A DNA stretch of 64,000 bases from Epilithonimonas sp. JDS. GTDB taxonomy: Bacteria; Bacteroidota; Bacteroidia; Flavobacteriales; Weeksellaceae. Shown here one piece after another: positions 1 through 64,000 of this stretch. The notes below the pieces were generated by a model that worked only from the letters and a program-made list of their open reading frames with translations, had not been told where the DNA came from and made no database searches. The stretch covers positions 620,001 through 684,000 of the forward strand of contig NZ_JAJSAX010000001.1 in the NCBI RefSeq assembly GCF_021261315.1, read 5' to 3'. Made by a program: the position numbers and the translations under genes. Every line of letters starts with the position of its first letter. Positions within the stretch are counted from its first letter, which is position 1.

Positions 1-1
1 A

Positions 2-238
2 CTTTTGGGATTATTTGCTTTTGGGATTCTGACGAAATTTACGATTGTAAAAAAGTATTCGATATTGGCTGTGACGCTACTTGCGCCGGTTTTGACTTAT
101 TTGATTAATCTTTATGTGACGAATAATACGGATTACAGAATTGGGGTGGAACTGATTATTCTGAATGGGTTTTTGACGTTTGTGGGATTGTGGTTGGTAA
201 GGTCTAAGAGGAAAATTGAAATTAAAGTTTCAGAGTAA
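2..238 (+). CDS. C-terminal end of a probable sodium:solute symporter (partial)
   Basis: The reading frame is open from the left edge of the window, so this is the 3' end of a longer gene and has no start here. About 78 residues are visible. They form two hydrophobic segments joined by a short polar loop (NNTDYRIG), followed by a basic cytoplasmic tail (VRSKRK). The pattern GLFAFG-L-TK followed by a helix, a conserved tyrosine/glycine step and LLNGxLTFxGL resembles the last two helices of SSS-family sodium/solute symporters of Bacteroidota. The substrate cannot be deduced from this fragment, and other multi-pass carriers remain possible. Confidence 0.55.
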   Translation, partial: LLGLFAFGILTKFTIVKKYSILAVTLLAPVLTYLINLYVTNNTDYRIGVELIILNGFLTFVGLWLVRSKRKIEIKVSE

Positions 239-249
239 TCTTTGATATT

Positions 250-767
250 ATGCTAACTAATATTTCAATACACGAAGATAATTATTATCAAGTTCAACTC
301 TTGCCATTTGAAAATATTGAATTTATCTTAAGTGAAACTGAAGAAATTATAGGATTTGAAAAAGAAAATTTTGACATTAATGGAAATGATAAAATCTTCG
401 TTAGAAAAAGACCCAATTTCCCTCTCATCTCTAAAAAAATTAAGTTTTCAGACCTACAAAAATTAATTGAACAAAATAATTTTGAGAAGATAGCAAATAT
501 CAATATTGGGTACGGAAACACCTTTAAAAAGTCTAGAACTTTTGGATACGGAACCAATATTGTGCAATCTTAATTGATTGTGATAATGAATTTGTAGAGA
601 ATATTTGGTTTCAATATTATTGGAATTCTCCCGAAATTGAGAAAGAAAAACTGAGTCATCTGCTAGTTCAAATAAATAAGCTTTGGAATCAAATCCTAAT
701 TGATTGGAATCAATGTATAATTGTTGAATTAACTAAAGACAATATCACCAAATACCTTTCAGATTAA
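250..767 (+). pseudogene. Unknown protein gene split by a frameshift
   Basis: An ATG at 250 opens 107 codons that stop at 573. A second frame is open from 537 and stops at 765-767 and has no start of its own. Its translation begins ...CAILIDCDNEFVENIW and is rich in the same Asn/Ile/Glu/Trp composition as the upstream part. Joined across a single shift between about 537 and 573 they give one protein of roughly 175-180 residues. I do not recognise the family. The second stop lies 2 nt before the ATG of the next gene, as expected for an intact gene in tandem. The break could be a real mutation or a sequencing error. Confidence 0.6.
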
Positions 768-769
768 AA

Positions 770-1183
770 ATGAAAACCCACACCACCAATTACACCAACA
801 CCTTAATAGAAATCGCAGAAGATTCTCCGGTTTCCAAAGCGGTGATTCCGGTGGTGAAAAGTGAGAAGAAAACGATTGCCAATTATCAATTCGAAAAGCT
901 TTCAAAACAACCTTTGAAATATACTTCCGACGAATTGTTATTTGAAATTTTTGCGGAACGAAATGATATTTCGCCTTCAGAAATTGAAGAGGAGAAACAG
1001 AAATTCTTTTCAAAAGGTCAAGCTTGTTTGCGGACTTCGCCTTTGGCAAAGAAAAATGGATTCGGGATTTTTCATAATGAAGATTCCAAAATCCAATTGA
1101 TTCCCGTTGAATCTGATGATTATCAAAAATTATTGGCGGATGATTCTGTGAAGAAAGTGAAGGCGATGAAATCTAAAAAGTGA
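770..1183 (+). CDS. DUF6157 family protein
   Basis: A 137-residue soluble protein with no signal peptide or membrane segment. The order of motifs is that of the DUF6157 family: HTTNYTNTLIEIAEDSPVS at the N terminus, KKTIANYQFE around residues 34-43, YTSDELLFEIFAERNDIS in the middle, and FFSKGQACLRTSPLAKKNGFG after it. The function of the family is not known to me. The charged lysine-rich tail (KKVKAMKSKK) is typical of a disordered C terminus. It starts 2 nt after the stop of the frameshifted gene and converges on the AraC regulator. Confidence 0.8.
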   Translation: MKTHTTNYTNTLIEIAEDSPVSKAVIPVVKSEKKTIANYQFEKLSKQPLKYTSDELLFEIFAERNDISPSEIEEEKQKFFSKGQACLRTSPLAKKNGFGIFHNEDSKIQLIPVESDDYQKLLADDSVKKVKAMKSKK

Positions 1184-1196
1184 TTTCATCATTTAT

Positions 1197-2042
1197 CTAA
1201 GCTAAACTCCGACTCTTATTTTTGTACGAACCCAGCGTTTTACTTTTTTTATTTTTGAAGTAATGCGACAAGTGGCTTTCGTCCGTAAAACCAAACTCAT
1301 AAGCGATTTGTTTGATGGTATTTTGTCCGGATTCCATTCGTCTTTCTATCAAAGCCATCCGATAATCATTGACGTAATCGCGATAAGAAACTTCGAAATT
1401 TCGTTTGAAGTAAGCACTGAAATAAGTCGGTGAAATATTGAAATGATAGGCGATATTTTTGATTCGAATCGTCTCCGGCTGGTAGATATTCTGATGAATG
1501 TACGAAATCACATCTTCCTTATTTTGAAGTCCAACATCCAACCTGATGTCCATCTTTGAAGTCGCTTCTTTAATCAATCCGAAAATTGAAAGGATTTGAT
1601 AAAAAACAATCGGCGATGTGGAAACATCTTTTCTGCAGTTGTAGGACAAAATATTTTCAATCGTCTTTTTCAGAATCGTCTTGCAAGGTTCGGAAAAGAT
1701 GAGTTTTTTCTCTTTCAGGATTTGTTTCCGCATCACATTTTCCGGAGAATTCATCGCAAAAGAATCGGGAGAAAGATGCTTGTTTCCTTTAAAATAGTCA
1801 TCCGTGAACTTGATGAAAATCAACCTCGAATATTTATTGTACTCGAAATAATGCTGATCGTCTGGCGAAATCAGGAAAAGGTCGCCACATTTGTAAGGCA
1901 AAATAATGTTGTTGATGTGATGATTACCATTTCCTTTCATAACATAAATCATCTCATAATAAGTATGGCTGTGCGACGGATGACCAAACTCCTCACCTTC
2001 CAAATCACTTATCACCAAAGACTCAAACTGCAGTTTTTTCAC
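1197..2042 (-). CDS. AraC-family transcriptional regulator (cupin sensor)
   Basis: A 281-residue DNA-binding regulator. The N-terminal half is a cupin-like ligand pocket with HPSHSHTYYEMIYVMKG at residues 21-37, then GDLFLISPDDQHYFE. The C-terminal ~100 residues hold two helix-turn-helix motifs of the AraC/XylS type: NIAYHFNISPTYFSAYFKR and QIAYEFGFTDESHLSHYFKN. It is divergent from the ten-gene operon starting at 2243, with a 200-bp AT-rich gap between them. By position it is the likely regulator of that operon, responding to a small molecule bound by the cupin domain. The inducer is unknown. Confidence 0.9.
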   Translation of the reverse strand: MKKLQFESLVISDLEGEEFGHPSHSHTYYEMIYVMKGNGNHHINNIILPYKCGDLFLISPDDQHYFEYNKYSRLIFIKFTDDYFKGNKHLSPDSFAMNSPENVMRKQILKEKKLIFSEPCKTILKKTIENILSYNCRKDVSTSPIVFYQILSIFGLIKEATSKMDIRLDVGLQNKEDVISYIHQNIYQPETIRIKNIAYHFNISPTYFSAYFKRNFEVSYRDYVNDYRMALIERRMESGQNTIKQIAYEFGFTDESHLSHYFKNKKSKTLGSYKNKSRSLA

Positions 2043-2242
2043 AATATTAAATAAATTTTAAATTTGTTATGATAGGATAAATCTACAATTATTTAAATTA
2101 ATTCTACAAGCTAAAATTTTTATTTTTTTTCAACATTTGTAATGGCTTTGCGGGGCATAATAATTGTTCCCTCGATAACATTCACTTTCAGAATCCTTTT
2201 TTAATTCTTAAAATATTCTGAAACACCAAAAATCTTAGCATT

Positions 2243-3586
2243 ATGAAATATTGGAAAATAATTACCGTCTTATCTTTTTTCATCATTAATTTTTCTTTCG
2301 GGCAAAATAGTTTAATCATAGAAAACGTCCGGCTCATCGATGGAAACGGCGGAAATCCAATAGAAAATACGAGCATTCTCATTAAGAATAATAAGATTTC
2401 CAAAATCGGGAAAACAATTTCTGACAAAACTGCAAAACGGATTAATTTAAAAGGCAAAACAATCATTCCAGCCTTAATTTCTGCCCATTCCCACGTTGGA
2501 ACTTTGAAAGGAAAAACCACAGTTCCCGAAAATTACACTGAAGAAAATATCCTTGCTCAACTCAGAAAATATCAGGATTACGGCGTTCTCAACGTAATGT
2601 CGATGGGAACCGACCGACCTTTGTTGTTTGAAAGCGGATTGAGGGAAAAGTCTGCGAAAGGCGAACTTGACGGCGCAAGAATACATTCTGCAGGTTATGG
2701 ATTTGGTGTGACCGACGGCGCTCCACCACTCGATTTTGCAATGGACAAAGTTTTCCGACCAAGTTCTGTGAATCAAATTCCGGCTCAAATGGACAGTTTG
2801 AAAAACATCAATGCAGAATTGGTGAAAATCTGGGTAGATGATTTTAATGGAAAATTCAAGAAAAAAATTAGTCCTGAGATTTACAAAGCCATCATCACAG
2901 AAGCGCACAAAAGAAATCTGAGAGTTGCAGCGCACGTTTATTATCTCTCGGATTTGAAACAACTGGTTGAAGACGGCATCGATGTCATCGGCCACAGCGT
3001 GAGAAGCGAAGTAATTGATGATGCGACTTTGGCAAAAATGAAAGCTCAAAATATCATTTACATTCCTACTCTTTCGCTTGACGAATATGCTTACGTATAC
3101 GCCAAAAAACCGGAATGGGTCGATAATGACTTCTTCAAAAAATCATTAGAACCGGGCGTTTACGAAATGATAACTTCTGAGAAATATCAAAACGAAATAA
3201 AAAATTCTCCCAATTACAATCTAAATATCAAAGCTTTTGAAACCGCGAAACAGAATCTGAAAAAAGTTTACGATTCCGGAATTCTGGTAGCGATGGGAAC
3301 AGACAGCGGCGCAATGCCTTTGCGAGCTCAGGGATTTTCAGAGCATTTGGAATTACAGTTGATGACGGAATCTGGATTGACGCCAATTCAGGCTATTACA
3401 GTTGCTACCAAAAACTCAGCGAAAGCTTTGAAGATTGATAAAGATTTTGGAACAATTGAAGTTGGGAGGACGGCTGATTTTATTATTTTAAATTCAAATC
3501 CTATAGAGAATATTAAAAATACTAGAGATATATTTTCAATTTATAAAGCGGGGAAGGAAGTGAGCAAAGGACCTTTAACAAAATAA
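2243..3586 (+). CDS. Secreted amidohydrolase-family metal-dependent hydrolase
   Basis: 447 residues with a cleavable signal peptide (MKYWKIITVLSFFIINFSFG/Q). It is an imidazolonepropionase-like amidohydrolase with the expected metal ligands: H82 and H84 (SAHSHVG), a likely carbamylated K195 (ELVKIW), H231 (AAHVYY), H251 (IGHSVR) and D354 (MGTDSGAM). The C-terminal strand region GTIEVGRTADFIILNSNP is the typical domain closure. It probably hydrolyses a cyclic or linear amide/peptide-like substrate in the periplasm. It is the first gene of the operon that continues to 11195; the next start is 9 nt downstream. The substrate is not predictable from sequence alone. Confidence 0.9.
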   Translation: MKYWKIITVLSFFIINFSFGQNSLIIENVRLIDGNGGNPIENTSILIKNNKISKIGKTISDKTAKRINLKGKTIIPALISAHSHVGTLKGKTTVPENYTEENILAQLRKYQDYGVLNVMSMGTDRPLLFESGLREKSAKGELDGARIHSAGYGFGVTDGAPPLDFAMDKVFRPSSVNQIPAQMDSLKNINAELVKIWVDDFNGKFKKKISPEIYKAIITEAHKRNLRVAAHVYYLSDLKQLVEDGIDVIGHSVRSEVIDDATLAKMKAQNIIYIPTLSLDEYAYVYAKKPEWVDNDFFKKSLEPGVYEMITSEKYQNEIKNSPNYNLNIKAFETAKQNLKKVYDSGILVAMGTDSGAMPLRAQGFSEHLELQLMTESGLTPIQAITVATKNSAKALKIDKDFGTIEVGRTADFIILNSNPIENIKNTRDIFSIYKAGKEVSKGPLTK

Positions 3587-3595
3587 AAATTAAAA

Positions 3596-4579
3596 ATGGA
3601 ATATAGAAAATTAGGACACAGCGATTTAGAAGTTTCAGCAATCACCTTCGGAGCGTGGGCAGCCGGCGGTTGGATGTGGGGAAGCACGGACAGAAATGAA
3701 GCCATCGAGGCCATCAAAGCTTCTTATGATGTCGGCGTAACGTCTATTGACACTGCGCCCATCTACGGACAAGGAACGAGCGAAGAAATTGTGGGCGAAG
3801 CGATTAAGGATATTTCTCGAGACAAAGTTCAAATCCTTACAAAGTTTGGAATGCGCTGGGATTTGGACAAGGGAACTTTGGCAATGAACAGCAAAAATAA
3901 CGACGGAAATGATATCGACATTTACAAATATGCCGGAAAAGAAAGCATAATTTATGAATGCGAGCAAAGTTTGAAACGACTTGGAACAGATTACATCGAC
4001 CTTTACCAAATCCATTGGCCAGATGTCACAACACCAATTGATGAAACTTTCGAAGCGGTTTCAAGATTGATTGAGCAAGGAAAAGTCCGTTTTGCTGGCG
4101 TTTGCAATTATGATGCACAACAAATGGCTGAGGCTGAGAAAACGTTGAAATTGGTTTCAAATCAGATTCCCTTCAGTATGGTGAATCGTGGGATTGAGGA
4201 CGAAACCGTTCCTTATTGCATCGAAAATAACAAATCGATTTTGGCTTACAGTCCTTTAGAAAGAGGATTGTTGACTGGAAAAATTACTTCAGATTACAAA
4301 TTTCAAAATGGCGACCACAGAGCTGGACATCCTCATTTCCAACCAGATTTTATCAAGAAAACCAATGAACTTCTCAACAAAATCAAACCGATTGCTGACG
4401 AGCATAATGCAACGCTTGGACAATTGGTTCTGCGTTGGACGATTGAAAGACCTGGAATTACGATTGCTTTGGCTGGCGCAAGAAATGCAGAACAAGCCGT
4501 TCAAAATGCAAAAGCGATGGACATTAATCTTACAAAAGAAGAATTACAGACCATCGATGAACTTGTCAATGCTTTTTAA
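3596..4579 (+). CDS. Aldo/keto reductase 1 (cytosolic)
   Basis: 327 residues, NADPH-dependent oxidoreductase of the AKR (beta/alpha)8 barrel family. The catalytic tetrad is complete: D52, Y57 (IDTAPIYGQG), K83 (LTKFGM) and H140 (YQIHWP). The cofactor-binding end is also present (SILAYSPLERGLLTGK, IALAGARNAEQAVQNAKAMD). It has no signal peptide. It is one of three AKRs in this operon; the others at 4619 and 8308 belong to different AKR subgroups, so this is not a recent tandem duplication. It probably reduces an aldehyde or keto-sugar. Confidence 0.93.
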   Translation: MEYRKLGHSDLEVSAITFGAWAAGGWMWGSTDRNEAIEAIKASYDVGVTSIDTAPIYGQGTSEEIVGEAIKDISRDKVQILTKFGMRWDLDKGTLAMNSKNNDGNDIDIYKYAGKESIIYECEQSLKRLGTDYIDLYQIHWPDVTTPIDETFEAVSRLIEQGKVRFAGVCNYDAQQMAEAEKTLKLVSNQIPFSMVNRGIEDETVPYCIENNKSILAYSPLERGLLTGKITSDYKFQNGDHRAGHPHFQPDFIKKTNELLNKIKPIADEHNATLGQLVLRWTIERPGITIALAGARNAEQAVQNAKAMDINLTKEELQTIDELVNAF

Positions 4580-4618
4580 GCTTTAAAATAAAATCACCAA
4601 TCACAAAATATTAAAAAA

Positions 4619-5740
4619 ATGGAAAGACGAACATTTATTAAAAACAGCGGACTGGCTGCTGCAGGATTAATGGCTTCATCTGCCTTTCCCACATTTGCAT
4701 CACAATTATTAAAAGGAAACATTATGGAACAGTTCGACAATTCAAATCAGAATAAAAGATTCAGACCAAAAAACAAATCCGGTTTCGGCGGAGTCGCTTT
4801 GGGAAATGGTTTTAACATCAATCCGGACATCGAATGTTTACAATCGATAGAAGCCGCCTGGAATGCAGGAGTTCGTTATTTTGACACGTCGCCGTGGTAC
4901 GGTTTGGGACTCAGCGAGCACAGAATGGGATTGTTTTTGAAAGATAAAAAGCGCGATGAATTCACACTTTCCACAAAAATGGGAAGAATTCTGAAACCGC
5001 ACGATGATTTCAAATTGGATGGACTTTGGAAAGGAAAACTTAATTTTTCTTATGAATATGATTACTCCGCAGCTGGCGCCAGAAAAAGCGTTGAAGACAG
5101 TTTGCAGCGTTTAGGCGTTGCTTCATTGGACGTTGTTTTCATCCACGACCTTTCTCCTGACAACAAAGATATGAAGGGCGATTGGGTCAAATATTTTGAT
5201 ATTGCTGCGAAAGGCGCAATGCCAGAACTCATCAAAATGCGTGAGGAAGGCCTGATAAAAGGTTGGGGATTTGGTGTCAACACCATCGAACCGATTTTGA
5301 AGGCCATCGAAGTTTCGGACCCTGATATTTTCCTTTCTGCCTGTCAGTATTCACTAATTCATCATTCCGATGACCTCAACAAAGTTTTCCCGAAAGCGGC
5401 CGAAAAAGACATTTCGATTGTTGTCGGCGCTCCGCTGTGTGCTGGTTTTCTTTCTGGTAAGGACAGATATCTGTACAATGGCGATTTCCCGAATGGTGTC
5501 AAAGAAAAATTAGCAGCTTTGAAAAGAGTTGCTGACAATCATAAAGTAGATTTGAGAACGGCAGCACTTCAATTTGCAGCGGCACCGGATGTGGTTTCAG
5601 GCGTGATTCCTGGTGTGCATACGGTGAAGCAGGCTGAGGAAAATGCGGCGTCATTCAAAGCAAAAATTCCGGCTGATTTCTGGGCAGAACTGAAAAAAGA
5701 AAAATTAATCGAAGCCAATGCGCCAGTTCCAAAAGCTTAA
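4619..5740 (+). CDS. Aldo/keto reductase 2 with twin-arginine signal
   Basis: 373 residues. The N terminus MERRTFIKNSGLAAAGLMAS has a twin-arginine (RRTFIK) export signal followed by a hydrophobic stretch and an ASQ-type cleavage region, so the enzyme is probably exported folded with its cofactor. The AKR tetrad is D89, Y94 (FDTSPWYG), K120 (STKMGR) and H176 (FIHDLS). The overall pattern (PWYGLGLSEHRMG, SVEDSLQRLG) places it near D-threo-aldose 1-dehydrogenase/pyridoxal dehydrogenase-like AKRs. An internal methionine at residue 36 could start a cytosolic form. It ends 3 nt before the DUF3861 gene. Confidence 0.9.
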   Translation: MERRTFIKNSGLAAAGLMASSAFPTFASQLLKGNIMEQFDNSNQNKRFRPKNKSGFGGVALGNGFNINPDIECLQSIEAAWNAGVRYFDTSPWYGLGLSEHRMGLFLKDKKRDEFTLSTKMGRILKPHDDFKLDGLWKGKLNFSYEYDYSAAGARKSVEDSLQRLGVASLDVVFIHDLSPDNKDMKGDWVKYFDIAAKGAMPELIKMREEGLIKGWGFGVNTIEPILKAIEVSDPDIFLSACQYSLIHHSDDLNKVFPKAAEKDISIVVGAPLCAGFLSGKDRYLYNGDFPNGVKEKLAALKRVADNHKVDLRTAALQFAAAPDVVSGVIPGVHTVKQAEENAASFKAKIPADFWAELKKEKLIEANAPVPKA

Positions 5741-5743
5741 ATA

Positions 5744-6034
5744 ATGGAAAAAAGAAACAACACCTATCAATTAGATTTAAAAGAACTTAAACTCAAAGAC
5801 GGTTCTGAAGGCACAAAAAATTTAAGTCTAGAATTTGATAACCACGATGATATTTTCAACATTATTGAGGTCATTAAATCAAAGAAAATTTTTGATGATG
5901 AAAATACGGTGACCGAATTTGCTTTAGGTTTAAAACTATTTACCGAAGTGATGTTGAAAAACAAGCAACATCCATTGTTTAAGGAGTTAAGACCTGCGAT
6001 AATGGAATTTATGAAAAAGTTAAAAAGTCAGTAA
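5744..6034 (+). CDS. DUF3861 family protein
   Basis: A 96-residue soluble protein. The sequence follows the DUF3861 pattern: a beta-strand start (YQLDLKELKLKDGS), then LEFDNHDDIFNIIEVIKSKKIFD, then EFALGLKLFTEVMLKNKQHPLF and a final FMKKLK. The biochemical role of the family is unknown. It begins 3 nt after the exported aldo/keto reductase and 14 nt before the dehydrogenase gene, so it is translated as part of the operon. Confidence 0.88.
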   Translation: MEKRNNTYQLDLKELKLKDGSEGTKNLSLEFDNHDDIFNIIEVIKSKKIFDDENTVTEFALGLKLFTEVMLKNKQHPLFKELRPAIMEFMKKLKSQ

Positions 6035-6048
6035 TTAATTTTAAAACA

Positions 6049-6894
6049 ATGAGTTCAGAAAAAATAGGATTTATAGGTCTTGGAAATATGGGCCATCCGA
6101 TGGCGAAAAATCTCGAGAAAGCTGGATTTGATTTATCCGTTTTCAATAGAACCATCGAAAAAGCAGAAGACTTCAAAGACCAATCAAACATTGCTGAAAG
6201 TATCAGCGAACTGGTTGAAAACAGCGACATCATCTTCACCATTCTTACAAATGATAATGCGGTAAAAGCGGTTTATGAAGAGATTTTATCGCTTGATATT
6301 ACAGGAAAATTATTCATTGATATGAGTACAATTTCGCCGGAAGTCTCCAGTGAGATTGCAAAAGCTTTAAAAATAAAAGAAGCTTCCCTTCTGGACGCGC
6401 CAGTTGCCGGTAGCACAAAACCAGCTACAGACGGAACATTGATTATAATGGTTGGCGGCGATGAAAAAGATGTGAAACGTGCTGAACCATATTTGGAGAA
6501 ATTAGGAAAGAGCATCAAACATTTGGGAGAAAATGGAAAAGGCTTGGCAGCGAAACTATCGGTCAATTACTTTATAGCAACCATTTATCAAGGTTTGGCA
6601 GAGACGGTTTTATTTTCAGAATCTCAGGGAATCAATCGTTCGGATATGCTTGACATCATTAATGAAAGTGCCAGCGGAAGTGGCGCTACGAAGGTGAAAA
6701 CGCCTCTGTTGACGGAAGAAAACTATGCACCGACATTTGCTTTGGATTTGATGTTAAAAGATATTTTGCTTGCTAAAGATGCAGGCGCCGATTTTCCTTT
6801 AACAAAGACTTTGATAGAAACTTATCAATCAGCCAATGACGCAGGTTTTGGGAAAGACGACGTGATTGGAATTATCAATTACCTAAAAAAATAA
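6049..6894 (+). CDS. NAD(P)-dependent beta-hydroxyacid dehydrogenase (HIBADH family)
   Basis: 281 residues of the 3-hydroxyisobutyrate/tartronate-semialdehyde dehydrogenase family. A Rossmann nucleotide-binding loop GFIGLGNMGHPMAK occupies residues 7-20. The substrate-binding loop DAPVAGSTKPATDGTL spans 116-131. The catalytic lysine is K169 with N173 in GKGLAAKLSVN. Family members oxidise small beta-hydroxyacids or reduce semialdehydes. The C-terminal all-helical domain is complete, and the length is normal. It is separated by 4 nt from the DoxX gene. Confidence 0.9.
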   Translation: MSSEKIGFIGLGNMGHPMAKNLEKAGFDLSVFNRTIEKAEDFKDQSNIAESISELVENSDIIFTILTNDNAVKAVYEEILSLDITGKLFIDMSTISPEVSSEIAKALKIKEASLLDAPVAGSTKPATDGTLIIMVGGDEKDVKRAEPYLEKLGKSIKHLGENGKGLAAKLSVNYFIATIYQGLAETVLFSESQGINRSDMLDIINESASGSGATKVKTPLLTEENYAPTFALDLMLKDILLAKDAGADFPLTKTLIETYQSANDAGFGKDDVIGIINYLKK

Positions 6895-6898
6895 ACCG

Positions 6899-7285
6899 AT
6901 GAAAGACTTCAAAACCACCTATTTCTTTTTACGATTGCCCATCGCGCTTTCCATTTTTGGTCACGGCTTAGTAAGATTGCCAAAGTTGCAAATCTTCACG
7001 GAAGGAATGGTAAAATCGATGGAGAAATCAGCAATTCCTGAGAGTTTGCTGACGCCTTTTGGGTACTTCATTCCAATTGCAGAATTTCTGATTGGATTGG
7101 CTTTATTAATTGGCTATCAAACCAAATACGCCATTTATGCTGGCTTGGCGTTGATGGGACTTTTGGTTTTGGGAAGTGCTTCTGTGGAAAATTGGAGCGC
7201 GATTGAAGCGCAATTGGTACATTCGATTTATTTGGGTGGATTGCTTTGGTATTGGGAAAGATATAGAGGAGCTTCAACTCATTAA
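6899..7285 (+). CDS. DoxX-family inner membrane protein
   Basis: 128 residues with four predicted membrane segments. The first helix contains the family hallmark RLPIALSIFGHGLVRLPKL, and the second the GYFIPIAEFLIGLALLIG stretch seen in DoxX proteins. Members are linked to thiosulfate:quinone oxidoreductase or to oxidative-stress membrane complexes, but most, like this one, have no proven role. Being inside an operon rich in oxidoreductases, it may pass electrons or assist a membrane step; that is inference. Confidence 0.85.
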   Translation: MKDFKTTYFFLRLPIALSIFGHGLVRLPKLQIFTEGMVKSMEKSAIPESLLTPFGYFIPIAEFLIGLALLIGYQTKYAIYAGLALMGLLVLGSASVENWSAIEAQLVHSIYLGGLLWYWERYRGASTH

Positions 7286-7302
7286 TTATAAAAAATTAAA
7301 TT

Positions 7303-8295
7303 ATGAAATTAATAAAAATAATAACTTTTCTGATTTTATCAATCAATTTATCCGCTCAGGCAAATCGGCCGGTTTTGGATATTATGTTGACAAATTATGA
7401 ATATCCATACAAAGTCAGTTTTCTGAATTTGAAAAGTCAAAATCAGGATTTGAAAATGGCTTATATGGACATCAAACCTAATAAAGCCAATGGAAAAACC
7501 GTAGTTCTGCTTCACGGCAAAAATTTTAACGGTGCGTATTGGAAAACGACGGTTGAAGCTTTGACGAAAGATGGATTTCGGGTAATTGTTCCAGACCAAA
7601 TCGGTTTCGGAAAATCATCAAAACCAATTGATTATCAATTCACATTTCAGCAATTTGCTCATAATACGAAAGCTGTTTTGGATGAATTAAAAATCGATAA
7701 AATTTATCTTCTCGGACATTCGATGGGCGGAATGGTGGCGACAAGATTTTCATTGATGTACCCAGAAAAGGTTGAGAAATTAATCCTCGAAAACCCAATC
7801 GGACTGGAAGATTGGAAACTGGTTGCGCCTTACACTTCCATCGATAAAAATTACGAAACAGAACTGAAAGCTGATTACGAATCAACAAAAAAATATCAAA
7901 ACGGGTTTTATTACGACAACAAATGGAAACCGGAATATGACGAATGGGTTTATCTTTTGACAGCCTGGACAAAAGCGCCAGATTATCCAAAAGTAGCTTT
8001 AATAAACGCTAAAACTTCTGATATGATTTTCACACAACCCGTGGTTTATGAATTTCAAAACTTGAATGTTCCAACTTTATTAATTATCGGAACGCGAGAC
8101 AGAACTGCGATTGGAAAAAACAATGTGAAAGACCCAAAAATAGCTGAAACGATGGGACGATACGACCTATTGGGAATAGCTACTCAACAAAAAATAAAAG
8201 GTTCGAAACTGGTGGAAATCGACAACGTTGGACATTTGCCACACATCGAGGTTTTTGACCAATTCATCAAACCTGTGAAAGAATTTTTAAAATAA
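7303..8295 (+). CDS. Secreted alpha/beta hydrolase
   Basis: 330 residues with a signal peptide (MKLIKIITFLILSINLSAQA). It has the alpha/beta hydrolase fold with an oxyanion HG at 71-72 (VVLLHGKNF), nucleophile S140 in GHSMGG, acid D266 (GTRDRT) and base H311 (NVGHLPH). The substrate class (ester, lactone or C-C bond) cannot be assigned. Export, like that of the amidohydrolase, the DLH-like protein and the Tat-type reductase in the same operon, suggests a pathway that is at least partly periplasmic. Confidence 0.9.
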   Translation: MKLIKIITFLILSINLSAQANRPVLDIMLTNYEYPYKVSFLNLKSQNQDLKMAYMDIKPNKANGKTVVLLHGKNFNGAYWKTTVEALTKDGFRVIVPDQIGFGKSSKPIDYQFTFQQFAHNTKAVLDELKIDKIYLLGHSMGGMVATRFSLMYPEKVEKLILENPIGLEDWKLVAPYTSIDKNYETELKADYESTKKYQNGFYYDNKWKPEYDEWVYLLTAWTKAPDYPKVALINAKTSDMIFTQPVVYEFQNLNVPTLLIIGTRDRTAIGKNNVKDPKIAETMGRYDLLGIATQQKIKGSKLVEIDNVGHLPHIEVFDQFIKPVKEFLK

Positions 8296-8307
8296 TAAAT
8301 TATCAAA

Positions 8308-9252
8308 ATGAAAAAAGTAACTATTAAAAATACAGACTTAGAAATTGCGCCTATCAACTTTGGAGGAAACGTTTTTGGATGGACTTTGGATGAGAAAGAA
8401 TCGTTCGATATTCTGAATAAATTCGAAGAAGGAGGATTCAATTTCATCGATACAGCCGACACTTATTCTTGGTGGGTGAACGGAAAAGGCGGACAATCCG
8501 AGGAAATCATCGGAAAATGGATGAAGGATAAAAAGAACAGACAAGACATCGTTCTCGCTACAAAAGTAGGTTCAGAAACCAAAGAACACGGCTTCGACAT
8601 CAGCAAAAAATACATCCTGAAATCTGTGGACGAATCTCTCAAACGTCTTGGGACAGACCACATCGATTTGTATTACACACATTTTGATGACAAAGTAACG
8701 CCGGTTGAAGAAACGCTTTCTGCTTACGACGAAATCATCAAAGCAGGAAAAGTAAGATACATCGGCGCTTCGAATATTTCCCCAGAAAGATTGATTGAAT
8801 CTTTTGAAGTCGCTGAGAAAAATAATTTGCCAAAATATGTTGCACTTCAACCTCATTACAATTTGGTGGAAAGAGAAAAATTCGAAACGGAATACGCATC
8901 ATTGGTTGAAAAATATGGATTGAGCGCTTTTCCTTATTGGTCTTTGGCCGCAGGATTCTTAACTGGAAAATACAGAACCGAAGAAGATTTTGAGAAAACA
9001 ACCCGAGGCGCTGGCATCAAGAAATATTTTGATGACAAAGGAAAATCAGTTTTGAGCGCGCTTGACAAAGTTTCCGAAAAACATCAATCTCAACCTGCAA
9101 CTGTGGCGTTGGCTTGGCTCTTAGCAAATCCGTTAATCACTGCGCCAATCGTAAGTGCGACGAGCGAAAGACAGTTGCAAACCATTTTCGACGCGCCAAA
9201 ATTGAGTTTAGATTCCGAAGATTTGGAAATCCTTAACCAAGCTTCGAAATAA
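8308..9252 (+). CDS. Aldo/keto reductase 3 (cytosolic)
   Basis: 314 residues, full AKR tetrad D48, Y53 (FIDTADTYSWW), K86 (LATKVGSE) and H125 (YYTHFDD). The stretches KVRYIGASNISPERL and FPYWSLAAGFLTGKYR are characteristic of the YajO/general-stress subgroup. It has no signal peptide. It lies between the hydrolase (12 nt) and the MFS transporter (3 nt) in the operon. Confidence 0.93.
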   Translation: MKKVTIKNTDLEIAPINFGGNVFGWTLDEKESFDILNKFEEGGFNFIDTADTYSWWVNGKGGQSEEIIGKWMKDKKNRQDIVLATKVGSETKEHGFDISKKYILKSVDESLKRLGTDHIDLYYTHFDDKVTPVEETLSAYDEIIKAGKVRYIGASNISPERLIESFEVAEKNNLPKYVALQPHYNLVEREKFETEYASLVEKYGLSAFPYWSLAAGFLTGKYRTEEDFEKTTRGAGIKKYFDDKGKSVLSALDKVSEKHQSQPATVALAWLLANPLITAPIVSATSERQLQTIFDAPKLSLDSEDLEILNQASK

Positions 9253-9255
9253 GCG

Positions 9256-10449
9256 ATGTCAGAGGTACAATCACAACTGAGCAAAGGTCAGGTCCTTGGA
9301 ATGGCTGTCGTCGCAGGAATTAGTGTTTCAAATATTTATTTTGCCCAGCCCATTCTACATCAAATCGCCGAAAGTTTCCGCGTTCCTGAAAGTAAAATGG
9401 GAATAATGGTCGGACTCGGACAAGTCGGTTATGGCGCTGGACTTTTGACCTTGGTTCCGTTGGGCGACAAGGTTGATAGGAAAAAATTAATACTGACCTT
9501 ACTGGGAACTTTATTCTTTGTCTTAATTGCAATCGGGTTGGTTTCCAATTATTACTTCATCTTTTTATTCAGTTTATTATTGGGATTGACGGCGGTTGCG
9601 GCTCAGGTTATTTTGCCAATGGCGGCGGAATTATCAGGCAACGAAAAAGGGAAAAATGTCGGAATAATATTCACTGGAATTCTCGTAGGAATATTGATGG
9701 CGAGGGTTTTCAGCGGTTATATTTCTGAATGGAGCAGTTGGAAAATGGTGTATTATCTTTCGGCTGGATTTACGGTTTTCTCTTTGGCATTCGTCTATTT
9801 CAAATTGCCGAGTGTAAAACCGACGTTCAAAGAATCTTATTTTAAATTGATTTCGTCCTCGTTTTATCAGTTGAAGCGATTTCCACAATTGCGGTTTATG
9901 GCGTTGCTTGGCGGAATTGCATTTGCGGTGTTTTGTTCGTTTTGGACGACTTTGACATTTTTATTAGTTGAAAAACCTTACAATTACAGTTCAGACACGA
10001 TTGGACTTTTCGGAATGTTGGGAATTGCAGGAGCCTTGGTTGCGCCATTGATTGGAAAAGCGTCTGACAAAGGCGATTCCACATACACACAATTGATTGC
10101 AAGTGTTATTTTATTGGCTGGTTCGGTCGTGATTTATCTGTTTCCGAGTTATTTGATTTCAATTATTCTTGCCGTGATTTTCATTGATGTTGGCGTTCAA
10201 TCCATCCAAGTCACGAATGTTGCATTGATTTATAGACTTGATGAAAAAGCGAACAGCCGAATAAACACGATTTATATGACTTCTTATTTTGTTGGTGGCG
10301 CTTTGGGAACATTTATCGGACTCAAATGCTGGGAACTTGGCGGTTGGCATTATGTTGGAATTCAGCTTGTAGTATTCAGTTTAGTTGTACTTTTAATGAA
10401 TCTAATGAACGTCATCAAGCAAAAGAAAATTAATCAAACAAAATCTTAA
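9256..10449 (+). CDS. MFS transporter (exporter-like)
   Basis: 397 residues with about 12 membrane helices. The N terminus MAVVAGISVSNIYFAQPIL and the loop GDKVDRKKLILT after helix 2 (the MFS motif A region) are clear. The family resembles YfcJ/NepI-like 12-TM drug or sugar efflux carriers. It is translationally close to both neighbours (3 nt and 2 nt). It probably exports or imports a substrate or product of the operon's enzymes. Confidence 0.88.
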   Translation: MSEVQSQLSKGQVLGMAVVAGISVSNIYFAQPILHQIAESFRVPESKMGIMVGLGQVGYGAGLLTLVPLGDKVDRKKLILTLLGTLFFVLIAIGLVSNYYFIFLFSLLLGLTAVAAQVILPMAAELSGNEKGKNVGIIFTGILVGILMARVFSGYISEWSSWKMVYYLSAGFTVFSLAFVYFKLPSVKPTFKESYFKLISSSFYQLKRFPQLRFMALLGGIAFAVFCSFWTTLTFLLVEKPYNYSSDTIGLFGMLGIAGALVAPLIGKASDKGDSTYTQLIASVILLAGSVVIYLFPSYLISIILAVIFIDVGVQSIQVTNVALIYRLDEKANSRINTIYMTSYFVGGALGTFIGLKCWELGGWHYVGIQLVVFSLVVLLMNLMNVIKQKKINQTKS

Positions 10450-10451
10450 AT

Positions 10452-11195
10452 ATGAAACTTTCACTCACATTATTTGCTGTATTCCTCGGAATGCAATTTA
10501 CATTAGCTCAGACATTGAAAACAATTGCCTACAAAGACGGAACTCAGAAACTGAACGGATTAGTCACTTCAAATGCAGGAAAAAAACTTCCCGGCGTTTT
10601 GATATTACCAGCCTGGAAAGGCATTGACGATGAAGCTAAAAATTCTGCGATAGAATTGGAAAAGCAAGGTTACATTGCTTTCATCGCTGATATTTATGGT
10701 GAAGGAAATATCCCAACCGACAATGCTTCGGCTTCAAAGATTGCGGGAACTTACAAGCAAGATTACAAAGCGTATCAAAAAAGAATTGCTCTGGCTTTGG
10801 AAGAATTGAAAAAACAAGGTGCGAATCCTGAAAAAATCGCTGTCATAGGTTATTGTTTCGGAGGAACCGGTGCTTTGGAAACTGCAAGAGCACAATTTCC
10901 TGTAGCTGGTGTAGTGTCTATTCACGGCGGTTTGGCAAAAGGAAATGACAGACTGAATGTTCCCATCAAAACCAAAGTTCTTGTGGAAAATCCAGCCGAC
11001 GACGAAAGTGTAAAACCTGAAGATATGACTAATCTGATTGCAGAATTAAAAGCCGGAAAAACAGATTTTCAAATCATCACGTATGCCAATTCCAAACACA
11101 CTTTTACAAGCCCGGAATCTCCGGATTACAACGAAGTAATGGCAAAACGCGCCTGGAATCACACGTTGACTTTTCTTAAAGAAATTTTGAAATAG
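10452..11195 (+). CDS. Secreted dienelactone hydrolase-family protein
   Basis: 247 residues with a signal peptide (MKLSLTLFAVFLGMQFTLAQ). It is a DLH-type alpha/beta hydrolase with the cysteine nucleophile C135 in GYCFGG, a probable acid D183 or D184 (NPADDES) and H216 (SKHTFT). Members hydrolyse dienelactones or related esters. It is the last gene of the operon; a heptad array and a rho-independent terminator follow within 40 nt. Confidence 0.9.
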   Translation: MKLSLTLFAVFLGMQFTLAQTLKTIAYKDGTQKLNGLVTSNAGKKLPGVLILPAWKGIDDEAKNSAIELEKQGYIAFIADIYGEGNIPTDNASASKIAGTYKQDYKAYQKRIALALEELKKQGANPEKIAVIGYCFGGTGALETARAQFPVAGVVSIHGGLAKGNDRLNVPIKTKVLVENPADDESVKPEDMTNLIAELKAGKTDFQIITYANSKHTFTSPESPDYNEVMAKRAWNHTLTFLKEILK

Positions 11196-11204
11196 ATAGA
11201 AAGA

Positions 11205-11232
11205 AGTTAGACTTTAGATAATAGAAGTTAGA
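11205..11232 (+). repeat. Heptanucleotide array (nnnTAGA)4
   Basis: AGTTAGA, CTTTAGA, TAATAGA, AGTTAGA: four 7-bp units, reverse complement of the TCTAnnn unit, between the last gene of the redox operon and its terminator. Confidence 0.75.
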
Positions 11233-11260
11233 AAGACAGCCATTACAGCTGTCTTTTTTT
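11232..11260 (+). terminator. Rho-independent terminator of the redox operon
   Basis: Perfect 9-bp arms AAAGACAGC (11232-11240) and GCTGTCTTT (11248-11256) around a 7-nt loop, followed by a T run. The T run reaches the stop codon of the convergent cinA gene. Confidence 0.85.
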
Positions 11261-12509
11261 ATTTTTTGATGAGCAATGAAACAATATCCTGCACCACTTT
11301 CTGAGAAACGAAGTTCATAAAATCAATTCTTTCCAGATGCGGAAGAAAAAGCTTTGAAGTTGTCTCTTCATTTCCAATTCTAATCGTGTAATGAACCGTT
11401 CCAACATCTTTTCCGTCCTCGCCTTTTCCAGGACCAGCAACGCCCGTGGTAGAAACCGCAATATCGGTCTTGAATAATTCCTGACAACCTTTTGCCATTT
11501 CGGAAGCGACTTGCTCACTCACGACGGTAAATTCCTCAATTGTTTTTGGATTGACATTCAGAATATCGACTTTTTTATCGGTCGCATAACTCACAATTCC
11601 GCCGATGAAATATTTCGAACTTCCTGTGATTGATGTTATTAACCGTGACAATTCTCCGCCCGTACAACTTTCCGAAACCGAAATCGTTAACTTTCTGTCA
11701 TTCAACAATTCGCCGAGGATTTTCTCGATTTTATCTTCGTGTGTGGCGATGATATTTTCACCGATGATTGGGGTTAATTTCTGGATTTCAGTTTCCAATT
11801 CCTGATTTAATACTTCCTGAGAACTTCCGGAAGCGGTCAATCTTAATTTCACTCTGGTTCCGATTGGCAAATAGGACAGCGCAATATGTTTCGGCAAAGC
11901 CAATTCCCAACTTTCAATATTTTCTGACAGAATACTTTCCGGAATATCTACTACGGAAACGATTCTCGTCACGATATGGTCTAAGGACAATTTTTCTTTC
12001 AAAAAGGGAATGATTTGGTCTTTCACCAAAGGTTTCACCTCGTAAGGAACGCCCGGCAAACTGAAACAAAACGTTCCATTCTTTTGCAAGACCATACAAG
12101 GTGCCGTCCCAAAATAATTAAGAAAAACCTCAGCTTTCGACAAGACAATTGCCTGTTCCTTATTGTGTTCCAAAATCCAAAGTCGGTTTCGCTTTTCGAG
12201 ATAAGCTCTCAAATGTTCGTAAACTTTATCAGAAAAAACCAATTCATCTTGGAAGAATTCAGCGTAAGCTTTCTTGGTGATATCATCTTTCGTAGGACCC
12301 AATCCGCCAGTCGTAAAAACCACATCTGCCATCTCAAATGCTTTTGCAAGTGTAGAAACAATCGCACTTTCATCATCAGGAATCGTGAAGATGGAAGTCA
12401 CTTTCACACCAATTTCTTTAAGTTGTGTGGCAATGAAATTGGAATTGGTATCCACGGTATTTCCTGAGAGAATCTCGTCTCCGATGGTGATTAGAACTGC
12501 TGTTTTCAT
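11259..12509 (-). CDS. cinA: CinA-family nicotinamide-nucleotide amidohydrolase
   Basis: 416 residues, the usual two-domain CinA layout. The N-terminal MoaB/MoCF-like domain starts TIGDEILSGNTVDTNSNFIA and contains the TTGGLGPTKDDIT loop. The C-terminal deamidase domain (from about 265) has SVSESCTGGELSRLIT, the GGIVSYA strand and STTGVAGPGKG. The protein recycles nicotinamide mononucleotide produced from NAD, for example by DNA ligase, and the N-terminal domain acts as an ADP-ribose pyrophosphatase in characterised members. It is converging on the redox operon and is monocistronic. Confidence 0.92.
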   Translation of the reverse strand: MKTAVLITIGDEILSGNTVDTNSNFIATQLKEIGVKVTSIFTIPDDESAIVSTLAKAFEMADVVFTTGGLGPTKDDITKKAYAEFFQDELVFSDKVYEHLRAYLEKRNRLWILEHNKEQAIVLSKAEVFLNYFGTAPCMVLQKNGTFCFSLPGVPYEVKPLVKDQIIPFLKEKLSLDHIVTRIVSVVDIPESILSENIESWELALPKHIALSYLPIGTRVKLRLTASGSSQEVLNQELETEIQKLTPIIGENIIATHEDKIEKILGELLNDRKLTISVSESCTGGELSRLITSITGSSKYFIGGIVSYATDKKVDILNVNPKTIEEFTVVSEQVASEMAKGCQELFKTDIAVSTTGVAGPGKGEDGKDVGTVHYTIRIGNEETTSKLFLPHLERIDFMNFVSQKVVQDIVSLLIKK

Positions 12510-12580
12510 AAGAACAAATTTCGGGAATAATTCAATTCTAAAATTAGGATTTTAAATAAAATTCCAAACATTTTTATATT

Positions 12581-12588
12581 TATCTTTG
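12581..12588 (+). promoter_or_regulatory. Bacteroidota -7 box of the dicarboxylate symporter gene
   Basis: TATCTTTG matches the TAnnTTTG -7 consensus of the Bacteroidota primary sigma factor and lies 14 nt before the ATG at 12603, giving a very short leader. I could not identify a convincing -33 element. Confidence 0.55.
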
Positions 12589-12602
12589 ATTAAAATTGAG
12601 GA

Positions 12603-13817
12603 ATGAAATCATCTTTCTGGAAAAACTACAGCAACATCATCCTGCTTCTCATCGGGATTTTCATCGGAAGTCTCGTTGGGATTTTTACACCGGATTTTGT
12701 GGTTTATTTAAAACCAATCGGTGACATTTTCCTGAATCTACTTTTCGTAACAGTCATTCCACTCGTATTTTTTGCGATTGTTTCCGCCATTTCCGGCATC
12801 GAGCAACAAAATCAATTAGGAAAAATCATCGGCACAACGGTTCTCACTTTCCTCAGTTTCATCTTGATTTCTGCGACGTTTTGCATCGTGATGGTTTATC
12901 TTTTCCCAACAGAAACACCCAGTAACATTCAGGAAACCATTACAGAAAGCCTTCAAAACAATGCCGATATCAACGACCAGATTGTCGGATTTTTCACCGT
13001 CAGCGAGTTTTATCAACTATTCTCGAGACAAAATATGCTCGCACTTTTGTTCTTTTCTTTTTTGGTGGGGATTTCCATCAGAAAATCTGGCGAAATGGGA
13101 AAGGCATTCCAAAACTTCATCCTCTCAGGGAATGAAGTGATGAAGCAACTTTTATTGTTAATTATGAAAGTCGCGCCCGTTGGATTAGGCGCTTATTTTG
13201 CGTACCAAGTTGGCACGATTGGACCTCAACTTTTCGGATTTTATGCCAAGCCTTTGGGACTTTATTACATTGCCGGAACCATTTATTTCATCGTGTTTTT
13301 CAGTCTTTACGCCTTCGTTTGGAAAGGTGGAAACGGCGTGAAAGCGTTTTGGAAAGAAAGCCTTTTGCCGACCGCAACTGCCATCAGCACGTGTAGCAGT
13401 TTGGCGACAATGCCCGTTGCCATCGAGTCTGCCAAAAGAATGGGCGTTCCTGCATCCATCGCCAACGTCGTGATTCCGATTGGCACTACGATTCACAAAA
13501 ACGGCTCATCCATTTCCTCCATCATCAAAATCTACGTCGCGTTCCAACTATTGGGCTGGAATTTCTTCGAACCAATGAATCTCATAATGGCGCTCGGCAT
13601 CACCGTTTTCGTAAGCGCAGTCGCCGGAGGAATCCCAAATGGCGGTTACATCGGGGAAATGTTGATGATTTCGGTTTACAAAATCCCTCCCGATGTAGTT
13701 CCAGCTGTTATCATAATCGGAACTTTGGTGGACCCGTTGGCGACCGTTCTCAATTCCGTCGGAAACATTTTGGCAAGTATGATTGTCTCAAAGTTTGTGA
13801 AAGTAGAAACCGTCTGA
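12603..13817 (+). CDS. Dicarboxylate/amino acid:cation symporter (DAACS family)
   Basis: 404 residues, an inner-membrane Glt/DctA-type carrier. The hairpin-1 serine-rich motif reads STCSSLATMPV. The GTTIHKNGSS stretch in helix 7 corresponds to the NMDGT-region of the family. A C-terminal GTLVDPLATVLNSVGNILAS forms helix 8 with the substrate-binding Asp/Asn. It should take up a C4-dicarboxylate or acidic/neutral amino acid with Na+ or H+. It is monocistronic, with its own promoter. Confidence 0.92.
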   Translation: MKSSFWKNYSNIILLLIGIFIGSLVGIFTPDFVVYLKPIGDIFLNLLFVTVIPLVFFAIVSAISGIEQQNQLGKIIGTTVLTFLSFILISATFCIVMVYLFPTETPSNIQETITESLQNNADINDQIVGFFTVSEFYQLFSRQNMLALLFFSFLVGISIRKSGEMGKAFQNFILSGNEVMKQLLLLIMKVAPVGLGAYFAYQVGTIGPQLFGFYAKPLGLYYIAGTIYFIVFFSLYAFVWKGGNGVKAFWKESLLPTATAISTCSSLATMPVAIESAKRMGVPASIANVVIPIGTTIHKNGSSISSIIKIYVAFQLLGWNFFEPMNLIMALGITVFVSAVAGGIPNGGYIGEMLMISVYKIPPDVVPAVIIIGTLVDPLATVLNSVGNILASMIVSKFVKVETV

Positions 13818-13826
13818 TTTTTTTAG

Positions 13827-13905
13827 GAGCTATTTCACGCTATCCACTTAATTCCCGAAGCTTCGGGAGATGCCGTTCCTATCGGGGCTATGTCACGATT
13901 CTACA
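13827..13905 (+). repeat. Short intergenic palindromic element
   Basis: The 90-bp gap between the symporter and DUF779 holds a sequence beginning GGAGCTATTTCACGC with a perfect 16-bp palindrome TCCCGAAGCTTCGGGA at 13853-13868 and ending ATCGGGGCTATGTCACG. The layout looks like a short or worn copy of a GGAGCTATTTCCCGC-type intergenic repeat that I recall from Flavobacteriia genomes. Confidence 0.5.
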
Positions 13906-13907
13906 AT

Positions 13908-14297
13908 CTATTCACTTCGCTTAATCGGTTCCAAGTTTTCCAATTCTTCTGCCGTGAAAAGCCTGTAATGAATTTTGAACGTTTTTCCCAAAGGCGTTTC
14001 CAAAGAAAATCCGCCCGGTCCCCAACCTTCCAAAACATCTAATGTGAAATGAGAATATTTCCAATATTCGAACAAGTCGCGGTCTATCCAGAACTCAAAT
14101 CCGTTGATGGTTCCAATCATCGCATCATTCATCCTCGGAAAATATCCACCCTTTTCAAAACATTGTGGTTGCGTGCCTTCACAACAGCCACCCGCTTGGT
14201 AAAACATCAATTCGCCGTGTTTTTTCTCGAGTTCCCAGATGACTTCCATCGCCTCGTCGGTGACGGATAGTCTTGAGATTTTATCTTTAGTTTCCAT
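13908..14297 (-). CDS. DUF779 family protein
   Basis: 129 residues, soluble. The motif YQAGGCCEGTQPQCFEKGG near residues 34-52 with three cysteines, and the ending KTFKIHYRLFTAEE, are typical of DUF779. Members are commonly encoded next to acetaldehyde-type aldehyde dehydrogenases, and one lies 376 nt upstream on the same strand here. Their function is not established; a metal or thiol role is possible from the cysteines. The terminator after the dehydrogenase suggests it has a separate promoter or is reached by read-through. Confidence 0.88.
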   Translation of the reverse strand: METKDKISRLSVTDEAMEVIWELEKKHGELMFYQAGGCCEGTQPQCFEKGGYFPRMNDAMIGTINGFEFWIDRDLFEYWKYSHFTLDVLEGWGPGGFSLETPLGKTFKIHYRLFTAEELENLEPIKRSE

Positions 14298-14330
14298 TTC
14301 TTTTTATTTTTGAAATTAATAAATAATAAT

Positions 14331-14519
14331 GCCGGTTGATAGGTCGCTCCTCTGGAGCTTTGCTATTTTGCTTATTACCCTTTTTCTACCAATAGATAGC
14401 TCCTCTGGAGCTTAATTTATTTCCCAAATATCTTTTTTCTACCAACAGGTCGCTCCTCCGGAGCTTTGCTCTTTGCTTGCTATCTTTTGCCACCAATAGT
14501 TAGCTCTTCTGGAGCTTTG
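14331..14519 (+). repeat. Four-unit interspersed palindromic repeat
   Basis: Four copies of a ~28-bp unit with consensus CCAAyAGrTmGCTCCTCTGG followed by AGCTTTG lie in the 376-bp gap between DUF779 and the aldehyde dehydrogenase. The palindromic cores (GCTCCTCTGGAGC and close variants) start at 14345, 14399, 14452 and 14503, spaced 54, 53 and 51 bp. The intervening DNA is AT-rich and not conserved. Nothing else is visible in this gap except the terminator at 14605. Confidence 0.8.
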
Positions 14520-14604
14520 TGAAATATTCCTAATTAATTTAAACATTTTGACTTTAAAATCGGCAAGTAATATTTGTGCGCATTATTATTTTAAAGTTAG
14601 CAAA

Positions 14605-14630
14605 AACCCGACAAAAAAATCTGTCGGGTT
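14605..14630 (-). terminator. Terminator of the aldehyde dehydrogenase gene
   Basis: AACCCGACA (14605-14613) pairs with TGTCGGGTT (14622-14630); on the minus strand the hairpin is followed by TTTTTG. It lies 44 nt after the stop of the dehydrogenase. Confidence 0.85.
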
Positions 14631-14673
14631 CAGAGTATTGATAAGTCTTAAACTTAATTATAAAACATTAAGA

Positions 14674-16203
14674 TTAGAAGAACCCTAATTTTTTCTTATC
14701 GTAAGAAATCAACATATTTTTGGTTTGACGATAATGGTCAAGCATCATTTTGTGATTTTCTCTACCAATTCCCGACTGTTTGTAACCTCCGAAAGGCGCA
14801 CCAGCAGGATAAGCGTGGTATTGATTTACCCAAACCCTACCCGCTTCCACGTGTCTTGGGATGTTGTACAATTGGTGTGCATCACGCGTCCAAACGCCCG
14901 CTCCTAAACCATAAATCGTATCATTCGCAATTTCCAAAGCTTCCGCTTCATCTTTGAAAGTCGTGAACGCCACAACTGGTCCGAATATCTCCTCCTGGAA
15001 AATTCTCATTCTGTTGTTTCCTTTGAAGATGGTTGGTTTGATATAATAACCTTCTTCCAGACCTTCAATCTCATTCACTTCACCTCCTGTCAGAACTTCC
15101 GCACCTTCTTCTTTACCGAGTTTCAGGTAACCCATAATTTTATCTTTCTGGATTTTCGAAGCCTGCGCTCCCATCATTACCGTTTTATCCAATGGATTTC
15201 CGATTTTGATAGCCTCCGTTCTTTCAATCACTTTTGCAATAAAAGCGTCTGCGATATCTTCCTGAACCAACAATCTCGAAGGACAAGTACAAATCTCACC
15301 TTGATTTAAGGCAAACATTACTGCACCTTCTACAGCTTTATCCAAGAATTCATCATCCGCATCCATCACAGAATTGAAGAAAATGTTAGGCGATTTACCT
15401 CCCAATTCCAAGGTCACCGGAATGATATTTTCTGTCGCATATTGCATTACCATTCGTCCTGTAACCGTAGAACCTGTGAAGGCCGCCTTGTTTACTTTTG
15501 GATTCGTAACCAACGCTCTTCCAAGTTCTGCTCCGAAACCATTGACGATATTCACCACACCTGCTGGAAGTAGGTCGCCAATCAATTCCATCAAAACCAT
15601 AATAGAAACTGGCGTGCTTTCTGCTGGTTTCAACACCACGCAATTTCCTGCGGCCAAAGCCGGAGCGAGTTTCCAAACGGCCATTAGGATTGGGAAATTC
15701 CAAGGAATAATTTGTGCAATCACACCAAGTGGCTCGTGAACAATCAACGAAACGGTGTCTTTGTCCAACTCGTTGTGTGAACCTTCTTCTGCTCTAATTA
15801 CTGAAGCGAAATATCTAAAATGGTCAATCGCCAAAGGAATATCGGCAGCCAGAGTTTCTCTAACGGCCTTACCATTGTCAATTGTTTCAACCGTTGCAAT
15901 ATATTCCAAATTCTCCTCTATTCTGTCAGCGATTTTATTTAGAATAATGCTTCGCTCTGTTGCAGAGGTAAGTTTCCAAGTTTTGAAAGCCTCTGACGCA
16001 GCATTAACGGCATTCTCTAAATCCTCCTTGTTGGAATGAACGGCTTGTGTGAAAACCTGTCCGTTGATTGGAGAAATCACATCGAAATATTGCCCGCCTG
16101 CTGACGGCACAAATTTCCCGCCGATGTAATTATCATATTTTGATTTGAATTCTGGCCAAGCCAAAGTGGTTGAATTTTGTGTTTGTTCTGCTGTTGTACT
16201 CAT
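14674..16203 (-). CDS. Aldehyde dehydrogenase (acetaldehyde/ExaC-like)
   Basis: 509 residues, complete NAD-dependent ALDH. The nucleotide-binding segment is [19 protein letters not shown] (165-183), with LKPAEST at 191 and the FTGSTVTG loop at 242. The general base is E266 (LELGGKSPN) and the nucleophile C305 (NQGEICTC). The neighbourhood, with DUF779 downstream and a divergent AraC regulator, is the arrangement seen for acetaldehyde dehydrogenases of the ExaC/AldB type, so oxidation of short-chain aldehydes to acids is likely. Confidence 0.93.
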
Positions 16204-16372
16204 AATAATATTTGGTTTTATTAATACTGAATTAATATTTGATTAATGCTAAATTAATTACTAATACAACAAGAATTATAGCACAATCCTCCAAATAAAC
16301 AGTAAAATCCTACATTTATAATAGTTTATAAGTCCTTAACAAAATTTAAGAGCTGAAGTCATAAATAAATCT

Positions 16373-16380
16373 TATATTTG
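16373..16380 (+). promoter_or_regulatory. -7 box of the AraC regulator gene
   Basis: TATATTTG fits TAnnTTTG and lies 29 nt before the ATG at 16410. The divergent 206-bp gap also has to hold the dehydrogenase promoter and the regulator's binding sites, but I could not read a clear direct repeat. Confidence 0.45.
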
Positions 16381-16409
16381 AAAAACAGGATGTTACAAAC
16401 CTTGAAATT

Positions 16410-17327
16410 ATGAATCCAAATCATTTTCAACTTAATAAACCAAGCCTGACACACGAAAAAAAATTGAATACATTGGTAGAAAATCAAACCAAGTTCAGTT
16501 TAAATAATTGTGAACTCAGTGTCTATGAAACGCACAAGACGACTTACGATGTGAAACTGCATTTTGAGCATCTGGCGTTCACTGGAATGTTGCGAGGAAA
16601 GAAATGGATGAAGCTTCAGGATAAGAGCAATTACTTCGAATATCTTCCTGAAGAAAGCGTTTTGGTGGCGCCTGGCGAAACAATGGTGATTGATTTTCCG
16701 GAAGCTGATGTTCAGCCAGCACAATGTGTTTCTTTGACTTTGAGTCCTGAATTCGTGAAAGAATCTCTGGAAAATTTAAATTTCACTTCCACAAAAATCG
16801 ATGATTCTTCGCATTGGAATATTTCTTTTGACGAGTTTTATTTGCTTAATAACAAAGCACTTGCTTCAGCAACGAACAACATTATGAGAATTGCGATGGA
16901 CGATAATTCGCATAAAGATGTGATTGCAGATTTTGCATTGAAGGAATTGTTAATCCGATTGATGCAGACGCAAGCGAGAAACTTGGTTGAGAAGAATACG
17001 TTGAAAACTCAATCGAGAATTGGTTTTGTCGCCGATTTCATCAAGAAGAATCTTCATCAGAAATTATCGATTGATGCGATTGCGAAGATGGCTTATGTCA
17101 GCAAATCGAATTTCTTTAAGATGTTCAAACAGGAATTAGGACTTTCTCCGAATGAGTTTATCATCCACGAGAGAATCAAAAAAGCGAAGGAGTTGTTGAG
17201 CCAACAGAATTCGGTGAGTGAAACGGCCTTCAGCACTGGATTTTCGGATACGAATTATTTCATTCGGGTTTTCAAACAAGTTGAAGGTGTGACGCCGAAA
17301 ACATTTCAGAACAAAAAAATAATTTGA
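16410..17327 (+). CDS. AraC-family regulator of the aldehyde dehydrogenase
   Basis: 305 residues. The N-terminal part looks like the AraC_N ligand domain (FEHLAFTGMLRGKKWM, then YLPEESVLVAPGETMVIDFP). Two helix-turn-helix motifs occupy the last 100 residues: AIAKMAYVSKSNFFKMFKQE and AFSTGFSDTNYFIRVFKQ, ending GVTPKTFQNK. It is divergent from the aldehyde dehydrogenase gene and most likely activates it in response to an aldehyde or alcohol; the inducer is inference. Confidence 0.9.
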   Translation: MNPNHFQLNKPSLTHEKKLNTLVENQTKFSLNNCELSVYETHKTTYDVKLHFEHLAFTGMLRGKKWMKLQDKSNYFEYLPEESVLVAPGETMVIDFPEADVQPAQCVSLTLSPEFVKESLENLNFTSTKIDDSSHWNISFDEFYLLNNKALASATNNIMRIAMDDNSHKDVIADFALKELLIRLMQTQARNLVEKNTLKTQSRIGFVADFIKKNLHQKLSIDAIAKMAYVSKSNFFKMFKQELGLSPNEFIIHERIKKAKELLSQQNSVSETAFSTGFSDTNYFIRVFKQVEGVTPKTFQNKKII

Positions 17328-17360
17328 ATTAAGTTAGTAGTTAGTTATAGATTTTCAAAA

Positions 17361-17392
17361 GAAGCCGAGCAAATAATCATTTGCTCGGCTTC
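17361..17392. terminator. Bidirectional terminator between AraC and HMG-CoA synthase genes
   Basis: Perfect 14-bp arms GAAGCCGAGCAAAT (17361-17374) and ATTTGCTCGGCTTC (17379-17392) around a 4-nt loop, placed between convergent genes with A/T-rich flanks on both sides. Confidence 0.85.
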
Positions 17393-17417
17393 GATTTTAG
17401 GCATATTCTGCTTTAAT

Positions 17418-18749
17418 TTATTTTTGATAAGAATAATATCTTGCGCCTCTCAAAACTAGACTTTCTTTTTCAATTCTCGTCAATCCAAAACCTTTGTAAT
17501 TTTGGTTAACCGAAAAATCTAGTTGTTTGCGATGTAGTTTTTCGTAAGTCTCAAAATCGATTGGTAACCTGTTTTTCAGTTCCTCGAAAAGATTCCATTT
17601 TTCAACGACGGATTTCCATTCTGGGGAAACTTTGCCGACGAAAACTTTTGATTTGGAGCCACTTCCGTAAGCTAAGAATCCAATTTCTTTTTCTGACAAA
17701 TCCTCACTTTCGCTAAACGAAGTTTGCAATGCTGACAGCAACGCCATAAAAATTGAAGCCGTGTACATATTTCCAATCTCAGAAGACGCGCGTTGAGATT
17801 TCTCTATTTTTTCATTGATGAAATTGATATAATCTTCGGATTTCGCGATGGCTTTTTGCTTTTCTGCATCCGAGTAATCGAGGTGATTTTCTAAACTATA
17901 AATTTCGGTGAACACTCTTTTTCCGTGGAAAGCGTAAGGCAAATGGAAAATCAAATAACGCCAATTCTCATATGGTCTTACAGTGAAAGTCTGTTCTTTG
18001 TAATGCTCATAGGCTTCACGAATTCTATCCTGATAACAAACATTCGAATATTGACCATCGAAAACAGGTTCGTCTGTGAACACTTCAATTTTGTCAGGGA
18101 AATTCTCCGGAGCAGTTGGGAAATCGCCTTTAGAAAAATGACGTCTCGGTTTGAAGAAATCGAAAACACTTTCCGTGGCAACACCCCAATTGTTATCAAT
18201 CTCGATTAATTTTGGATTGGCGGAAACCAGTAATGCTACTGCGCCACCGCCTTGCGTATATTCGCCTGACGAGGCCAATTCGTATTTTGCGTAATCGCTG
18301 GCAATGATAACAGCTTTCTTTGTAGGATTTGCTCTTACGAAATCCAAAGCGTTATGCAAAGCATCCACCGCTCCAATGCAAGCGAACGTCATATCAACAA
18401 CGTCACAGTTTTTGAAGACCCTTTCACCAAATTCTTCGGTTAAAAATTCTTCCACCATTTGAACCGCATAGGTTGCAGTTGGTTTTGCAGCGTCCAAAGC
18501 GCTTTCCGTTCCGAGGTAAACTCTGGATATTTCCTTAGGATTGAGATTGTAATCTTGAATTAATTTGAGTAAAGCTTCTGCCGCAAACGTCGCTGCATCT
18601 TCGTGAACATCTGGCAAAGCCATTTTGTGAAGCCCCAAACCTTTTTCCAATTTTGCTGGTTCGATTCCTCTTTTCTCTGCAAGGTCTTTGATTTCTAAAT
18701 ATAAAGAAGGCACATAAAAACTGGCCGCATCCACTCCGAATTTCGTCAT
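17418..18749 (-). CDS. Hydroxymethylglutaryl-CoA synthase family protein
   Basis: 443 residues, thiolase-fold enzyme that condenses acetyl-CoA and acetoacetyl-CoA to HMG-CoA in the mevalonate route to isoprenoids. The nucleophile is C124 in DMTFACIGAVDAL; E82 (LGTESALD) is the likely general base, and the histidine-bearing FHLPYAFHGK segment is present. The C-terminal half is typical of bacterial HMGCS (IGFLAYGSGSKSKVFVGKV). Isoprenoid synthesis by mevalonate is usual in Flavobacteriia. Repeat copy A lies just upstream of its start. Confidence 0.9.
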   Translation of the reverse strand: MTKFGVDAASFYVPSLYLEIKDLAEKRGIEPAKLEKGLGLHKMALPDVHEDAATFAAEALLKLIQDYNLNPKEISRVYLGTESALDAAKPTATYAVQMVEEFLTEEFGERVFKNCDVVDMTFACIGAVDALHNALDFVRANPTKKAVIIASDYAKYELASSGEYTQGGGAVALLVSANPKLIEIDNNWGVATESVFDFFKPRRHFSKGDFPTAPENFPDKIEVFTDEPVFDGQYSNVCYQDRIREAYEHYKEQTFTVRPYENWRYLIFHLPYAFHGKRVFTEIYSLENHLDYSDAEKQKAIAKSEDYINFINEKIEKSQRASSEIGNMYTASIFMALLSALQTSFSESEDLSEKEIGFLAYGSGSKSKVFVGKVSPEWKSVVEKWNLFEELKNRLPIDFETYEKLHRKQLDFSVNQNYKGFGLTRIEKESLVLRGARYYSYQK

Positions 18750-18854
18750 CTCATAAAAAATTTAAGACACGAATTTAGAGATTTTTCGGCGGATTTTGGG
18801 TGTGTTTTAGGGAGAAAATTTTGATTGATAGACAAATATTCTACTTTGCGAAGC

Positions 18855-18977
18855 GCAGCCCGACTTGAACGGAGCTCTTTTTTGTTGTTGCGATTCTGGA
18901 AAAGTTCTATTAACGACATCACGTCATTCGCAACAACAAAAAAAGCGGGAGTGGAAGGCGGATAAAGCTGCCCAAAT
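18855..18977 (+). repeat. Dispersed hairpin element, copy A
   Basis: Outer stem GCAGC (18855) with GCTGC (18967). A middle dinucleotide AC pairs with GT. The inner stem GCT-C-T6-G is extended by a further perfect run: TTTTTTGTTGTTGCGA pairs with TCGCAACAACAAAAAA (16 bp). The apical region is variable. It ends in the shared tail CCCAAAT. It fills most of the 292-bp gap between the ammonium transporter and HMG-CoA synthase. Confidence 0.85.
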
Positions 18978-19041
18978 AAAAACCCCACTTTAAGAGCGAG
19001 GTTTTCTTCATATCAAAATCAAATATGCATTACAGCATACT

Positions 19042-20385
19042 TTATGCGTGACTTTCATCGTGCTGCGAAAGGTCTAAACCGATGTTTTCGGAATCTTCTG
19101 CAACTCTTAATGGGATTATCATATCCGTAAGTTTATATAAAATCAATGAGCCTAAGAATGTGAATGCCGAAACCAAGACCAAGGCCATCATATGATGTGC
19201 AAACACTTCGAAACCGCCGTGAAGCAGACTGGCGTTCTCTCCTTGAGCCAGAATCGCTGTTAGAATCATTCCCATAATTCCGCCAACACCGTGACAAGCG
19301 AAGACGTCCAAAGTATCGTCCACCTTTTTCAGGCGTTTCCAATTGCACATCAGATTTGAAACAATCGCTGAAATAAATCCTATAAAAATAGCGTGTGGAA
19401 TCGTCACAAAACCTGCAGCAGGCGTTATAGCCACCAAACCGACAACTGCTCCGATACAAGCGCCCAAAGCTGAAACTTTTCTTCCATTGACTCTGTCAAA
19501 AAATATCCAGGATAGCATTGCAGTTCCTGACGCAATCGTTGTGGTTCCAAAAGCCATCGCAGCGGTTGCATTTGCCGCCAAAGCAGAACCTGCATTGAAA
19601 CCAAACCAGCCAAACCAAAGCATTCCAGTTCCAAGAATGACAAATGGAATATTCGAAGGTTCGTGATGTGGATTTTTCCTTTTGCCGATCATCATTGCGC
19701 CAGCCAAAGCAGCGAATCCTGCACTCATATGAACTACTGTTCCACCAGCAAAATCCTTCACTCCGAAATATTTGTTCAGTAATCCGTCCGGATGCCAAAC
19801 CATATGACAAAGCGGTGTGTAGATGATTAAACTAAATAAAACCATAAACAATAAGTAAGAAATAAACCTTACTCTTTCTGCAAAAGAACCCGTAATCAAA
19901 GCTGGCGTAATCACTGCAAATTTCATTTGAAATAATGCAAAGAGAATAAAAGGAACGGTGGAAGCCATTTTGCTGTGTGGCAAAACACCCACATTGTTAA
20001 AAAACATATATGTTGTTGGATTTCCTATTAAGCCATAGTGAATTCCATTAATGGTAATCCCGATCGATTCTCCGAAAGACAAGCTAAATCCTACAACTAC
20101 CCACAAAATACTGATCACACCCAATGCAATGAAACTTTGAAGCATTGTTGAAATCATATTTTTCTTGCCGACCATTCCGCCATAAAAAAATGAAAGTCCG
20201 GGTGTCATCAATAAAACCAAACCAGAGGAAGCTAAAATCCAGGCAACGTCGGCTCCTACTATACTGTCTTCTCCGAGAAAAGTTCCCGGTAAAGGCAAAG
20301 ACGTCTGCTCTGGCCAGAAGAGTGCAGCGACTGAAATGATACTGATAACTATAAAAGAAATGATCCAGCGTTTTTCGATTTTCAT
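19042..20385 (-). CDS. amt: Ammonium transporter
   Basis: 447 residues, inner-membrane Amt/Rh channel with about 11 helices. Family motifs are intact: STMLQSFIALG, the DFAGGTVVHMSAGFAALAGA stretch carrying the first pore histidine, FNAGSALAAN, and FACHGVGGIMGMILTA carrying the second. It takes up NH4+/NH3. No glnK-type PII gene lies next to it, unlike the usual bacterial amtB-glnK pair. The promoter at 20406-20413 is enclosed in an inverted repeat. Confidence 0.93.
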   Translation of the reverse strand: MKIEKRWIISFIVISIISVAALFWPEQTSLPLPGTFLGEDSIVGADVAWILASSGLVLLMTPGLSFFYGGMVGKKNMISTMLQSFIALGVISILWVVVGFSLSFGESIGITINGIHYGLIGNPTTYMFFNNVGVLPHSKMASTVPFILFALFQMKFAVITPALITGSFAERVRFISYLLFMVLFSLIIYTPLCHMVWHPDGLLNKYFGVKDFAGGTVVHMSAGFAALAGAMMIGKRKNPHHEPSNIPFVILGTGMLWFGWFGFNAGSALAANATAAMAFGTTTIASGTAMLSWIFFDRVNGRKVSALGACIGAVVGLVAITPAAGFVTIPHAIFIGFISAIVSNLMCNWKRLKKVDDTLDVFACHGVGGIMGMILTAILAQGENASLLHGGFEVFAHHMMALVLVSAFTFLGSLILYKLTDMIIPLRVAEDSENIGLDLSQHDESHA

Positions 20386-20398
20386 AAATTGAAATTTT

Positions 20399-20420
20399 AA
20401 CCCTGCAAATATATAGGGTT
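20399..20420 (-). promoter_or_regulatory. amt promoter within an inverted repeat
   Basis: On the minus strand TATATTTG (20406-20413) matches the TAnnTTTG -7 box 20 nt before the amt start. It is bracketed by the inverted repeat AACCCT/AGGGTT (20399-20404 and 20415-20420), which could be an operator or a hairpin that straddles the start of the transcript. Confidence 0.5.
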
Positions 20421-20559
20421 AATTTGAAAAAACATATAATTTTAATAAATCAACCGTATAATTTTTACTAATAATAAATTAATTTTCCAAAAATTATTTA
20501 GATAATAATGAGGCATTAGTTTTGCAATAGACTTTTAAGTAAACATAAAAAATAAAACT

Positions 20560-20748
20560 ATGAGATCAGACATTCCAAAACCAGACAGCGAAACCAACAA
20601 AGGTCCTATGATTGCGATTATTGTCGTAGTTGCATTGTTCCTTCTAGGTTATTTTGCTTACATGATGTTCATCCCGCAACAAGTGGAAAATATGAACAAA
20701 ACCGAAAACATACAGCCAGTAGAACAAACAGTAAAAGACTCCATATAG
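20560..20748 (+). CDS. Small single-pass membrane protein, unknown function
   Basis: 62 residues: a hydrophilic N terminus (MRSDIPKPDSETNKG), one membrane helix (about 17-40, MIAIIVVVALFLLGYFAYMM) and a polar C-terminal tail. I do not recognise a family. It is flanked by divergent amt and convergent lipA and has its own terminator. The stop codon lies in the loop of that terminator. Confidence 0.75.
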   Translation: MRSDIPKPDSETNKGPMIAIIVVVALFLLGYFAYMMFIPQQVENMNKTENIQPVEQTVKDSI

Positions 20749-20764
20749 GAGTCTTTTTTTTTAT
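20733..20764 (+). terminator. Terminator overlapping the stop codon of the small membrane protein gene
   Basis: AAAAGACTCC (20733-20742) pairs perfectly with GGAGTCTTTT (20748-20757) over a 5-nt loop and is followed by nine or more T. The TAG stop occupies 20746-20748, at the loop edge. Confidence 0.9.
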
Positions 20765-20783
20765 TTTAATTGTGTGGTAAATC

Positions 20784-21653
20784 TTAGTGAATATGCTTCT
20801 CAGCGTGATAAGAACTCCTCACCAAAGGCGAACTTTCTACGTGGCGAAAACCTAAGCTTCTTGCAAAATCTCCGTACTCATCAAACTGTTCTGGCGTGAT
20901 AAAACTCTTCACAGGAAGATGTTTTTTGGTTGGCTGAAGATATTGACCCATCGTGATCACATCTACATTGGCGTTTCTAATGTCTTCGATGGTTTGGAAA
21001 ACCTCATCTCTGGTTTCTCCCAAACCTAGCATTACGCCGGTTTTTGTTCTGTTTTGTCCAGCTTCTTTCAAATATCTTAGAACTTCAAGGCTTCTTTCGT
21101 ATTTCGCCTGAATTCTCACTTCTCTAGTTAAGCGTTTTACTGTTTCCATATTGTGAGAGATCACTTCTGGCGCCACTTCCACCATTCTGTCAAGATGTTT
21201 TGTGATGCCTTGAAAATCCGGAATTAATGTTTCCATAGTCGTTCCGGGAGAAATTCTTCTGACAGCATTTACAGTTTCGCCCCAAAGAATCGAACCCATA
21301 TCTTTTAAATCATCACGGTCAACAGAAGTTAATACGGCGTGTTTGATTTTCATTAATTTGATAGAACGCGCTACTTTTTCAGGTTCGTCCCAGTTCACAT
21401 CCAAAGGTTTTCCGGTTTTTACACCGCAAAATCCGCAGCTTCTGGTGCAGATATTTCCAAGGATCATGAATGTTGCTGTTCCTTCGCCCCAGCATTCGCC
21501 CATATTTGGGCAGCTTCCGCTTTGGCAAATGGTGTTCAGCTTATATTTATCTACCAAATGTCTCAGTTCGCGGTAATTCTTACCAGTCGGCAATTTTACG
21601 CGGATCCATTTTGGTTTTTGAATGGCTGTATCTTGTTGAATTAAATCCTCCAT
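20784..21653 (-). CDS. lipA: Lipoyl synthase
   Basis: 289 residues, radical-SAM enzyme that inserts two sulfurs into octanoyl groups on carrier domains. It has both iron-sulfur clusters: auxiliary cluster cysteines C43, C48, C54 ([12 protein letters not shown]) and SAM-cluster cysteines C69, C73, C76 (CTRSCGFC). The conserved C-terminal RSSY is at 279-282. It is followed upstream by the sigma-factor gene on the same strand (13 nt), so the two may be cotranscribed. Confidence 0.97.
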
Positions 21654-21666
21654 TTTGATCTTAAAT

Positions 21667-22224
21667 TTAAAAATCGGTTTCGTCTTCTTTTAATAATTCG
21701 GCCAAGATCTTTTTGGCGCGCATTATTCTCACTTTTGTGTTGGCTACAGAAAGATTGAGCTCTTCTGCTATTTCTTTTATGCTTTTTTCCTCGAAAAACC
21801 TAAGACGAATGATGTCCTGATTTTTAGCATCCATTGTTTCGATAATCTTGATGATCTTTTGCTGGTCTTCTTCGGAAATCAATAATTCCTCGGGAGATCT
21901 TGCAAATTCATTTTTAACATCCTGCAAATTGGCATTCGGATCTTCGTTTTCCCGGCTTTTTTTTCTCCAAAAATCGATGATCGTATTTTGCGCGATTGTC
22001 AAAATCCATGTTTTGAACTGGAAGCTGGGATCGAAGAGATCCAACTTATTCAAAACTTTTGAAAAAACCGAAACCGTGATCTCGTCTGCATCATTTTCAT
22101 CTTTCACTTTGTTCATCACAAATGAGAAGACATCCACCCAAAAAGAATTAATGAGTTGTGTCTGAGCCTTTTGATCTTTATCTCTGGCTTTTAGGATGAG
22201 TGCGAGTAACTGATCTTCTTTCAT
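21667..22224 (-). CDS. Sigma-70 family (ECF-type) RNA polymerase sigma factor
   Basis: About 185 residues from the ATG at 22224. A longer TTG-started form to 22239 would overlap the -7 box, so it is rejected. Region 2 spans residues ~20-85 with [20 protein letters not shown]. Region 4 is near the C terminus with [20 protein letters not shown] and [13 protein letters not shown]. No anti-sigma factor gene is adjacent. It is located just upstream of lipA in the same orientation. Target promoters are unknown. Confidence 0.9.
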
Positions 22225-22236
22225 TTTTTCGACGAA

Positions 22237-22244
22237 CAAAGATA
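22237..22244 (-). promoter_or_regulatory. -7 box of the sigma-factor gene
   Basis: TATCTTTG on the minus strand, 12 nt before the ATG at 22224, matches TAnnTTTG. This decides the start codon and implies a leader of only a few nucleotides. Confidence 0.6.
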
Positions 22245-22463
22245 GGTATAATAATTAAAAAAAATCTAAATGGTAAGATTGAGAAATTCTATAATCCAAG
22301 GACATTTAGATTTAATTTAAATAACATTTATCAAGATTAAATTGTCTTTAAAATCAGTAATTTTACAGGCTTGATTTTTGTAATAAAAAGTCAAAGTAAT
22401 GAACTAATATTCAGAAAATTAAAAATAAAATTCAGATAAAAACTATCTGACAATAAGATTAAT

Positions 22464-23240
22464 ATGAACAAACAAATCAAATTTTATAAATATCAGGGAA
22501 CAGGAAATGATTTTGTAATGATCGACAACCGCGATCTTGAATTCCCAAAAAGCACCGAATTGATTGAAAAACTTTGCGACAGACGTTTCGGAATTGGTGG
22601 AGACGGATTGATTCTTCTGGAAAATGATGAAAAATCTGATTTCAAAATGGTGTACTACAACTCCGACGGAAACGAAAGTACAATGTGTGGAAACGGCGGA
22701 CGCTGCATCGTGGCTTTTGCTCATTTCTTAGATATTTTCGAAGACAAAACGACGTTTGATGCCGTCGACGGACTACACAAAGCGGAGATCAAAAACGGTA
22801 TCGTAAAATTGAAAATGATCGATGTGAAAAACATTAGCACAGACGGAAATGATTTTGTTTTGAATACTGGCTCGCCACATTATGTGAAATACGTGAAAAT
22901 GTTAAATAATTATAATGTTTTCAAAAATGGTAACGAAATCCGAAATTCTGAAACTTATAAGAAAGAAGGGATCAATGTCAACTTTGTAGAAACTGTTTCT
23001 GACAAGGAATTGTTTGTAAGAACCTACGAACGCGGTGTGGAAGATGAGACCTACAGTTGCGGAACCGGCGTGACGGCTGCGGCTTTAACTTTTATGGATA
23101 AAAACAATCAAACTTCTGTTGCAGTCAAGGTTTTGGGTGGACAGCTGAAAGTTTATGCTGAGAAAAATGGCGAAGGCTTCAGTGATATTTGGTTGGAAGG
23201 GCCAGCAAATCAAGTTTTTAAAGGAGATATTGCATTATAA
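22464..23240 (+). CDS. dapF: Diaminopimelate epimerase
   Basis: 258 residues, converts LL- to meso-diaminopimelate for peptidoglycan and lysine synthesis. The paired catalytic cysteines are C75 (TMCGNGGRC) and C199 (YSCGTGVTA). The start FYKYQGTGNDFVMIDNRD is the standard N terminus of DapF. It has a cytosolic two-lobe layout of normal length. It is followed after 65 nt by mltG, another peptidoglycan gene. Confidence 0.97.
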   Translation: MNKQIKFYKYQGTGNDFVMIDNRDLEFPKSTELIEKLCDRRFGIGGDGLILLENDEKSDFKMVYYNSDGNESTMCGNGGRCIVAFAHFLDIFEDKTTFDAVDGLHKAEIKNGIVKLKMIDVKNISTDGNDFVLNTGSPHYVKYVKMLNNYNVFKNGNEIRNSETYKKEGINVNFVETVSDKELFVRTYERGVEDETYSCGTGVTAAALTFMDKNNQTSVAVKVLGGQLKVYAEKNGEGFSDIWLEGPANQVFKGDIAL

Positions 23241-23305
23241 TTAAAGATTTAATAATTGAAAAATTAAAAAATTTAAAATTCCAGATCTCTTTTACAAATT
23301 AAACT

Positions 23306-24331
23306 ATGAAAAAAATAATTCTTATAATATCTGTTGTCGTTATCATAATCCTGGGATTTTTCGGGATTAGATTTTACAATAAATATGTCGGAAACAATGT
23401 GGAAAAAGACGGTTTTGTCTTGATTCCTCACAATGCGAAACCTCAACAAATCTTCGATTCTATCTCGCCTTATATTAAAAATAAAAATTATTTTAGAAGT
23501 ATTGCTGAGGACAAAAATCTAAGTGGAAACTTCAAACCAGGCCGCTACGAACTGAAATCCGGAATGAATAACCGGGAAATCGTGAATATGATCCTAGCCG
23601 GAAATCAAACTCCGAATTCTTTCAGAATTAAAGACTTCGACGACGTTTATCAAATGATCGGACGAGTTTCTAAAAAGACGGAAATCGATTCCACGAAATT
23701 TGCGAATCAATTGAATGAAATCGCCATCAGCAAAGGTTACAAAAACGCCGAAGATTTAAAAAAATATTTCTTCAACAATACGTATGATTTCTTCTGGACT
23801 GTAACGCCGAAAGAGTTTTTCAACAAATTCGAATCAGATTATAAAGATTTCTGGACGACTGAAAGAATTGCAAAAGAAAAACAATCCGGACTCTCGAGAG
23901 ATCAGATTTATGCTTTAGCTTCCATCGTTTACAAAGAATCAGGTGGAAAACCGGATGAGCAGAAAACCATCGCCGGCCTATATCTGAATCGATATAAAAA
24001 AGGCATGAAACTGCAAAGTGACCCAACGGTAATCTACGCTGTAAAGCAGGCCAGCAATTTTACGCAGCAGATCAAAAGAGTTTACTATAAGCATCTGAAA
24101 GCACCTTCGCCATACAATACCTATGCAAACAAAGGCATTCCGCCGGGACCGATTTGTATTGTCGACAAAAATTCTCTGAACGCCGTGTTGGATGCAGAAA
24201 AGAACAATTACATTTTTATGTGTGCCGATCCTGCGCGATTTGGCTATCATAAATTCACGGATAATGCAGAAGAACACGCGATCAATGCGAAAGCTTACCA
24301 GGATTGGCTGAATAAAAAAGATATAAAATAA
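23306..24331 (+). CDS. mltG: Endolytic murein transglycosylase MltG
   Basis: 341 residues: one N-terminal membrane anchor (about 3-24), a LysM-like/YceG domain and the catalytic region ALASIVYKESGGKPDEQ, with E211 as the probable catalytic glutamate, followed by TIAGLYLNRYKKGMKLQSDP and the conserved PSPYNTYANKGIPPGPI. It cuts nascent glycan strands and limits their length. The motif has YKES where many homologues have EKET. It follows dapF and precedes the TonB receptor by 27 nt. Confidence 0.95.
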   Translation: MKKIILIISVVVIIILGFFGIRFYNKYVGNNVEKDGFVLIPHNAKPQQIFDSISPYIKNKNYFRSIAEDKNLSGNFKPGRYELKSGMNNREIVNMILAGNQTPNSFRIKDFDDVYQMIGRVSKKTEIDSTKFANQLNEIAISKGYKNAEDLKKYFFNNTYDFFWTVTPKEFFNKFESDYKDFWTTERIAKEKQSGLSRDQIYALASIVYKESGGKPDEQKTIAGLYLNRYKKGMKLQSDPTVIYAVKQASNFTQQIKRVYYKHLKAPSPYNTYANKGIPPGPICIVDKNSLNAVLDAEKNNYIFMCADPARFGYHKFTDNAEEHAINAKAYQDWLNKKDIK

Positions 24332-24358
24332 GGAGCAACGGCTCATAAATAATAAAGA

Positions 24359-26938
24359 ATGAAAAGAACGGAAATTGTAAGTGTATTTCAAAAGAGAGCT
24401 TTTGGCCTTGCCCTTACCATAGGAGCAGCAAGCTTTGTAATGGCTCAGCAGAAAGTGAATGTTTCTGGTAATGTGAAAGATGCAAATGGCGCAGTTGGCT
24501 ATTCATCTATCACATTCAAAAACAGCCAAAATGCACAACTAAGTGATGCAGTTTTAGCAGATGCAGATGGAAATTACAAACTGGAATTAGCACCAGGAAG
24601 CTATGAAGTCGCAATTGAAGCGGTGGATTATAAAAAGTTCACACAAACCATCCAAGTTGAAAAACCCGGACCTATCGCACCATTTGTGATTGTTTCTTCG
24701 GGCAAAGCCAACCTAAACAACACAACGGATATCCAAGGTGTAACAATTACAGCAGCTTCCACAAAGCCTTACAAAGTGGAGCTGGATAAGAAAACTTATG
24801 ATCCTTCTCAGGATTTAGTGAGCAAAGGTGGTAGTCTTCAGGATGTTTTGCAAAACGTGCCATCTGTCTCCGTAGATACAGACGGAACTGTTTCTATGCG
24901 TGGTAGTTCTAATGTCAGATTTCTGATCAACGGAAAACCTTCTGCCCTTCTTGGAATCGATGATGGAGCCAATGCCTTACAAAGTATTCCTGCAGACCAA
25001 ATTGAAAAAATTGAGGTGATTACCAATCCATCCTCAAAATTTGAAGCGAGTGGAACGGCTGGTATTCTTAATATCATTTTGAAGAAAAGTAAAAAGACAG
25101 GATTCAATGGAAGTGTTATTGGAACTTTAGGCTATCTTCCTCAGACCAATCTCAATACAAGTCTTAGCTGGAGAAAAGGTAATTTCTCTTGGTTTCTGAA
25201 TGGCGGTGGTGGTTACAAAGAATCTAAAAACACCAACCGAAATGATAATTTTTACAGTAATGTAACGAAGACAGGGTCAGAAACAGAATCCCGTCAGAAT
25301 TCTGTGACAAACAGTGCTAATAATAATTACAATGCAACGGCGGGAATTGTCTATGATATTAATGAAAAAACATCTGTCAACGCATCAGGAACAGTACGAA
25401 CCTTCGATAGTGAAAGTGATGGCCGTATCGACTACAACTACAAGTACTATAATGCTGCTGACTCTTACACACTTAGAAAGAATCTTGGCACCAATAACAA
25501 TCTGGCATTTCAAGGGGATTTTGGACTGGATCACAAATTTGATGATAAAGGTCAAAATCTTTCATTGTCATTAAGTCTTCAGAGCAACAAATCCGGGAAT
25601 GACACAAACATTGAGGAATTTGACAATTACAGCGAGACTGCCTCTCTCCGAAATGTGATAAGTCAAAATACCAGAAACAAAAATATCGTAGCAAAAGCCG
25701 ATTACGAATTACCGATCGGTGAGATTTCCAAACTGGAAGCCGGCTACCGTCTGGATTCGAATAATAATACCTATGATAACAATGTGCTCCAAAGTACATC
25801 ATCAACTCCGGGATTACAGTATTTGGGTCTTTATACCTATGATGCAAAATATAAGGAATTGTTCAACGCTTTTTATGTGCAGTTCAAAAGTAAAATCGGA
25901 AAGATTGGCTATCAGGTAGGTCTTCGTGAAGAACTTTCTAACGTTACAACTGACTATCGCAATCTGGAAGGAAGCAATACGTTGCCAAATAAAAAGAAAA
26001 ATTATAATAATCTGTTCCCTAGTGTCTTTCTGAGTTATGAATTTGCAAAGGATAATCAGTTACTTTTAAATTATACCAGAAGGATAGACAGGCCGAGAGG
26101 CTTTTTCCTGATTCCTAATCCTAGTTATAATGACAATCAAAACATTTTTGACGGTAATATAGATCTGAACCCTTCTTACGTAGACTCATTTGAACTGGGC
26201 TATAGCATCTCAAAGAAAAAATTCACCATCAATCCTACGCTTTATTACAAACGAGAAACCGATGATACAAAAATGCTGGTTTACAATAAAGCAATAACAT
26301 ACACGTTTCTGGATGAAACCGGAGCAGAACAGGAAGGAAAAAGAATCGAGTTCCACACAAAGCCCATTAATCTGGGAACAGAAGAAACTTATGGATTGGA
26401 TCTCAACTTTAACTGGGATGCTACAAGCTGGCTAAAATTTATGGGAAATGTAGATCTCTTTGGCTACAATATAAAGGGTAGTACTCTATACCAGACCTTA
26501 AATGAAGATCTTGAGGAGATTACTTCAACTGCTAATTTTAACGGAAGTGGAATCTCTACCAGAAGCAGACTGACAGCTTCTTTTAAATTGGATAAAACAC
26601 TCAATTTCCAGGTACAGGGATTCTACAGAGGTGGTACAAAAACAGAATACCAGGACAGAAAAGATATGTACGCCATCAACTTCGGAGCATCCAAAACAAT
26701 TTTAAAAGGCAACGGAACTTTGGCATTCAACATTCAGGACGTCTTCAACACAAGAGCAATGCAGTCAACTACTTACACGGCAAACAGCACTAGGGAATCT
26801 TATATGCAATGGCAGCCAAGACAGTTTACTATTTCGCTGACTTATAGATTCAAACAAGGAGAAAAAGTAGAACAGCCTAAACGTAAAAAAGACATCAATT
26901 CCAATGCAAGTGGTGATGATCAGCAAGCTCCAATGTAA
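24359..26938 (+). CDS. TonB-dependent outer membrane receptor (OMP_b-brl_3 type)
   Basis: 859 residues. A signal region ends at FVMAQQ, followed by a CarboxypepD_reg-like beta-sandwich (about 33-112). The plug (about 145-245) has DVLQNVPSVSVDTDGTVSMRG, FLINGKPSALLG, and IEKIEVITNPSSKFEASG with NIILKK. The rest is a 22-strand-type barrel ending in QPRQFTISLTYRFKQGEK. It is not paired with a SusD gene, so it is not a standard glycan-uptake pair. The ligand (siderophore, peptide or cofactor) cannot be told. A strong terminator follows. Confidence 0.93.
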   Translation: MKRTEIVSVFQKRAFGLALTIGAASFVMAQQKVNVSGNVKDANGAVGYSSITFKNSQNAQLSDAVLADADGNYKLELAPGSYEVAIEAVDYKKFTQTIQVEKPGPIAPFVIVSSGKANLNNTTDIQGVTITAASTKPYKVELDKKTYDPSQDLVSKGGSLQDVLQNVPSVSVDTDGTVSMRGSSNVRFLINGKPSALLGIDDGANALQSIPADQIEKIEVITNPSSKFEASGTAGILNIILKKSKKTGFNGSVIGTLGYLPQTNLNTSLSWRKGNFSWFLNGGGGYKESKNTNRNDNFYSNVTKTGSETESRQNSVTNSANNNYNATAGIVYDINEKTSVNASGTVRTFDSESDGRIDYNYKYYNAADSYTLRKNLGTNNNLAFQGDFGLDHKFDDKGQNLSLSLSLQSNKSGNDTNIEEFDNYSETASLRNVISQNTRNKNIVAKADYELPIGEISKLEAGYRLDSNNNTYDNNVLQSTSSTPGLQYLGLYTYDAKYKELFNAFYVQFKSKIGKIGYQVGLREELSNVTTDYRNLEGSNTLPNKKKNYNNLFPSVFLSYEFAKDNQLLLNYTRRIDRPRGFFLIPNPSYNDNQNIFDGNIDLNPSYVDSFELGYSISKKKFTINPTLYYKRETDDTKMLVYNKAITYTFLDETGAEQEGKRIEFHTKPINLGTEETYGLDLNFNWDATSWLKFMGNVDLFGYNIKGSTLYQTLNEDLEEITSTANFNGSGISTRSRLTASFKLDKTLNFQVQGFYRGGTKTEYQDRKDMYAINFGASKTILKGNGTLAFNIQDVFNTRAMQSTTYTANSTRESYMQWQPRQFTISLTYRFKQGEKVEQPKRKKDINSNASGDDQQAPM

Positions 26939-26999
26939 TCATAAATTACAATTTGGGATTTTAGATAATATCTAATCAATTCTCAATCATCATAAACAA

Positions 27000-27033
27000 A
27001 ATCCTCAGCAACTAAATTTGCTGAGGATTTTTT
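27000..27033 (+). terminator. Terminator of the TonB receptor gene
   Basis: AATCCTCAGCAA (27000-27011) and TTGCTGAGGATT (27018-27029) form a 12-bp perfect stem, followed by TTTTG. Confidence 0.9.
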
Positions 27034-27108
27034 GAATATTAGATTAGTATCAAGTTATTAAAGATTTATATTCTCTATATAATTGTCGTTTGGAAAACCG
27101 AAAAAAAA

Positions 27109-27136
27109 TCCGTCCCGCTATAAAAACGAGACGGAT
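27109..27136 (-). terminator. Terminator of the MacAB-type exporter operon
   Basis: ATCCGTCCCG (27109-27118) and CGAGACGGAT (27127-27136) pair with one mismatch; on the minus strand a long T run follows. It is 33 nt after the stop of the adaptor gene. Confidence 0.85.
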
Positions 27137-27168
27137 CTTTTTAACAATTATAATTTAATAAGGTCTAT

Positions 27169-28359
27169 CTATTTCTTTTGTTCCTTCAGTTCTTCTTTGT
27201 CTTTATCAGAAGGATTCCAGACTTTCACTTCCGCATTTTTATCAATTCCCGAAACGATCTGAACATTGATTCCGTCACTTGATCCTAATTTGACATACAC
27301 TTTTTTGAAGCTTCCGTTTGGCTGTTTCACTTCTACGAAGGATTTATTATTTCCTTTTTCGTATTGGATCAGCGATTCATCCAAAAGTAATGCATTTTTC
27401 TTAGAACTCAATAATATTTCTCCATTTGCACTGAATCCCGCACGTATATATTCTCCGGTTTTGTTGTAAACATCACCTTCCACAGCAAATTTTATCGTTC
27501 CGCTTTCCTCAGTTCCTTTTGGAGCAATTAAGGTTAATTTTCCTGGAAAAGATTTGTTTTGCAGAGCACCAATCACCACTTTCATTTCCATTCCCTGTTT
27601 TAGTTTTCCGGCCTGCGCTTCATCGATATCACCTTTGAAGATTAATGAATTAAGATCTGCAATCGAACAAATCGTGGTTCCCGCATTGAAGGAGTTGGCT
27701 TCAATTACCTGGCTTCCGACTTTCACAGGAATTTCCAAAACTGTTCCCGCCGCTTTTGCACGGATCTGAGTGGTTGCCATACTTTGAAGTTCCGGTGTAG
27801 CTCCGGTTCTTACGATTTGCAACTGTTTCTGCGCAGCATTCAGACTTTGAACCGCCAATTTCTGCTGTTGAATTGTGGTCTGCAGCTGCTGTTCCGCCGT
27901 AATATATTCCTGTTTGGAAATCACACCTTGTTTGTACAACTTCGCCTGCATTTCGTACTGCTTCTGCTGGTTTTGAACATTCACTTTTGCATTCGTCAAT
28001 TGAATCTGCGAATTGCTGACCTGCATTGTTGCGTTATTAACTTCAGTAATATTCGGCACAATTCTAATCGTAGCAATCAATTGTCCTGCCTGCACTTTGT
28101 CACCTTCATCTACATTGATAGTCTGGATAATTCCGGCGATGTTTGGTTTGATTTCAATTTCTTCTCGAGGTTCTATTTTTCCGGTAGCCATCACTTTGTC
28201 ATCCAGGTTTTGGATGCTTGGTTTCCTTGTGAGAAAAACTTCATTCTCTCCGGAATTGGATTTGATGAGATAGCCGATTCCGACTACAACAGCCACCACG
28301 AACAGCAATCCCAGAAATATGGATAATGCTTTTTTGATTGTAAATTTCTTCTTTTCCAT
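27169..28359 (-). CDS. Periplasmic adaptor of a MacAB-type exporter
   Basis: 396 residues, membrane-fusion protein. One N-terminal membrane anchor (about 11-33). A split biotinyl-lipoyl-like domain (IKPNIAGIIQTINVDEGDKV and IRAKAAGTVLEIPVKVG) brackets a long alpha-helical hairpin rich in Gln (about 110-190). A beta-barrel and membrane-proximal domain follow. Together with the two MacB-like permeases and ATPase upstream and a TolC gene on the other strand, it forms a tripartite ABC exporter of a macrolide, peptide or lipid-type substrate. It is the last gene of its operon. Confidence 0.93.
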   Translation of the reverse strand: MEKKKFTIKKALSIFLGLLFVVAVVVGIGYLIKSNSGENEVFLTRKPSIQNLDDKVMATGKIEPREEIEIKPNIAGIIQTINVDEGDKVQAGQLIATIRIVPNITEVNNATMQVSNSQIQLTNAKVNVQNQQKQYEMQAKLYKQGVISKQEYITAEQQLQTTIQQQKLAVQSLNAAQKQLQIVRTGATPELQSMATTQIRAKAAGTVLEIPVKVGSQVIEANSFNAGTTICSIADLNSLIFKGDIDEAQAGKLKQGMEMKVVIGALQNKSFPGKLTLIAPKGTEESGTIKFAVEGDVYNKTGEYIRAGFSANGEILLSSKKNALLLDESLIQYEKGNNKSFVEVKQPNGSFKKVYVKLGSSDGINVQIVSGIDKNAEVKVWNPSDKDKEELKEQKK

Positions 28360-28455
28360 TATATAGAAATATAGTTTGTTTTTGTTTAAATATTAAAAAA
28401 TTAAATGATTAAAAAGATTAGTGACATTATTAACCAACTCTTTTTTATCAATAAT

Positions 28456-29724
28456 TTATTCTGACCGCAGTGCTTCAATCGGTCGGATTTTCACCGCTCT
28501 TTGTGCCGGAATCAATCCAATGATTAATCCAAGGAAAATCATAATTCCCATCGCAGAAAAGACGTTTCCGTAATCTACTGTTGGATTGTAAAAAGGAAAC
28601 GCATCGTTGTTCATTGTCAGAACATTGAGAATAATCAACAGGAAAATTCCCGATAAAAATCCTAATAATCCCGATGATAAAGTGATCACAACACTTTCGA
28701 GCAGAATCTGATTTCTAACTTCGGATGGTTTTGCGCCCAAAGCCCTTCTGATTCCTATTTCCTTGGTTCTTTCTTTTACTGTAATTAATAAGATATTTGA
28801 AATGGCAATGACGCCAGCTAAAATGGTCAACGTTCCTACGGTAATCGTCAGCAGTTGCATTCCTGTAAGAAATCCTGTTACTTTTTTGAATTCTTTAGCC
28901 AGATTGAAACTTCCAAAAGCATTGGTATCTTCCGGCGAAACGTGATTGATTTTTTTAAGTTCATCTTTCACCTTAGTTTCTACAACGGCCGCTTCTGCAT
29001 TCGGTTTTCCAACGATGGCAAAAAAACCGACTTTATCACCTTCATTATAAATTCCGGAATAAGTTGAAAAAGGAATATACGCTGATTGGTCATTCTCCAT
29101 TCCACCACCTCTCGGAACGCGGAAAACGCCTATTACGTTGAAGAATATTCCTTTTAGGTTGACTGATTTTCCAATCGGATTTTCATTTTTCTTGGCATCG
29201 AAAAGATTTTTGTAAATCTCCTCTCCTATCACAATCACATTCTTTTTTGATTGAATATCGGCATCATTAATATATCTTCCGAACAATAATTTCTTCTTGG
29301 AAATCTGATTGCCAACCGGAAAATCGCCCGTGATCATATACGTATTTTTCTTTCCGTTTCGTGAAATCTGATCGCCAGGCGTTCCAAAATTTCCTCGTAC
29401 ACTTTGTGGCGAAATATAATCTACTTCCGGAACTTTCTTGGTAATATATTCGATATCTTTCAGGTGAAGATCCATTTTCCTGCCTTTTGCAAATCCTTCG
29501 TAAGGAATATTGGTACTTTGTGGCCAAAGGAAAATTGAATTGGTTGCAAAACCGGAAAACAACCTGTTGAAGCCATTCTCCATTCCGTTTGCTGCACCTA
29601 ACAGACTCACATACAAAAACATACCCCATCCTACGCCTATCATCGTAAGAAACGTTCTGAGCTTATTATTCCGAAGGGAGTAATAGATCTCTTGCCAGGT
29701 ATCTCTTTTGAAAAGTATATTCAC
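28456..29724 (-). CDS. MacB-like ABC permease 1 (FtsX fold)
   Basis: 422 residues. An N-terminal helix (LRTFLTMIGVGWGMFLYVSL) is followed by a ~200-residue periplasmic MacB_PCD domain, then three helices of the FtsX domain with VKERTKEIGIRRALGAKPSEVRNQILLES, the coupling region that contacts the ATPase. It ends in AVKIRPIEALRSE. It is separated by 96 nt from the adaptor gene and 42 nt from the second permease. Together with that one it probably forms a heterodimeric membrane domain. Confidence 0.93.
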   Translation of the reverse strand: MNILFKRDTWQEIYYSLRNNKLRTFLTMIGVGWGMFLYVSLLGAANGMENGFNRLFSGFATNSIFLWPQSTNIPYEGFAKGRKMDLHLKDIEYITKKVPEVDYISPQSVRGNFGTPGDQISRNGKKNTYMITGDFPVGNQISKKKLLFGRYINDADIQSKKNVIVIGEEIYKNLFDAKKNENPIGKSVNLKGIFFNVIGVFRVPRGGGMENDQSAYIPFSTYSGIYNEGDKVGFFAIVGKPNAEAAVVETKVKDELKKINHVSPEDTNAFGSFNLAKEFKKVTGFLTGMQLLTITVGTLTILAGVIAISNILLITVKERTKEIGIRRALGAKPSEVRNQILLESVVITLSSGLLGFLSGIFLLIILNVLTMNNDAFPFYNPTVDYGNVFSAMGIMIFLGLIIGLIPAQRAVKIRPIEALRSE

Positions 29725-29766
29725 GTCAGTTATTATTGATGATTTATCTTATTCTTAATATTTTAA

Positions 29767-30996
29767 TTAATCTGTTCTAAGTGCTTCGATCGGTTTAATT
29801 TTTGAAGCTTTGTAAGCCGGAACAAATCCCGCAATCGCACCGGAAAGTACGAGACAGAAAAACGCCGAAGCAATCAGTCCCCAACCTACAGATGGTTCTG
29901 TGATGAAGTAATCTTCCAGGTTATTCCCTATCAGTTTCAAAGCTAAAACGCCAAGTCCGACGCCTACAAATCCTGAAATTACGGTAATGACAATACTTTC
30001 CTGAAGAATCAATGCGACAATACCTCTAGGTTTTGCGCCAATCGCCTTTCTTACACCGATTTCCTTGGTTCTTTCCTTGATGATGTAAACCATGATATTG
30101 CTGATTCCAATGATTCCCGCCAGCAAGGTTCCAAGTCCGATAAATCCTACAACTGCTGTGATTACAAACAGGAAAGCAAAAGAATCTTCCGTGTTTTTCG
30201 CATTGTTATTGACTCTTATTCCCTGCTGATCGTCCGGCGAAATTTTGTGTCTTGCCCTGATATTTTTTTCAAGTTCATCACCATATTTTACGCCTTCTGC
30301 AGGTGTCATTTTCGGGTCGTAGGAAAGCATTACGCTGCTGATGGTATCAGAACTTTTCTTCATTTGCTGAAGTGTAGAAAGTGGAATCGAAACGTGACGC
30401 TCGTCCCAGTCACCGCCAGGATCGGAGAAAACGCCCACAACTTTGAACATCGTTCCATTAATTTCGATATCTTTTCCAATCGGGCTTCCATCGCGGATCA
30501 TATCGCGCCAGACCATTCTTCCGATGGAGGCTACGTTTTGTTTCAGTTCGTTGTCTCGTTCTGTGATGTAACGGCCATCAATCATTGTCCGGTTTTCAAG
30601 GAATTTTTCGTCGCCCAAAACACCGTTTACCTGATAAGTTCCGCTTTCTTTACCATATTTAATCATCAAAGAGGTTTGATACCTCGGTGAAGCATATTCT
30701 AATTTACCTTCGCTTTCTTTGACAATAGCATCAAAATCATCATTATTAAAAGTAATATTTCTGTCCGATTGCAAACCGGCGTAAGGAAGCGTTGTCTTGC
30801 CGCCCCAAATCATAATCAGATTGGTGGCATCTCTTGTAAATGCTTTCGCAAATGAATTATTAAGACCATTTCCAATCCCAAATAACACAATGAAAATAAA
30901 CAGACCAAGAGCCACCGTAAACCCGGAAAGCACCGTCCGCAATACATTACTGCGAATGGAACTGAATATCTCTTGCCAGCGGTCTAAATCAAACAT
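29767..30996 (-). CDS. MacB-like ABC permease 2 (FtsX fold)
   Basis: 409 residues, same architecture as permease 1: N-terminal helix after MFDLDRWQEIFSSIRSNVLR, a periplasmic domain and a C-terminal FtsX domain with IKERTKEIGVRKAIGAKPRGI, ending ASKIKPIEALRTD. The similar termini and conserved coupling segments show that the two permeases arose by duplication, but the periplasmic domains have diverged. It starts 20 nt after the ATPase stop. Confidence 0.93.
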   Translation of the reverse strand: MFDLDRWQEIFSSIRSNVLRTVLSGFTVALGLFIFIVLFGIGNGLNNSFAKAFTRDATNLIMIWGGKTTLPYAGLQSDRNITFNNDDFDAIVKESEGKLEYASPRYQTSLMIKYGKESGTYQVNGVLGDEKFLENRTMIDGRYITERDNELKQNVASIGRMVWRDMIRDGSPIGKDIEINGTMFKVVGVFSDPGGDWDERHVSIPLSTLQQMKKSSDTISSVMLSYDPKMTPAEGVKYGDELEKNIRARHKISPDDQQGIRVNNNAKNTEDSFAFLFVITAVVGFIGLGTLLAGIIGISNIMVYIIKERTKEIGVRKAIGAKPRGIVALILQESIVITVISGFVGVGLGVLALKLIGNNLEDYFITEPSVGWGLIASAFFCLVLSGAIAGFVPAYKASKIKPIEALRTD

Positions 30997-31016
30997 ACTT
31001 TATTATTGATAATTGA

Positions 31017-31718
31017 TTACAAAACTATTTGGTTAATAAACTCGTCACTTTCTATTCTGCCGTCTTTCAGGACAACATTTCTTTTGGTTTGAGCGGCAAC
31101 ATCTGGTTCGTGCGTTACGACTACAATTGTTTTACCTTCATTATTAATATCCTGAAGCAGCTTCATAATATCGTGTGTTGTTTTAGAATCCAATGCTCCG
31201 GTTGGCTCATCGGCAAGGATCAATTTCGGGTCAGATATTAATGCTCTTGCGATGGCAACTCTCTGTTTTTGTCCGCCGGAAAGTTCGCTTGGAAGGTGTT
31301 CCGCCCATTCTCTCAATCCAACTTTTTCCAAATATTCCAAAGCTTTTTTCGTTCTTTCTTTTCTGGAAACATTTTGATAATATAATGGCAGCGCAACATT
31401 TTCGAGCGCTGTTTTATAATTGATCAAATTAAAGGATTGGAAAATAAATCCGAGAAAACGGCTTCTGTATTCCGCCGCTTTCACTTCTGTGAGATGCTTG
31501 ATTGGAAATCCATCCAGTTCATAAATGCCGTTATCCGCTTCGTCCAAAATTCCAATGATATTCAACAAAGTTGATTTTCCGGAACCGGAACTTCCCATAA
31601 TAGAAACAAACTCGCCCTGGTTGATATTAAGATTAATACCTTTCAGCACGTGAAGCTTGCTTTTACCGGTGTCGTAAGATTTGTTAACATCTTCTATTTT
31701 GAGAATCGGATGAGACAT
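31017..31718 (-). CDS. ABC transporter ATPase (MacB/LolD type)
   Basis: 233 residues, complete nucleotide-binding domain: Walker A MGSSGSGKST (about 41-50), Q-loop IFQSFNLI, signature LSGGQKQRVAIARAL, Walker B KLILADEPTGALDS, and H-loop VVVTHEP. It is the first gene of the four-gene exporter operon (ATPase, permease, permease, adaptor). The partner outer-membrane channel is the divergent TolC gene at 32052. Confidence 0.95.
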   Translation of the reverse strand: MSHPILKIEDVNKSYDTGKSKLHVLKGINLNINQGEFVSIMGSSGSGKSTLLNIIGILDEADNGIYELDGFPIKHLTEVKAAEYRSRFLGFIFQSFNLINYKTALENVALPLYYQNVSRKERTKKALEYLEKVGLREWAEHLPSELSGGQKQRVAIARALISDPKLILADEPTGALDSKTTHDIMKLLQDINNEGKTIVVVTHEPDVAAQTKRNVVLKDGRIESDEFINQIVL

Positions 31719-31842
31719 TGTCTGGATTTTACATATAAGTAAATGTTACTACGGAATTGTTACAATGAAATAATTAAAAGATTAAAAAAACTAAAAATCA
31801 AATCATAATCGAAATCCCGAAATAATGAAAAATCTTGAAAAG

Positions 31843-31984
31843 TGGCGTCAGCGCGTGAGGGCGGAGGGCATTGTTGGAGCTCTCCCGATAGAAACTTTGC
31901 AAAGTTTCTATCGGGAAGCGACTGCCCGCAGACCGACCCATTTTTTGTAGTGGCCTTATGTGATGGAAAAAATGGGGCACGCCA
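31843..31984. repeat. Composite palindromic element between the exporter operon and its TolC gene
   Basis: The terminal inverted repeat TGGCGT/ACGCCA is at 31843-31848 and 31979-31984. A 34-bp perfect palindrome with 17-bp arms lies at 31883-31916 (arm TCCCGATAGAAACTTTG). The second arm pair CCCATTTTTT/AAAAAATGGG is at 31937-31946 and 31967-31976. The element occupies about half of the 333-bp divergent gap; the rest is AT-rich with no readable feature. Confidence 0.75.
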
Positions 31985-32051
31985 AAAAAATTTATATGAG
32001 TCCGTAACATTTTGGATGTTTTGAAGTCTTATTGTATATAATTTTTCTTTT

Positions 32052-33395
32052 ATGCTTAAAAAAGTTTTTTGTATTTCGCTTTTGTCTGTTGGAGTTTTGG
32101 GGTTTTCTCAGAAAAAATGGACGATTCAGGAATGTGTGGATTATGCGATCAAAAATAATCTGCAGGTTCAGGCACAAGCTTACAACAAAGATGTGCAGAC
32201 AAAAAATCTGGAAATGGCTAAGAGAGAATATTTGCCTTCGGTTTCCGGCAGCATCTCTAACACGGCTAGTTTCGGAAACACGCAATTTGTGAATACCAGT
32301 GTCCGAAATGATAACTTCAGCAATAGCGCTAATGTAGGATCCAATATTTTGGTGTACAATAACGGCAGATTGGAAAAAACAGTTCGTAAAACCGGTTTTG
32401 ATGTAGATGCAAGTCTTCAGGACATCGAAACAATTAAAAATAATATTGCACTTCAAATTGCACAGCAGTACCTTTCTGTAATGCTGAACAGAGAAATCAA
32501 AAAAATCTCTGAAAGCGCAATGGAAAACGCACAAAGATTATATGATCGTGCGAAAATAACAACAGATGTTGGAACGACTGCGCAAACTGTGCTGGCTGAA
32601 GCAACCGCATCACTTGCAAGAGAAAAGCAAAATGTAAAAACGGCACAAATCAATGTTGATAAAGCTTTGTTTGCAATGGCGCAGATTTTACAGCTTCAGG
32701 ATTACAAAACCTTCGACGTTGTGGATATTCCTGTTCCGGAAGAATTGACGCCTCAAACAGAATCCGTTGACGAAGTTCTAAATATTGCATACGGTTCGCA
32801 ACCCGTCATCAAAGCGGCAGAAATCCGAATCAAAGCTGCGGAAGCTCAAACGGAAGTGGTAAGAACCAACTTTTGGCCGACGATAACTGCAAACGCCGGA
32901 ATTGGAACTTTCTACAACAATCGTTTGAATACAAATAATGTGGGCAGTACTGGTTTTTACATTGCTGAACCTAATTTTACCAACCAATACAAAGATAATT
33001 TTGGACAGCAAATTGGCCTATCAGCAAATATTCCGATTTTCAATAAGGGAATCACAAGACTGCAGGTTGAGCAGACTAAAATCAATGAACTGGTTGCGAA
33101 AAACAATCTGGAACAGCAGAAATTCCAGTTGAAGCAGGATATTCAGCAGGCTCAGTTCAATGCTGATTCCAATTATGAAATTTACATTTCCGCGATGGAA
33201 GCCGAGAGAAGCACAAAACTGGCACTTGATTTTGCTACAAAAAGTTATGATGCCGGACGCTCAACCATTTATGATGTAACGATTGCGAGAAATAATTACG
33301 CGAATGCGCAAGGTTCTGTAGCTCAGGCAAAATACAACTATCTGTTCAGCATCAAAGTTCTTGATTTCTATGCAGGCCGTGGCATTTCGCTTTAA
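32052..33395 (+). CDS. TolC-family outer membrane efflux protein (exporter 1)
   Basis: 447 residues. The signal peptide ends at VLGFSQ. The first mature segment KKWTIQECVDYAIKNNLQVQ is typical of Bacteroidota TolC proteins, with two similar halves rich in Gln/Asn/Ala forming long helices and beta-barrel strands. It forms the outer-membrane channel of the adjacent MacAB-type exporter. It is divergent from the ATPase gene, so the four inner-membrane genes and this one are split in two transcripts. Confidence 0.92.
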   Translation: MLKKVFCISLLSVGVLGFSQKKWTIQECVDYAIKNNLQVQAQAYNKDVQTKNLEMAKREYLPSVSGSISNTASFGNTQFVNTSVRNDNFSNSANVGSNILVYNNGRLEKTVRKTGFDVDASLQDIETIKNNIALQIAQQYLSVMLNREIKKISESAMENAQRLYDRAKITTDVGTTAQTVLAEATASLAREKQNVKTAQINVDKALFAMAQILQLQDYKTFDVVDIPVPEELTPQTESVDEVLNIAYGSQPVIKAAEIRIKAAEAQTEVVRTNFWPTITANAGIGTFYNNRLNTNNVGSTGFYIAEPNFTNQYKDNFGQQIGLSANIPIFNKGITRLQVEQTKINELVAKNNLEQQKFQLKQDIQQAQFNADSNYEIYISAMEAERSTKLALDFATKSYDAGRSTIYDVTIARNNYANAQGSVAQAKYNYLFSIKVLDFYAGRGISL

Positions 33396-33413
33396 AATTT
33401 GAAGATTTTTTTT

Positions 33414-33421
33414 TATCTTTG
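33414..33421 (+). promoter_or_regulatory. -7 box of the Nudix gene
   Basis: TATCTTTG is 4 nt before the ATG at 33426. If used, transcription would start at about the ATG, giving a leaderless mRNA; alternatively the gene is read from the TolC transcript 30 nt upstream. Confidence 0.5.
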
Positions 33422-33425
33422 AGAG

Positions 33426-34055
33426 ATGCAGACCTTCGGAAAAGATTTACTCAGAGATATAAAAAGTGCGGAATTATTGGGCGAGAATGCTCATAAAATT
33501 TATTCCCCGCCATATCGTCCTGTTTACAGTTACGAAGATATTCTGACAAGAAATCCAAAGTTCGCGGCCGTCAATATTTTACTTTATCTCAAAAATAACG
33601 AGTGGCATTTCCCGTTGATCGTACGCTCTCAAAATGAACGTGACCGACACAGCGGACAGATCTCTCTGCCTGGAGGCAAAAATGAAAAAGAAGATTTGGA
33701 TTTTGCACATACAGCTAAACGTGAAACATCTGAAGAATTGGGAATTGATGAACATTACGTGAGAATCATCCGAGAAATGTCGCCAATTTACATTCCGCCG
33801 AGTAATTTTTATGTTCACTCTTTTGTTTCTTACACCAAAAAAAATCCGGAATTTTTCCTTCAAGAAAGTGAAGCGGTAGAATTGATAGAATTTCCGATTT
33901 CATCTTTATTAAGTCTTCCCGACCAGCCAAAAAATATGGTTTTACCATCTACCAACGGCGCGGAAGTTCCCGTCATCGATTTTAATGGCTACATCATCTG
34001 GGGCGCTACCTCTATGATACTCAGCGAATTCAGTAACTTATTAAAAAATGTTTAG
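33426..34055 (+). CDS. Nudix hydrolase, CoA pyrophosphatase-like
   Basis: 209 residues, soluble. The Nudix helix of the CoA-diphosphatase type is LPGGKNEKEDLDFAHTAKRE followed by TSEELGI (about residues 81-108); the preceding QNERDRHSGQISLPGG is a CoAse signature. It should hydrolyse CoA or oxidised CoA to phosphopantetheine and 3',5'-ADP. It is the first of a pair with the acyltransferase, but with a 93-nt gap. Confidence 0.88.
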   Translation: MQTFGKDLLRDIKSAELLGENAHKIYSPPYRPVYSYEDILTRNPKFAAVNILLYLKNNEWHFPLIVRSQNERDRHSGQISLPGGKNEKEDLDFAHTAKRETSEELGIDEHYVRIIREMSPIYIPPSNFYVHSFVSYTKKNPEFFLQESEAVELIEFPISSLLSLPDQPKNMVLPSTNGAEVPVIDFNGYIIWGATSMILSEFSNLLKNV

Positions 34056-34148
34056 TTTTGCAGAGATTCCTACAGCTTAGGAACGGAAATTGGTTATCAA
34101 TTTCAACACACAACATTGATTTTTAGTCTCAAAACTAATTAAACGTAA

Positions 34149-34940
34149 ATGGCAAAAAAAAATATTTTTACCGATTCTTTTGGAAATATTTATATTCTGA
34201 AAAGAGTGATCATCTTTATTTTGGGCGTTGTTTCTTACAGAAGATTCAATGGCTTCAACAAATTGAAGATCACGGGAACAGAAAATCTTTCCGATCTGCC
34301 AGACAGCAATGTACTTTTCGTTTCCAACCATCAAACTTACTTTGCTGATGTCGCTGCGATGTATCACGCGTTTTGTGCGGTAAATAATGGCTATCATAAT
34401 ACGATAAAAAATCCGGTTTATCTTCTCAATCCAAAAGTCGATTTCTATTATGTTGCTGCAGAGGAAACGATGAACAAAGGAATTCTCGCAAGAATTTTCA
34501 AAATCGCCGGAGCAATTACAGTGAAAAGAACTTGGCGTGCCGAAGGTAAAAATGTCAATAGAATGGTCGACCTTTCTGAAATCGAAAATATAATGAAAGC
34601 CCTCGACAACGGCTGGGTCATCACCTTTCCTCAAGGCACGACTTCCGCTTTTGCACAAGGAAGAAAAGGAACGGCAAAACTCATCAAAAACCAAAGACCA
34701 ACCGTTATTCCAATCAAAATCAACGGTTTCAGAAGAGCATTTGATAAGAAAGGTCTGAAAATAAAAGTGACAGGCGTGAAACCGACGATGGAGTTCAAAC
34801 CGGTTTTAGATATTGACTACGACAACGAATCGGCGACGGAAATCCTGGACAAAATAATGCACGCCATCGAGCAAACTCCAGAACACAACATTCTCCACGA
34901 CTACGACACCAAACTGAAAGAAACTAAAACGCAAGAATAA
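34149..34940 (+). CDS. 1-acyl-sn-glycerol-3-phosphate acyltransferase-like (LPLAT)
   Basis: 263 residues, membrane-associated acyltransferase for phosphatidic acid synthesis or a related lipid. The catalytic block is SNHQTYFADVAAM with H61 and D67. The spacing is H-x5-D, not the common H-x4-D. The later substrate-binding block FPQGTTS (160-166) has Gln in place of the usual Glu. KGILARIFKIAGAITVKR is the middle motif. The hydrophobic N-terminal stretch may be a membrane anchor. Confidence 0.85.
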   Translation: MAKKNIFTDSFGNIYILKRVIIFILGVVSYRRFNGFNKLKITGTENLSDLPDSNVLFVSNHQTYFADVAAMYHAFCAVNNGYHNTIKNPVYLLNPKVDFYYVAAEETMNKGILARIFKIAGAITVKRTWRAEGKNVNRMVDLSEIENIMKALDNGWVITFPQGTTSAFAQGRKGTAKLIKNQRPTVIPIKINGFRRAFDKKGLKIKVTGVKPTMEFKPVLDIDYDNESATEILDKIMHAIEQTPEHNILHDYDTKLKETKTQE

Positions 34941-34977
34941 AAAACGGCTACTGAAAAAAGTAGCCGTTTTTGTTTTT
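34941..34977 (+). terminator. Terminator of the acyltransferase gene
   Basis: AAAACGGCTAC (34941-34951) pairs perfectly with GTAGCCGTTTT (34960-34970), followed by a T-rich tail. It begins 1 nt after the stop codon. Confidence 0.9.
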
Positions 34978-34995
34978 ATAACGTTTTGATTAAAG

Positions 34996-35030
34996 TCTAA
35001 ATTCTAACATCTAAACTCTAACTTCTATTT
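34996..35030 (+). repeat. Heptanucleotide array (TCTAnnn)5
   Basis: Five exact 7-bp units TCTAAAT, TCTAACA, TCTAAAC, TCTAACT, TCTATTT (35 bp). The array is next to the stop codon of fabV. Confidence 0.85.
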
Positions 35031-36233
35031 TTAAGCTTCAATACTTGGAACCTGCACATTCTCGTTCGCATCTTTTTCATAATCAATGCCGTCCACTTCG
35101 AAACCGAAAAGGTTGAAGAATTCTTTTCTGTAACCAGCGATATCACTGATTTCAGAAAGGTTTTCTGTGGTGATTTCTTTCCATAGTTTATCAACTTCCG
35201 CCTGCACATCGTCCGCCATTTCCAAATCGTCGATTCTGATTCTACCAGCTTCATCCAAAGGAACTTCCCCATTCTCCGTGTATAATCTATCAGCAAAAAG
35301 TCTTTGAATCTGCTCGATAGTTCCTTCGTGCGTTCCTTTCGCCTTCATCACTTTGTAAAGTAGAGAAATATACAATGGAACTACAGGAATCGCAGAACTG
35401 GACTGAGTTACCAAAGCTTTGTTTACAGAAACATAAGATTTTCCGTTAAGGTCTTTCAATAAATCATTTAAAACAGTCACAGTCGCTTCAAGGTCATTTT
35501 TCGCTTGTCCGATGGTTCCGTTTCTGTAGATTGGGAAAGTCAGTTCCGGGCCGATGTAAGAATAGGCAACCGTCTGAACACCGGCAGCTAAAACGCCAGC
35601 CTCTTTCAAATCTTCCATCCAGAATTTCCAGTCTTCGCCACCCATTACGGCAACAGTGTTTGGAATATCTTCTTCGTTTTCAACCGGAGCAATCGTCACA
35701 TCAGAAACTACGCCTGTGTGGAAATCCACCGTTTTGTTGGTGTAAGAATTCCCGATTGGTTTAAGAACAGATGAATGTGCAACGCCCGTTTTTGGATGCG
35801 TTCTTCTCGGAGAAGCCAAACTGTAAACCACCAAGTCGACCTGACCAAGGTCTTTTTTGATTAATTCAATCGTTTGTTTTTTGATGTCGTCTGAGAATGC
35901 ATCACCGTTGATACTTTTCGCGTAAAGTCCGGCTTCGTGCGCTTCTTTTTCGAAAGCGGCAGAATTGTACCAGCCAGCAGTTCCCATTTTACCTTCAGAA
36001 GCTGGCTTCTCGAAGAAAACACCAACTGTTGCCGCGTCGGAACCGAAAGCCGCTGTGATTCTGGAAGAAAGTCCGAAACCTGTAGAAGCACCGATTACCA
36101 AAACTTTTTTTGGCCCGTTTTTGATAGCGCCTTTGGACTTTACATATTCTATTTGATTTTTTACGCTTTGAAGTGCTCCATCTGGATGCGCCGTCAAGCA
36201 AATAAATCCTCTTGTTCTTGGTTGAATAATCAT
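35031..36233 (-). CDS. fabV: Trans-2-enoyl-ACP/CoA reductase FabV
   Basis: About 400 residues from the ATG at 36233 (MIIQPRTRGFICL); the longer frame to 36254 adds only seven residues with no support. It catalyses the last reduction of fatty acid elongation with NADH and is insensitive to triclosan in known members. NADH binding uses VLVIGASTGFGLSSR. The active-site motif Y-x8-K is in AYSYIGPELTFPIYRNGTIG-QAK. YSLASPRRTHPKTG is also characteristic. It is monocistronic. Confidence 0.95.
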   Translation of the reverse strand: MIIQPRTRGFICLTAHPDGALQSVKNQIEYVKSKGAIKNGPKKVLVIGASTGFGLSSRITAAFGSDAATVGVFFEKPASEGKMGTAGWYNSAAFEKEAHEAGLYAKSINGDAFSDDIKKQTIELIKKDLGQVDLVVYSLASPRRTHPKTGVAHSSVLKPIGNSYTNKTVDFHTGVVSDVTIAPVENEEDIPNTVAVMGGEDWKFWMEDLKEAGVLAAGVQTVAYSYIGPELTFPIYRNGTIGQAKNDLEATVTVLNDLLKDLNGKSYVSVNKALVTQSSSAIPVVPLYISLLYKVMKAKGTHEGTIEQIQRLFADRLYTENGEVPLDEAGRIRIDDLEMADDVQAEVDKLWKEITTENLSEISDIAGYRKEFFNLFGFEVDGIDYEKDANENVQVPSIEA

Positions 36234-36444
36234 TGTTGAAATTATTTTTAGCATTGCAAATTAAAGAAATTTGAGCAAATAATGAGGAATTTTTGTTTAA
36301 AAAGAACTTATTAAATTTTAATTTGATTAGCATTAATGAGACTTTACGAATATGTGAATCTTTATTTTATGCAATCGATTGCACAGGTTGTTATTTTTTT
36401 TAATTTTACCAGCAAGCAGTTGCTCTTTATTATTGTGGGTAGCA

Positions 36445-36520
36445 CTTCGACTCCGCTCAGTGTGACAATTCGAAAACCAATTATTTTATTTATACTTTGT
36501 CAGTCTGAGCGGAGTCGAAG
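36445..36520. repeat. 23-bp inverted pair of the CTTCGACTCCGCTCA family
   Basis: A 23-bp word at 36445-36467 (CTTCGACTCCGCTCAGTG...) recurs inverted at 36498-36520 with 21 of 23 positions matching, spaced by 30 bp. The same word is found singly at 50080-50102, and diverged copies lie at 41113-41138 and inside copy D at 40940-40963. With repeat copy C it fills most of the 480-bp gap between fabV and the GH28 gene, which shows no other feature. Confidence 0.85.
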
Positions 36521-36558
36521 ACTTTAATCTAAAATAAAATTGAAACAACGAATCTAAC

Positions 36559-36646
36559 GCAACCCGACTTGAATGGAGCTCATTTTTTGTGGCGGGAAAA
36601 GCGAAGGCAAAAATAGCGGGAATGGAAGGCGGAAAAGTTGCCCAAA
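36559..36646 (+). repeat. Dispersed hairpin element, copy C
   Basis: Outer stem GCAAC (36559) with GTTGC (36637), compensatory to the GCAGC/GCTGC of copy A. Middle dinucleotide AT pairs with AT. Inner stem GCT-(C)-A-T6-G pairs with C-A5-T-AGC. The apical loop is about 17 nt. It ends CCCAAAT and lies 67 bp before the GH28 start. Confidence 0.85.
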
Positions 36647-36713
36647 TTATAATTAATGAACTGACTTAACTAAAACATTTATAATCAATCAAAAGAACTC
36701 ATATCAATAAACA

Positions 36714-38201
36714 ATGAAAAAACTATTAATAGGTCTTGCGTTTTCTGTTGCAACGCTCATTTCTGCTCAGAAAAATGACATTCAATATTACATCGACAAA
36801 GCGCCATTCAAATTTGGAGCAATGGTTTTGCCGACGATTCCTGAAAAGGATTACAACTTCAAGGATTTTGGAGGTGTTGCCGATGGAAAAACCTTGAACA
36901 CCAAAGCTTTCGAAAAAGCAATCACGACAATCTCGGCAAACGGTGGCGGAAGATTGATTGTGCCAGCTGGAACTTGGTTGACGGGGCCAATCGAGCTGAA
37001 AAGTAAAATCGATTTCCACGTGGAGGAAGGCGCAATCGTGCAGTTCAGCAATGATATCAAGCAATTTCCGATGAGAGAAACTTCGTCTGGGAAATTTGAA
37101 GTGACGGCTCCAATTTGGGGAAATAATCTGAAAGACGTTTCCTTCACAGGAAAAGGAATTTTCGACGGTGCTGGAGAAGCCTGGAGACCTGTGAAGAAAT
37201 TCAAAACGACGGATGCACAATGGAAAGAATTGCTGGCGAAAAAAGGAAGCACGCTGAGCGACGATGGGAAAATCTGGTGGCCAAGCGAGTCGGCAAAAAA
37301 TGGCGAACAATTGGCAAAAGTGATTGCGAAAACGCCCAATGCGACGATTGATATGTACCAGCAGTTGCACCATTTCTTGAGACCGATGATGTTCACGCTT
37401 TCCAAAGTGACGAATCTTTTGATTGATGGCCCAACGTTTCGAAACTCACCGAAATTTGTCATCAATCCAAAACAAATTACAAACCTTGTCATCAGAAACA
37501 CAACCGTTTACAATCCGAAATGGGCTCAAAATGGTGACGGAATCGACATCAGTGCTTCGAAAAATGTGATTATCTATAACACAAAAGTGAACGCCGGCGA
37601 CGACGGAATCTGTATGAAATCCAGTGGGACGCCGAAAAACGGTGAAGCGAATCTGCAAAACGTCATCATCGCAGAATGTACTGTTGGTGAGGGTCACGGC
37701 GGTTTTGTCATCGGAAGTAATACGGATGGCGGAATGAAAAATATTTTTGTTTCCAATTGTACTTTTGACGGAACGGACATCGGAATCCGTGTGAAAAGCA
37801 ACTCCGGAAGAGGTGGCGATGTGAGCCAGATTTTCATTGATAATATCGAGATGAAAAACATTGTGAAATCCGCCATTTTCTTTGATACTTTCTATGCGGA
37901 TGCGCCAGTTGGAAGCACGAAAGAAAGTGAAGAGGCGCAACATTCTGGAGACAAAGTGCCTTATTTCCACGATTTTTATGTGAGTAATATTAACTGTTCA
38001 TCAGCGGAAACGGCTTTCAGTTTCAGTGGACTTCCTGAGAAACTGATTGAGAATCTTTATTTTAAAAATGTGAATATCACGAGTAAAAAAGGAATCGTTG
38101 GGAAAAATGCCAACAATATCGTTTTTGAAAATGTGAAAATCAATAATACTACAGATTATAAAATCGATAGTAATCTGAAGAAAGCAATTGTTGTGAAATA
38201 A
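36714..38201 (+). CDS. Secreted GH28 glycoside hydrolase (polygalacturonase-like)
   Basis: 495 residues with a signal peptide (MKKLLIGLAFSVATLISAQ). The right-handed parallel beta-helix of GH28 has the expected catalytic aspartates: D275 (QNGDGIDIS), D296 and D297 (NAGDDGICMK). It also has H328 (GEGHGGFVIG) and the R359-V-K361 substrate-binding motif (IGIRVKS). It should cleave alpha-1,4-galacturonan or a related pectic backbone. No other pectin genes are nearby. The gene is monocistronic with a clear terminator. Confidence 0.93.
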   Translation: MKKLLIGLAFSVATLISAQKNDIQYYIDKAPFKFGAMVLPTIPEKDYNFKDFGGVADGKTLNTKAFEKAITTISANGGGRLIVPAGTWLTGPIELKSKIDFHVEEGAIVQFSNDIKQFPMRETSSGKFEVTAPIWGNNLKDVSFTGKGIFDGAGEAWRPVKKFKTTDAQWKELLAKKGSTLSDDGKIWWPSESAKNGEQLAKVIAKTPNATIDMYQQLHHFLRPMMFTLSKVTNLLIDGPTFRNSPKFVINPKQITNLVIRNTTVYNPKWAQNGDGIDISASKNVIIYNTKVNAGDDGICMKSSGTPKNGEANLQNVIIAECTVGEGHGGFVIGSNTDGGMKNIFVSNCTFDGTDIGIRVKSNSGRGGDVSQIFIDNIEMKNIVKSAIFFDTFYADAPVGSTKESEEAQHSGDKVPYFHDFYVSNINCSSAETAFSFSGLPEKLIENLYFKNVNITSKKGIVGKNANNIVFENVKINNTTDYKIDSNLKKAIVVK

Positions 38202-38233
38202 TTTTTTACAATTATTAAAGGTGTTATTTTCAA

Positions 38234-38266
38234 AACCCTTTCGGATTGAAGCTGAAAGGGTTTTTT
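38234..38266 (+). terminator. Terminator of the GH28 gene
   Basis: AACCCTTTC (38234-38242) pairs with GAAAGGGTT (38254-38262), followed by six T. Confidence 0.88.
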
Positions 38267-38283
38267 CTTTTTTATTAATAGCG

Positions 38284-38401
38284 TCGGGCTTCAGCCCGAT
38301 GTCACTTTGAAAAAATAATTCAAGGCTTTAGCCAAAATTTATTACAAGTTTTGGCTAAAGCCTTTTTTATATTCCAATCTTTAAAATGGGCTGAAGCCCA
38401 T
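38284..38401. repeat. Cluster of three hairpins with GGGCTTCAGCCC/GGCTTTAGCC words
   Basis: TCGGGCTTCAGCCCGA at 38284-38299 (7-bp stem), a 16-bp perfect stem AAGGCTTTAGCCAAAA (38322-38337) with its complement at 38349-38364, and ATGGGCTGAAGCCCAT at 38386-38401. The middle hairpin has a T tail and could also terminate transcription. The cluster lies between convergent GH28 and topB. Confidence 0.85.
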
Positions 38402-38418
38402 TCCTATTGATGAAATTT

Positions 38419-40518
38419 TTATTTCAAACCGATTGAAAAATCTTCGTTCATTAGTAAAACGCCTTCTTCCTGACCTTGTGTGAAACCTTTCAGTTTTGAA
38501 GTTTTGTTTTTTAGAATCAAATCCTGAAGTTGCTTTTCTGACAGTTTTTTTCCTAATATTTCAAATGAGACTTTGAAACCACAAGCTTTGAAATCCGAAC
38601 AGCCAATGGCGGTTTTTCCTTTCATCAAATTGTTGGCTTTGCACTTTGGACATTGGATTTCTGTCCAGATGATTTCGGTTTTTACTCTCGGCACTTTTTC
38701 TTTTGGTGGTGCAGGTTTCTCTTCCTCAAAATTGATGACTTTTCCTTTTGAACTGATGACTTTTCGGGTCAGTTCTGTTACCATTTCTATCAATTCGTCT
38801 TTGAATTGGTTGGCTTCGTACTCGCCTTTTTCGATTCTACGAAGTTTCGATTCCCATTCTCCCGTGAGTTCGGGACTCTTGAGAACTTCATCCTCAATGG
38901 TGTCAATCAATTCGATGCCGATTGAGGTTGCAAAAATATTTTTCTTTTTGCGCTCGATGTATTTTCTTCGGAACAAAGTTTCGATGATGTTGGCTCGGGT
39001 TGATGGTCTTCCGATGCCGTTATTTTTCAGCATTTCGCGGAGTTCCTCATCTTCCACCTGTTTTCCGGCGGTTTCCATTGCTCTCAGCAAAGTTGCTTCT
39101 GTGTAAGGTTTTGGTGGCGAAGTTTTTCCTTGATGAATCAATGGTGCGTGGTCGCCCTTTTCGCCGGCTACGAATTCCGGAATCGTTTGTTCCTCGTCTT
39201 TATCTTTTTCGTCCTTTTCTTCTTTTTTATCTTTGGCATAAACCGCTCGCCAGCCTGGTTCCAGGATTTGTTTTCCGGAAGCTTTGAACGGAATTGTTCC
39301 AACCTGACCTTCAACCAAAGTATTTGAAATCTTACATTCGGGGTAGAAAACAGCGATGAATCGTTTGGCGACGAGGTCATAAATTAATTTCTCTTCACGA
39401 CTCAAGTTTGACGAAGGCGGAATTTCTGTCGGAATGATGGCGTGGTGGTCCGTCACTTTCGTATCATCGAAAACGGCTTTTGTTTTCGGGATTGGTTGTG
39501 AAAGTAAAGGAGAAATCAAGTCTGAATAAATTGTCATACTTCTCAGAATTCCACCGATTTTTGGATAGAGATTTTCGGATAAGTAAGTCGTATCAACTCT
39601 TGGGTAGGTCGTATGTTTTTTCTCGTAAAGACTTTGAATATAATTAAGCGTATGTTCTGCCGAGAAACCAAATTTCTTATTCGCTTCCACTTGAAGTCCC
39701 GTCAAATCAAATAATCTTGGATTCTTCTCTTTTCCTTCCTTAATTTCAAAAGAGACAATTTCGAATTGATTTTTCTTGAGATATTCTAAGCCTTTTTCAG
39801 CTTTTTCTAAGGTTTTTAATCGGTCGATTGAAGCGCTGAAAAGGACATCACGGTATTTGGTTTTCAGTTCCCAATATTCCTCCTGAGAAAATGCATCAAT
39901 TTCTTTCTGACGCTGAACCAGCATTGCCAAAGTCGGCGTTTGAACGCGCCCTATTGACAAAACCGCTTTGTTTCCTCCAAATTTTTTTGTGAATAATCTC
40001 GTCGCATTGATTCCGAGAAGCCAATCGCCGATTGCTCTTGCATTTCCAGCCTGATAAAGATTTTTGTAATCTTCCGCAGGTTTCAAATTTTCAAAACCTT
40101 CTTTGATGGAATCTTCCGTCAAGGATGAAATCCACAAACGTTTCATTGGTTTGTCGCATTTGGCCTTTTGCAAAACCCAGCGCTGAATGAGTTCTCCTTC
40201 CTGCCCGGCATCACCACAATTGATGACCTCATCACATTCCTCCACCAATTTTGTGATTGTGTTGAACTGTTTCTCAACGCCATTGTTATCAATCAGCTTG
40301 ATTCCGAATTGTTTGGGAATGATGGGCAAGAAAATCAAATCCCAGGATTTGAAATGTGGTGCATAATCTTGCGGTTCTTTCAGCGTGCAAAGATGTCCGA
40401 AAGTCCAGGTGACGCAATAGCCGTTTCCTTCCATATAACCGCTTTTGGGATTGTTGGCTCCCAAAACTTTGGCAATATCACGGGCAACGCTGGGTTTTTC
40501 GGCTATACAAAGTTTCAT
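38419..40518 (-). CDS. topB: DNA topoisomerase III (type IA)
   Basis: 699 residues. The Toprim domain is at the N terminus (MKLCIAEKPSVARDIAKVLG) with the acidic triad region CGDAGQEGELIQRW, a variant of the usual DADREGE. The catalytic tyrosine is Y305 in TTYPRVDT. Near the C terminus a four-cysteine finger (CPKCKANNLMKGKTAIGCSDFKACGF region) is visible. It decatenates DNA and resolves recombination intermediates. The 699-aa length is normal for Bacteroidota TopB, and the gene is monocistronic. Confidence 0.93.
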   Translation of the reverse strand: MKLCIAEKPSVARDIAKVLGANNPKSGYMEGNGYCVTWTFGHLCTLKEPQDYAPHFKSWDLIFLPIIPKQFGIKLIDNNGVEKQFNTITKLVEECDEVINCGDAGQEGELIQRWVLQKAKCDKPMKRLWISSLTEDSIKEGFENLKPAEDYKNLYQAGNARAIGDWLLGINATRLFTKKFGGNKAVLSIGRVQTPTLAMLVQRQKEIDAFSQEEYWELKTKYRDVLFSASIDRLKTLEKAEKGLEYLKKNQFEIVSFEIKEGKEKNPRLFDLTGLQVEANKKFGFSAEHTLNYIQSLYEKKHTTYPRVDTTYLSENLYPKIGGILRSMTIYSDLISPLLSQPIPKTKAVFDDTKVTDHHAIIPTEIPPSSNLSREEKLIYDLVAKRFIAVFYPECKISNTLVEGQVGTIPFKASGKQILEPGWRAVYAKDKKEEKDEKDKDEEQTIPEFVAGEKGDHAPLIHQGKTSPPKPYTEATLLRAMETAGKQVEDEELREMLKNNGIGRPSTRANIIETLFRRKYIERKKKNIFATSIGIELIDTIEDEVLKSPELTGEWESKLRRIEKGEYEANQFKDELIEMVTELTRKVISSKGKVINFEEEKPAPPKEKVPRVKTEIIWTEIQCPKCKANNLMKGKTAIGCSDFKACGFKVSFEILGKKLSEKQLQDLILKNKTSKLKGFTQGQEEGVLLMNEDFSIGLK

Positions 40519-40585
40519 CTGACTTGGCTTGAAATAAGGCTTGCAAAAATGCGATTTTTAAATTGAAAAAACGAGGGATTTTGAA

Positions 40586-40757
40586 CACAAAGTTCACAAA
40601 GATTTTTTTTAAATTATTGAAAATATTTTAGGTTCACGAAGGCACTTCGCTTATAAGTGATTGAATTTTTGGGATTGTTTTTTTAAACGCAAAGTGCGTG
40701 AAGATTTTTTTTAAAATTATTGAGGATATTTTAAGATTCGCAAAGACACTTCGCTCA
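40586..40757 (+). repeat. Degenerate ~70-bp direct repeat pair
   Basis: Two copies, about 40586-40653 and 40686-40757, share CAAAG-n-AAGATTTTTTTTAAA, ATTATTGA-n-ATATTTTA and GCACTTCGCT-type endings. Only nearby DNA is AT-rich spacer. This and copy D fill the 647-bp gap between topB and the exporter 2 TolC gene; no gene is visible in the gap. Confidence 0.65.
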
Positions 40758-40855
40758 TCAAAGATTTTATTGTTCTCGCAGATGAAGCTGATTTTGCTGA
40801 TTTGAATTGAAAGAGAAAAGTTCGATTGAAAGACAAATCTTCAACTTTGCGAAGC

Positions 40856-40987
40856 GCGCCCCGACTTGAGTGGAAATCCTTTTTTGCTCTGACTTCGGTT
40901 GTAATTAGAGGGAAATCTTCTGCAAAAAAGATTGGGAACCCTTCGACAGGCTCAGGATAAACTCCAGGCGGATAAAGGCGCCCAAAT
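40856..40987 (+). repeat. Dispersed hairpin element, copy D, with nested insertion
   Basis: Outer stem GCGCC (40856) with GGCGC (40977); middle GT pairs with AC. Inner stem AAT-C-C-T6-G pairs with C-A6-G-ATT. The 3' strand is interrupted after GGGAAC by about 25 bp that include CTTCGACAGGCTCAG, a word of the other dispersed family, before AGGCGGATAAA resumes. Confidence 0.8.
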
Positions 40988-41033
40988 CTAAAACAGTATT
41001 TCGGCACTATCTAAATATTTATTATTCAAATGA

Positions 41034-41069
41034 AAAAATCCCTCCGAAGTGTGAGCCATCAGAGGGATT
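41034..41069 (-). terminator. Terminator of the sigma-54-dependent exporter operon
   Basis: AATCCCTC (41037-41044) pairs with GAGGGATT (41062-41069); on the minus strand a T6 run follows. It is about 95 nt after the stop of tolC. Confidence 0.8.
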
Positions 41070-41165
41070 CGAGAAAATAATATAATGAATGTTTTGAATT
41101 TGGTTTGAAAGTTTTCGAGTTCGCTCAGACTGACGTCGTTTATGTTACAACTGTTTTTCTTAATT

Positions 41166-42449
41166 TTAAAATCCGGATTCGAAAACTTTCAAAAGTTCGG
41201 TTTGTTGGATGACTTCGTTTTTGCTATTGATTAGATTGTAATTAGCTTGTAGCCAGTTGTTTCGGACAACGAAAAAGGTATATGCGTCCATCAATCCTTC
41301 TTTGTATTTCTCTTCGGATTTTTGGAAAGAGAGCTTTTGGTTTTCGAAATTGGCTTGGAGTAACGTGTATTTTTCTTCGGAATTTTGGAATTGTGCTTTG
41401 ATGGAATTGATGGTTTGCGTGAGATTATTAATCACAATTTCTTTGTCATAATTGGAATTGATGACGTTCAGTTTCGCAATCTCGACGTTGTTTTTCACTT
41501 GTAATTTGTTGAAAATCGGGATATTGAGTCCGAAACCTAATTGCTGATTTTTGTTCCTTTTGAATTGTTCCGAAAATTCATCCGCCGATTCCCCCAAAGT
41601 TTTGCTGTAGAAACTCGACCAAATGTAAGAGCCGTTGAACGTCGGCAAATAGGCGGATTTGGCGATGGCAATGTTTTTTTGATTGGCTTTGATTTCGGTC
41701 AAAACGGTTTGATAAGCCGGATTTTTTTCGAGGAGATTTTTTACGAAGTCGGCGTCGTTGAAATTAGAATGCGCCAATGCGTCGTCTTCCATTTTAAAAT
41801 CCAGAGAATCGGTAGTAATCGCCAGAGCATTCAACAAATTAATCTTGGACAAATCTCTTGAATTCTTTGCGGAAACCAATTGTTCCTGCAAAGTTCCGAG
41901 ATTGGCCTTAATGTCGTAGACATCGCTTTTTGGTCGGTTTCCGATTTCCACTTCTTTCTCGGTGCGCTTGATTTGGTCTTCGATTCCGGAGATTTGGGTT
42001 TCCAGAACATCCAGCCAACTTTTATTGTTTTGGTAATTGAAGAACATTTTGATGACATTCAGTTTCACCTCATTTTGCGCTTGTTTCATTCGGAAAGTTG
42101 ATGTTTCGCGATTGATTTTGGATAATGAAATATTGAGGTAATTTCGCCAGTTCATCAGTTCCCAATTGGCTTGTGCGTAGAAATTGTCGTTTTGTGTATT
42201 GATGCTTTCACGCTGATTATTCTGCGGATTGATGCCGTTTCCGAAGTTGTAATTGTGATTGATTCCGGCATCTGCAGACGGCAACAATATTCCTTTGGAC
42301 GCGGAAACCAATCGGTCATTTTTTTGGATATTGATGCTGGATTGTTTTACTAACGGATGATTGGTCGATGCGTAATCCAAGCATTGTTTCAAAGTCCAGG
42401 TTTGTGCTGGGAAAAGGTTGATGAGGAATATGAAGAATAGTTTTTTCAT
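41166..42449 (-). CDS. TolC-family outer membrane efflux protein (exporter 2)
   Basis: About 427 residues from the ATG at 42449, where a signal peptide (MKKLFFIFLINLFPAQ) begins; the 29-residue upstream extension overlaps the heptad array and the previous gene and is rejected. The mature start TWTLKQCLDYASTNHPLVKQ is typical. Two repeated halves form helices and the barrel. It is the last gene of the exporter operon and provides the outer-membrane channel. Confidence 0.92.
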   Translation of the reverse strand: MKKLFFIFLINLFPAQTWTLKQCLDYASTNHPLVKQSSINIQKNDRLVSASKGILLPSADAGINHNYNFGNGINPQNNQRESINTQNDNFYAQANWELMNWRNYLNISLSKINRETSTFRMKQAQNEVKLNVIKMFFNYQNNKSWLDVLETQISGIEDQIKRTEKEVEIGNRPKSDVYDIKANLGTLQEQLVSAKNSRDLSKINLLNALAITTDSLDFKMEDDALAHSNFNDADFVKNLLEKNPAYQTVLTEIKANQKNIAIAKSAYLPTFNGSYIWSSFYSKTLGESADEFSEQFKRNKNQQLGFGLNIPIFNKLQVKNNVEIAKLNVINSNYDKEIVINNLTQTINSIKAQFQNSEEKYTLLQANFENQKLSFQKSEEKYKEGLMDAYTFFVVRNNWLQANYNLINSKNEVIQQTELLKVFESGF

Positions 42450-42453
42450 AATT

Positions 42454-42502
42454 GGTTGATGGTTGTCAGTTGATAGCAAATGGTTTCCATCAACTATCAA
42501 CA
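42454..42502 (+). repeat. Heptanucleotide array between permease and tolC
   Basis: Seven 7-bp units GGTTGAT, GGTTGTC, AGTTGAT, AGCAAAT, GGTTTCC, ATCAACT, ATCAACA. The last units are reverse complements of the first, so the array can fold as a hairpin. It sits in the 61-bp gap before tolC. Confidence 0.8.
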
Positions 42503-42510
42503 TATTAATT

Positions 42511-44937
42511 TTACTCGTATTTAAGGTATTTGACAAGGTTAATTTTTGTGGCTTGGTAAGCTTTGAAACTCACGACCACGAAGGTTAAAATCAATAATGA
42601 AATCATACTCAGAACATAAGGCCAAACGGGCATATCGATTCTGTAGGCAAAATCTTTCAGCCATTCGTTCATCGCATAATATCCGAACGGAATACTGATT
42701 GCCACGGCAATTACACAAATCAGTAAAAATCTTTTGGTCAAATCCCAGACAATCGTTCTTTCATCTGCGCCCAAGGTTTTTTTGATGGCGACGTCTTTTA
42801 GCTTTTGTTCTATTAATAATGATGATAAGGCGAATAATCCTAATAATGCGACCACCAAAACCACGATATTCAAAGTTGTGAAAAGCGTCTGCTGTTTTTG
42901 GAATTTCTCAAAGGTTTTTGCGAATTGCTTGTCTATGAATTGATAATCAAATGGATAACCAGGCTCAGCTTTTGTAAGCCAAAATTCTTTGATACGTTCA
43001 ATAGTTCCGTTGATGTCGTTTCCGTTCAGCCTGATTTGGAGATTGGTCATACTGTTTTTCGCCCAATTTCTATCGTAATTATAAAAAGCGGCAGCATCAA
43101 TGGGCTTATCTACTCCACCGAAATAGAAATCTTTCACCACGCCTAGAATCTTGTATTTCTTCTTGTCTTCCCAACCAGGCAGGATTTCTTTCCCGATGGC
43201 CTGCTGATTGTTCCAGCCCATATTTCTAACAAATGTCTCATTCACAACAGTTCCGCTGATGGTGTCCGACGTTTTTTTCCAATTGAGGTCATTACCTGCG
43301 ACCATCTTCATATCATAGAATCGGAAGTAATTTTCTTCGATGCCGCCGACTGCTACATTGTTGACAATTTTTGTAGTGTCGGTTGCGGATTTTGCAATAG
43401 ATGCATTCCGAAGCCCCATTCCCAAAGATTGTACAGAACCTGTGGTTTCCACAACACCAGCGATTTTTTTGACTTCATTTTTCAGCAATTCATACTTTTT
43501 GACATCATAATCTTTCTCATTATAATTGGTCTTTTTGAAATCAATTTGAATGACCTGATTCCCTTTGAAACCCAAATCTTTCTTCATCATAAAATCAACT
43601 TGAGAATGGATTATCAACGAACAAATGATGAAAAATGAAGAGATTATCAATTGCAAGGTCAGGATTGAATTTCGTAACCAAACACCGTGTTTGCTTCGGG
43701 AAAAATTACCTTTTAATGTATTGATAGGTTTGAAATTTGATAAATAAGTCGCCGGTAAAATCCCTGCAAACAATGCAAATAGAATCAATAAAACTGCTGA
43801 ACCGACGAAAATATCCGGGTCGCTCAGTTTAATTTCCTTGTCCAAGTATTTGTTGTACGATGGTAAAAGCAATTCGACCAAAGCAAAAGCGATAAAGTAA
43901 GCAACCAGACAAATAATGAAAGTTTCTATCAGAAACTGAATCACCAAACTGCCCTTGGAGCTTCCCATTGTTTTGCGAACACCAACTTCCTTCGCACGCT
44001 GAGCAGATTGTGCGGTTTTTAGATTAATCAAATTGATTCCTGACAAAATCAAAATAAGAATGGATAATCCTAATAATATCTTCAAAGATTTCTTATCACC
44101 TTTTGAGATTCCATCGCCTTTTGCGTCTAATTTCATTTTGGTAATTGGCGTCAAAAATACTTTGGTGGGATTTTTTTTATCCACCTCTGCTCCCCATTTT
44201 TTAGAAAGAATCTCTTCGTGGTATTGCTGTTGTTTGGATAACTTCTCTTCCAGCTTTTGAATGTCCGTGCCCGCTTTTACTTTAAAAAGACCTAAGAAAC
44301 TATAGCTCATCCACTGCGTATCATCTTTTGGTTGATTTTCCAAGGTTAGATAATCTGCTTTAAAAACTGAATTCTCATCAGGAAATCTATATATGAAAGA
44401 AACTGTGTAAAGATTACCATTTTGGTCTTTCTTGACTGTTTTTCCAATACTATTTTTGTAATCGTCGCCAAATAATTGCCTCGCTGTGTTTTCCGATAAT
44501 GCGATTTGTGACTTATCTGTTAATGCATTATTGATATTGCCTGCAACTGTCTCGAATGGGAAAAATTTGAAAAACTGACTGGAAACTTGTCCTGTTGTGG
44601 AATAGCTGGAATTTTCGCCCGCAACCAATCTCGTTTTATACCAACCCCAAATATTAGCAATCGTGTAATCCTCAATCTCTGGAAATTTCTCTTTTGAAAC
44701 ATACAATTCCGGATAGCTTGATTGCGACATATTTCCAAAACTGGAAATATGATTCTCGACTAAATAAATATTTTCATTGTTGGGAACCCATTGTTCGTAA
44801 GATTTCTCGTCCTGCCAATGAATAAATATCAACAGGAAAACACACAAGCCAACACTCAACCCCAAAATATTGATAATCGTGGAAAGCCAGTTTTTTCTGT
44901 AATTGATGAATGCTATTTTGAGCCAGTTCTTAATCAT
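42511..44937 (-). CDS. FtsX-type ABC permease, 808 aa (exporter 2, second)
   Basis: 808 residues, double-length permease with two MacB_PCD periplasmic domains and two FtsX modules (about eight helices). N terminus MIKNWLKIAFINYRKNWLST; the first FtsX coupling region is AKEVGVRKTMGSSKGSLVIQ near residue 320; the second near 720 reads KLKDVAIKKTLGADERTI. It ends KINLVKYLKYE, the same as the next permease. This class pairs with a LolD/MacB ATPase and probably moves a lipophilic or peptide substrate out. It is adjacent to a near-identical-architecture paralogue (45019). Confidence 0.92.
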   Translation of the reverse strand: MIKNWLKIAFINYRKNWLSTIINILGLSVGLCVFLLIFIHWQDEKSYEQWVPNNENIYLVENHISSFGNMSQSSYPELYVSKEKFPEIEDYTIANIWGWYKTRLVAGENSSYSTTGQVSSQFFKFFPFETVAGNINNALTDKSQIALSENTARQLFGDDYKNSIGKTVKKDQNGNLYTVSFIYRFPDENSVFKADYLTLENQPKDDTQWMSYSFLGLFKVKAGTDIQKLEEKLSKQQQYHEEILSKKWGAEVDKKNPTKVFLTPITKMKLDAKGDGISKGDKKSLKILLGLSILILILSGINLINLKTAQSAQRAKEVGVRKTMGSSKGSLVIQFLIETFIICLVAYFIAFALVELLLPSYNKYLDKEIKLSDPDIFVGSAVLLILFALFAGILPATYLSNFKPINTLKGNFSRSKHGVWLRNSILTLQLIISSFFIICSLIIHSQVDFMMKKDLGFKGNQVIQIDFKKTNYNEKDYDVKKYELLKNEVKKIAGVVETTGSVQSLGMGLRNASIAKSATDTTKIVNNVAVGGIEENYFRFYDMKMVAGNDLNWKKTSDTISGTVVNETFVRNMGWNNQQAIGKEILPGWEDKKKYKILGVVKDFYFGGVDKPIDAAAFYNYDRNWAKNSMTNLQIRLNGNDINGTIERIKEFWLTKAEPGYPFDYQFIDKQFAKTFEKFQKQQTLFTTLNIVVLVVALLGLFALSSLLIEQKLKDVAIKKTLGADERTIVWDLTKRFLLICVIAVAISIPFGYYAMNEWLKDFAYRIDMPVWPYVLSMISLLILTFVVVSFKAYQATKINLVKYLKYE

Positions 44938-45014
44938 AGTTGATGGTTTTTAGTTGATGGTTGATAGTTGACAGGTGATAATTCCCATCAACTATCAACT
45001 GACAACTGTCAACA
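44938..45014 (+). repeat. Heptanucleotide array, 11 units, between the two permeases
   Basis: AGTTGAT, GGTTTTT, AGTTGAT, GGTTGAT, AGTTGAC, AGGTGAT, AATTCCC, ATCAACT, ATCAACT, GACAACT, GTCAACA: 77 bp in an exact 7-bp register. The two halves are inverted (TTGATAGTTGA at 44961-44971 pairs with 44988-44998). It abuts the start codon of the downstream permease. Confidence 0.88.
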
Positions 45015-45018
45015 AATT

Positions 45019-47433
45019 CTACTCGTATTTCAGATATTTCACAAGGTTTACTTTTGTGGCTTGATATGCTTTGACGCTTACTACTGCGAATGTCAAAATC
45101 AATAATGAAATCAAACTCAAGACGAACGGGAAAATTGGCATATCAATTCGGTAAGCGAAATCTTTCAGCCATTCATTCATCAAATAATAACTGATTGGAA
45201 TACTTATGATAACCGCAATTAAAGTAATCCACAGGAATTGTTTTGTCAATCCCACAATCAAAGTTCCGTCTGAAGCCCCAAGCGTTTTTCTGATGGCGAC
45301 GTCTTTCAGTTTTTGTTCTATCATTAATGATGATAAAGCGAACAATCCGAGTAAGGCTACCATTAAAACCATTGCGTTCAGGATGGTGAAAAGTGTTTGT
45401 TGTTTTTGATATTTCACAAAGGTTTTTGCGAATTGCTTATCAATAAAATTAGATTCGAAGGGATAACCGGGTTCTACACTTGCCTGCCAATATTTTTTGA
45501 TTCTTTTCACCGTTCCGTCCATATCTTCTGGCTTTATTTTCAGCTGGATATTATAGACGTTAAAGCGTTTCCAAGAGGTTGCGCGGTAATGAAAGAAAAT
45601 CATCGGCTCTACTTCGGTCTTCAAACTTTGAATATTAAAATCCTTTACAATTCCGACGATTTTGTAGGGTTTCTCATCAAAACCTGGGCGGAATTCGTTC
45701 TTAAAAGCCTGGTCATCATTCCAACCGAATTGTTTTACAAATGTTTCATTGACCAAGACATTATTAATCGTGTCAGATGCCAATTTGGAATCCAGCCAAC
45801 GACCTTTTTTCAATTTCACATTCATAAACTGGAGGTAATTGTAATCCATCGAGCCGTGTTGCGCATAGATTGTTTTATCCATATAATCCATATTGGAATT
45901 GCTGTAGCGATAGCTTCCTGCAACGGCTTCTCCATATGATACATCGTCCACACCCTGTATTTTTCGCATTTCGTTTTTGAGGCGCTCATATTTTAGCCAG
46001 GGCTGATGTACATTATCATTAAAGGTGACTATCATAACCTGTTTTCCACTGAAACCAAGGTCTTTATCCATCATATGTTTCACTTGTGAACTTACAATCA
46101 GGCTTGCAATAATGAAGAATGAAGAGATAATCAATTGTAAAGTCAGAATTCCGTTTCTGAGCCAAATCCCGTGTCTGCTTCTGGCAAAATTTCCTTTCAG
46201 CGTTTCAATAGCTTTGAAGTTGGCCAAGTAAATCGCAGGAATTAATCCCGAAATCAGCGCAATTAGCAAAACCATTGTAAATGAATAAAAGTAGATGCGC
46301 CAATCGTTCATTACAATTTGTTTGTCAAAAAACTTATTGAAGCTCGGCAAGAGGATTTCTGTCAAGGCTAAAGCCAGAATGTACGAGGCAAAACAAATCA
46401 CGAAAGTTTCTAATAAAAACTGCAAAACCAATTTGGATTTATTGCTTCCAATAGCCTTTCTTACACCAATTTCTTTTGCTCTTTGAGAAGCCTGAGCTGT
46501 TTTTAAATTAATGAAATTAATGGCAGACAAAATCAAAATCAACACAGAAAGTGTAAACAGAATCATCATTGTTTTCAAATCGCCAGTCCCAAACCAGTAG
46601 GCCTTTCCGTGGAGCTTCATCTGGTCCAACGGTGTGAGCAAACTTCCTTGCGGACCGTACATTTCTAAGAATTTCTGAGGCGTAACTCCAGCACCCTTCG
46701 CATTCATTTTCGCACGGTAGAGAAACACGTCGTCATAGAGTTTTTTCTGTACAACTTCTGTATCCGCATTTTTGTCCAGCATAAAAAAGCAACCATAGTT
46801 GAAGTTGCCCCAGCCTTCTTTGTCATTTTTCAATTGTTCGTAGGCCAGTATTACAAATTCTGGATTGATGACACTGTTTCCTTTTGGAAGCTCATACACT
46901 GCAGTGACCACAAAATTGTCACTATCAAATTTTATACTTTCTCCTGCTACATCCGTTTTGCCGAATAAGTTTTTCGCGGTAAGTGTAGAAATGGCAATTG
47001 AAGTTTCTCCCTTCAAAGCGTCTTTGTAACTTCCCGAAATCAATTTGAAAGGGAAAAAATTGAAGAAATTTTCCGAAACAGACATTCCATCTTTTTGATA
47101 GGCCGTTTTGTTTTTGGTTATCATTTTGAAACCCATCCCAGAACCACTCACCAAAACATAATCTTTGATTTCCGGAATCATTTTCACCGCGCGGTCTGCA
47201 AGTGGGTAAGAAATACTTGGGCTGTACCTGTTTTCTTTGATGTTATGTTGCTGAAATGCATAAATATTATCCTTCTTCGGATTCCATTTTTCATAGGATT
47301 CTTCGTCATTCCAATGCATCAGGATGAGCATAAATCCTGTCAGCCCAATCGTTAATCCAAAAAGATTGATAATCGTAGAGAGCCAGTTTTTTTTATAATT
47401 GATGAAGGCGATTTTGAGCCAGTTGTTGAGCAT
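45019..47433 (-). CDS. FtsX-type ABC permease, 804 aa (exporter 2, first)
   Basis: 804 residues with the same layout as its neighbour: MLNNWLKIAFINYKKNWLST at the N terminus, AKEIGVRKAIGSNKSKLVLQ in the first coupling region, KLKDVAIRKTLGASDGTL in the second, and the same KVNLVKYLKYE ending. The periplasmic domains differ much more than the membrane parts. The pair is an old tandem duplication kept as two products, probably a heterodimer. Confidence 0.92.
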   Translation of the reverse strand: MLNNWLKIAFINYKKNWLSTIINLFGLTIGLTGFMLILMHWNDEESYEKWNPKKDNIYAFQQHNIKENRYSPSISYPLADRAVKMIPEIKDYVLVSGSGMGFKMITKNKTAYQKDGMSVSENFFNFFPFKLISGSYKDALKGETSIAISTLTAKNLFGKTDVAGESIKFDSDNFVVTAVYELPKGNSVINPEFVILAYEQLKNDKEGWGNFNYGCFFMLDKNADTEVVQKKLYDDVFLYRAKMNAKGAGVTPQKFLEMYGPQGSLLTPLDQMKLHGKAYWFGTGDLKTMMILFTLSVLILILSAINFINLKTAQASQRAKEIGVRKAIGSNKSKLVLQFLLETFVICFASYILALALTEILLPSFNKFFDKQIVMNDWRIYFYSFTMVLLIALISGLIPAIYLANFKAIETLKGNFARSRHGIWLRNGILTLQLIISSFFIIASLIVSSQVKHMMDKDLGFSGKQVMIVTFNDNVHQPWLKYERLKNEMRKIQGVDDVSYGEAVAGSYRYSNSNMDYMDKTIYAQHGSMDYNYLQFMNVKLKKGRWLDSKLASDTINNVLVNETFVKQFGWNDDQAFKNEFRPGFDEKPYKIVGIVKDFNIQSLKTEVEPMIFFHYRATSWKRFNVYNIQLKIKPEDMDGTVKRIKKYWQASVEPGYPFESNFIDKQFAKTFVKYQKQQTLFTILNAMVLMVALLGLFALSSLMIEQKLKDVAIRKTLGASDGTLIVGLTKQFLWITLIAVIISIPISYYLMNEWLKDFAYRIDMPIFPFVLSLISLLILTFAVVSVKAYQATKVNLVKYLKYE

Positions 47434-47520
47434 AGTTGTGGTTTTTGGTTTCTAGTGTTTTGTGTTTAGTTTTTAATATTTGATTGAGCAAAAAACTCAA
47501 CACCATATACAATACACTAA
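47434..47520 (+). repeat. Heptanucleotide array between ATPase and first permease
   Basis: Runs of 7-bp units AGTTGTG, GTTTTTG, GTTTCTA, GTGTTTT, GTGTTTA, GTTTTTA, then less regular ATATTTG, ATTGAGC, AAAAAAC, TCAACAC. The first half is GT-rich, the second is roughly its inverse complement. It directly follows the ATG of the permease gene on the minus strand. Confidence 0.65.
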
Positions 47521-47524
47521 AAGA

Positions 47525-48247
47525 TTATTCAAAGTTCTTGGCGTCTGCCTTTTCGAAGACATCTTTTCTTTGTGAAGAATGTTCTTCGCTGAAGACTTCG
47601 CCGTCTTTCATATTTACGATTCTTGAGGCGTAACCTGCGTCGTAAGACGAGTGCGTTACCATCGCAATCGTGGAACCTTCTCTGTGAAGTTCCGCCAAAA
47701 GGTTCATCACCTCGTTTCCGTTGGAGCTGTCGAGGTTTCCGGTTGGCTCATCGGCAAGGATTAATTTTGGTCTTGTCACCAACGCTCTAGCAACGGCCGC
47801 TCTCTGCTGTTGACCGCCGGAAAGTTGCTGTGGATAATGTTTTGCTCTGTGCGCAATGTTGATTTTTTCCATAATTTCCTCCACACGTTTTTTTCTTTCT
47901 GAGGATGAAACGCCGTTGTAGATTAGTGGAAGTTCGATATTTTCATAAACCGTGAGTTCGTCAATCAAATTAAAATTCTGAAAAATGAAACCTATGTTTT
48001 TCTTTCTGATGTCCGATTTTTTCTTTTCGGAAGTTCCGATAGTTTCCGTTGATTCGAATTGATAAGAACCGGAGGAAGCGCTGTCGAGAAGTCCAAGAAT
48101 ATTTAGAAAAGTAGATTTTCCACAACCGGAAGGTCCCATTATCGCTACAAATTCTCCTTCTTTGATGTGCAGGCTTACATTGTTCAGAGCGTTGGTTTGA
48201 ACATCTTCTGTTTTGTAAACTTTTGAAAGGTTTTGAATATTTATCAT
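47525..48247 (-). CDS. ABC transporter ATPase (exporter 2)
   Basis: 240 residues: Walker A MGPSGCGKST, Q-loop IFQNFNLI, signature LSGGQQQRAAVARAL, Walker B KLILADEPTGNLDS, H-loop MVTHSS. It powers the two double-length FtsX-type permeases encoded downstream. The gene order is adaptor, small protein, ATPase, permease, permease, TolC. Confidence 0.95.
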   Translation of the reverse strand: MINIQNLSKVYKTEDVQTNALNNVSLHIKEGEFVAIMGPSGCGKSTFLNILGLLDSASSGSYQFESTETIGTSEKKKSDIRKKNIGFIFQNFNLIDELTVYENIELPLIYNGVSSSERKKRVEEIMEKINIAHRAKHYPQQLSGGQQQRAAVARALVTRPKLILADEPTGNLDSSNGNEVMNLLAELHREGSTIAMVTHSSYDAGYASRIVNMKDGEVFSEEHSSQRKDVFEKADAKNFE

Positions 48248-48260
48248 TTTTATTAATTTT

Positions 48261-48635
48261 TTAAAGTGTTGTTTTTCTGATTTCGCCTGTTTGATTGATG
48301 TAATATTTTGATTTTAAATCTCTGGTCAAAGTGATGTTTTTCCAATCCACGCCTTTGATTCCTTCCAGATTGATTTGGTTTCCATTCTTTGAATATTGAA
48401 CCAAAAAATTGGAATTTTCCTCGTCGGGATTTTTCTCAAGATTTGCCATTGCATTTTCATTAAGGACGACTTTTCGGTGAGCGTCAAAACTCAAATAGCT
48501 ATAATTACAACCTTTGGAACATTCAAAAATAACGTGATTCTTTTTGAAAGAAATGGTCCATTCCAGCTCTGTCGGCTTCTGTGAATAGGCCATTGCGGAA
48601 AATGAACATAATAATATTAAGAATATATTTTTCAT
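48261..48635 (-). CDS. Small secreted protein of exporter operon, unknown function
   Basis: 124 residues with a signal peptide (MKNIFLILLCSFSAMAYS/Q). The mature protein is short, with two cysteines (FECSKGCNYSYLSF) and predicted beta strands; I do not recognise the family. It is 6 nt after the adaptor stop and 13 nt before the ATPase start, so it is part of the exporter transcript. It could be a substrate chaperone, sensor or cargo. Confidence 0.8.
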   Translation of the reverse strand: MKNIFLILLCSFSAMAYSQKPTELEWTISFKKNHVIFECSKGCNYSYLSFDAHRKVVLNENAMANLEKNPDEENSNFLVQYSKNGNQINLEGIKGVDWKNITLTRDLKSKYYINQTGEIRKTTL

Positions 48636-48641
48636 AATTAG

Positions 48642-49883
48642 TTATTTTTGAATATCTAAAAGCTCATATTTCTTCAATTCAGTATAATCTGATGTAATGA
48701 CCGTTTCACCCTGTTTCAATCCGGAAACCACTTCGTAATACATTTGGTTTTCTCTTCCCAGATTGATGCTTCGTTTTTCAGCTTTGTTTCCTTTTACTAC
48801 GAACATCCATTTTCCGTTCGTGTCTTTGTAGAAATTTCCTTTGGGAATCATCATACTTTGCGTGTCAGCAGACAATTTCAGTTTCAAGCCGAACGTCATT
48901 CCGATTTTCAGATTTTCAGGTTTTACATCAACAAAATTAAGTTCCACAGAAAATTGTCCGTCTTTCACTTCAGGAAGAATTTTAGAAATAATGACTTCAA
49001 ACTGTTTCGCATTGCTTTCCAGACTTCCTTTGATTCCGTTTTGAAGTTTGTTAATGTAATACTCGTCAACTTTTGCAATCAGCTTGTAACCGCCCATCAA
49101 ATCGACTTTTCCGATGCTTTCTCCACTCGTCAAATTTTGTCCTAATGAAATATTAAATGATGACAATCTTCCGGAAACAGGCGACATTATCAGGAAATTA
49201 TTTTTGTTGGAACGAAGAATATTCAGACTTTTTTCCATCTGACTGATGGAACTATTGATGGCGGAAAACTGAGAATTTCTGGAAGCTTTTTCACTGGAAG
49301 CGCCTTTTTCCACAATCACTTTTCTTTGTTTCTGATAATTTAGATTTTGTAAAGCGATATCATAATCGGTTTTCTTTCCGATTTCCGCATCGTACAATCT
49401 TTTCTGAAGGTTGAAAGACTGCAAAGCTGTATTGTAATCATTTTGAGACTGAAGCAACTCCTTATCCTGATTGAATTCCTGATTCTTCAGTTCCAAAAGC
49501 GAACTTCTCATCTGACTGATTTGTTGCATAATTCCCGTTTCCTGATTCAGATAATTGAATTCTGTATTCGGATTATAAACTCTTGCGATGGGCTGTCCTT
49601 TTGTCACCATTTGTCCATCTTCAGCGAAAATTTCTTTCACCGCGCCACCTTCCAGAACATTTACCAAAGAAGAATTGAGAGATTGCGTCTGCGCCGTCAC
49701 CATAAGCATATCTTCAAATTTCCCATTCGTCACTTCATCCGTTTGAATATCCTCCAGCTTTACATTATAAGTTTTTTTCTGATTCAAAAAGTACCAGCCA
49801 AAAACTGAAATCGCCAAACCAGAAAGAATGATAATTGATATTAATTTTAGTTTAGATTTCTTTTTTACTATTTTCGTATCCAT
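48642..49883 (-). CDS. Periplasmic adaptor of the sigma-54-controlled exporter (HlyD/MacA type)
   Basis: 413 residues. A basic N terminus (MDTKIVKKKSKLK) is followed by one membrane helix (about 14-30). A lipoyl half-motif pair (LEGGAVKEIFAEDGQMV and SPVSGRLSSFNISLGQ) brackets a long helical hairpin. The ATG is at 49883, 23 nt after the predicted sigma-54 start site. It is the first gene of the six-gene exporter operon. Confidence 0.92.
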   Translation of the reverse strand: MDTKIVKKKSKLKLISIIILSGLAISVFGWYFLNQKKTYNVKLEDIQTDEVTNGKFEDMLMVTAQTQSLNSSLVNVLEGGAVKEIFAEDGQMVTKGQPIARVYNPNTEFNYLNQETGIMQQISQMRSSLLELKNQEFNQDKELLQSQNDYNTALQSFNLQKRLYDAEIGKKTDYDIALQNLNYQKQRKVIVEKGASSEKASRNSQFSAINSSISQMEKSLNILRSNKNNFLIMSPVSGRLSSFNISLGQNLTSGESIGKVDLMGGYKLIAKVDEYYINKLQNGIKGSLESNAKQFEVIISKILPEVKDGQFSVELNFVDVKPENLKIGMTFGLKLKLSADTQSMMIPKGNFYKDTNGKWMFVVKGNKAEKRSINLGRENQMYYEVVSGLKQGETVITSDYTELKKYELLDIQK

Positions 49884-49916
49884 ATTTGAGATAACTAATT
49901 TATCTACAGACTATTA

Positions 49917-49932
49917 CGCAATGCAGATGCCA
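49917..49932 (-). promoter_or_regulatory. Sigma-54 (-24/-12) promoter of the exporter operon
   Basis: On the minus strand TGGCATCTGCATTGCG fits the RpoN consensus TGGCACGnnnnTTGCA: TGGCA at -24 and TTGC at -12 with the correct GG-to-GC spacing. The predicted start is at about 49906, giving a 23-nt leader to the adaptor ATG at 49883. The neighbouring NtrC-type activator and the two operators make this assignment strong. Confidence 0.85.
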
Positions 49933-49995
49933 GAGATTTATAAGTTTGTAACACTCTGGAAATGTGACAAAATATATTTTATTTAACTTTAAGAC

Positions 49996-50011
49996 TGTTC
50001 ATTATCGGACA
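49996..50011. promoter_or_regulatory. Upstream activating site 1 for the NtrC-type regulator
   Basis: TGTTCATTATCGGACA, an imperfect palindrome with TGT...ACA ends, located 64 bp upstream of the -24 element. It is the first of two matching 16-mers. Confidence 0.75.
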
Positions 50012-50016
50012 CTTTT

Positions 50017-50032
50017 TGTACGAAAACGGACA
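50017..50032. promoter_or_regulatory. Upstream activating site 2 for the NtrC-type regulator
   Basis: TGTACGAAAACGGACA has the same TGTnC...CGGACA pattern as site 1 and is palindromic (TGTnCG-n4-CGnACA). Its start is exactly 21 bp from that of site 1, two helical turns, so dimers bound to both would lie on the same face of the DNA. Confidence 0.75.
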
Positions 50033-50037
50033 ATTTA

Positions 50038-50072
50038 AGTTGATAGTTTTTAGTTGATCGTTGATGGTTCAC
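50038..50072 (+). repeat. Heptanucleotide array (GTTGATn)5
   Basis: AGTTGAT, AGTTTTT, AGTTGAT, CGTTGAT, GGTTCAC: 35 bp in 7-bp register, in the divergent gap next to the operators. Confidence 0.8.
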
Positions 50073-50079
50073 TAATATT

Positions 50080-50102
50080 TGTCAGGCTGAGCGGAGTCGA
50101 AG
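50080..50102 (-). repeat. Single copy of the 23-bp CTTCGACTCCGCTCA word
   Basis: A copy of the word seen as an inverted pair at 36445-36520, here only once and on the opposite orientation (TGTCAGGCTGAGCGGAGTCG...). Confidence 0.75.
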
Positions 50103-50140
50103 CCTTTTGATTAAGTCATTTTAGAATTCAAATTATAAAA

Positions 50141-51484
50141 ATGCGAAAAAAAGAAGCTCATATTTTAATTGTTGATGACGACGAGGATATTTTATTTTCA
50201 GCGAGGGTTTGGCTTAAGAAATTTTTTACAGAAGTAAGCTGTCTCAGTCAGCCAAAGAATATTTTGAAGTTCTTAGCCGAACAACAAGTTGACACGGTTC
50301 TTTTAGATATGAATTTCCGGAAAGGTTTTGAAAATGGGCAGGATGGATTGTATTGGATGAATGAAATCAAAACGCTGGAACCTCAGCTTCCAATCATCCT
50401 GATGACAGCTTACGGCGAGGTGGAATTGGCGGTTGAAGCTTTGAAGAATGGCGCATCGGATTTCATTTTAAAACCTTGGAATAATGAGAAATTATATGCT
50501 TCCGTAAATCTTGCAGTTGATATTTCCCGAAAAAATAAAAAACTGAATCAGTGGGAAAATGTGAGCGTGAAAACCAATCAGTATCAGTTGGAAACGGCAT
50601 CTTTTGCAATGCAGGAAGTGATGGAACAAATCACGAAAGTTGCGCCGACTGACGCCAACGTTTTACTTTTAGGAGAAAATGGAACCGGAAAATATGTTTT
50701 GGCAGAACGCATCCACGAATTATCAGAAAGAAAAAACCAGCCTTTCGTTCATATAGATTTGGGCAGTCTGTCTGAAAATTTGTTTGAAGCGGAATTATTT
50801 GGTTATAAAAAAGGAGCTTTCACCGACGCAAATCAGGATTATTCGGGGAAAATTGAAAATGCGCAGAATGGAACGGTATTTTTGGATGAGATTGGAAATC
50901 TTCCGCTTCATCTTCAAACCAAATTGTTGAGCTTGATTCAAAATCGAAAATTGACGAGAATCGGGGAAAATAAAGAACGAACTTTGGATGTCAGATTTAT
51001 TTTTGCGACGAATGAAAATCTAAAAAAAGCAGTTTCGGAAAATCGTTTCAGGAAAGATTTATATTATCGAATTAATACCGTTGAACTGCAAATTCCGAGT
51101 TTAAGAGAGAGATTGGAAGATATTCCGACTTTAGCCGATTATTTTTTGGAGAAGTACAAACAGAAATATCACAAGTCAGATTTAGCTTTGACTGAATCTT
51201 TGACTAATGAACTCACAACGTATTCCTGGCCGGGAAATATCCGTGAACTCGACCATTGCATCGAGAGAAGCGTGATTCTTTCCAACGAGAAAAATTTGAA
51301 ATTGTTAATGCCTCAAGATGACGAATCTGAAAAAACAATCGTCAATCTTAACATTGAGGAAATGGAAGAAATCCTCATTAAAAAGGCTTTGAAAAAACAC
51401 CGCGGAAATATTTCTCTCGCTGCGGAAGATTTAGGATTGTCGCGTGCGGCACTTTACCGAAGAATGGAAAAATTTGAATTATGA
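50141..51484 (+). CDS. NtrC-family sigma-54-dependent response regulator
   Basis: 447 residues. Receiver domain with D12/D13, phosphorylation site D56 (VLLDMNF), T89 and K111. AAA+ domain with Walker A GENGTGK (178-184), the sigma-54-contacting loop GAFTDA (225-230, GAFTGA in most homologues), Walker B VFLDEIG, and the sensor ATNENL. A Fis-type helix-turn-helix at the C terminus ends LGLSRAALYRRMEKF. It is divergent from the exporter operon and should bind the two 16-mers upstream of its sigma-54 promoter. Confidence 0.95.
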   Translation: MRKKEAHILIVDDDEDILFSARVWLKKFFTEVSCLSQPKNILKFLAEQQVDTVLLDMNFRKGFENGQDGLYWMNEIKTLEPQLPIILMTAYGEVELAVEALKNGASDFILKPWNNEKLYASVNLAVDISRKNKKLNQWENVSVKTNQYQLETASFAMQEVMEQITKVAPTDANVLLLGENGTGKYVLAERIHELSERKNQPFVHIDLGSLSENLFEAELFGYKKGAFTDANQDYSGKIENAQNGTVFLDEIGNLPLHLQTKLLSLIQNRKLTRIGENKERTLDVRFIFATNENLKKAVSENRFRKDLYYRINTVELQIPSLRERLEDIPTLADYFLEKYKQKYHKSDLALTESLTNELTTYSWPGNIRELDHCIERSVILSNEKNLKLLMPQDDESEKTIVNLNIEEMEEILIKKALKKHRGNISLAAEDLGLSRAALYRRMEKFEL

Positions 51485-51492
51485 TAAAGCGG

Positions 51493-51527
51493 GAAGTTGG
51501 AAGTTGGAGGAAGGAAGTTTGAAGTTA
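51493..51527 (+). repeat. Heptanucleotide array (GAAGTTn)5
   Basis: GAAGTTG, GAAGTTG, GAGGAAG, GAAGTTT, GAAGTTA: five 7-bp units (35 bp), 8 nt after the stop of the response-regulator gene. Confidence 0.75.
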
Positions 51528-51603
51528 AAATTCAAGCACAGTTTCGAAGGAACGATTAATCAAGAATAGGATGAAATCCTATTAATCAAAATTTGAATTA
51601 TAG

Positions 51604-52920
51604 ATGAACAAACAACAAATTATCTGGCTAATATTTATTCTTCTGGCGATTGTCAGTGGGATTTTCGCTTTTGATTTTTACACACAAAGCAAGTGGATTA
51701 ACTTCGGATTGTTTACTGCTGTAAGTATTGGATGCATTATTTTGGCGCAGATTTCCGCTTTATCTTTTATTCAGAAAAGTGAGAAAATATTGTTGGCGAT
51801 TCAGAAAAAAGATTTTTCACTGTTTCCAAAAACTGAAGAAAATAATTTGGTGGATAATGCCGTAAAACTTTATTATCAAAGCAAAGAAGAATACTTGGCG
51901 TTGTCTTCCTACAAACTTTTATACGAAGAAATTTTGAATCAACTGGAAATCGGATTGATGATTCTTTCCGAGAAGAATAATCAGTGGGAAGTTTTTTATG
52001 TGAATCCTGTTTTCCTGGAAATATTACAGATTCCGAAATATAATTCCTGGGAATTGTACGAATCTAAAACATCGGAATTTTATAAAATCATCGAACAAAC
52101 TAATTACGAAAACTCGCAGGAATTCTTTGATATTTCGATTAATGAAAATGTAAAACAATCGTTTTCTCTTCGAACCAAAAAAGTTCAGAATGTCAAAAAC
52201 CGTTTCTGCATCATCAGTCTGGAATCTGTTCAGAAAATCATTGAACAAAAAGAAAAATTGGCTTGGAATAATTTAATGAAAGTGATTTCTCACGAACTTC
52301 TGAATACTTTGACACCTGTCAACAGCTTGATTCAAAATCTTGAATATATCGCCAATCAGGAAATTGTCGAAAAGGAAGACCAGCAGGAAATGAAGGAAAG
52401 TCTGATGATTATCAATTCAAAATCCAAACAACTGTTGAATTTCGTGGATGATTACCGACAAGTTGCTGAACTTCCAAAACCTGTGTTCAAAAATATTTCT
52501 TTGACGCAAATTGTAGAATCTGCACTTAATTTTCTCAAGCCAGAATTCGAAAAAAATCAGATTAAAATCATCAATTATCTGGAAAATCAAATGATTTTTG
52601 CTGACCAGAAAATGATTGAAAGATGTTTGATTAATCTTTATCTAAATGCAATTTACGCAGTTGCCGACAATTCAGAAAGAATCATCAAAACAGAAATAAA
52701 AACATTTAATAAAAGAATTCTTTTAAGTGTAGAAGACAACGGAATTGGAATCTCCAATGAAATTAAGGACAAAATTTTCCTGCCATTTTTCACAACAAGA
52801 ATCAGCGGTTCCGGAATTGGTTTAACTTTGAGCAAAAGTATTATCGAGGCGCATAAAGGTTATCTCAATTATAAACCTTTGGAAAAAGGAAGTCGATTTG
52901 AAATGTGGTTTTTGGAATAA
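51604..52920 (+). CDS. Sensor histidine kinase of the sigma-54 system
   Basis: 438 residues. Two N-terminal membrane helices (about 6-25 and 34-54) with a very short periplasmic loop suggest it senses the membrane or a partner, not a large ligand domain. A PAS-like segment (about 100-210) is followed by HisKA with H230 (VISHELLNTLTP), the N box (INLYLNAIYAVADN) and the ATP-lid motifs VEDNGIGIS and GSGIGLTLSK. It is the cognate partner of the NtrC-type regulator upstream (119-bp gap). Confidence 0.93.
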   Translation: MNKQQIIWLIFILLAIVSGIFAFDFYTQSKWINFGLFTAVSIGCIILAQISALSFIQKSEKILLAIQKKDFSLFPKTEENNLVDNAVKLYYQSKEEYLALSSYKLLYEEILNQLEIGLMILSEKNNQWEVFYVNPVFLEILQIPKYNSWELYESKTSEFYKIIEQTNYENSQEFFDISINENVKQSFSLRTKKVQNVKNRFCIISLESVQKIIEQKEKLAWNNLMKVISHELLNTLTPVNSLIQNLEYIANQEIVEKEDQQEMKESLMIINSKSKQLLNFVDDYRQVAELPKPVFKNISLTQIVESALNFLKPEFEKNQIKIINYLENQMIFADQKMIERCLINLYLNAIYAVADNSERIIKTEIKTFNKRILLSVEDNGIGISNEIKDKIFLPFFTTRISGSGIGLTLSKSIIEAHKGYLNYKPLEKGSRFEMWFLE

Positions 52921-52921
52921 A

Positions 52922-52956
52922 TGTAAAAAGTAAAATGTATTTAAGTACAAAGTATT
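52922..52956 (+). repeat. Possible heptanucleotide array (GTA-type)5
   Basis: TGTAAAA, AGTAAAA, TGTATTT, AAGTACA, AAGTATT: 35 bp, less regular than the others (phase slips by one after unit 3), directly after the kinase stop. Confidence 0.5.
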
Positions 52957-52984
52957 TATTATCTTTTGGGACGTCGAATTGCTC

Positions 52985-53075
52985 GCAGCCCGACTTGAGC
53001 GGAAATCCTTTTTTGTGGCTGGAAAAGCTAGGCAAAAAGATTGGGAGCGGAAGGCGGATAAAGCTGCCCCAAATA
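52985..53075 (+). repeat. Dispersed hairpin element, copy E
   Basis: Outer stem GCAGC (52985) with GCTGC (53063), middle GC/GC, inner AAT-C-C-T6-G with C-A5-G-ATT, short stem-loop TGGCT...AGCTA at the apex, tail CCCAAAT. It ends 11 nt before the ATG at 53087 and is the cleanest copy. Confidence 0.88.
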
Positions 53076-53086
53076 AAAATTAAACT

Positions 53087-53926
53087 ATGAAAATCAAAAA
53101 TAACGCTGGCGAAATTGTAGAATTTGAAATCTCAAAACTGGAAAACTCACTTCGCAACTCTGGAGCGGAAGAAAATTCCATCAAAAAAGTGATTGACAAT
53201 ATTTTGCCAAATTGCATCGAAGGCGTCACAACACGAGAAATTTACAAACTGGCTTTCGATGAACTGAAGAAAATCTCAAATTCCGTCGCAGCACGTTACA
53301 GCTTGAAAAAAGCGTTGTTGGAATTGGGACCTGCAGGATTTTATTTCGAACAGTGGATTGCAAGAGTTTTTCAAAACATCGGCTACAAAACGGAAACCGG
53401 ACAGCTGATAAAAGGACATTCGGTCACGCACGAAGCGGATGTTATTGCCAAAAAAGATGAGAAAACCTATTGGGTTGAATGCAAATTCCGAAATGCGGAA
53501 GACACGAAAATCTCCGTCACAACGCCGATGTACGTTCTATCGAGAATCAAAGATATTTCGGGAATTAATTATAATTTATTTGAAACTCAAACCGAATTTA
53601 CAGATGGCTGGCTCATCACGAACACTTATTTTACCAAAGATTCTGTGGCTTTTGGCGAATATTACGGACTCCGATTGCTGTCTTGGGATTATCCAAAAGG
53701 TAAAAACATCAAAAGTTTGGTTGACCAAAATGCGCTCTATCCAATCACTTGCCTCACCACTTTGGACGGAAAACAGAAACAAAAACTGCTGGAGAAAAAA
53801 TGTGTTTTGGTCAAGGAATTATTCAACAATCAGAATTTACTGGACGTTCTTGATTTGAATGACGCAAGAAAATCAGAAATTCTGAAAGAAGCAAAAGAAC
53901 TTCTTGTCATCAAAATTTCGGAATAA
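53087..53926 (+). CDS. ATP-cone domain fused to Mrr-like restriction endonuclease
   Basis: 279 residues. Residues ~1-85 form an ATP-cone (KNNAGEIVEFEISKLENSL, then VTTREIYKLAFDEL and VAARYSLKKALLELGP). Residues ~86-185 are a PD-(D/E)xK nuclease core: E87, D118 (THEADVIAKK), and E131-x-K133 (YWVECKF). The C-terminal part (about 232-275) is helical. The ATP-cone is best known from ribonucleotide reductase and NrdR as a dATP/ATP sensor, so nuclease activity might depend on nucleotide levels. It stands alone; no methylase gene is nearby. Confidence 0.9.
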   Translation: MKIKNNAGEIVEFEISKLENSLRNSGAEENSIKKVIDNILPNCIEGVTTREIYKLAFDELKKISNSVAARYSLKKALLELGPAGFYFEQWIARVFQNIGYKTETGQLIKGHSVTHEADVIAKKDEKTYWVECKFRNAEDTKISVTTPMYVLSRIKDISGINYNLFETQTEFTDGWLITNTYFTKDSVAFGEYYGLRLLSWDYPKGKNIKSLVDQNALYPITCLTTLDGKQKQKLLEKKCVLVKELFNNQNLLDVLDLNDARKSEILKEAKELLVIKISE

Positions 53927-53928
53927 AA

Positions 53929-53965
53929 AAACCGCATTGCTAAAATAACAAGGCGGTTTAATTTT
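53929..53965 (+). terminator. Terminator of the ATP-cone/nuclease gene
   Basis: AAACCGC (53929-53935) and GCGGTTT (53953-53959) form a 7-bp stem with a T-rich tail, immediately after the stop codon. Confidence 0.75.
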
Positions 53966-54007
53966 TCTAACTTCTAGATTCTAATTTCTAATTTCTAAAA
54001 TCTAAAC
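53966..54007 (+). repeat. Heptanucleotide array (TCTAnnn)6
   Basis: TCTAACT, TCTAGAT, TCTAATT, TCTAATT, TCTAAAA, TCTAAAC: six exact 7-bp units overlapping the stop of the convergent lipoprotein gene. Confidence 0.88.
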
Positions 54008-54540
54008 TATTTCCCTTTCTGTGGCGGATAATTTTTCATTATCTCAGCTACGATTTCAGGGATTTGTCTTTGTTTAGACTTCGGCGAATCTACAGAAAGT
54101 CCGCTTCCGATTCCCTGCCAAACCAATTTTTGAGTTTTCGCATCCACGATGTCCACTACGATGGTTCCGCTATTGTAATTGTTCGTCCAAGTATTTCCCA
54201 TTCCGAAACCACCGCCCCAGCCCCAAGGTCTTCCCCAGCCGAAACCGCCGCCGTAAGAAGTCGTCACATCCTGGACTTTCTTGTGCGAAGCTTTCACATT
54301 GATAATCAAATCAGGATTCTGAGCCGATGTCAAAGTTTTCGCTTGCAATTGTTTGGACAATTCGTTCAAAACTCTGTCTTTGTCGATGTCGTTCAGTTTC
54401 AGGTCGTCTGTTCTCAGCAGATAGGTTTTGTAGTTGGCAAAATTTGCCGTTGCTGCATAGTCAGATTTCACGTTGAAAGGGCTACACGAAGTCACACCCA
54501 GGGAAACTGCTGCCAGTAATATGAAGAAATATTTTTTCAT
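54007..54540 (-). CDS. DUF4136 lipoprotein
   Basis: 177 residues from the ATG at 54540; the longer upstream frame overlaps the DUF5522 gene and is rejected. A lipoprotein signal (MKKYFFILLAAVSLGVTSC) puts the acylated cysteine at residue 19. The mature part follows DUF4136: SDYAATANFANYKTYLL, a Gly/Trp-rich stretch (YGGGFGWGRPWGWGGG) and VVDIVDAKTQKLVWQGIGSG. Its role is unknown; it is probably a surface or periplasmic protein. It follows the DUF5522 gene by 7 nt. Confidence 0.9.
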   Translation of the reverse strand: MKKYFFILLAAVSLGVTSCSPFNVKSDYAATANFANYKTYLLRTDDLKLNDIDKDRVLNELSKQLQAKTLTSAQNPDLIINVKASHKKVQDVTTSYGGGFGWGRPWGWGGGFGMGNTWTNNYNSGTIVVDIVDAKTQKLVWQGIGSGLSVDSPKSKQRQIPEIVAEIMKNYPPQKGK

Positions 54541-54547
54541 TGTAATA

Positions 54548-54724
<177 letters not shown>

Positions 54725-54779
54725 TTAAAAAACTGTACCAAAATTTTTATCTTTGATAGATTATTAATCAAAATTATTA

Positions 54780-54865
54780 TGGCAGCTATTTCCGCCCTCC
54801 GTTCCCAATCTTTTTGCCTGCGCTTTTCCAGCCACAAAAAAGGATTTCCACTCAGGTCGGGCTGC
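54780..54865 (-). repeat. Dispersed hairpin element, copy F (minus strand)
   Basis: Read on the minus strand: outer GCAGC (54861-54865) with GCTGC (54782-54786), middle GT with AC, inner AAT-C-C-T6-G with C-A5-G-ATT. The usual CCCAAAT tail is missing (CATAAT instead). It lies in the divergent gap between DUF5522 and the 54948 gene. Confidence 0.85.
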
Positions 54866-54912
54866 AGATTCGTCTTCAAATCAAATTTATCCATTTAACA
54901 TTAGAATTAAAA

Positions 54913-54947
54913 TCTAATTTCTAACATCTAAACTCTAACTTCTCAAA
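54913..54947 (+). repeat. Heptanucleotide array (TCTAnnn)5 abutting a start codon
   Basis: TCTAATT, TCTAACA, TCTAAAC, TCTAACT, TCTCAAA (35 bp), ending directly at the ATG at 54948. Confidence 0.85.
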
Positions 54948-55274
54948 ATGATAATCATCTGCCAAAGATTACTCAAAAATACTAAAATTTCGGGGATTAC
55001 CTTATTCCCATTTATTTTGCTGAGGAAAAAAGAGTTGAGACACAATCCGATTCTCATCAACCACGAGAAAATTCATCTTCGTCAGCAGCTGGAACTTTTG
55101 ATTATTCCGTTTTACATTTGGTACTTGTCAGAATATTATATCAAATATCTCAAATACAAAAATCCGGACCTGGCTTACCGAAACATCAGCTTCGAAAGAG
55201 AAGCTTACAAGAACGACCAAAACTTAGATTATCTTAAAAAGAGGAAATGGTGGAGTTTCATTTCGTATTTGTAA
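54948..55274 (+). CDS. Small protein with HEKIH zinc-like motif, unknown function
   Basis: 108 residues, no clear signal peptide. The N-terminal half is hydrophobic. INHEKIHLRQQLELLIIP is a zincin-like HExxH motif, followed by a membrane-like segment (IIPFYIWYLSEYYIKY) and FEREAYKND, which could supply a third ligand. It resembles the catalytic helix of M48/M56-type membrane peptidases in miniature. I do not know a named family for it. The start is abutted by the heptad array. Confidence 0.65.
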   Translation: MIIICQRLLKNTKISGITLFPFILLRKKELRHNPILINHEKIHLRQQLELLIIPFYIWYLSEYYIKYLKYKNPDLAYRNISFEREAYKNDQNLDYLKKRKWWSFISYL

Positions 55275-55383
55275 TTAAATAAAAGTTGAGCTTGCAACCG
55301 ACTGACAATCAATTATATTAATTACAAAAACTTCTCCAATATTACATTTTCACTAAAAAAATTTCTCAGACTATAAAATAATC

Positions 55384-55391
55384 TAAATTTG
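55384..55391 (+). promoter_or_regulatory. -7 box of the potassium transporter gene
   Basis: TAAATTTG (TAnnTTTG) lies 29 nt before the ATG at 55421, a suitable distance for a short leader. Confidence 0.5.
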
Positions 55392-55420
55392 CAAAATTAT
55401 TTTTCAATAATTCTTACATT

Positions 55421-57400
55421 ATGTCGCAAGATAGCAGTGGTCATTTTGACCTCAAAAAACTTTCCGCAGTTGGGATTTTAGTTTCATTAGGAATTGTTTT
55501 CGGAGACATCGGAACCTCGCCGTTGTACGTGATGAAGGCCATCATCAACGCCGGAAAATCCGGAGGCATCATCTCGGAAGAATACATCGAAGGTGCACTC
55601 TCGTGTATCATCTGGACACTGACTTTACAGACGACAATCAAATACGTTATCATCGCTCTAAAGGCCGATAACAAAGGCGAAGGCGGAATCTTATCGCTCT
55701 ACTCTCTCGTCAAAAGATTTAAGAAAAAATGGCTGTACGGAATTGCGATAATCGGTGCAGCAACTTTGGTTGCGGACAGTATTATTACACCATCTATGAC
55801 TGTAATTTCAGCGATAGAAGGTCTTGAATTGGTAATGCACAAACCGCCTGTTGTTCCGATAACCTTATTTATTCTAATCGTTATTTTCGTCGTTCAGCAG
55901 TTTGGAACAAGTTTTATCGGAAAATTCTTTGGACCTGTAATGGTGCTTTGGTTTCTGGTCTTAGGCGGTTTTGGTTTAGTCCAATTGATAGAACATCCAA
56001 CAGTTTTGAAAGCTTTCAATCCTTATTACGGCATCAAATTAATTTATAATTCGCCAAGTGCCATCGTCATTTTAGGCGCTGTTTTCCTTTGTACAACGGG
56101 AGCGGAAGCTTTGTATTCCGACCTTGGACATTGCGGTATCAAAAATATCCAGGCGAGTTGGATTTTCGTAAAAGCGATGTTGATTCTTAACTATCTTGGC
56201 CAAGGTGCTTGGTTATTAAGCAATTACCACGAAGTTTTTGCAGGCAAGAATCCATTTTTTGGAATTATGCCGGAATGGTTTATTATTCCGGGAGTTGTTC
56301 TCGCGACTGCAGCAGCTATTATTGCCAGTCAGGCCGTTATCACAGGTGCTTTCACAATGTTTTCGGAAGCAATGTCGCTCAACTTCTGGCCAAATCAGGA
56401 AATTGAATATCCTTCTGGAATCAAAGGTCAAATGTACATCCCGAAAATCAACTGGGGACTTTTATTGCTTTGTTTCATCGTCGTTATATACTTCAAAGAA
56501 TCCAGTAAAATGGAAGCTGCTTATGGACTTTCCATCACGGTCACGATGTTGATGACAACCATTCTCTTGATTTTCTGGTTTCTCAAAACAAGAACCAATA
56601 AAATTTGGATTGCAATTTTTGCCTTGATTTACATTGTCATCGAAGGTGGATTTTTCAGTGCCAATATCATCAAATTCTTTGACGGCGGCTGGATGTCTGT
56701 TCTTCTTGCAGGATTCATCGGAATTTGTATGTACGCCTGGTACAACGGAAGAATCATCAAAACCACTTTCATCAAATTTGTGAAACTTGAGAAATATATC
56801 TCTACGATAAAAGATATGAAGCTGGATGAAACGATTCCAAAATACGCGACCAATCTGGCCTTTATCAGCCGTGCAAAAAGAGACGACGAAGTGGAATCAA
56901 AAATCATCTACTCCATCATCAGAGCGCAGCCGAAAAGAGCAGACCATTATTTCATTCTAAACATCGTCAACCAGGAAGACCCATACAGTTTCAAATATAA
57001 TGTGGAGGAAATTCTACCTGGAACAATTTATAAGATCAGCTTCTTACTCGGTTTCAAAAGAGACAGAAGGATCAACGACTACTTCCAGCAAGTTTTGGCG
57101 GAAATGATGGAGGAAGGAACGATTCCATCCAGAAGTTCGCATCCGTCACTCAGAACGCATAACATTCCACCGGATCTGAAATTTGTCATCATCGATAATG
57201 TTTACATCAACGACTTCTTATTGACGATCCGCGATAAAATTATTCTTAACATTTATAATTTTGTGAAGAAACTTGGAAGCAACGATTTCACGGCTTATGG
57301 TGTTGCCAGTCACAATGTGGTTGTAGAATCTGCGCCACTACTAGACCAGAAGATCAAAACAGAGAAGATAGAAAGAGTCGAAGGCAAGCATTTTGATTAA
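55421..57400 (+). CDS. kup: KUP/HAK/KT potassium transporter
   Basis: 659 residues: 12 membrane helices and a C-terminal cytoplasmic domain (about 470-659). The signature GIVFGDIGTSPLYVMKAI is in helix 1. It also has NKGEGGILSLYSLV, TTGAEALYSDLGHCG and IIASQAVITGAFTMFSEA. It imports K+ with H+. It is followed by the fur gene after 28 nt, but fur has its own -7 box. Confidence 0.94.
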   Translation: MSQDSSGHFDLKKLSAVGILVSLGIVFGDIGTSPLYVMKAIINAGKSGGIISEEYIEGALSCIIWTLTLQTTIKYVIIALKADNKGEGGILSLYSLVKRFKKKWLYGIAIIGAATLVADSIITPSMTVISAIEGLELVMHKPPVVPITLFILIVIFVVQQFGTSFIGKFFGPVMVLWFLVLGGFGLVQLIEHPTVLKAFNPYYGIKLIYNSPSAIVILGAVFLCTTGAEALYSDLGHCGIKNIQASWIFVKAMLILNYLGQGAWLLSNYHEVFAGKNPFFGIMPEWFIIPGVVLATAAAIIASQAVITGAFTMFSEAMSLNFWPNQEIEYPSGIKGQMYIPKINWGLLLLCFIVVIYFKESSKMEAAYGLSITVTMLMTTILLIFWFLKTRTNKIWIAIFALIYIVIEGGFFSANIIKFFDGGWMSVLLAGFIGICMYAWYNGRIIKTTFIKFVKLEKYISTIKDMKLDETIPKYATNLAFISRAKRDDEVESKIIYSIIRAQPKRADHYFILNIVNQEDPYSFKYNVEEILPGTIYKISFLLGFKRDRRINDYFQQVLAEMMEEGTIPSRSSHPSLRTHNIPPDLKFVIIDNVYINDFLLTIRDKIILNIYNFVKKLGSNDFTAYGVASHNVVVESAPLLDQKIKTEKIERVEGKHFD

Positions 57401-57416
57401 TCACAAAAAAAATCGC

Positions 57417-57424
57417 TAATTTTG
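57417..57424 (+). promoter_or_regulatory. -7 box of the fur gene
   Basis: TAATTTTG ends 4 nt before the ATG at 57429. As with the Nudix gene this predicts a leaderless or almost leaderless mRNA. Confidence 0.5.
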
Positions 57425-57428
57425 TAAG

Positions 57429-57908
57429 ATGGATACGAAACAAAAAGAGTTGAATATCGCAACTATTAAAGATGTTCTAAGACAATACCTTATGGATAAA
57501 GGCTTCCGCAACACACCGGAGCGTTATACCATTTTGGAAGAGATCTATGGTATGGAACATCACTTCAACGTGGACGATCTTTATCTTCTGATGATGCAGA
57601 AAAAATACCACGTGAGCAAAGCCACGATCTACAATACGATCGAGATCTTTCTGGATGCAGGATTGATCAGAAAGCACCAGTTCGGAGAGAAAACATTGAG
57701 TACATCGTCGTACGAAAAATCATATTTCGATAAGCAGCACGATCATTTGGTGATCTACAAAGAAGATTCTGACAAAGAAATTGCAGAGATCATAGAATTT
57801 TGCGACCCGAGAATCCAAGGCATCAAAGACTCGATTGAAAAAGCATTTGGTGTAAGTATTGATACGCACTCGTTGTACTTCTACGGACACAAGAAGTCTG
57901 AAAATTAA
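57429..57908 (+). CDS. Fur-family metalloregulator
   Basis: 159 residues. Winged-helix DNA-binding domain (about 15-95) with MDKGFRNTPERYTILEEI and HVSKATIYNTIEIFLDAGL. The dimerisation domain has QHDHLVIYKED and ends SLYFYGHKK. The CxxC pair that holds a structural zinc in many Fur proteins is absent: IYKED stands in its place, and only one Cys (EFCDPR) remains. It probably represses iron or other metal genes. Its stop overlaps the start of the OstA-like gene (TAATGA). Confidence 0.88.
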   Translation: MDTKQKELNIATIKDVLRQYLMDKGFRNTPERYTILEEIYGMEHHFNVDDLYLLMMQKKYHVSKATIYNTIEIFLDAGLIRKHQFGEKTLSTSSYEKSYFDKQHDHLVIYKEDSDKEIAEIIEFCDPRIQGIKDSIEKAFGVSIDTHSLYFYGHKKSEN

Positions 57909-59653
57909 TGAAGAAAACCTTTCTTTTAATATTACTTTTAGTTGTTGTAAGAATCTTTTCGCAAGTGGCGCCAACCCAAAACACAGGTCTGGTAAAAGAT
58001 CCTTTTTTCAATAATCCAAATCCAAATACAGAAGCTTCAAAGAAAGTTCAGCACAGACACTCCGACAGTTTCGGTGTAAAAGCTGACAGATATGAAGGAA
58101 ATCCTGTTTTCTCAGGAAATGTTGTTTTCGAACATCAAGGTTCAGTTTTAACTGCTGATGAAGTAGTTTTTTATCAGAAAGAAAACTTCTTAAAAGCCAT
58201 CGGAAACGTCGTCCTAACTACAGCCGACGGAAACCGAATTACAGCCGAAGAAATGGAATACGATGGCAATACAGAACGTGGAATCGCAAGAAGAAACGTT
58301 GTCCTTACCGACCCGAAACAGACCATCAAAACAGAAACACTTTACTACGATAAGATTCCAAATACGGCCTACTTCAACACAGGCGGAACGATTTACAGTA
58401 ACGATGGAAGTGTGATGTACACAAAGTCTGCGACTTATTACCTCAACACCAAGATGATTGATTTCATCGGTCGTTCTAACATCGAAACTGACAAGTACAC
58501 GATCGTCAGTGATAATATCAAACAAAACCAAAATACGGGCGCTTCAGATTTTTTTGGACCAACCACCATTCGGGATAAAGGCAATCCAAGGAATTACGTC
58601 TACACAGAATTAGGAACTTATAACTCAAAAACCGGAGAATCTTTCCTTAATAAAAACTCAAGAATTCATTACAACGATAAAGTTCTGACAGGAGACAAAC
58701 TCTACTTCAACAGAAATACAGGATTCGGAAAAGGGACAGGCAATGTTACTTTGGATGATCCAAAACAGAACCGCTACATCAAAGGTGGCTACGGCGAAAT
58801 CTATGAGAAAAAAGATTCCGCAATGGTAACCGATAAACCTTACGCTGTCAAGATTCTCAGCAAAGATTCGGTTTACATTTCGGCAGAAAAATTCCTGACT
58901 TATCAAAAATCGGATTCTATCGATAAGCTTAAGAAAAAAAGTTTTCTGAGAGCATTTAGAAAAGTGAGAATTTACAAAACCAATATGCAGGGTCGGTCAG
59001 ATTCACTTAGTTTCAATGAGACCGACGGCGAGATGCATCTGATCCGAAAACCAATTCTCTGGATGGGTGTAAAACAGGTTACCGGCGATGAGATCCGAGT
59101 TTACAGCAATACGGAAAAAGAAATTACAGATTCAATTTATGTTATAGGAAATGCATTTGCAATTAGCAAGGCAGATTCTCTTAATTTGAAAGATGAATTC
59201 AATCAGATTAAAAGCAAGAATATGATCGTTTATCTTAAAAATAATGCGATCGATATTGCAAAGGCTGTCGGTAATGCTCAGGCAATTACTTATGCGGATG
59301 ACACCAATCAAAAGACAAAAGAAGTAACAAGAATTGGTGTTGCATTATCAACTTGCGGCGAGATTGTCGCACAATTTATAGAGCGGAAATTGGAAAATGT
59401 AGATTGCAATATCGGAGCAAACACAGACACTTATCCGATGAGCAAAATATCCAAGGACGAACGTTTTTTCAAAGATTTTAATTGGAATACAAAGGATCGA
59501 CCACAGAAATGGGGCGACATTTTCCTCGATACACCAAACTATCCCGAAATCTTCTACCAATCAGACAACTCTCTTTTCGAACGAGCGGATGCTGAACGCA
59601 AGAAACTCGAAGAAAAAAACAAACCGAAGACGCCTGTTCGGGTTAAAAAATAA
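57908..59653 (+). CDS. OstA-like protein (LPS transport-type)
   Basis: 581 residues with a signal region ending near FSQVAP. The next section follows the LptA/OstA fold: repeated strands such as FSGNVVFEHQGSVLTADEVVFYQKEN and IGNVVLTTADGNRITAEEMEYDG. Members carry lipopolysaccharide across the periplasm. A lysine/proline-rich tail closes the protein. It overlaps the fur stop by 1 nt, so the two are translationally coupled. Confidence 0.88.
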   Translation: MKKTFLLILLLVVVRIFSQVAPTQNTGLVKDPFFNNPNPNTEASKKVQHRHSDSFGVKADRYEGNPVFSGNVVFEHQGSVLTADEVVFYQKENFLKAIGNVVLTTADGNRITAEEMEYDGNTERGIARRNVVLTDPKQTIKTETLYYDKIPNTAYFNTGGTIYSNDGSVMYTKSATYYLNTKMIDFIGRSNIETDKYTIVSDNIKQNQNTGASDFFGPTTIRDKGNPRNYVYTELGTYNSKTGESFLNKNSRIHYNDKVLTGDKLYFNRNTGFGKGTGNVTLDDPKQNRYIKGGYGEIYEKKDSAMVTDKPYAVKILSKDSVYISAEKFLTYQKSDSIDKLKKKSFLRAFRKVRIYKTNMQGRSDSLSFNETDGEMHLIRKPILWMGVKQVTGDEIRVYSNTEKEITDSIYVIGNAFAISKADSLNLKDEFNQIKSKNMIVYLKNNAIDIAKAVGNAQAITYADDTNQKTKEVTRIGVALSTCGEIVAQFIERKLENVDCNIGANTDTYPMSKISKDERFFKDFNWNTKDRPQKWGDIFLDTPNYPEIFYQSDNSLFERADAERKKLEEKNKPKTPVRVKK

Positions 59654-59749
59654 TTTGCTAAATTTTTGTTTCATTTTTTGCTGATTATCAAAATATTTTT
59701 AACTTTAAGAATTAACAATTCGATAAAGTAAAATATTAAAACACAAATT

Positions 59750-60703
59750 ATGAAGTATAAATTGGAACTTGCTCCGGAATTGATTCCCGTTTTAGAAGCC
59801 TACAACAGCCAACCTGCACCACCGGAAGGAATGCCTTTGCAAGAAGCTTTCCGAGGTGCGTTGAAACAAATGGCGCAGCAAGTAGGTGTCGAAAGTACAT
59901 CTGACCTGAAAGTAGAAAACAAACATTTCACAAACAGTGATGGTCTGGAAACCCAATTGCGCGTTTTCACACCTTTGAATGACAACACTCCAAAACCCTT
60001 GCTATACTGGATTCACGGCGGTGGAACTATGAGCGGATTGCCAGAGCAGGAAGACCAGACGCTTTACAATCTGGCTCTCGAACTTAACTGCGTGATTACT
60101 TCTGTCAATTACAGATTGGCTCCCGAAAATCCCTATCCAAAACCACTTAACGATTGTTATGAAGGACTTCTGCACATCGTCGCAAATTCCTCAGCATTTG
60201 GAGTTGATACTTCAAAAATCGTTGTTGGTGGCGGAAGTGCCGGCGGATTGCTTTCCACTTCTGTTGCCATCCGGGCAAGAAACGAAAACGGTCCAAAACT
60301 ACAGATGCAGTTTCTGGTCTATCCAATGGTGGATTGCAAAGACACTTCCGAAAGCAACAAAGAGATTACGAATCTTGGCGTTTGGGATTCCTGGATGAAC
60401 CATTACGGCTTCCAGTGCTACCTTACAAATGTTCCCGAAAGTGAGTATTCCAAAGCGGTTCCGAATATGGTTGAGGATTTGAGCAACCTTCCCGACACGT
60501 TTCTTGCCGTCGGCACAATGGATTGTCTTCGCGATGAAGGCATTGAGTATGCTCAGAAACTGGCAGCGTCAGGAGTGCAGGTTGAGTTGCATATCTATCC
60601 GGGAATGACGCACGTTTTCGACGCATTGGCTCCGGATTCCAAAGCTGGACAAGATTTCTGGAAAGCCAGAGTAGCCGCTTTGAATAGGGCTTTCAATAAA
60701 TAA
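59750..60703 (+). CDS. Alpha/beta hydrolase, hormone-sensitive-lipase type esterase
   Basis: 317 residues, no signal peptide. HSL-type oxyanion motif HGGG (89-92, YWIHGGGTMSG), nucleophile S163 (GGGSAGG), acid in TMDCLRDEG, and base in YPGMTHVFD. It hydrolyses short-chain esters. It is monocistronic. Confidence 0.92.
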   Translation: MKYKLELAPELIPVLEAYNSQPAPPEGMPLQEAFRGALKQMAQQVGVESTSDLKVENKHFTNSDGLETQLRVFTPLNDNTPKPLLYWIHGGGTMSGLPEQEDQTLYNLALELNCVITSVNYRLAPENPYPKPLNDCYEGLLHIVANSSAFGVDTSKIVVGGGSAGGLLSTSVAIRARNENGPKLQMQFLVYPMVDCKDTSESNKEITNLGVWDSWMNHYGFQCYLTNVPESEYSKAVPNMVEDLSNLPDTFLAVGTMDCLRDEGIEYAQKLAASGVQVELHIYPGMTHVFDALAPDSKAGQDFWKARVAALNRAFNK

Positions 60704-60733
60704 AAAATCTTTGTCAAATCGAGCTTCGTTGAA

Positions 60734-60884
60734 ATTTGGGCGCCTTTATCCGCCTTCCGTTCCCGCTATTTTTGCCTTTCCAAAAACCAGCCACAAAAAA
60801 TGAGCTCCGTTCAAACCTAACGTAGTGGTTCATCGATTCAAATAAAAAAATGTAAACTTGAGATAAGTCGGGGCGCGCTTCGCC
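60734..60884 (-). repeat. Dispersed hairpin element, copy G, interrupted by 52 bp (minus strand)
   Basis: Minus-strand outer stem GCGCC (60872-60876) with GGCGC (60740-60744), inner GCT-C-A-T6-G with C-A5-T-AGC. The 5' strand is split by an insertion of 52 bp at 60815-60866, which includes a second TTCAA/ACTTGAG-like copy. The middle dinucleotide no longer pairs (AC with AC), as expected for a damaged copy. It fills the 325-bp gap before the aminotransferase gene together with the heptad array. Confidence 0.8.
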
Positions 60885-60987
60885 GAGATTGAAATTTTCG
60901 TTGATATATCCACGAAAAAACTAAGAAATTCCCGAACTTTGTAAGAGTTTAGAAACTTGATTTATTATCAAAAATAATTGATTTTAA

Positions 60988-61022
60988 TCTAACTTCTAAA
61001 ATCTCATTTCTAACATCTACAT
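60988..61022 (+). repeat. Heptanucleotide array (TCTAnnn)5
   Basis: TCTAACT, TCTAAAA, TCTCATT, TCTAACA, TCTACAT: 35 bp, 6 nt before the ATG at 61029. Confidence 0.82.
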
Positions 61023-61028
61023 AAAAAA

Positions 61029-62207
61029 ATGAAGACCGATTTTTTCAAATACCAAGCCCAAACAACACCTTACGCCGCAGGTTTCGAAGTGGAAAAAGCA
61101 GAAGGAAGCTACATCTACGGCAAAAACGGAATCGCTTATCTGGATTTTGTAGCCGGCGTTTCTGCAAATACATTGGGACATTCACATCCGAAGGTTGTGA
61201 ACGCCATCAAAGAACAGGCGGATAAATATCTGCACGTGATGGTTTATGGTGAATATGCTCAGGAAAAACCAGTCGCGCTTTGCAAACTTTTGGCAGACGC
61301 AACGCCCGAACCTTTGGAAGTGACTTACCTCGTCAACTCAGGCGCAGAAGCTATTGACGGCAGTTTGAAACTCGCAAAACGTTATACGGGAAGAGAAGAA
61401 ATCATCGCTTTCAAAGAAGCGTATCACGGAAACACACACGGCGCACTTTCTGTTGCCGGAAATGAAGTCCATAAGAGAGAATTCCGCCCGTTGCTACCAA
61501 TGGTCAATTTCATCGAGTTCAATAATGAAAATGACCTTGACAAGATTACGGAGAAAACGGCTTGCGTGATTGTAGAAACCATTCAAGGTGCCGCAGGATT
61601 TATAATGCCGAAAGATAATTACTTCATTCAGCTGAAAAAGCGTTGTGAGGAAGTTGGTGCGTTGTTGATTCTTGATGAGATTCAGCCGGGTTTTGGACGG
61701 ACGGGAAAACTGTTTGCTTTTGAGCATTTTGGGATTGTTCCCGACATTCTTGTGATGGGAAAAGGAATGGGTGGCGGCGTTCCGGTTGGCGCTTTTATGA
61801 GTTCTAAGGAAATTATGACGAGCCTTTCACATTCGCCGAAGTTGGGACACATTACAACTTTTGGTGGAAATCCGCTGATTGCAGCTGCTTCTCTTGCAAC
61901 TTTACAAGAAGTTCTGGAAAGTGGATTGATGGAAGAAACCGACAAAAAAGAAAAACTCTTCCGTGAATTGCTCGTTCATCCGAAAATCAAAAATGTGAAT
62001 GGAAAAGGTTTGATGTTGGCCGTCAATCTTGGAAGTCCGGAATACACTTTGAAGGTCGCTTCCAGATGTATGGAAAAAGGTCTGATTGTCTTCTGGCAAC
62101 TTTACCGAAATGAATATATGAGAATTTCTCCGCCACTTACAATCTCGGAAGATGAAATCCGAAAAGGTTGTGCGATTATTCTGGAAGTTTTGAATGAAGT
62201 GGAATAA
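61029..62207 (+). CDS. Class III aminotransferase (acetylornithine-type)
   Basis: 392 residues, PLP enzyme. VNSGAEAIDGSLKLAKRYT and the pyridoxal phosphate motif LILDEIQPGFGRTG (D216) are followed by the Schiff-base lysine K245 in LVMGKGMGGG. Members transfer amino groups of ornithine, GABA or similar omega-amines. Bacteroidota usually carry it as a stand-alone gene; the substrate is not certain. Confidence 0.92.
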   Translation: MKTDFFKYQAQTTPYAAGFEVEKAEGSYIYGKNGIAYLDFVAGVSANTLGHSHPKVVNAIKEQADKYLHVMVYGEYAQEKPVALCKLLADATPEPLEVTYLVNSGAEAIDGSLKLAKRYTGREEIIAFKEAYHGNTHGALSVAGNEVHKREFRPLLPMVNFIEFNNENDLDKITEKTACVIVETIQGAAGFIMPKDNYFIQLKKRCEEVGALLILDEIQPGFGRTGKLFAFEHFGIVPDILVMGKGMGGGVPVGAFMSSKEIMTSLSHSPKLGHITTFGGNPLIAAASLATLQEVLESGLMEETDKKEKLFRELLVHPKIKNVNGKGLMLAVNLGSPEYTLKVASRCMEKGLIVFWQLYRNEYMRISPPLTISEDEIRKGCAIILEVLNEVE

Positions 62208-62372
62208 GAAATCTGCAGCAGTGAATTATCATTTATTCTCAAACCGATATGTCAGTGCTTCGCACTTTTTACTTGAATACGTTCGACTTCTACTAATATA
62301 TCAAGACTTCATCTCTTAAAGATGTGAAAGATAATTTCTATTGAAAACAAATCTTGATTGACCTACAAATCT

Positions 62373-62480
62373 GCAGCCCGACTTGAGCGGAAATCCTTTT
62401 TTGCTTGCACTCAAGTTCAACTTAATGGAAATCGTGAGCAAAAAAGATTGGGAGCGGAAGGCGGAAATAGCTGCCCAAAT
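62373..62480 (+). repeat. Dispersed hairpin element, copy H
   Basis: Outer GCAGC (62373) with GCTGC (62470), middle GC/GC, inner AAT-C-C-T6-G pairing with C-A6-G-ATT and extended by GCT(TG)CAC with GTGAGC. Tail CCCAAAT at 62474-62480. It lies in the 443-bp gap between the aminotransferase and START-like genes; the rest is AT-rich with no readable feature. Confidence 0.85.
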
Positions 62481-62650
62481 ATTCACGTTCAAAAGTGCCA
62501 AATAATCGATGGATTGTAGGTTTTTCGAATCGTAGAAATCAGCTAATAAAAATCATACATTATTTCTATAAAAATTTTGAATTTCCATAGACATTTTGAT
62601 TTGGAAATAAAAAATTAATTTATATATTGCGCCACAATTAGAATTTGAAT

Positions 62651-63037
62651 ATGGCGAAAACGAAAGTGCAGTACGAATACAATATGCATTGTCTCTCAGA
62701 GATTTTGTACGAGTATTTGGCGAGTGCAGAAGGATTATCAGAATGGTTTGCGGAAGATGTGGTGGAGCGTGGAGACGATTTTTTCTTCAGCTGGGGAAGT
62801 GGTCCTGCTGAAAAAGCGACACTTATCAGATATAAGCCGGAAAGTTTCGTGCGTTTCCGTTGGGAAGAGGACGAGGGTTCTAAATATTTCTTCGAACTTT
62901 CTATTGTTATAGACGAGATTACGGACGACCTTTCTCTGAATATCACCGACTTTTGTGAGCCTGGCGATGAAGAGGAAAACAGACTCTATTGGGAAAACCT
63001 GATAGAAAATCTACAGTTAAAATTAGGAGCTTCTTAA
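62651..63037 (+). CDS. START-like domain protein
   Basis: 128 residues from the ATG at 62651; the TTG two codons upstream adds only MN and is not needed. The sequence VQYEYNMHCLSEILYEYLAS, then EGLSEWFAEDVVERGD and FRWEEDEGSKYFFELSIVID follows the START/AHSA1-like helix-grip fold. Its ligand is unknown. A hairpin terminator follows at 63047. Confidence 0.88.
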   Translation: MAKTKVQYEYNMHCLSEILYEYLASAEGLSEWFAEDVVERGDDFFFSWGSGPAEKATLIRYKPESFVRFRWEEDEGSKYFFELSIVIDEITDDLSLNITDFCEPGDEEENRLYWENLIENLQLKLGAS

Positions 63038-63046
63038 AAATAATGG

Positions 63047-63076
63047 ATGAACGATTTTATCGTTCATTATTTTTTT
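63047..63076 (+). terminator. Terminator of the START-like gene
   Basis: ATGAACGAT (63047-63055) pairs with ATCGTTCAT (63059-63067), followed by seven T. Confidence 0.88.
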
Positions 63077-63086
63077 ATACCATACA

Positions 63087-63893
63087 ATGCAGAAGATAGT
63101 TTACACACAAGACAATTTACAGCTACTGAACCGATCTTTTCTTTTTGGAGATTCGGTTTGGGTTTCATTTTTCATCAGAAACGGTCAAATCATTATGGCG
63201 GAGGAATCTTACTTCTTCCTGATGGCTTCGATGCGAAAGATGAGATTGAACATTCCTTTGACTTACACGTTGGAATTTTTCCAGGAACTTTTACAGAATG
63301 AAGTTTTATCAAAAGGCGTTCAGAACGGAATCGTCCAATTGATGGCTTACAGAAAGCAGGACGAAAAACCTTTGGCAAAATCCGAAACGGCGTTCTTTTT
63401 TGAAGTGGATGAGACTGAAGATGTTTTGAGAATCCAAGGCAATGTGGAGTTGGATTTGATTAAGGAAATCAATGTGAATGCTAATCTTTTGAGTAATATC
63501 AGAGTGCATTCTCCGGAAAATATCTACGCTCAGATTTACGCTAAGGAAAATGATTTGGACGATGTTATTCTCCTCAATCCAAACAAAAAAATCGCCAGAA
63601 GTATCTTCGGAAATCTATTGTTTTTGCAGGATAACGTGATTAAAATCCCGAAACAAACGGAAGGCGCGTACATTTCGCCTTTGATGGAAAACTTCATCAC
63701 TTTCATTCATAAAAATAAATTAGCCGAAATAGAAGAAGCGGAAATCATCGCTTTCGAATCTCAAAAAGCGGAAGAGATTTTAAGAATTTCGGATGAAAAA
63801 GGTGTTCATTCTGTTTCCAAAATCAGGAACAAAACCTTTGAAAACACACGGTTTTCTGAGATGGTCCAGAAGTGGGCCGAAAATTTTATTTAG
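63087..63893 (+). CDS. Class IV aminotransferase-like protein, probably lacking the PLP lysine
   Basis: 268 residues with the ADCL/BCAT-type fold: LNRSFLFGDSVWVSFFIRNG at the N terminus and DDVILLNPNKKIARSIFGNL in the second half. In active members a lysine (KT/KxxN) precedes this strand; here the equivalent segment is LLSNIRVHSPENIYAQIYA with arginine at that place. It may be inactive as an aminotransferase, or act as a lyase or a structural protein. It starts 49 nt after the START-like gene, beyond its terminator. Confidence 0.78.
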   Translation: MQKIVYTQDNLQLLNRSFLFGDSVWVSFFIRNGQIIMAEESYFFLMASMRKMRLNIPLTYTLEFFQELLQNEVLSKGVQNGIVQLMAYRKQDEKPLAKSETAFFFEVDETEDVLRIQGNVELDLIKEINVNANLLSNIRVHSPENIYAQIYAKENDLDDVILLNPNKKIARSIFGNLLFLQDNVIKIPKQTEGAYISPLMENFITFIHKNKLAEIEEAEIIAFESQKAEEILRISDEKGVHSVSKIRNKTFENTRFSEMVQKWAENFI

Positions 63894-63935
63894 TTAATTT
63901 TCCAGAAAAGTTAGATTTAATTAAAATAAGTTCTA

Positions 63936-63943
63936 TACATTTG
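63936..63943 (+). promoter_or_regulatory. -7 box of the histidine-operon leader
   Basis: TACATTTG (TAnnTTTG) is 18 nt before the ATG of the His-rich leader. Transcription would start at about 63950. Confidence 0.6.
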
Positions 63944-63961
63944 CTTCATCAAAATATCAAA

Positions 63962-64000
63962 ATGACTACACAATTTATGCATCATCATCACCATTTCCTC
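63962..64000 (+). CDS. Histidine-rich leader peptide (his operon attenuator), cut by the window end
   Basis: The ATG at 63962 opens MTTQFMHHHHHFL with five consecutive His codons before the window ends. A short leader coding for a run of histidine is the classic sensor for transcription attenuation of histidine biosynthesis genes, so a his operon (hisG first) should begin just beyond 64000. The stop codon and the terminator/antiterminator hairpins are not in the window. Confidence 0.75.
   Translation, partial: MTTQFMHHHHHFL

Follow-up and report, generated by a model that had tools for sequence, protein, structure and literature searches.

Seven copies of a hairpin in which sequence changes while pairing is kept are dispersed through a 64,000-nucleotide stretch of an Epilithonimonas genome, here called the window. 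Is this element a structured RNA, a mobile palindrome or a DNA site for a protein? An earlier note left these three options side by side and knew of no named family. A family exists: covariance-model matches identify the element as Flavo-1 (Rfam RF01705), which is counted among the most abundant small-RNA families in the relevant part of PMC9029176, and for which no function is given in the literature that we found to name it. Our analysis suggests that the repeated hairpins, which often lie directly behind genes and antisense to them, resemble palindromic pieces of DNA in their behaviour and not ordinary small RNAs.

Window copies belong to Flavo-1

All seven copies read back at the positions first given for them, and we found an eighth, reshaped copy that was absent from the earlier list:

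13829-13893, minus strand: Flavo-1 A type, the eighth copy; Rfam 39.7 bits (below the gathering score), R2 49.8 bits
18855-18977, plus strand: Flavo-1 B type with a long apex; Rfam 30.4 bits, and 87.2 bits in a second search
36559-36646, plus strand: Flavo-1 B type
40856-40987, plus strand: Flavo-1 B type; 44.2 bits in that second search
52985-53075, plus strand: Flavo-1 B type with a short apex
54780-54865, minus strand: Flavo-1 B type
60734-60884, minus strand: Flavo-1 B type with a 5'-arm insertion and mismatched middle dinucleotides (AC/AC)
62373-62480, plus strand: Flavo-1 B type with a long apex; Rfam 44.9 bits

Membership in RF01705 is a covariance-model score at or above the gathering score of 42 bits, which many copies in this genome and copies in 23/23 genomes of the genus reach, and in the window one of the eight, 62373-62480; four of the other seven match Flavo-1 at E values up to 0.021, and the remaining three give no Flavo-1 match up to E = 1. 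The consensus helices and loops of the family are present in the aligned window copies, and the seven copies first listed make up variant B, whose outer stem of 5 bp is absent from the Rfam model. These comparisons show that the copies in the window belong to Flavo-1, a dispersed palindromic element, mainly in its longer-outer-stem variant.

The outer stems are as first described: GCAGC/GCTGC in four copies, GCAAC/GTTGC in one (36559-36646) and GCGCC/GGCGC in two, complementary in 7/7 and equivalent to the terminal inverted repeats of a MITE. By-eye reading likewise bore out pairing of the middle dinucleotide in six of seven copies, 60734-60884 being the exception. The inner helices match their earlier description, but the adjacent pair, said to switch from A-T to C-G, is T-A in copy 18855. 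Automatic alignment was displaced in the two copies with insertions (40856 and 60734), for which we relied on reading by eye and which were excluded from the model seeds. Copy 40856-40987 has a CCCTTCGACAGGCTCAGG-type repeat inserted into its 3' arm, and 60734-60884 looks like a recombinant, its 5' arm resembling that of genome G008 and its 3' arm that of G015 or G004. The eighth copy carries a short perfect palindrome in place of the inner hairpin, and 3 nt separate its 3' end from the stop codon of the ORF at 12603-13817 (plus strand). An ordinary terminator separates copy 18855-18977 from an amt-like gene at 19042-20385 (minus strand). The variable apex brought to mind an integron attC-like reading, which was set aside.

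Pairing is maintained almost without G.U

Across 20 copies drawn from eight of the genus's genomes, standard pairs occupy 438 of 439 cells, 66 of which are changed on both sides and one on a single side. Pairing, two-sided cells and covariation score were each matched by 0 of 500 shuffles, and the number of two-sided pairs by one; further pair types went in the opposite direction (12 observed, 14.1 in shuffles) because shuffling creates G.U. Slid structures were 44-55% paired, with no two-sided change. Pairing is preserved beyond chance, confirming a dispersed hairpin family whose sequence changes while pairing is kept, also at orthologous sites across the genus.

The composition of these pairs differs sharply from that of a known RNA. 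Of 2,311 pairs in 133 copies, taken from covariance-model matches that favour well-paired copies, 2,283 are Watson-Crick, 14 G.U, 7 A.C and 7 other; the 1,411 pairs of RNase P RNA from the same genus (17 of 21 matches, the full-length ones) comprise 1,124 Watson-Crick, 280 G.U, 3 A.C and 4 other. The G.U share is therefore 0.6% against 20%, and the ratio of G.U to A.C is 14:7 against 280:3. The 133 distinct rows come from the best 43 of 85 (A6), 36 of 96 (A7), 26 of 33 (A8) and 36 of 57 (A9) matches; other-type, partial, damaged and reverse-strand matches were omitted, and A-type inner pairs were counted solely where the inner helix reads AAATCC or AAATCT. Six damaged B copies left out of the count would add 89 Watson-Crick, 10 G.U, 3 A.C and 5 other pairs. 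In the 38 distinct B rows the outer stem is complementary except for one T.G cell.

Variation with nearly no G.U is not the norm for an RNA helix. A structured RNA, which would be an sRNA gene on the Rfam strand, has in its favour Rfam's curation as sRNA and the recurrence of conserved unpaired loops (GNA/GGA, with GGC/ATA as a second form) across aligned copies. Among the three options of the earlier note it is nevertheless weakened, because G.U is almost missing, there is no RNase P-like excess of G.U over A.C, and folding both strands of two copies gave four structures no more stable than shuffles (z-scores -1.1 to 0.05). About a hundred copies per genome, with flanking genes more often on the opposite strand (62 of 92 sides for A type, 24 of 38 for B and 31 of 52 for the Flavobacterium-like set), also speak against an RNA gene, which we regard as highly improbable.

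Elements lie behind genes at old sites

A-type elements turn their 3' side to the 3' end of a gene in 33 of 46 cases (p = 0.0045). Where a gene 3' end faces an element, 22 of 57 stop codons on the element's 3' side come within 12 nt of it, compared with 2 of 28 on the 5' side (p = 0.002). B-type elements face a gene 3' end with their 3' side in 9 of 19 cases, with the stop within 12 nt in 2 of 9, and among the B copies of the window the preference for stop codons is weak. The Flavobacterium-like set alone gave no significant result for stops within 12 nt (7 of 15 against 1 of 7, p = 0.19) or for orientation (15 of 26); 26 of its 33 matches entered the counts of stop distance and terminators and 29 of 33 those of orientation. 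For elements more than 12 nt from the gene, a terminator was detected in between in 14 of 35 cases on the 3' side and 5 of 26 on the 5' side, a neutral outcome against 101 of 288 control gene ends, a detection rate at which the terminator script's silence means little.

Three A-type copies were tracked through 23 genomes: in 14, 22 and 19 of them the element follows the stop codon of one and the same gene, antisense to it. The interior varies widely at these sites while the outer pairs persist. At the first (L082:12266), where the count of 14 is also by eye, seven of the nine species that lack the element have a hairpin with a T-run, an ordinary terminator, instead. At the second (L089) the element is damaged in G007; by eye, 18 species have it no more than 14 nt from the stop, and another hairpin separates the two in three. 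The third (L098) has 17 full and two partial or weak copies; by eye, 16 of these 19 are no more than 17 nt from the stop, and G002 carries a terminator in the element's stead.

In the window, copy 36559-36646 has orthologs in G011, G015 and G020, the last with a different inner hairpin. The copy at 52985 is common to G015 and G008, G019 has another copy, and the remaining resolved genomes carry other spacer content. At 54780, 10 of 22 resolved genomes are occupied and 12 empty, the two alleles differing by about 190 bp with blurred edges; G011 is occupied, with its inner hairpin replaced. Between orthologs whole inner hairpins differ while the 3' flank and outer stem are identical, and Watson-Crick pairs fill 143/143, 235/240, 183/187 and 190/198 cells at orthologous sites (omitting G011 at the 54780 site and G000 at the L082 site). 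These sites support the earlier proposal that the folded form is under selection, although part of the pattern comes from the exchange of whole hairpins.

Transposases and the mobile-element reading

The distribution recalls a selfish element of MITE, REP or BOX type, amplified by a transposase in trans, inserting or surviving preferentially just behind genes, and kept paired because its DNA hairpin is the transposition substrate. The Rfam model finds 102 matches in this genome and 46-124 in each of 23 Epilithonimonas genomes, all of which carry copies; across the phylum Flavo-1 is patchy (44/296), and 61 of 65 copies examined in G000 fall outside ORFs called by a plain ORF script. The strict Watson-Crick pairing and the site with both occupied and empty alleles fit as well, as does the lack of a recurrent gene: an all-against-all comparison of 231 neighbouring ORFs, in search of a recurrent partner, gave clusters of three at most. 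On the other side, copies persist at the same gene ends across the genus, where gene identity is 70-86%, and their outer pairs stay intact, a degree of conservation not expected of neutral debris; no target-site duplication could be made out; plasmids and phages gave no match to one A-type query at E 1e-5; and a Y1 transposase is not required as partner. We consider this reading rather unlikely.

Mobilisation by RAYT, one form of the mobile option raised earlier, found no support. The repeats around this genome's four Y1_Tnp genes are different ones, with no Flavo-1 by eye from 300 nt before to 350 nt after any of these genes (0/4 loci), and Y1_Tnp has no match in five Flavo-1-rich genomes, G001 with 90 Flavo-1 matches and G106, G160, G224 and G240 with at least 15 each. 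Y1 transposases are unlikely to be the movers, and neither the Y1 loci nor the 231 neighbouring ORFs yielded a matching transposase. Four 447-aa ORFs in the window, suspected of being insertion sequences, are hydrolase-, ammonium-transporter-, TolC- and response-regulator-like instead; the ammonium transporter match alone exceeds its curated cut-off.

A DNA element that may supply gene 3' ends

Strict Watson-Crick pairing with recurrent mismatched loops would also suit a DNA site whose cruciform or single-stranded hairpin is recognised by a protein, be it a nucleoid, topology or recombination factor. Of the 123 matches in one closed genome, 73-84 are lagging-strand-oriented, depending on the choice of origin and terminus, but this bias, roughly estimated from skew in 20 stretches, is about as large as that of gene orientation and inseparable from it. 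With no candidate protein to hand, we think such a site improbable.

Tentatively, and from sequence comparison, we favour a dispersed palindromic element whose complementary strand would supply gene 3' ends. A long imperfect DNA palindrome would have spread among intergenic sites, many A-type copies settling with their 3' end a few nucleotides from a stop codon, where they are seen. The strand complementary to Rfam's would then become the gene's 3' untranslated end, and its hairpin may, in place of an ordinary terminator, either end transcription or block 3'-to-5' decay after Rho-dependent termination. It would not be a canonical intrinsic terminator, because the proposed strand has no consistent U-tract (the T-run was inconsistent by eye in 40 A copies), and we dropped that candidate. 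Pairing may be restored largely at the DNA level through the whole-hairpin replacement that we observe, and perhaps also through hairpin-templated repair; such restoration would explain near-perfect Watson-Crick pairing without G.U. Against this reading stand the missing U-tract, the weak stop-codon preference of the B copies, the non-significant Flavobacterium-like set, the three L089 species with a hairpin in between, the unremarkable stability of the four RNA folds and the F. psychrophilum transcriptome described below. In a bolder form, Flavo-1 elements would be portable DNA palindromes and not RNA genes, serving as interchangeable gene 3' ends from the unannotated strand, fixed behind their stop codons for the age of the genus while interiors are swapped and a DNA-level process rewrites both arms together, without G.U or A.C intermediates; this whole proposition we consider unlikely.

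If the DNA palindrome does act as a gene 3' end, both the small-RNA counts and the annotation strand of Flavo-1 mislead, and covariation alone is poor proof of RNA; missing G.U and the ratio of G.U to A.C would distinguish RNA from a DNA palindrome. The position-fixed sites are named places for telling the readings apart.

Comparison with known systems

The published Flavo-1 motif (RF01705; Weinberg 2010, in the part of PMC2864571 that presents it) shares with the window copies its helix order, GGA/GNA loops and inner helix. Rfam's model has no outer stem, whereas the window's B copies have one of 5 bp and six of seven fall below the cut-off; it is typed as sRNA, and here we see a repeat scattered over old sites that more often runs antisense to the adjacent genes. 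According to the portion of PMC9723704 on the Flavobacterium psychrophilum transcriptome, the orientation of Flavo-1 to transcripts is not constant and copies often lie outside them.

REP/BIME elements with their RAYT, as outlined in part of PMC2817692, are like Flavo-1 palindromic, intergenic and present in high copy number. The Flavo-1 consensus lacks the GTAG/GTGG head of REP, its hairpin is two to six times the REP length of 20-40 bp (as given in part of PMC3733652), and no copy was seen next to a Y1 gene here, unlike RAYT-linked REP. BOX, RUP and SPRITE of Streptococcus pneumoniae, as described in PMC3049150, are also short, hairpin-forming dispersed repeats; BOX is modular there and SPRITE terminator-like, with a U-rich tract that Flavo-1 lacks, a likeness drawn from description rather than sequence comparison.

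An intrinsic terminator consists of a GC-rich hairpin and, after it on the strand of the gene, a U-tract. Flavo-1 shares the hairpin near the stop codon, and at one site relatives have an ordinary terminator in its place; it differs in having no steady U-tract, in its conserved internal loops and in carrying one family sequence to unrelated genes.

Flavo-1 copies in the window and their abundance

The seven dispersed hairpins picked out from the sequence in an earlier note all lie where it placed them, and a looser Rfam scan adds an eighth, reshaped copy that it had missed. The note gave the element no named family, but the Rfam scan assigns the copies to Flavo-1 (RF01705). In a scan of the window, the gathering score is reached by 62371-62471 only; the looser threshold matches five of the eight copies, leaving 36559, 40856 and 60734 unmatched.

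Flavo-1 copies in the window
13829-13893, minus strand: eighth copy, reshaped
18855-18977: B type
36559-36646: B type
40856-40987: B type, long apex with loose motif
52985-53075: B type
54780-54865, minus strand: B type
60734-60884, minus strand: B type
62373-62480: B type, long apex with loose motif

A palindrome of the CACTTCGACTCCGCTCAGTGTGAC kind lies at 36440-36525, where matches to an unrelated miRNA model fall far below threshold.

The source genome (4.17 Mb) holds at least 102 Flavo-1 matches (150 scored of 1,072 candidates), and all 23 genomes of the genus carry the family, with 46-124 matches each (130 candidates scored). An even draw of 296 genomes across the phylum, with stricter filters than the genus scan and at most 15 candidates scored per genome, finds Flavo-1 in 44, and the distribution is patchy, within families too. 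A table in PMC2864571 enters Flavo-1 as 'y n n', Bacteroidetes. Matches along the closed chromosome of the relative G015 are biased in strand, 73-84 of 123 being lagging-oriented, depending on the origin and terminus assumed; on contig C19 of the source genome, each of the 11 matches listed is on the plus strand.

Anatomy and strict pairing

One inner module is common to both main types, A and B. From the outside inwards, the A type opens with AGC/GCT, CCCG/CGGG and an A·G mismatch; a GNA/GGA loop flanked on each side by two pairs follows, then a GGA/GNA loop, AATC/GATT with one C bulged out, a T/A run and finally the variable apex. In a second A form, GGC/ATA replaces the last loop (GGA/GNA). 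The B type, to which the seven copies of the earlier note belong, has a 5-bp outer stem, CCG/CGG and loops slightly unlike those of A. By eye, variants C and D retain the inner module within outer parts that differ from both.

Variant loci
L100, L102, L106, L107, L109, L110: variant C, extra 3′ domain ending TGCTCC
L112, L116, L118, L119, L120, L121: variant D, outer parts GGGATAG..ATAGCCCGACCC

Many A hairpins are preceded by a leader of some 30 nt whose conservation is loose. Long apexes of both A and B types carry a loose motif, GTTCTA..GGGAAATCGTC or GATGACAAAACG, which is absent from the Rfam model and was seen in loci L001-L008 and in two window copies (62373-62480 and 40856-40987).

Pairing is kept while the sequence changes, as the earlier note had claimed: 438 of 439 cells are paired in 20 B copies, with nine pairs changing on both sides. 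Neither shuffled alignments nor slid structures match the real copies, with the exception of the number of pair types, of which shuffles give more. Among 133 distinct A and B copies, counted with covariance models that favour well-paired copies, we found 2,283 WC, 14 GU, 7 AC and 7 other cells, and 256 two-sided against 12 one-sided changes. Six excluded damaged B copies add 89 WC, 10 GU, 3 AC and 5 other, in part due to misalignment. For comparison, RNase P RNAs of the genus (17 sequences), with pairs defined by an RNAalifold structure whose RNA energies accept G·U, give 1,124 WC, 280 GU, 3 AC and 4 other, and here one-sided changes (74) outnumber two-sided ones (52); this control is a single gene at 90% identity and not a repeat family, which weakens the contrast. 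Orthologous sites, chosen by position, are consistent with strict pairing: outer pairs are WC in 143 of 143 cells (13 orthologs), 235 of 240 (22 orthologs) and 183 of 187 (17 orthologs), and at a fourth site, with all pairs counted, in 190 of 198 (9 orthologs). Such pairing could reflect a DNA-level process that keeps both arms complementary.

Old sites with replaced interiors

Sites are old and fixed. Every one of the eight in the window holds an element in one or more of five relatives, and inner hairpins differ between orthologs as whole units. At 36559, the relative G020 has an AAATCC/GATT inner hairpin and the source genome, G011 and G015 have AGCTCA/TAGC, while the outer stem and 3′ flank are unchanged. 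Other repeats are nested inside the copies at 40856 and 60734 and inside orthologs in G011 and G018. The 60734 copy combines a 5′ arm as in G008 with a 3′ dinucleotide as in G015 and G004, and it is the one copy with a mismatched middle dinucleotide, in keeping with the single exception previously noted. The 54780 site is occupied in 10 and empty in 12 of the 22 genomes resolved, patchily across a midpoint-rooted tree of flanking genes (G002, unresolved, is drawn as empty).

Position relative to genes

With genes taken as ORFs of 90 codons or more, A copies have their 3′ side towards the 3′ end of an opposite-strand gene 33 times out of 46 (p=0.0045). The corresponding counts are non-significant for B copies (9/19) and a Flavobacterium-like set (15/26); a gene 5′ end faces the 5′ side of B copies in 15 of 19 (p=0.019). 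Stops lie within 12 nt of the element for 22 of 57 genes facing its 3′ side versus 2 of 28 facing its 5′ side (p=0.002; for A copies by themselves p=0.018, for the Flavobacterium-like set by itself p=0.19).

Three A copies close to a stop were traced through all 23 genomes. At L082:12266, read by eye, the element stands behind the gene end in 14 species; seven of the nine species without it have a hairpin and T-run, and neither is clear in G003 and G021. The element at L089:4741 is present in 22 genomes, the G007 copy being damaged, and by eye is 14 nt or less from the stop in 18; another hairpin precedes it in G020, G013 and G005, and a repeated end in G017. At L098:4821, 17 genomes have the full element and G013 and G016 a truncated or weak one; of these 19 elements, 16 are no more than 17 nt from the stop. 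None was seen in G015 and G004, a terminator takes its place in G002, and G017 is ambiguous.

These positions suggest that the complementary strand of the element may form the gene 3′ end. Combined with DNA-level upkeep of the arms, this is the best explanation as a whole, although we hold it tentatively, at somewhat under even chances, because A copies have no consistent U-tract after the hairpin, the B pattern is weak and a statement in a F. psychrophilum transcriptome study has Flavo-1 orientation to transcripts as not constant, and copies as often outside transcripts (PMC9723704). Confidence in this explanation is further lowered slightly by a neutral test, in which a terminator is detected before elements farther from a gene end about as often as at control gene ends.

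Relation to REP-type repeats and transposases

Neither a recurrent gene among the neighbours of Flavo-1 copies nor a match in plasmids and phages (one A-type query) was found. Literature matches listed for REP/RAYT with Flavobacterium and Bacteroidetes repeats, mostly outside subscription journals, showed nothing on Flavo-1. Y1_Tnp, the RAYT-type transposase domain, is an unlikely mover: the Flavo-1-rich genomes G001, G106, G160, G224 and G240 have none, and the four Y1_Tnp genes of the source genome sit among other repeats.

Other repeats were also seen, in the window and in the stretches of relatives opposite it.

Other repeats
14412-14567: array of REP-like CTACCAATAG..GCTCCTCTGGAGC units that extends further in the source genome than in G008, in a style resembling repeats adjoining Y1_Tnp genes
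38277-38416: extra ~140 bp in the source genome with two hairpins (TCGGGCTTCAGCCCGA, GGCTTTAGCC), absent at this place in G015 and G020
Opposite 1189, 8302, 17399 and 33395, where intergenic spacers are short in the window: inverted-repeat elements of ~110-140 bp, such as GAACCACATAGGCACATAGA.. and AACGCAAAGACGCAAG.., in G015, G008, G004 and G011

Each of the Y1_Tnp genes (L059, L060, L061 and L062) adjoins short palindromes of its own kind, so the source genome seems to carry several families of the REP type side by side.
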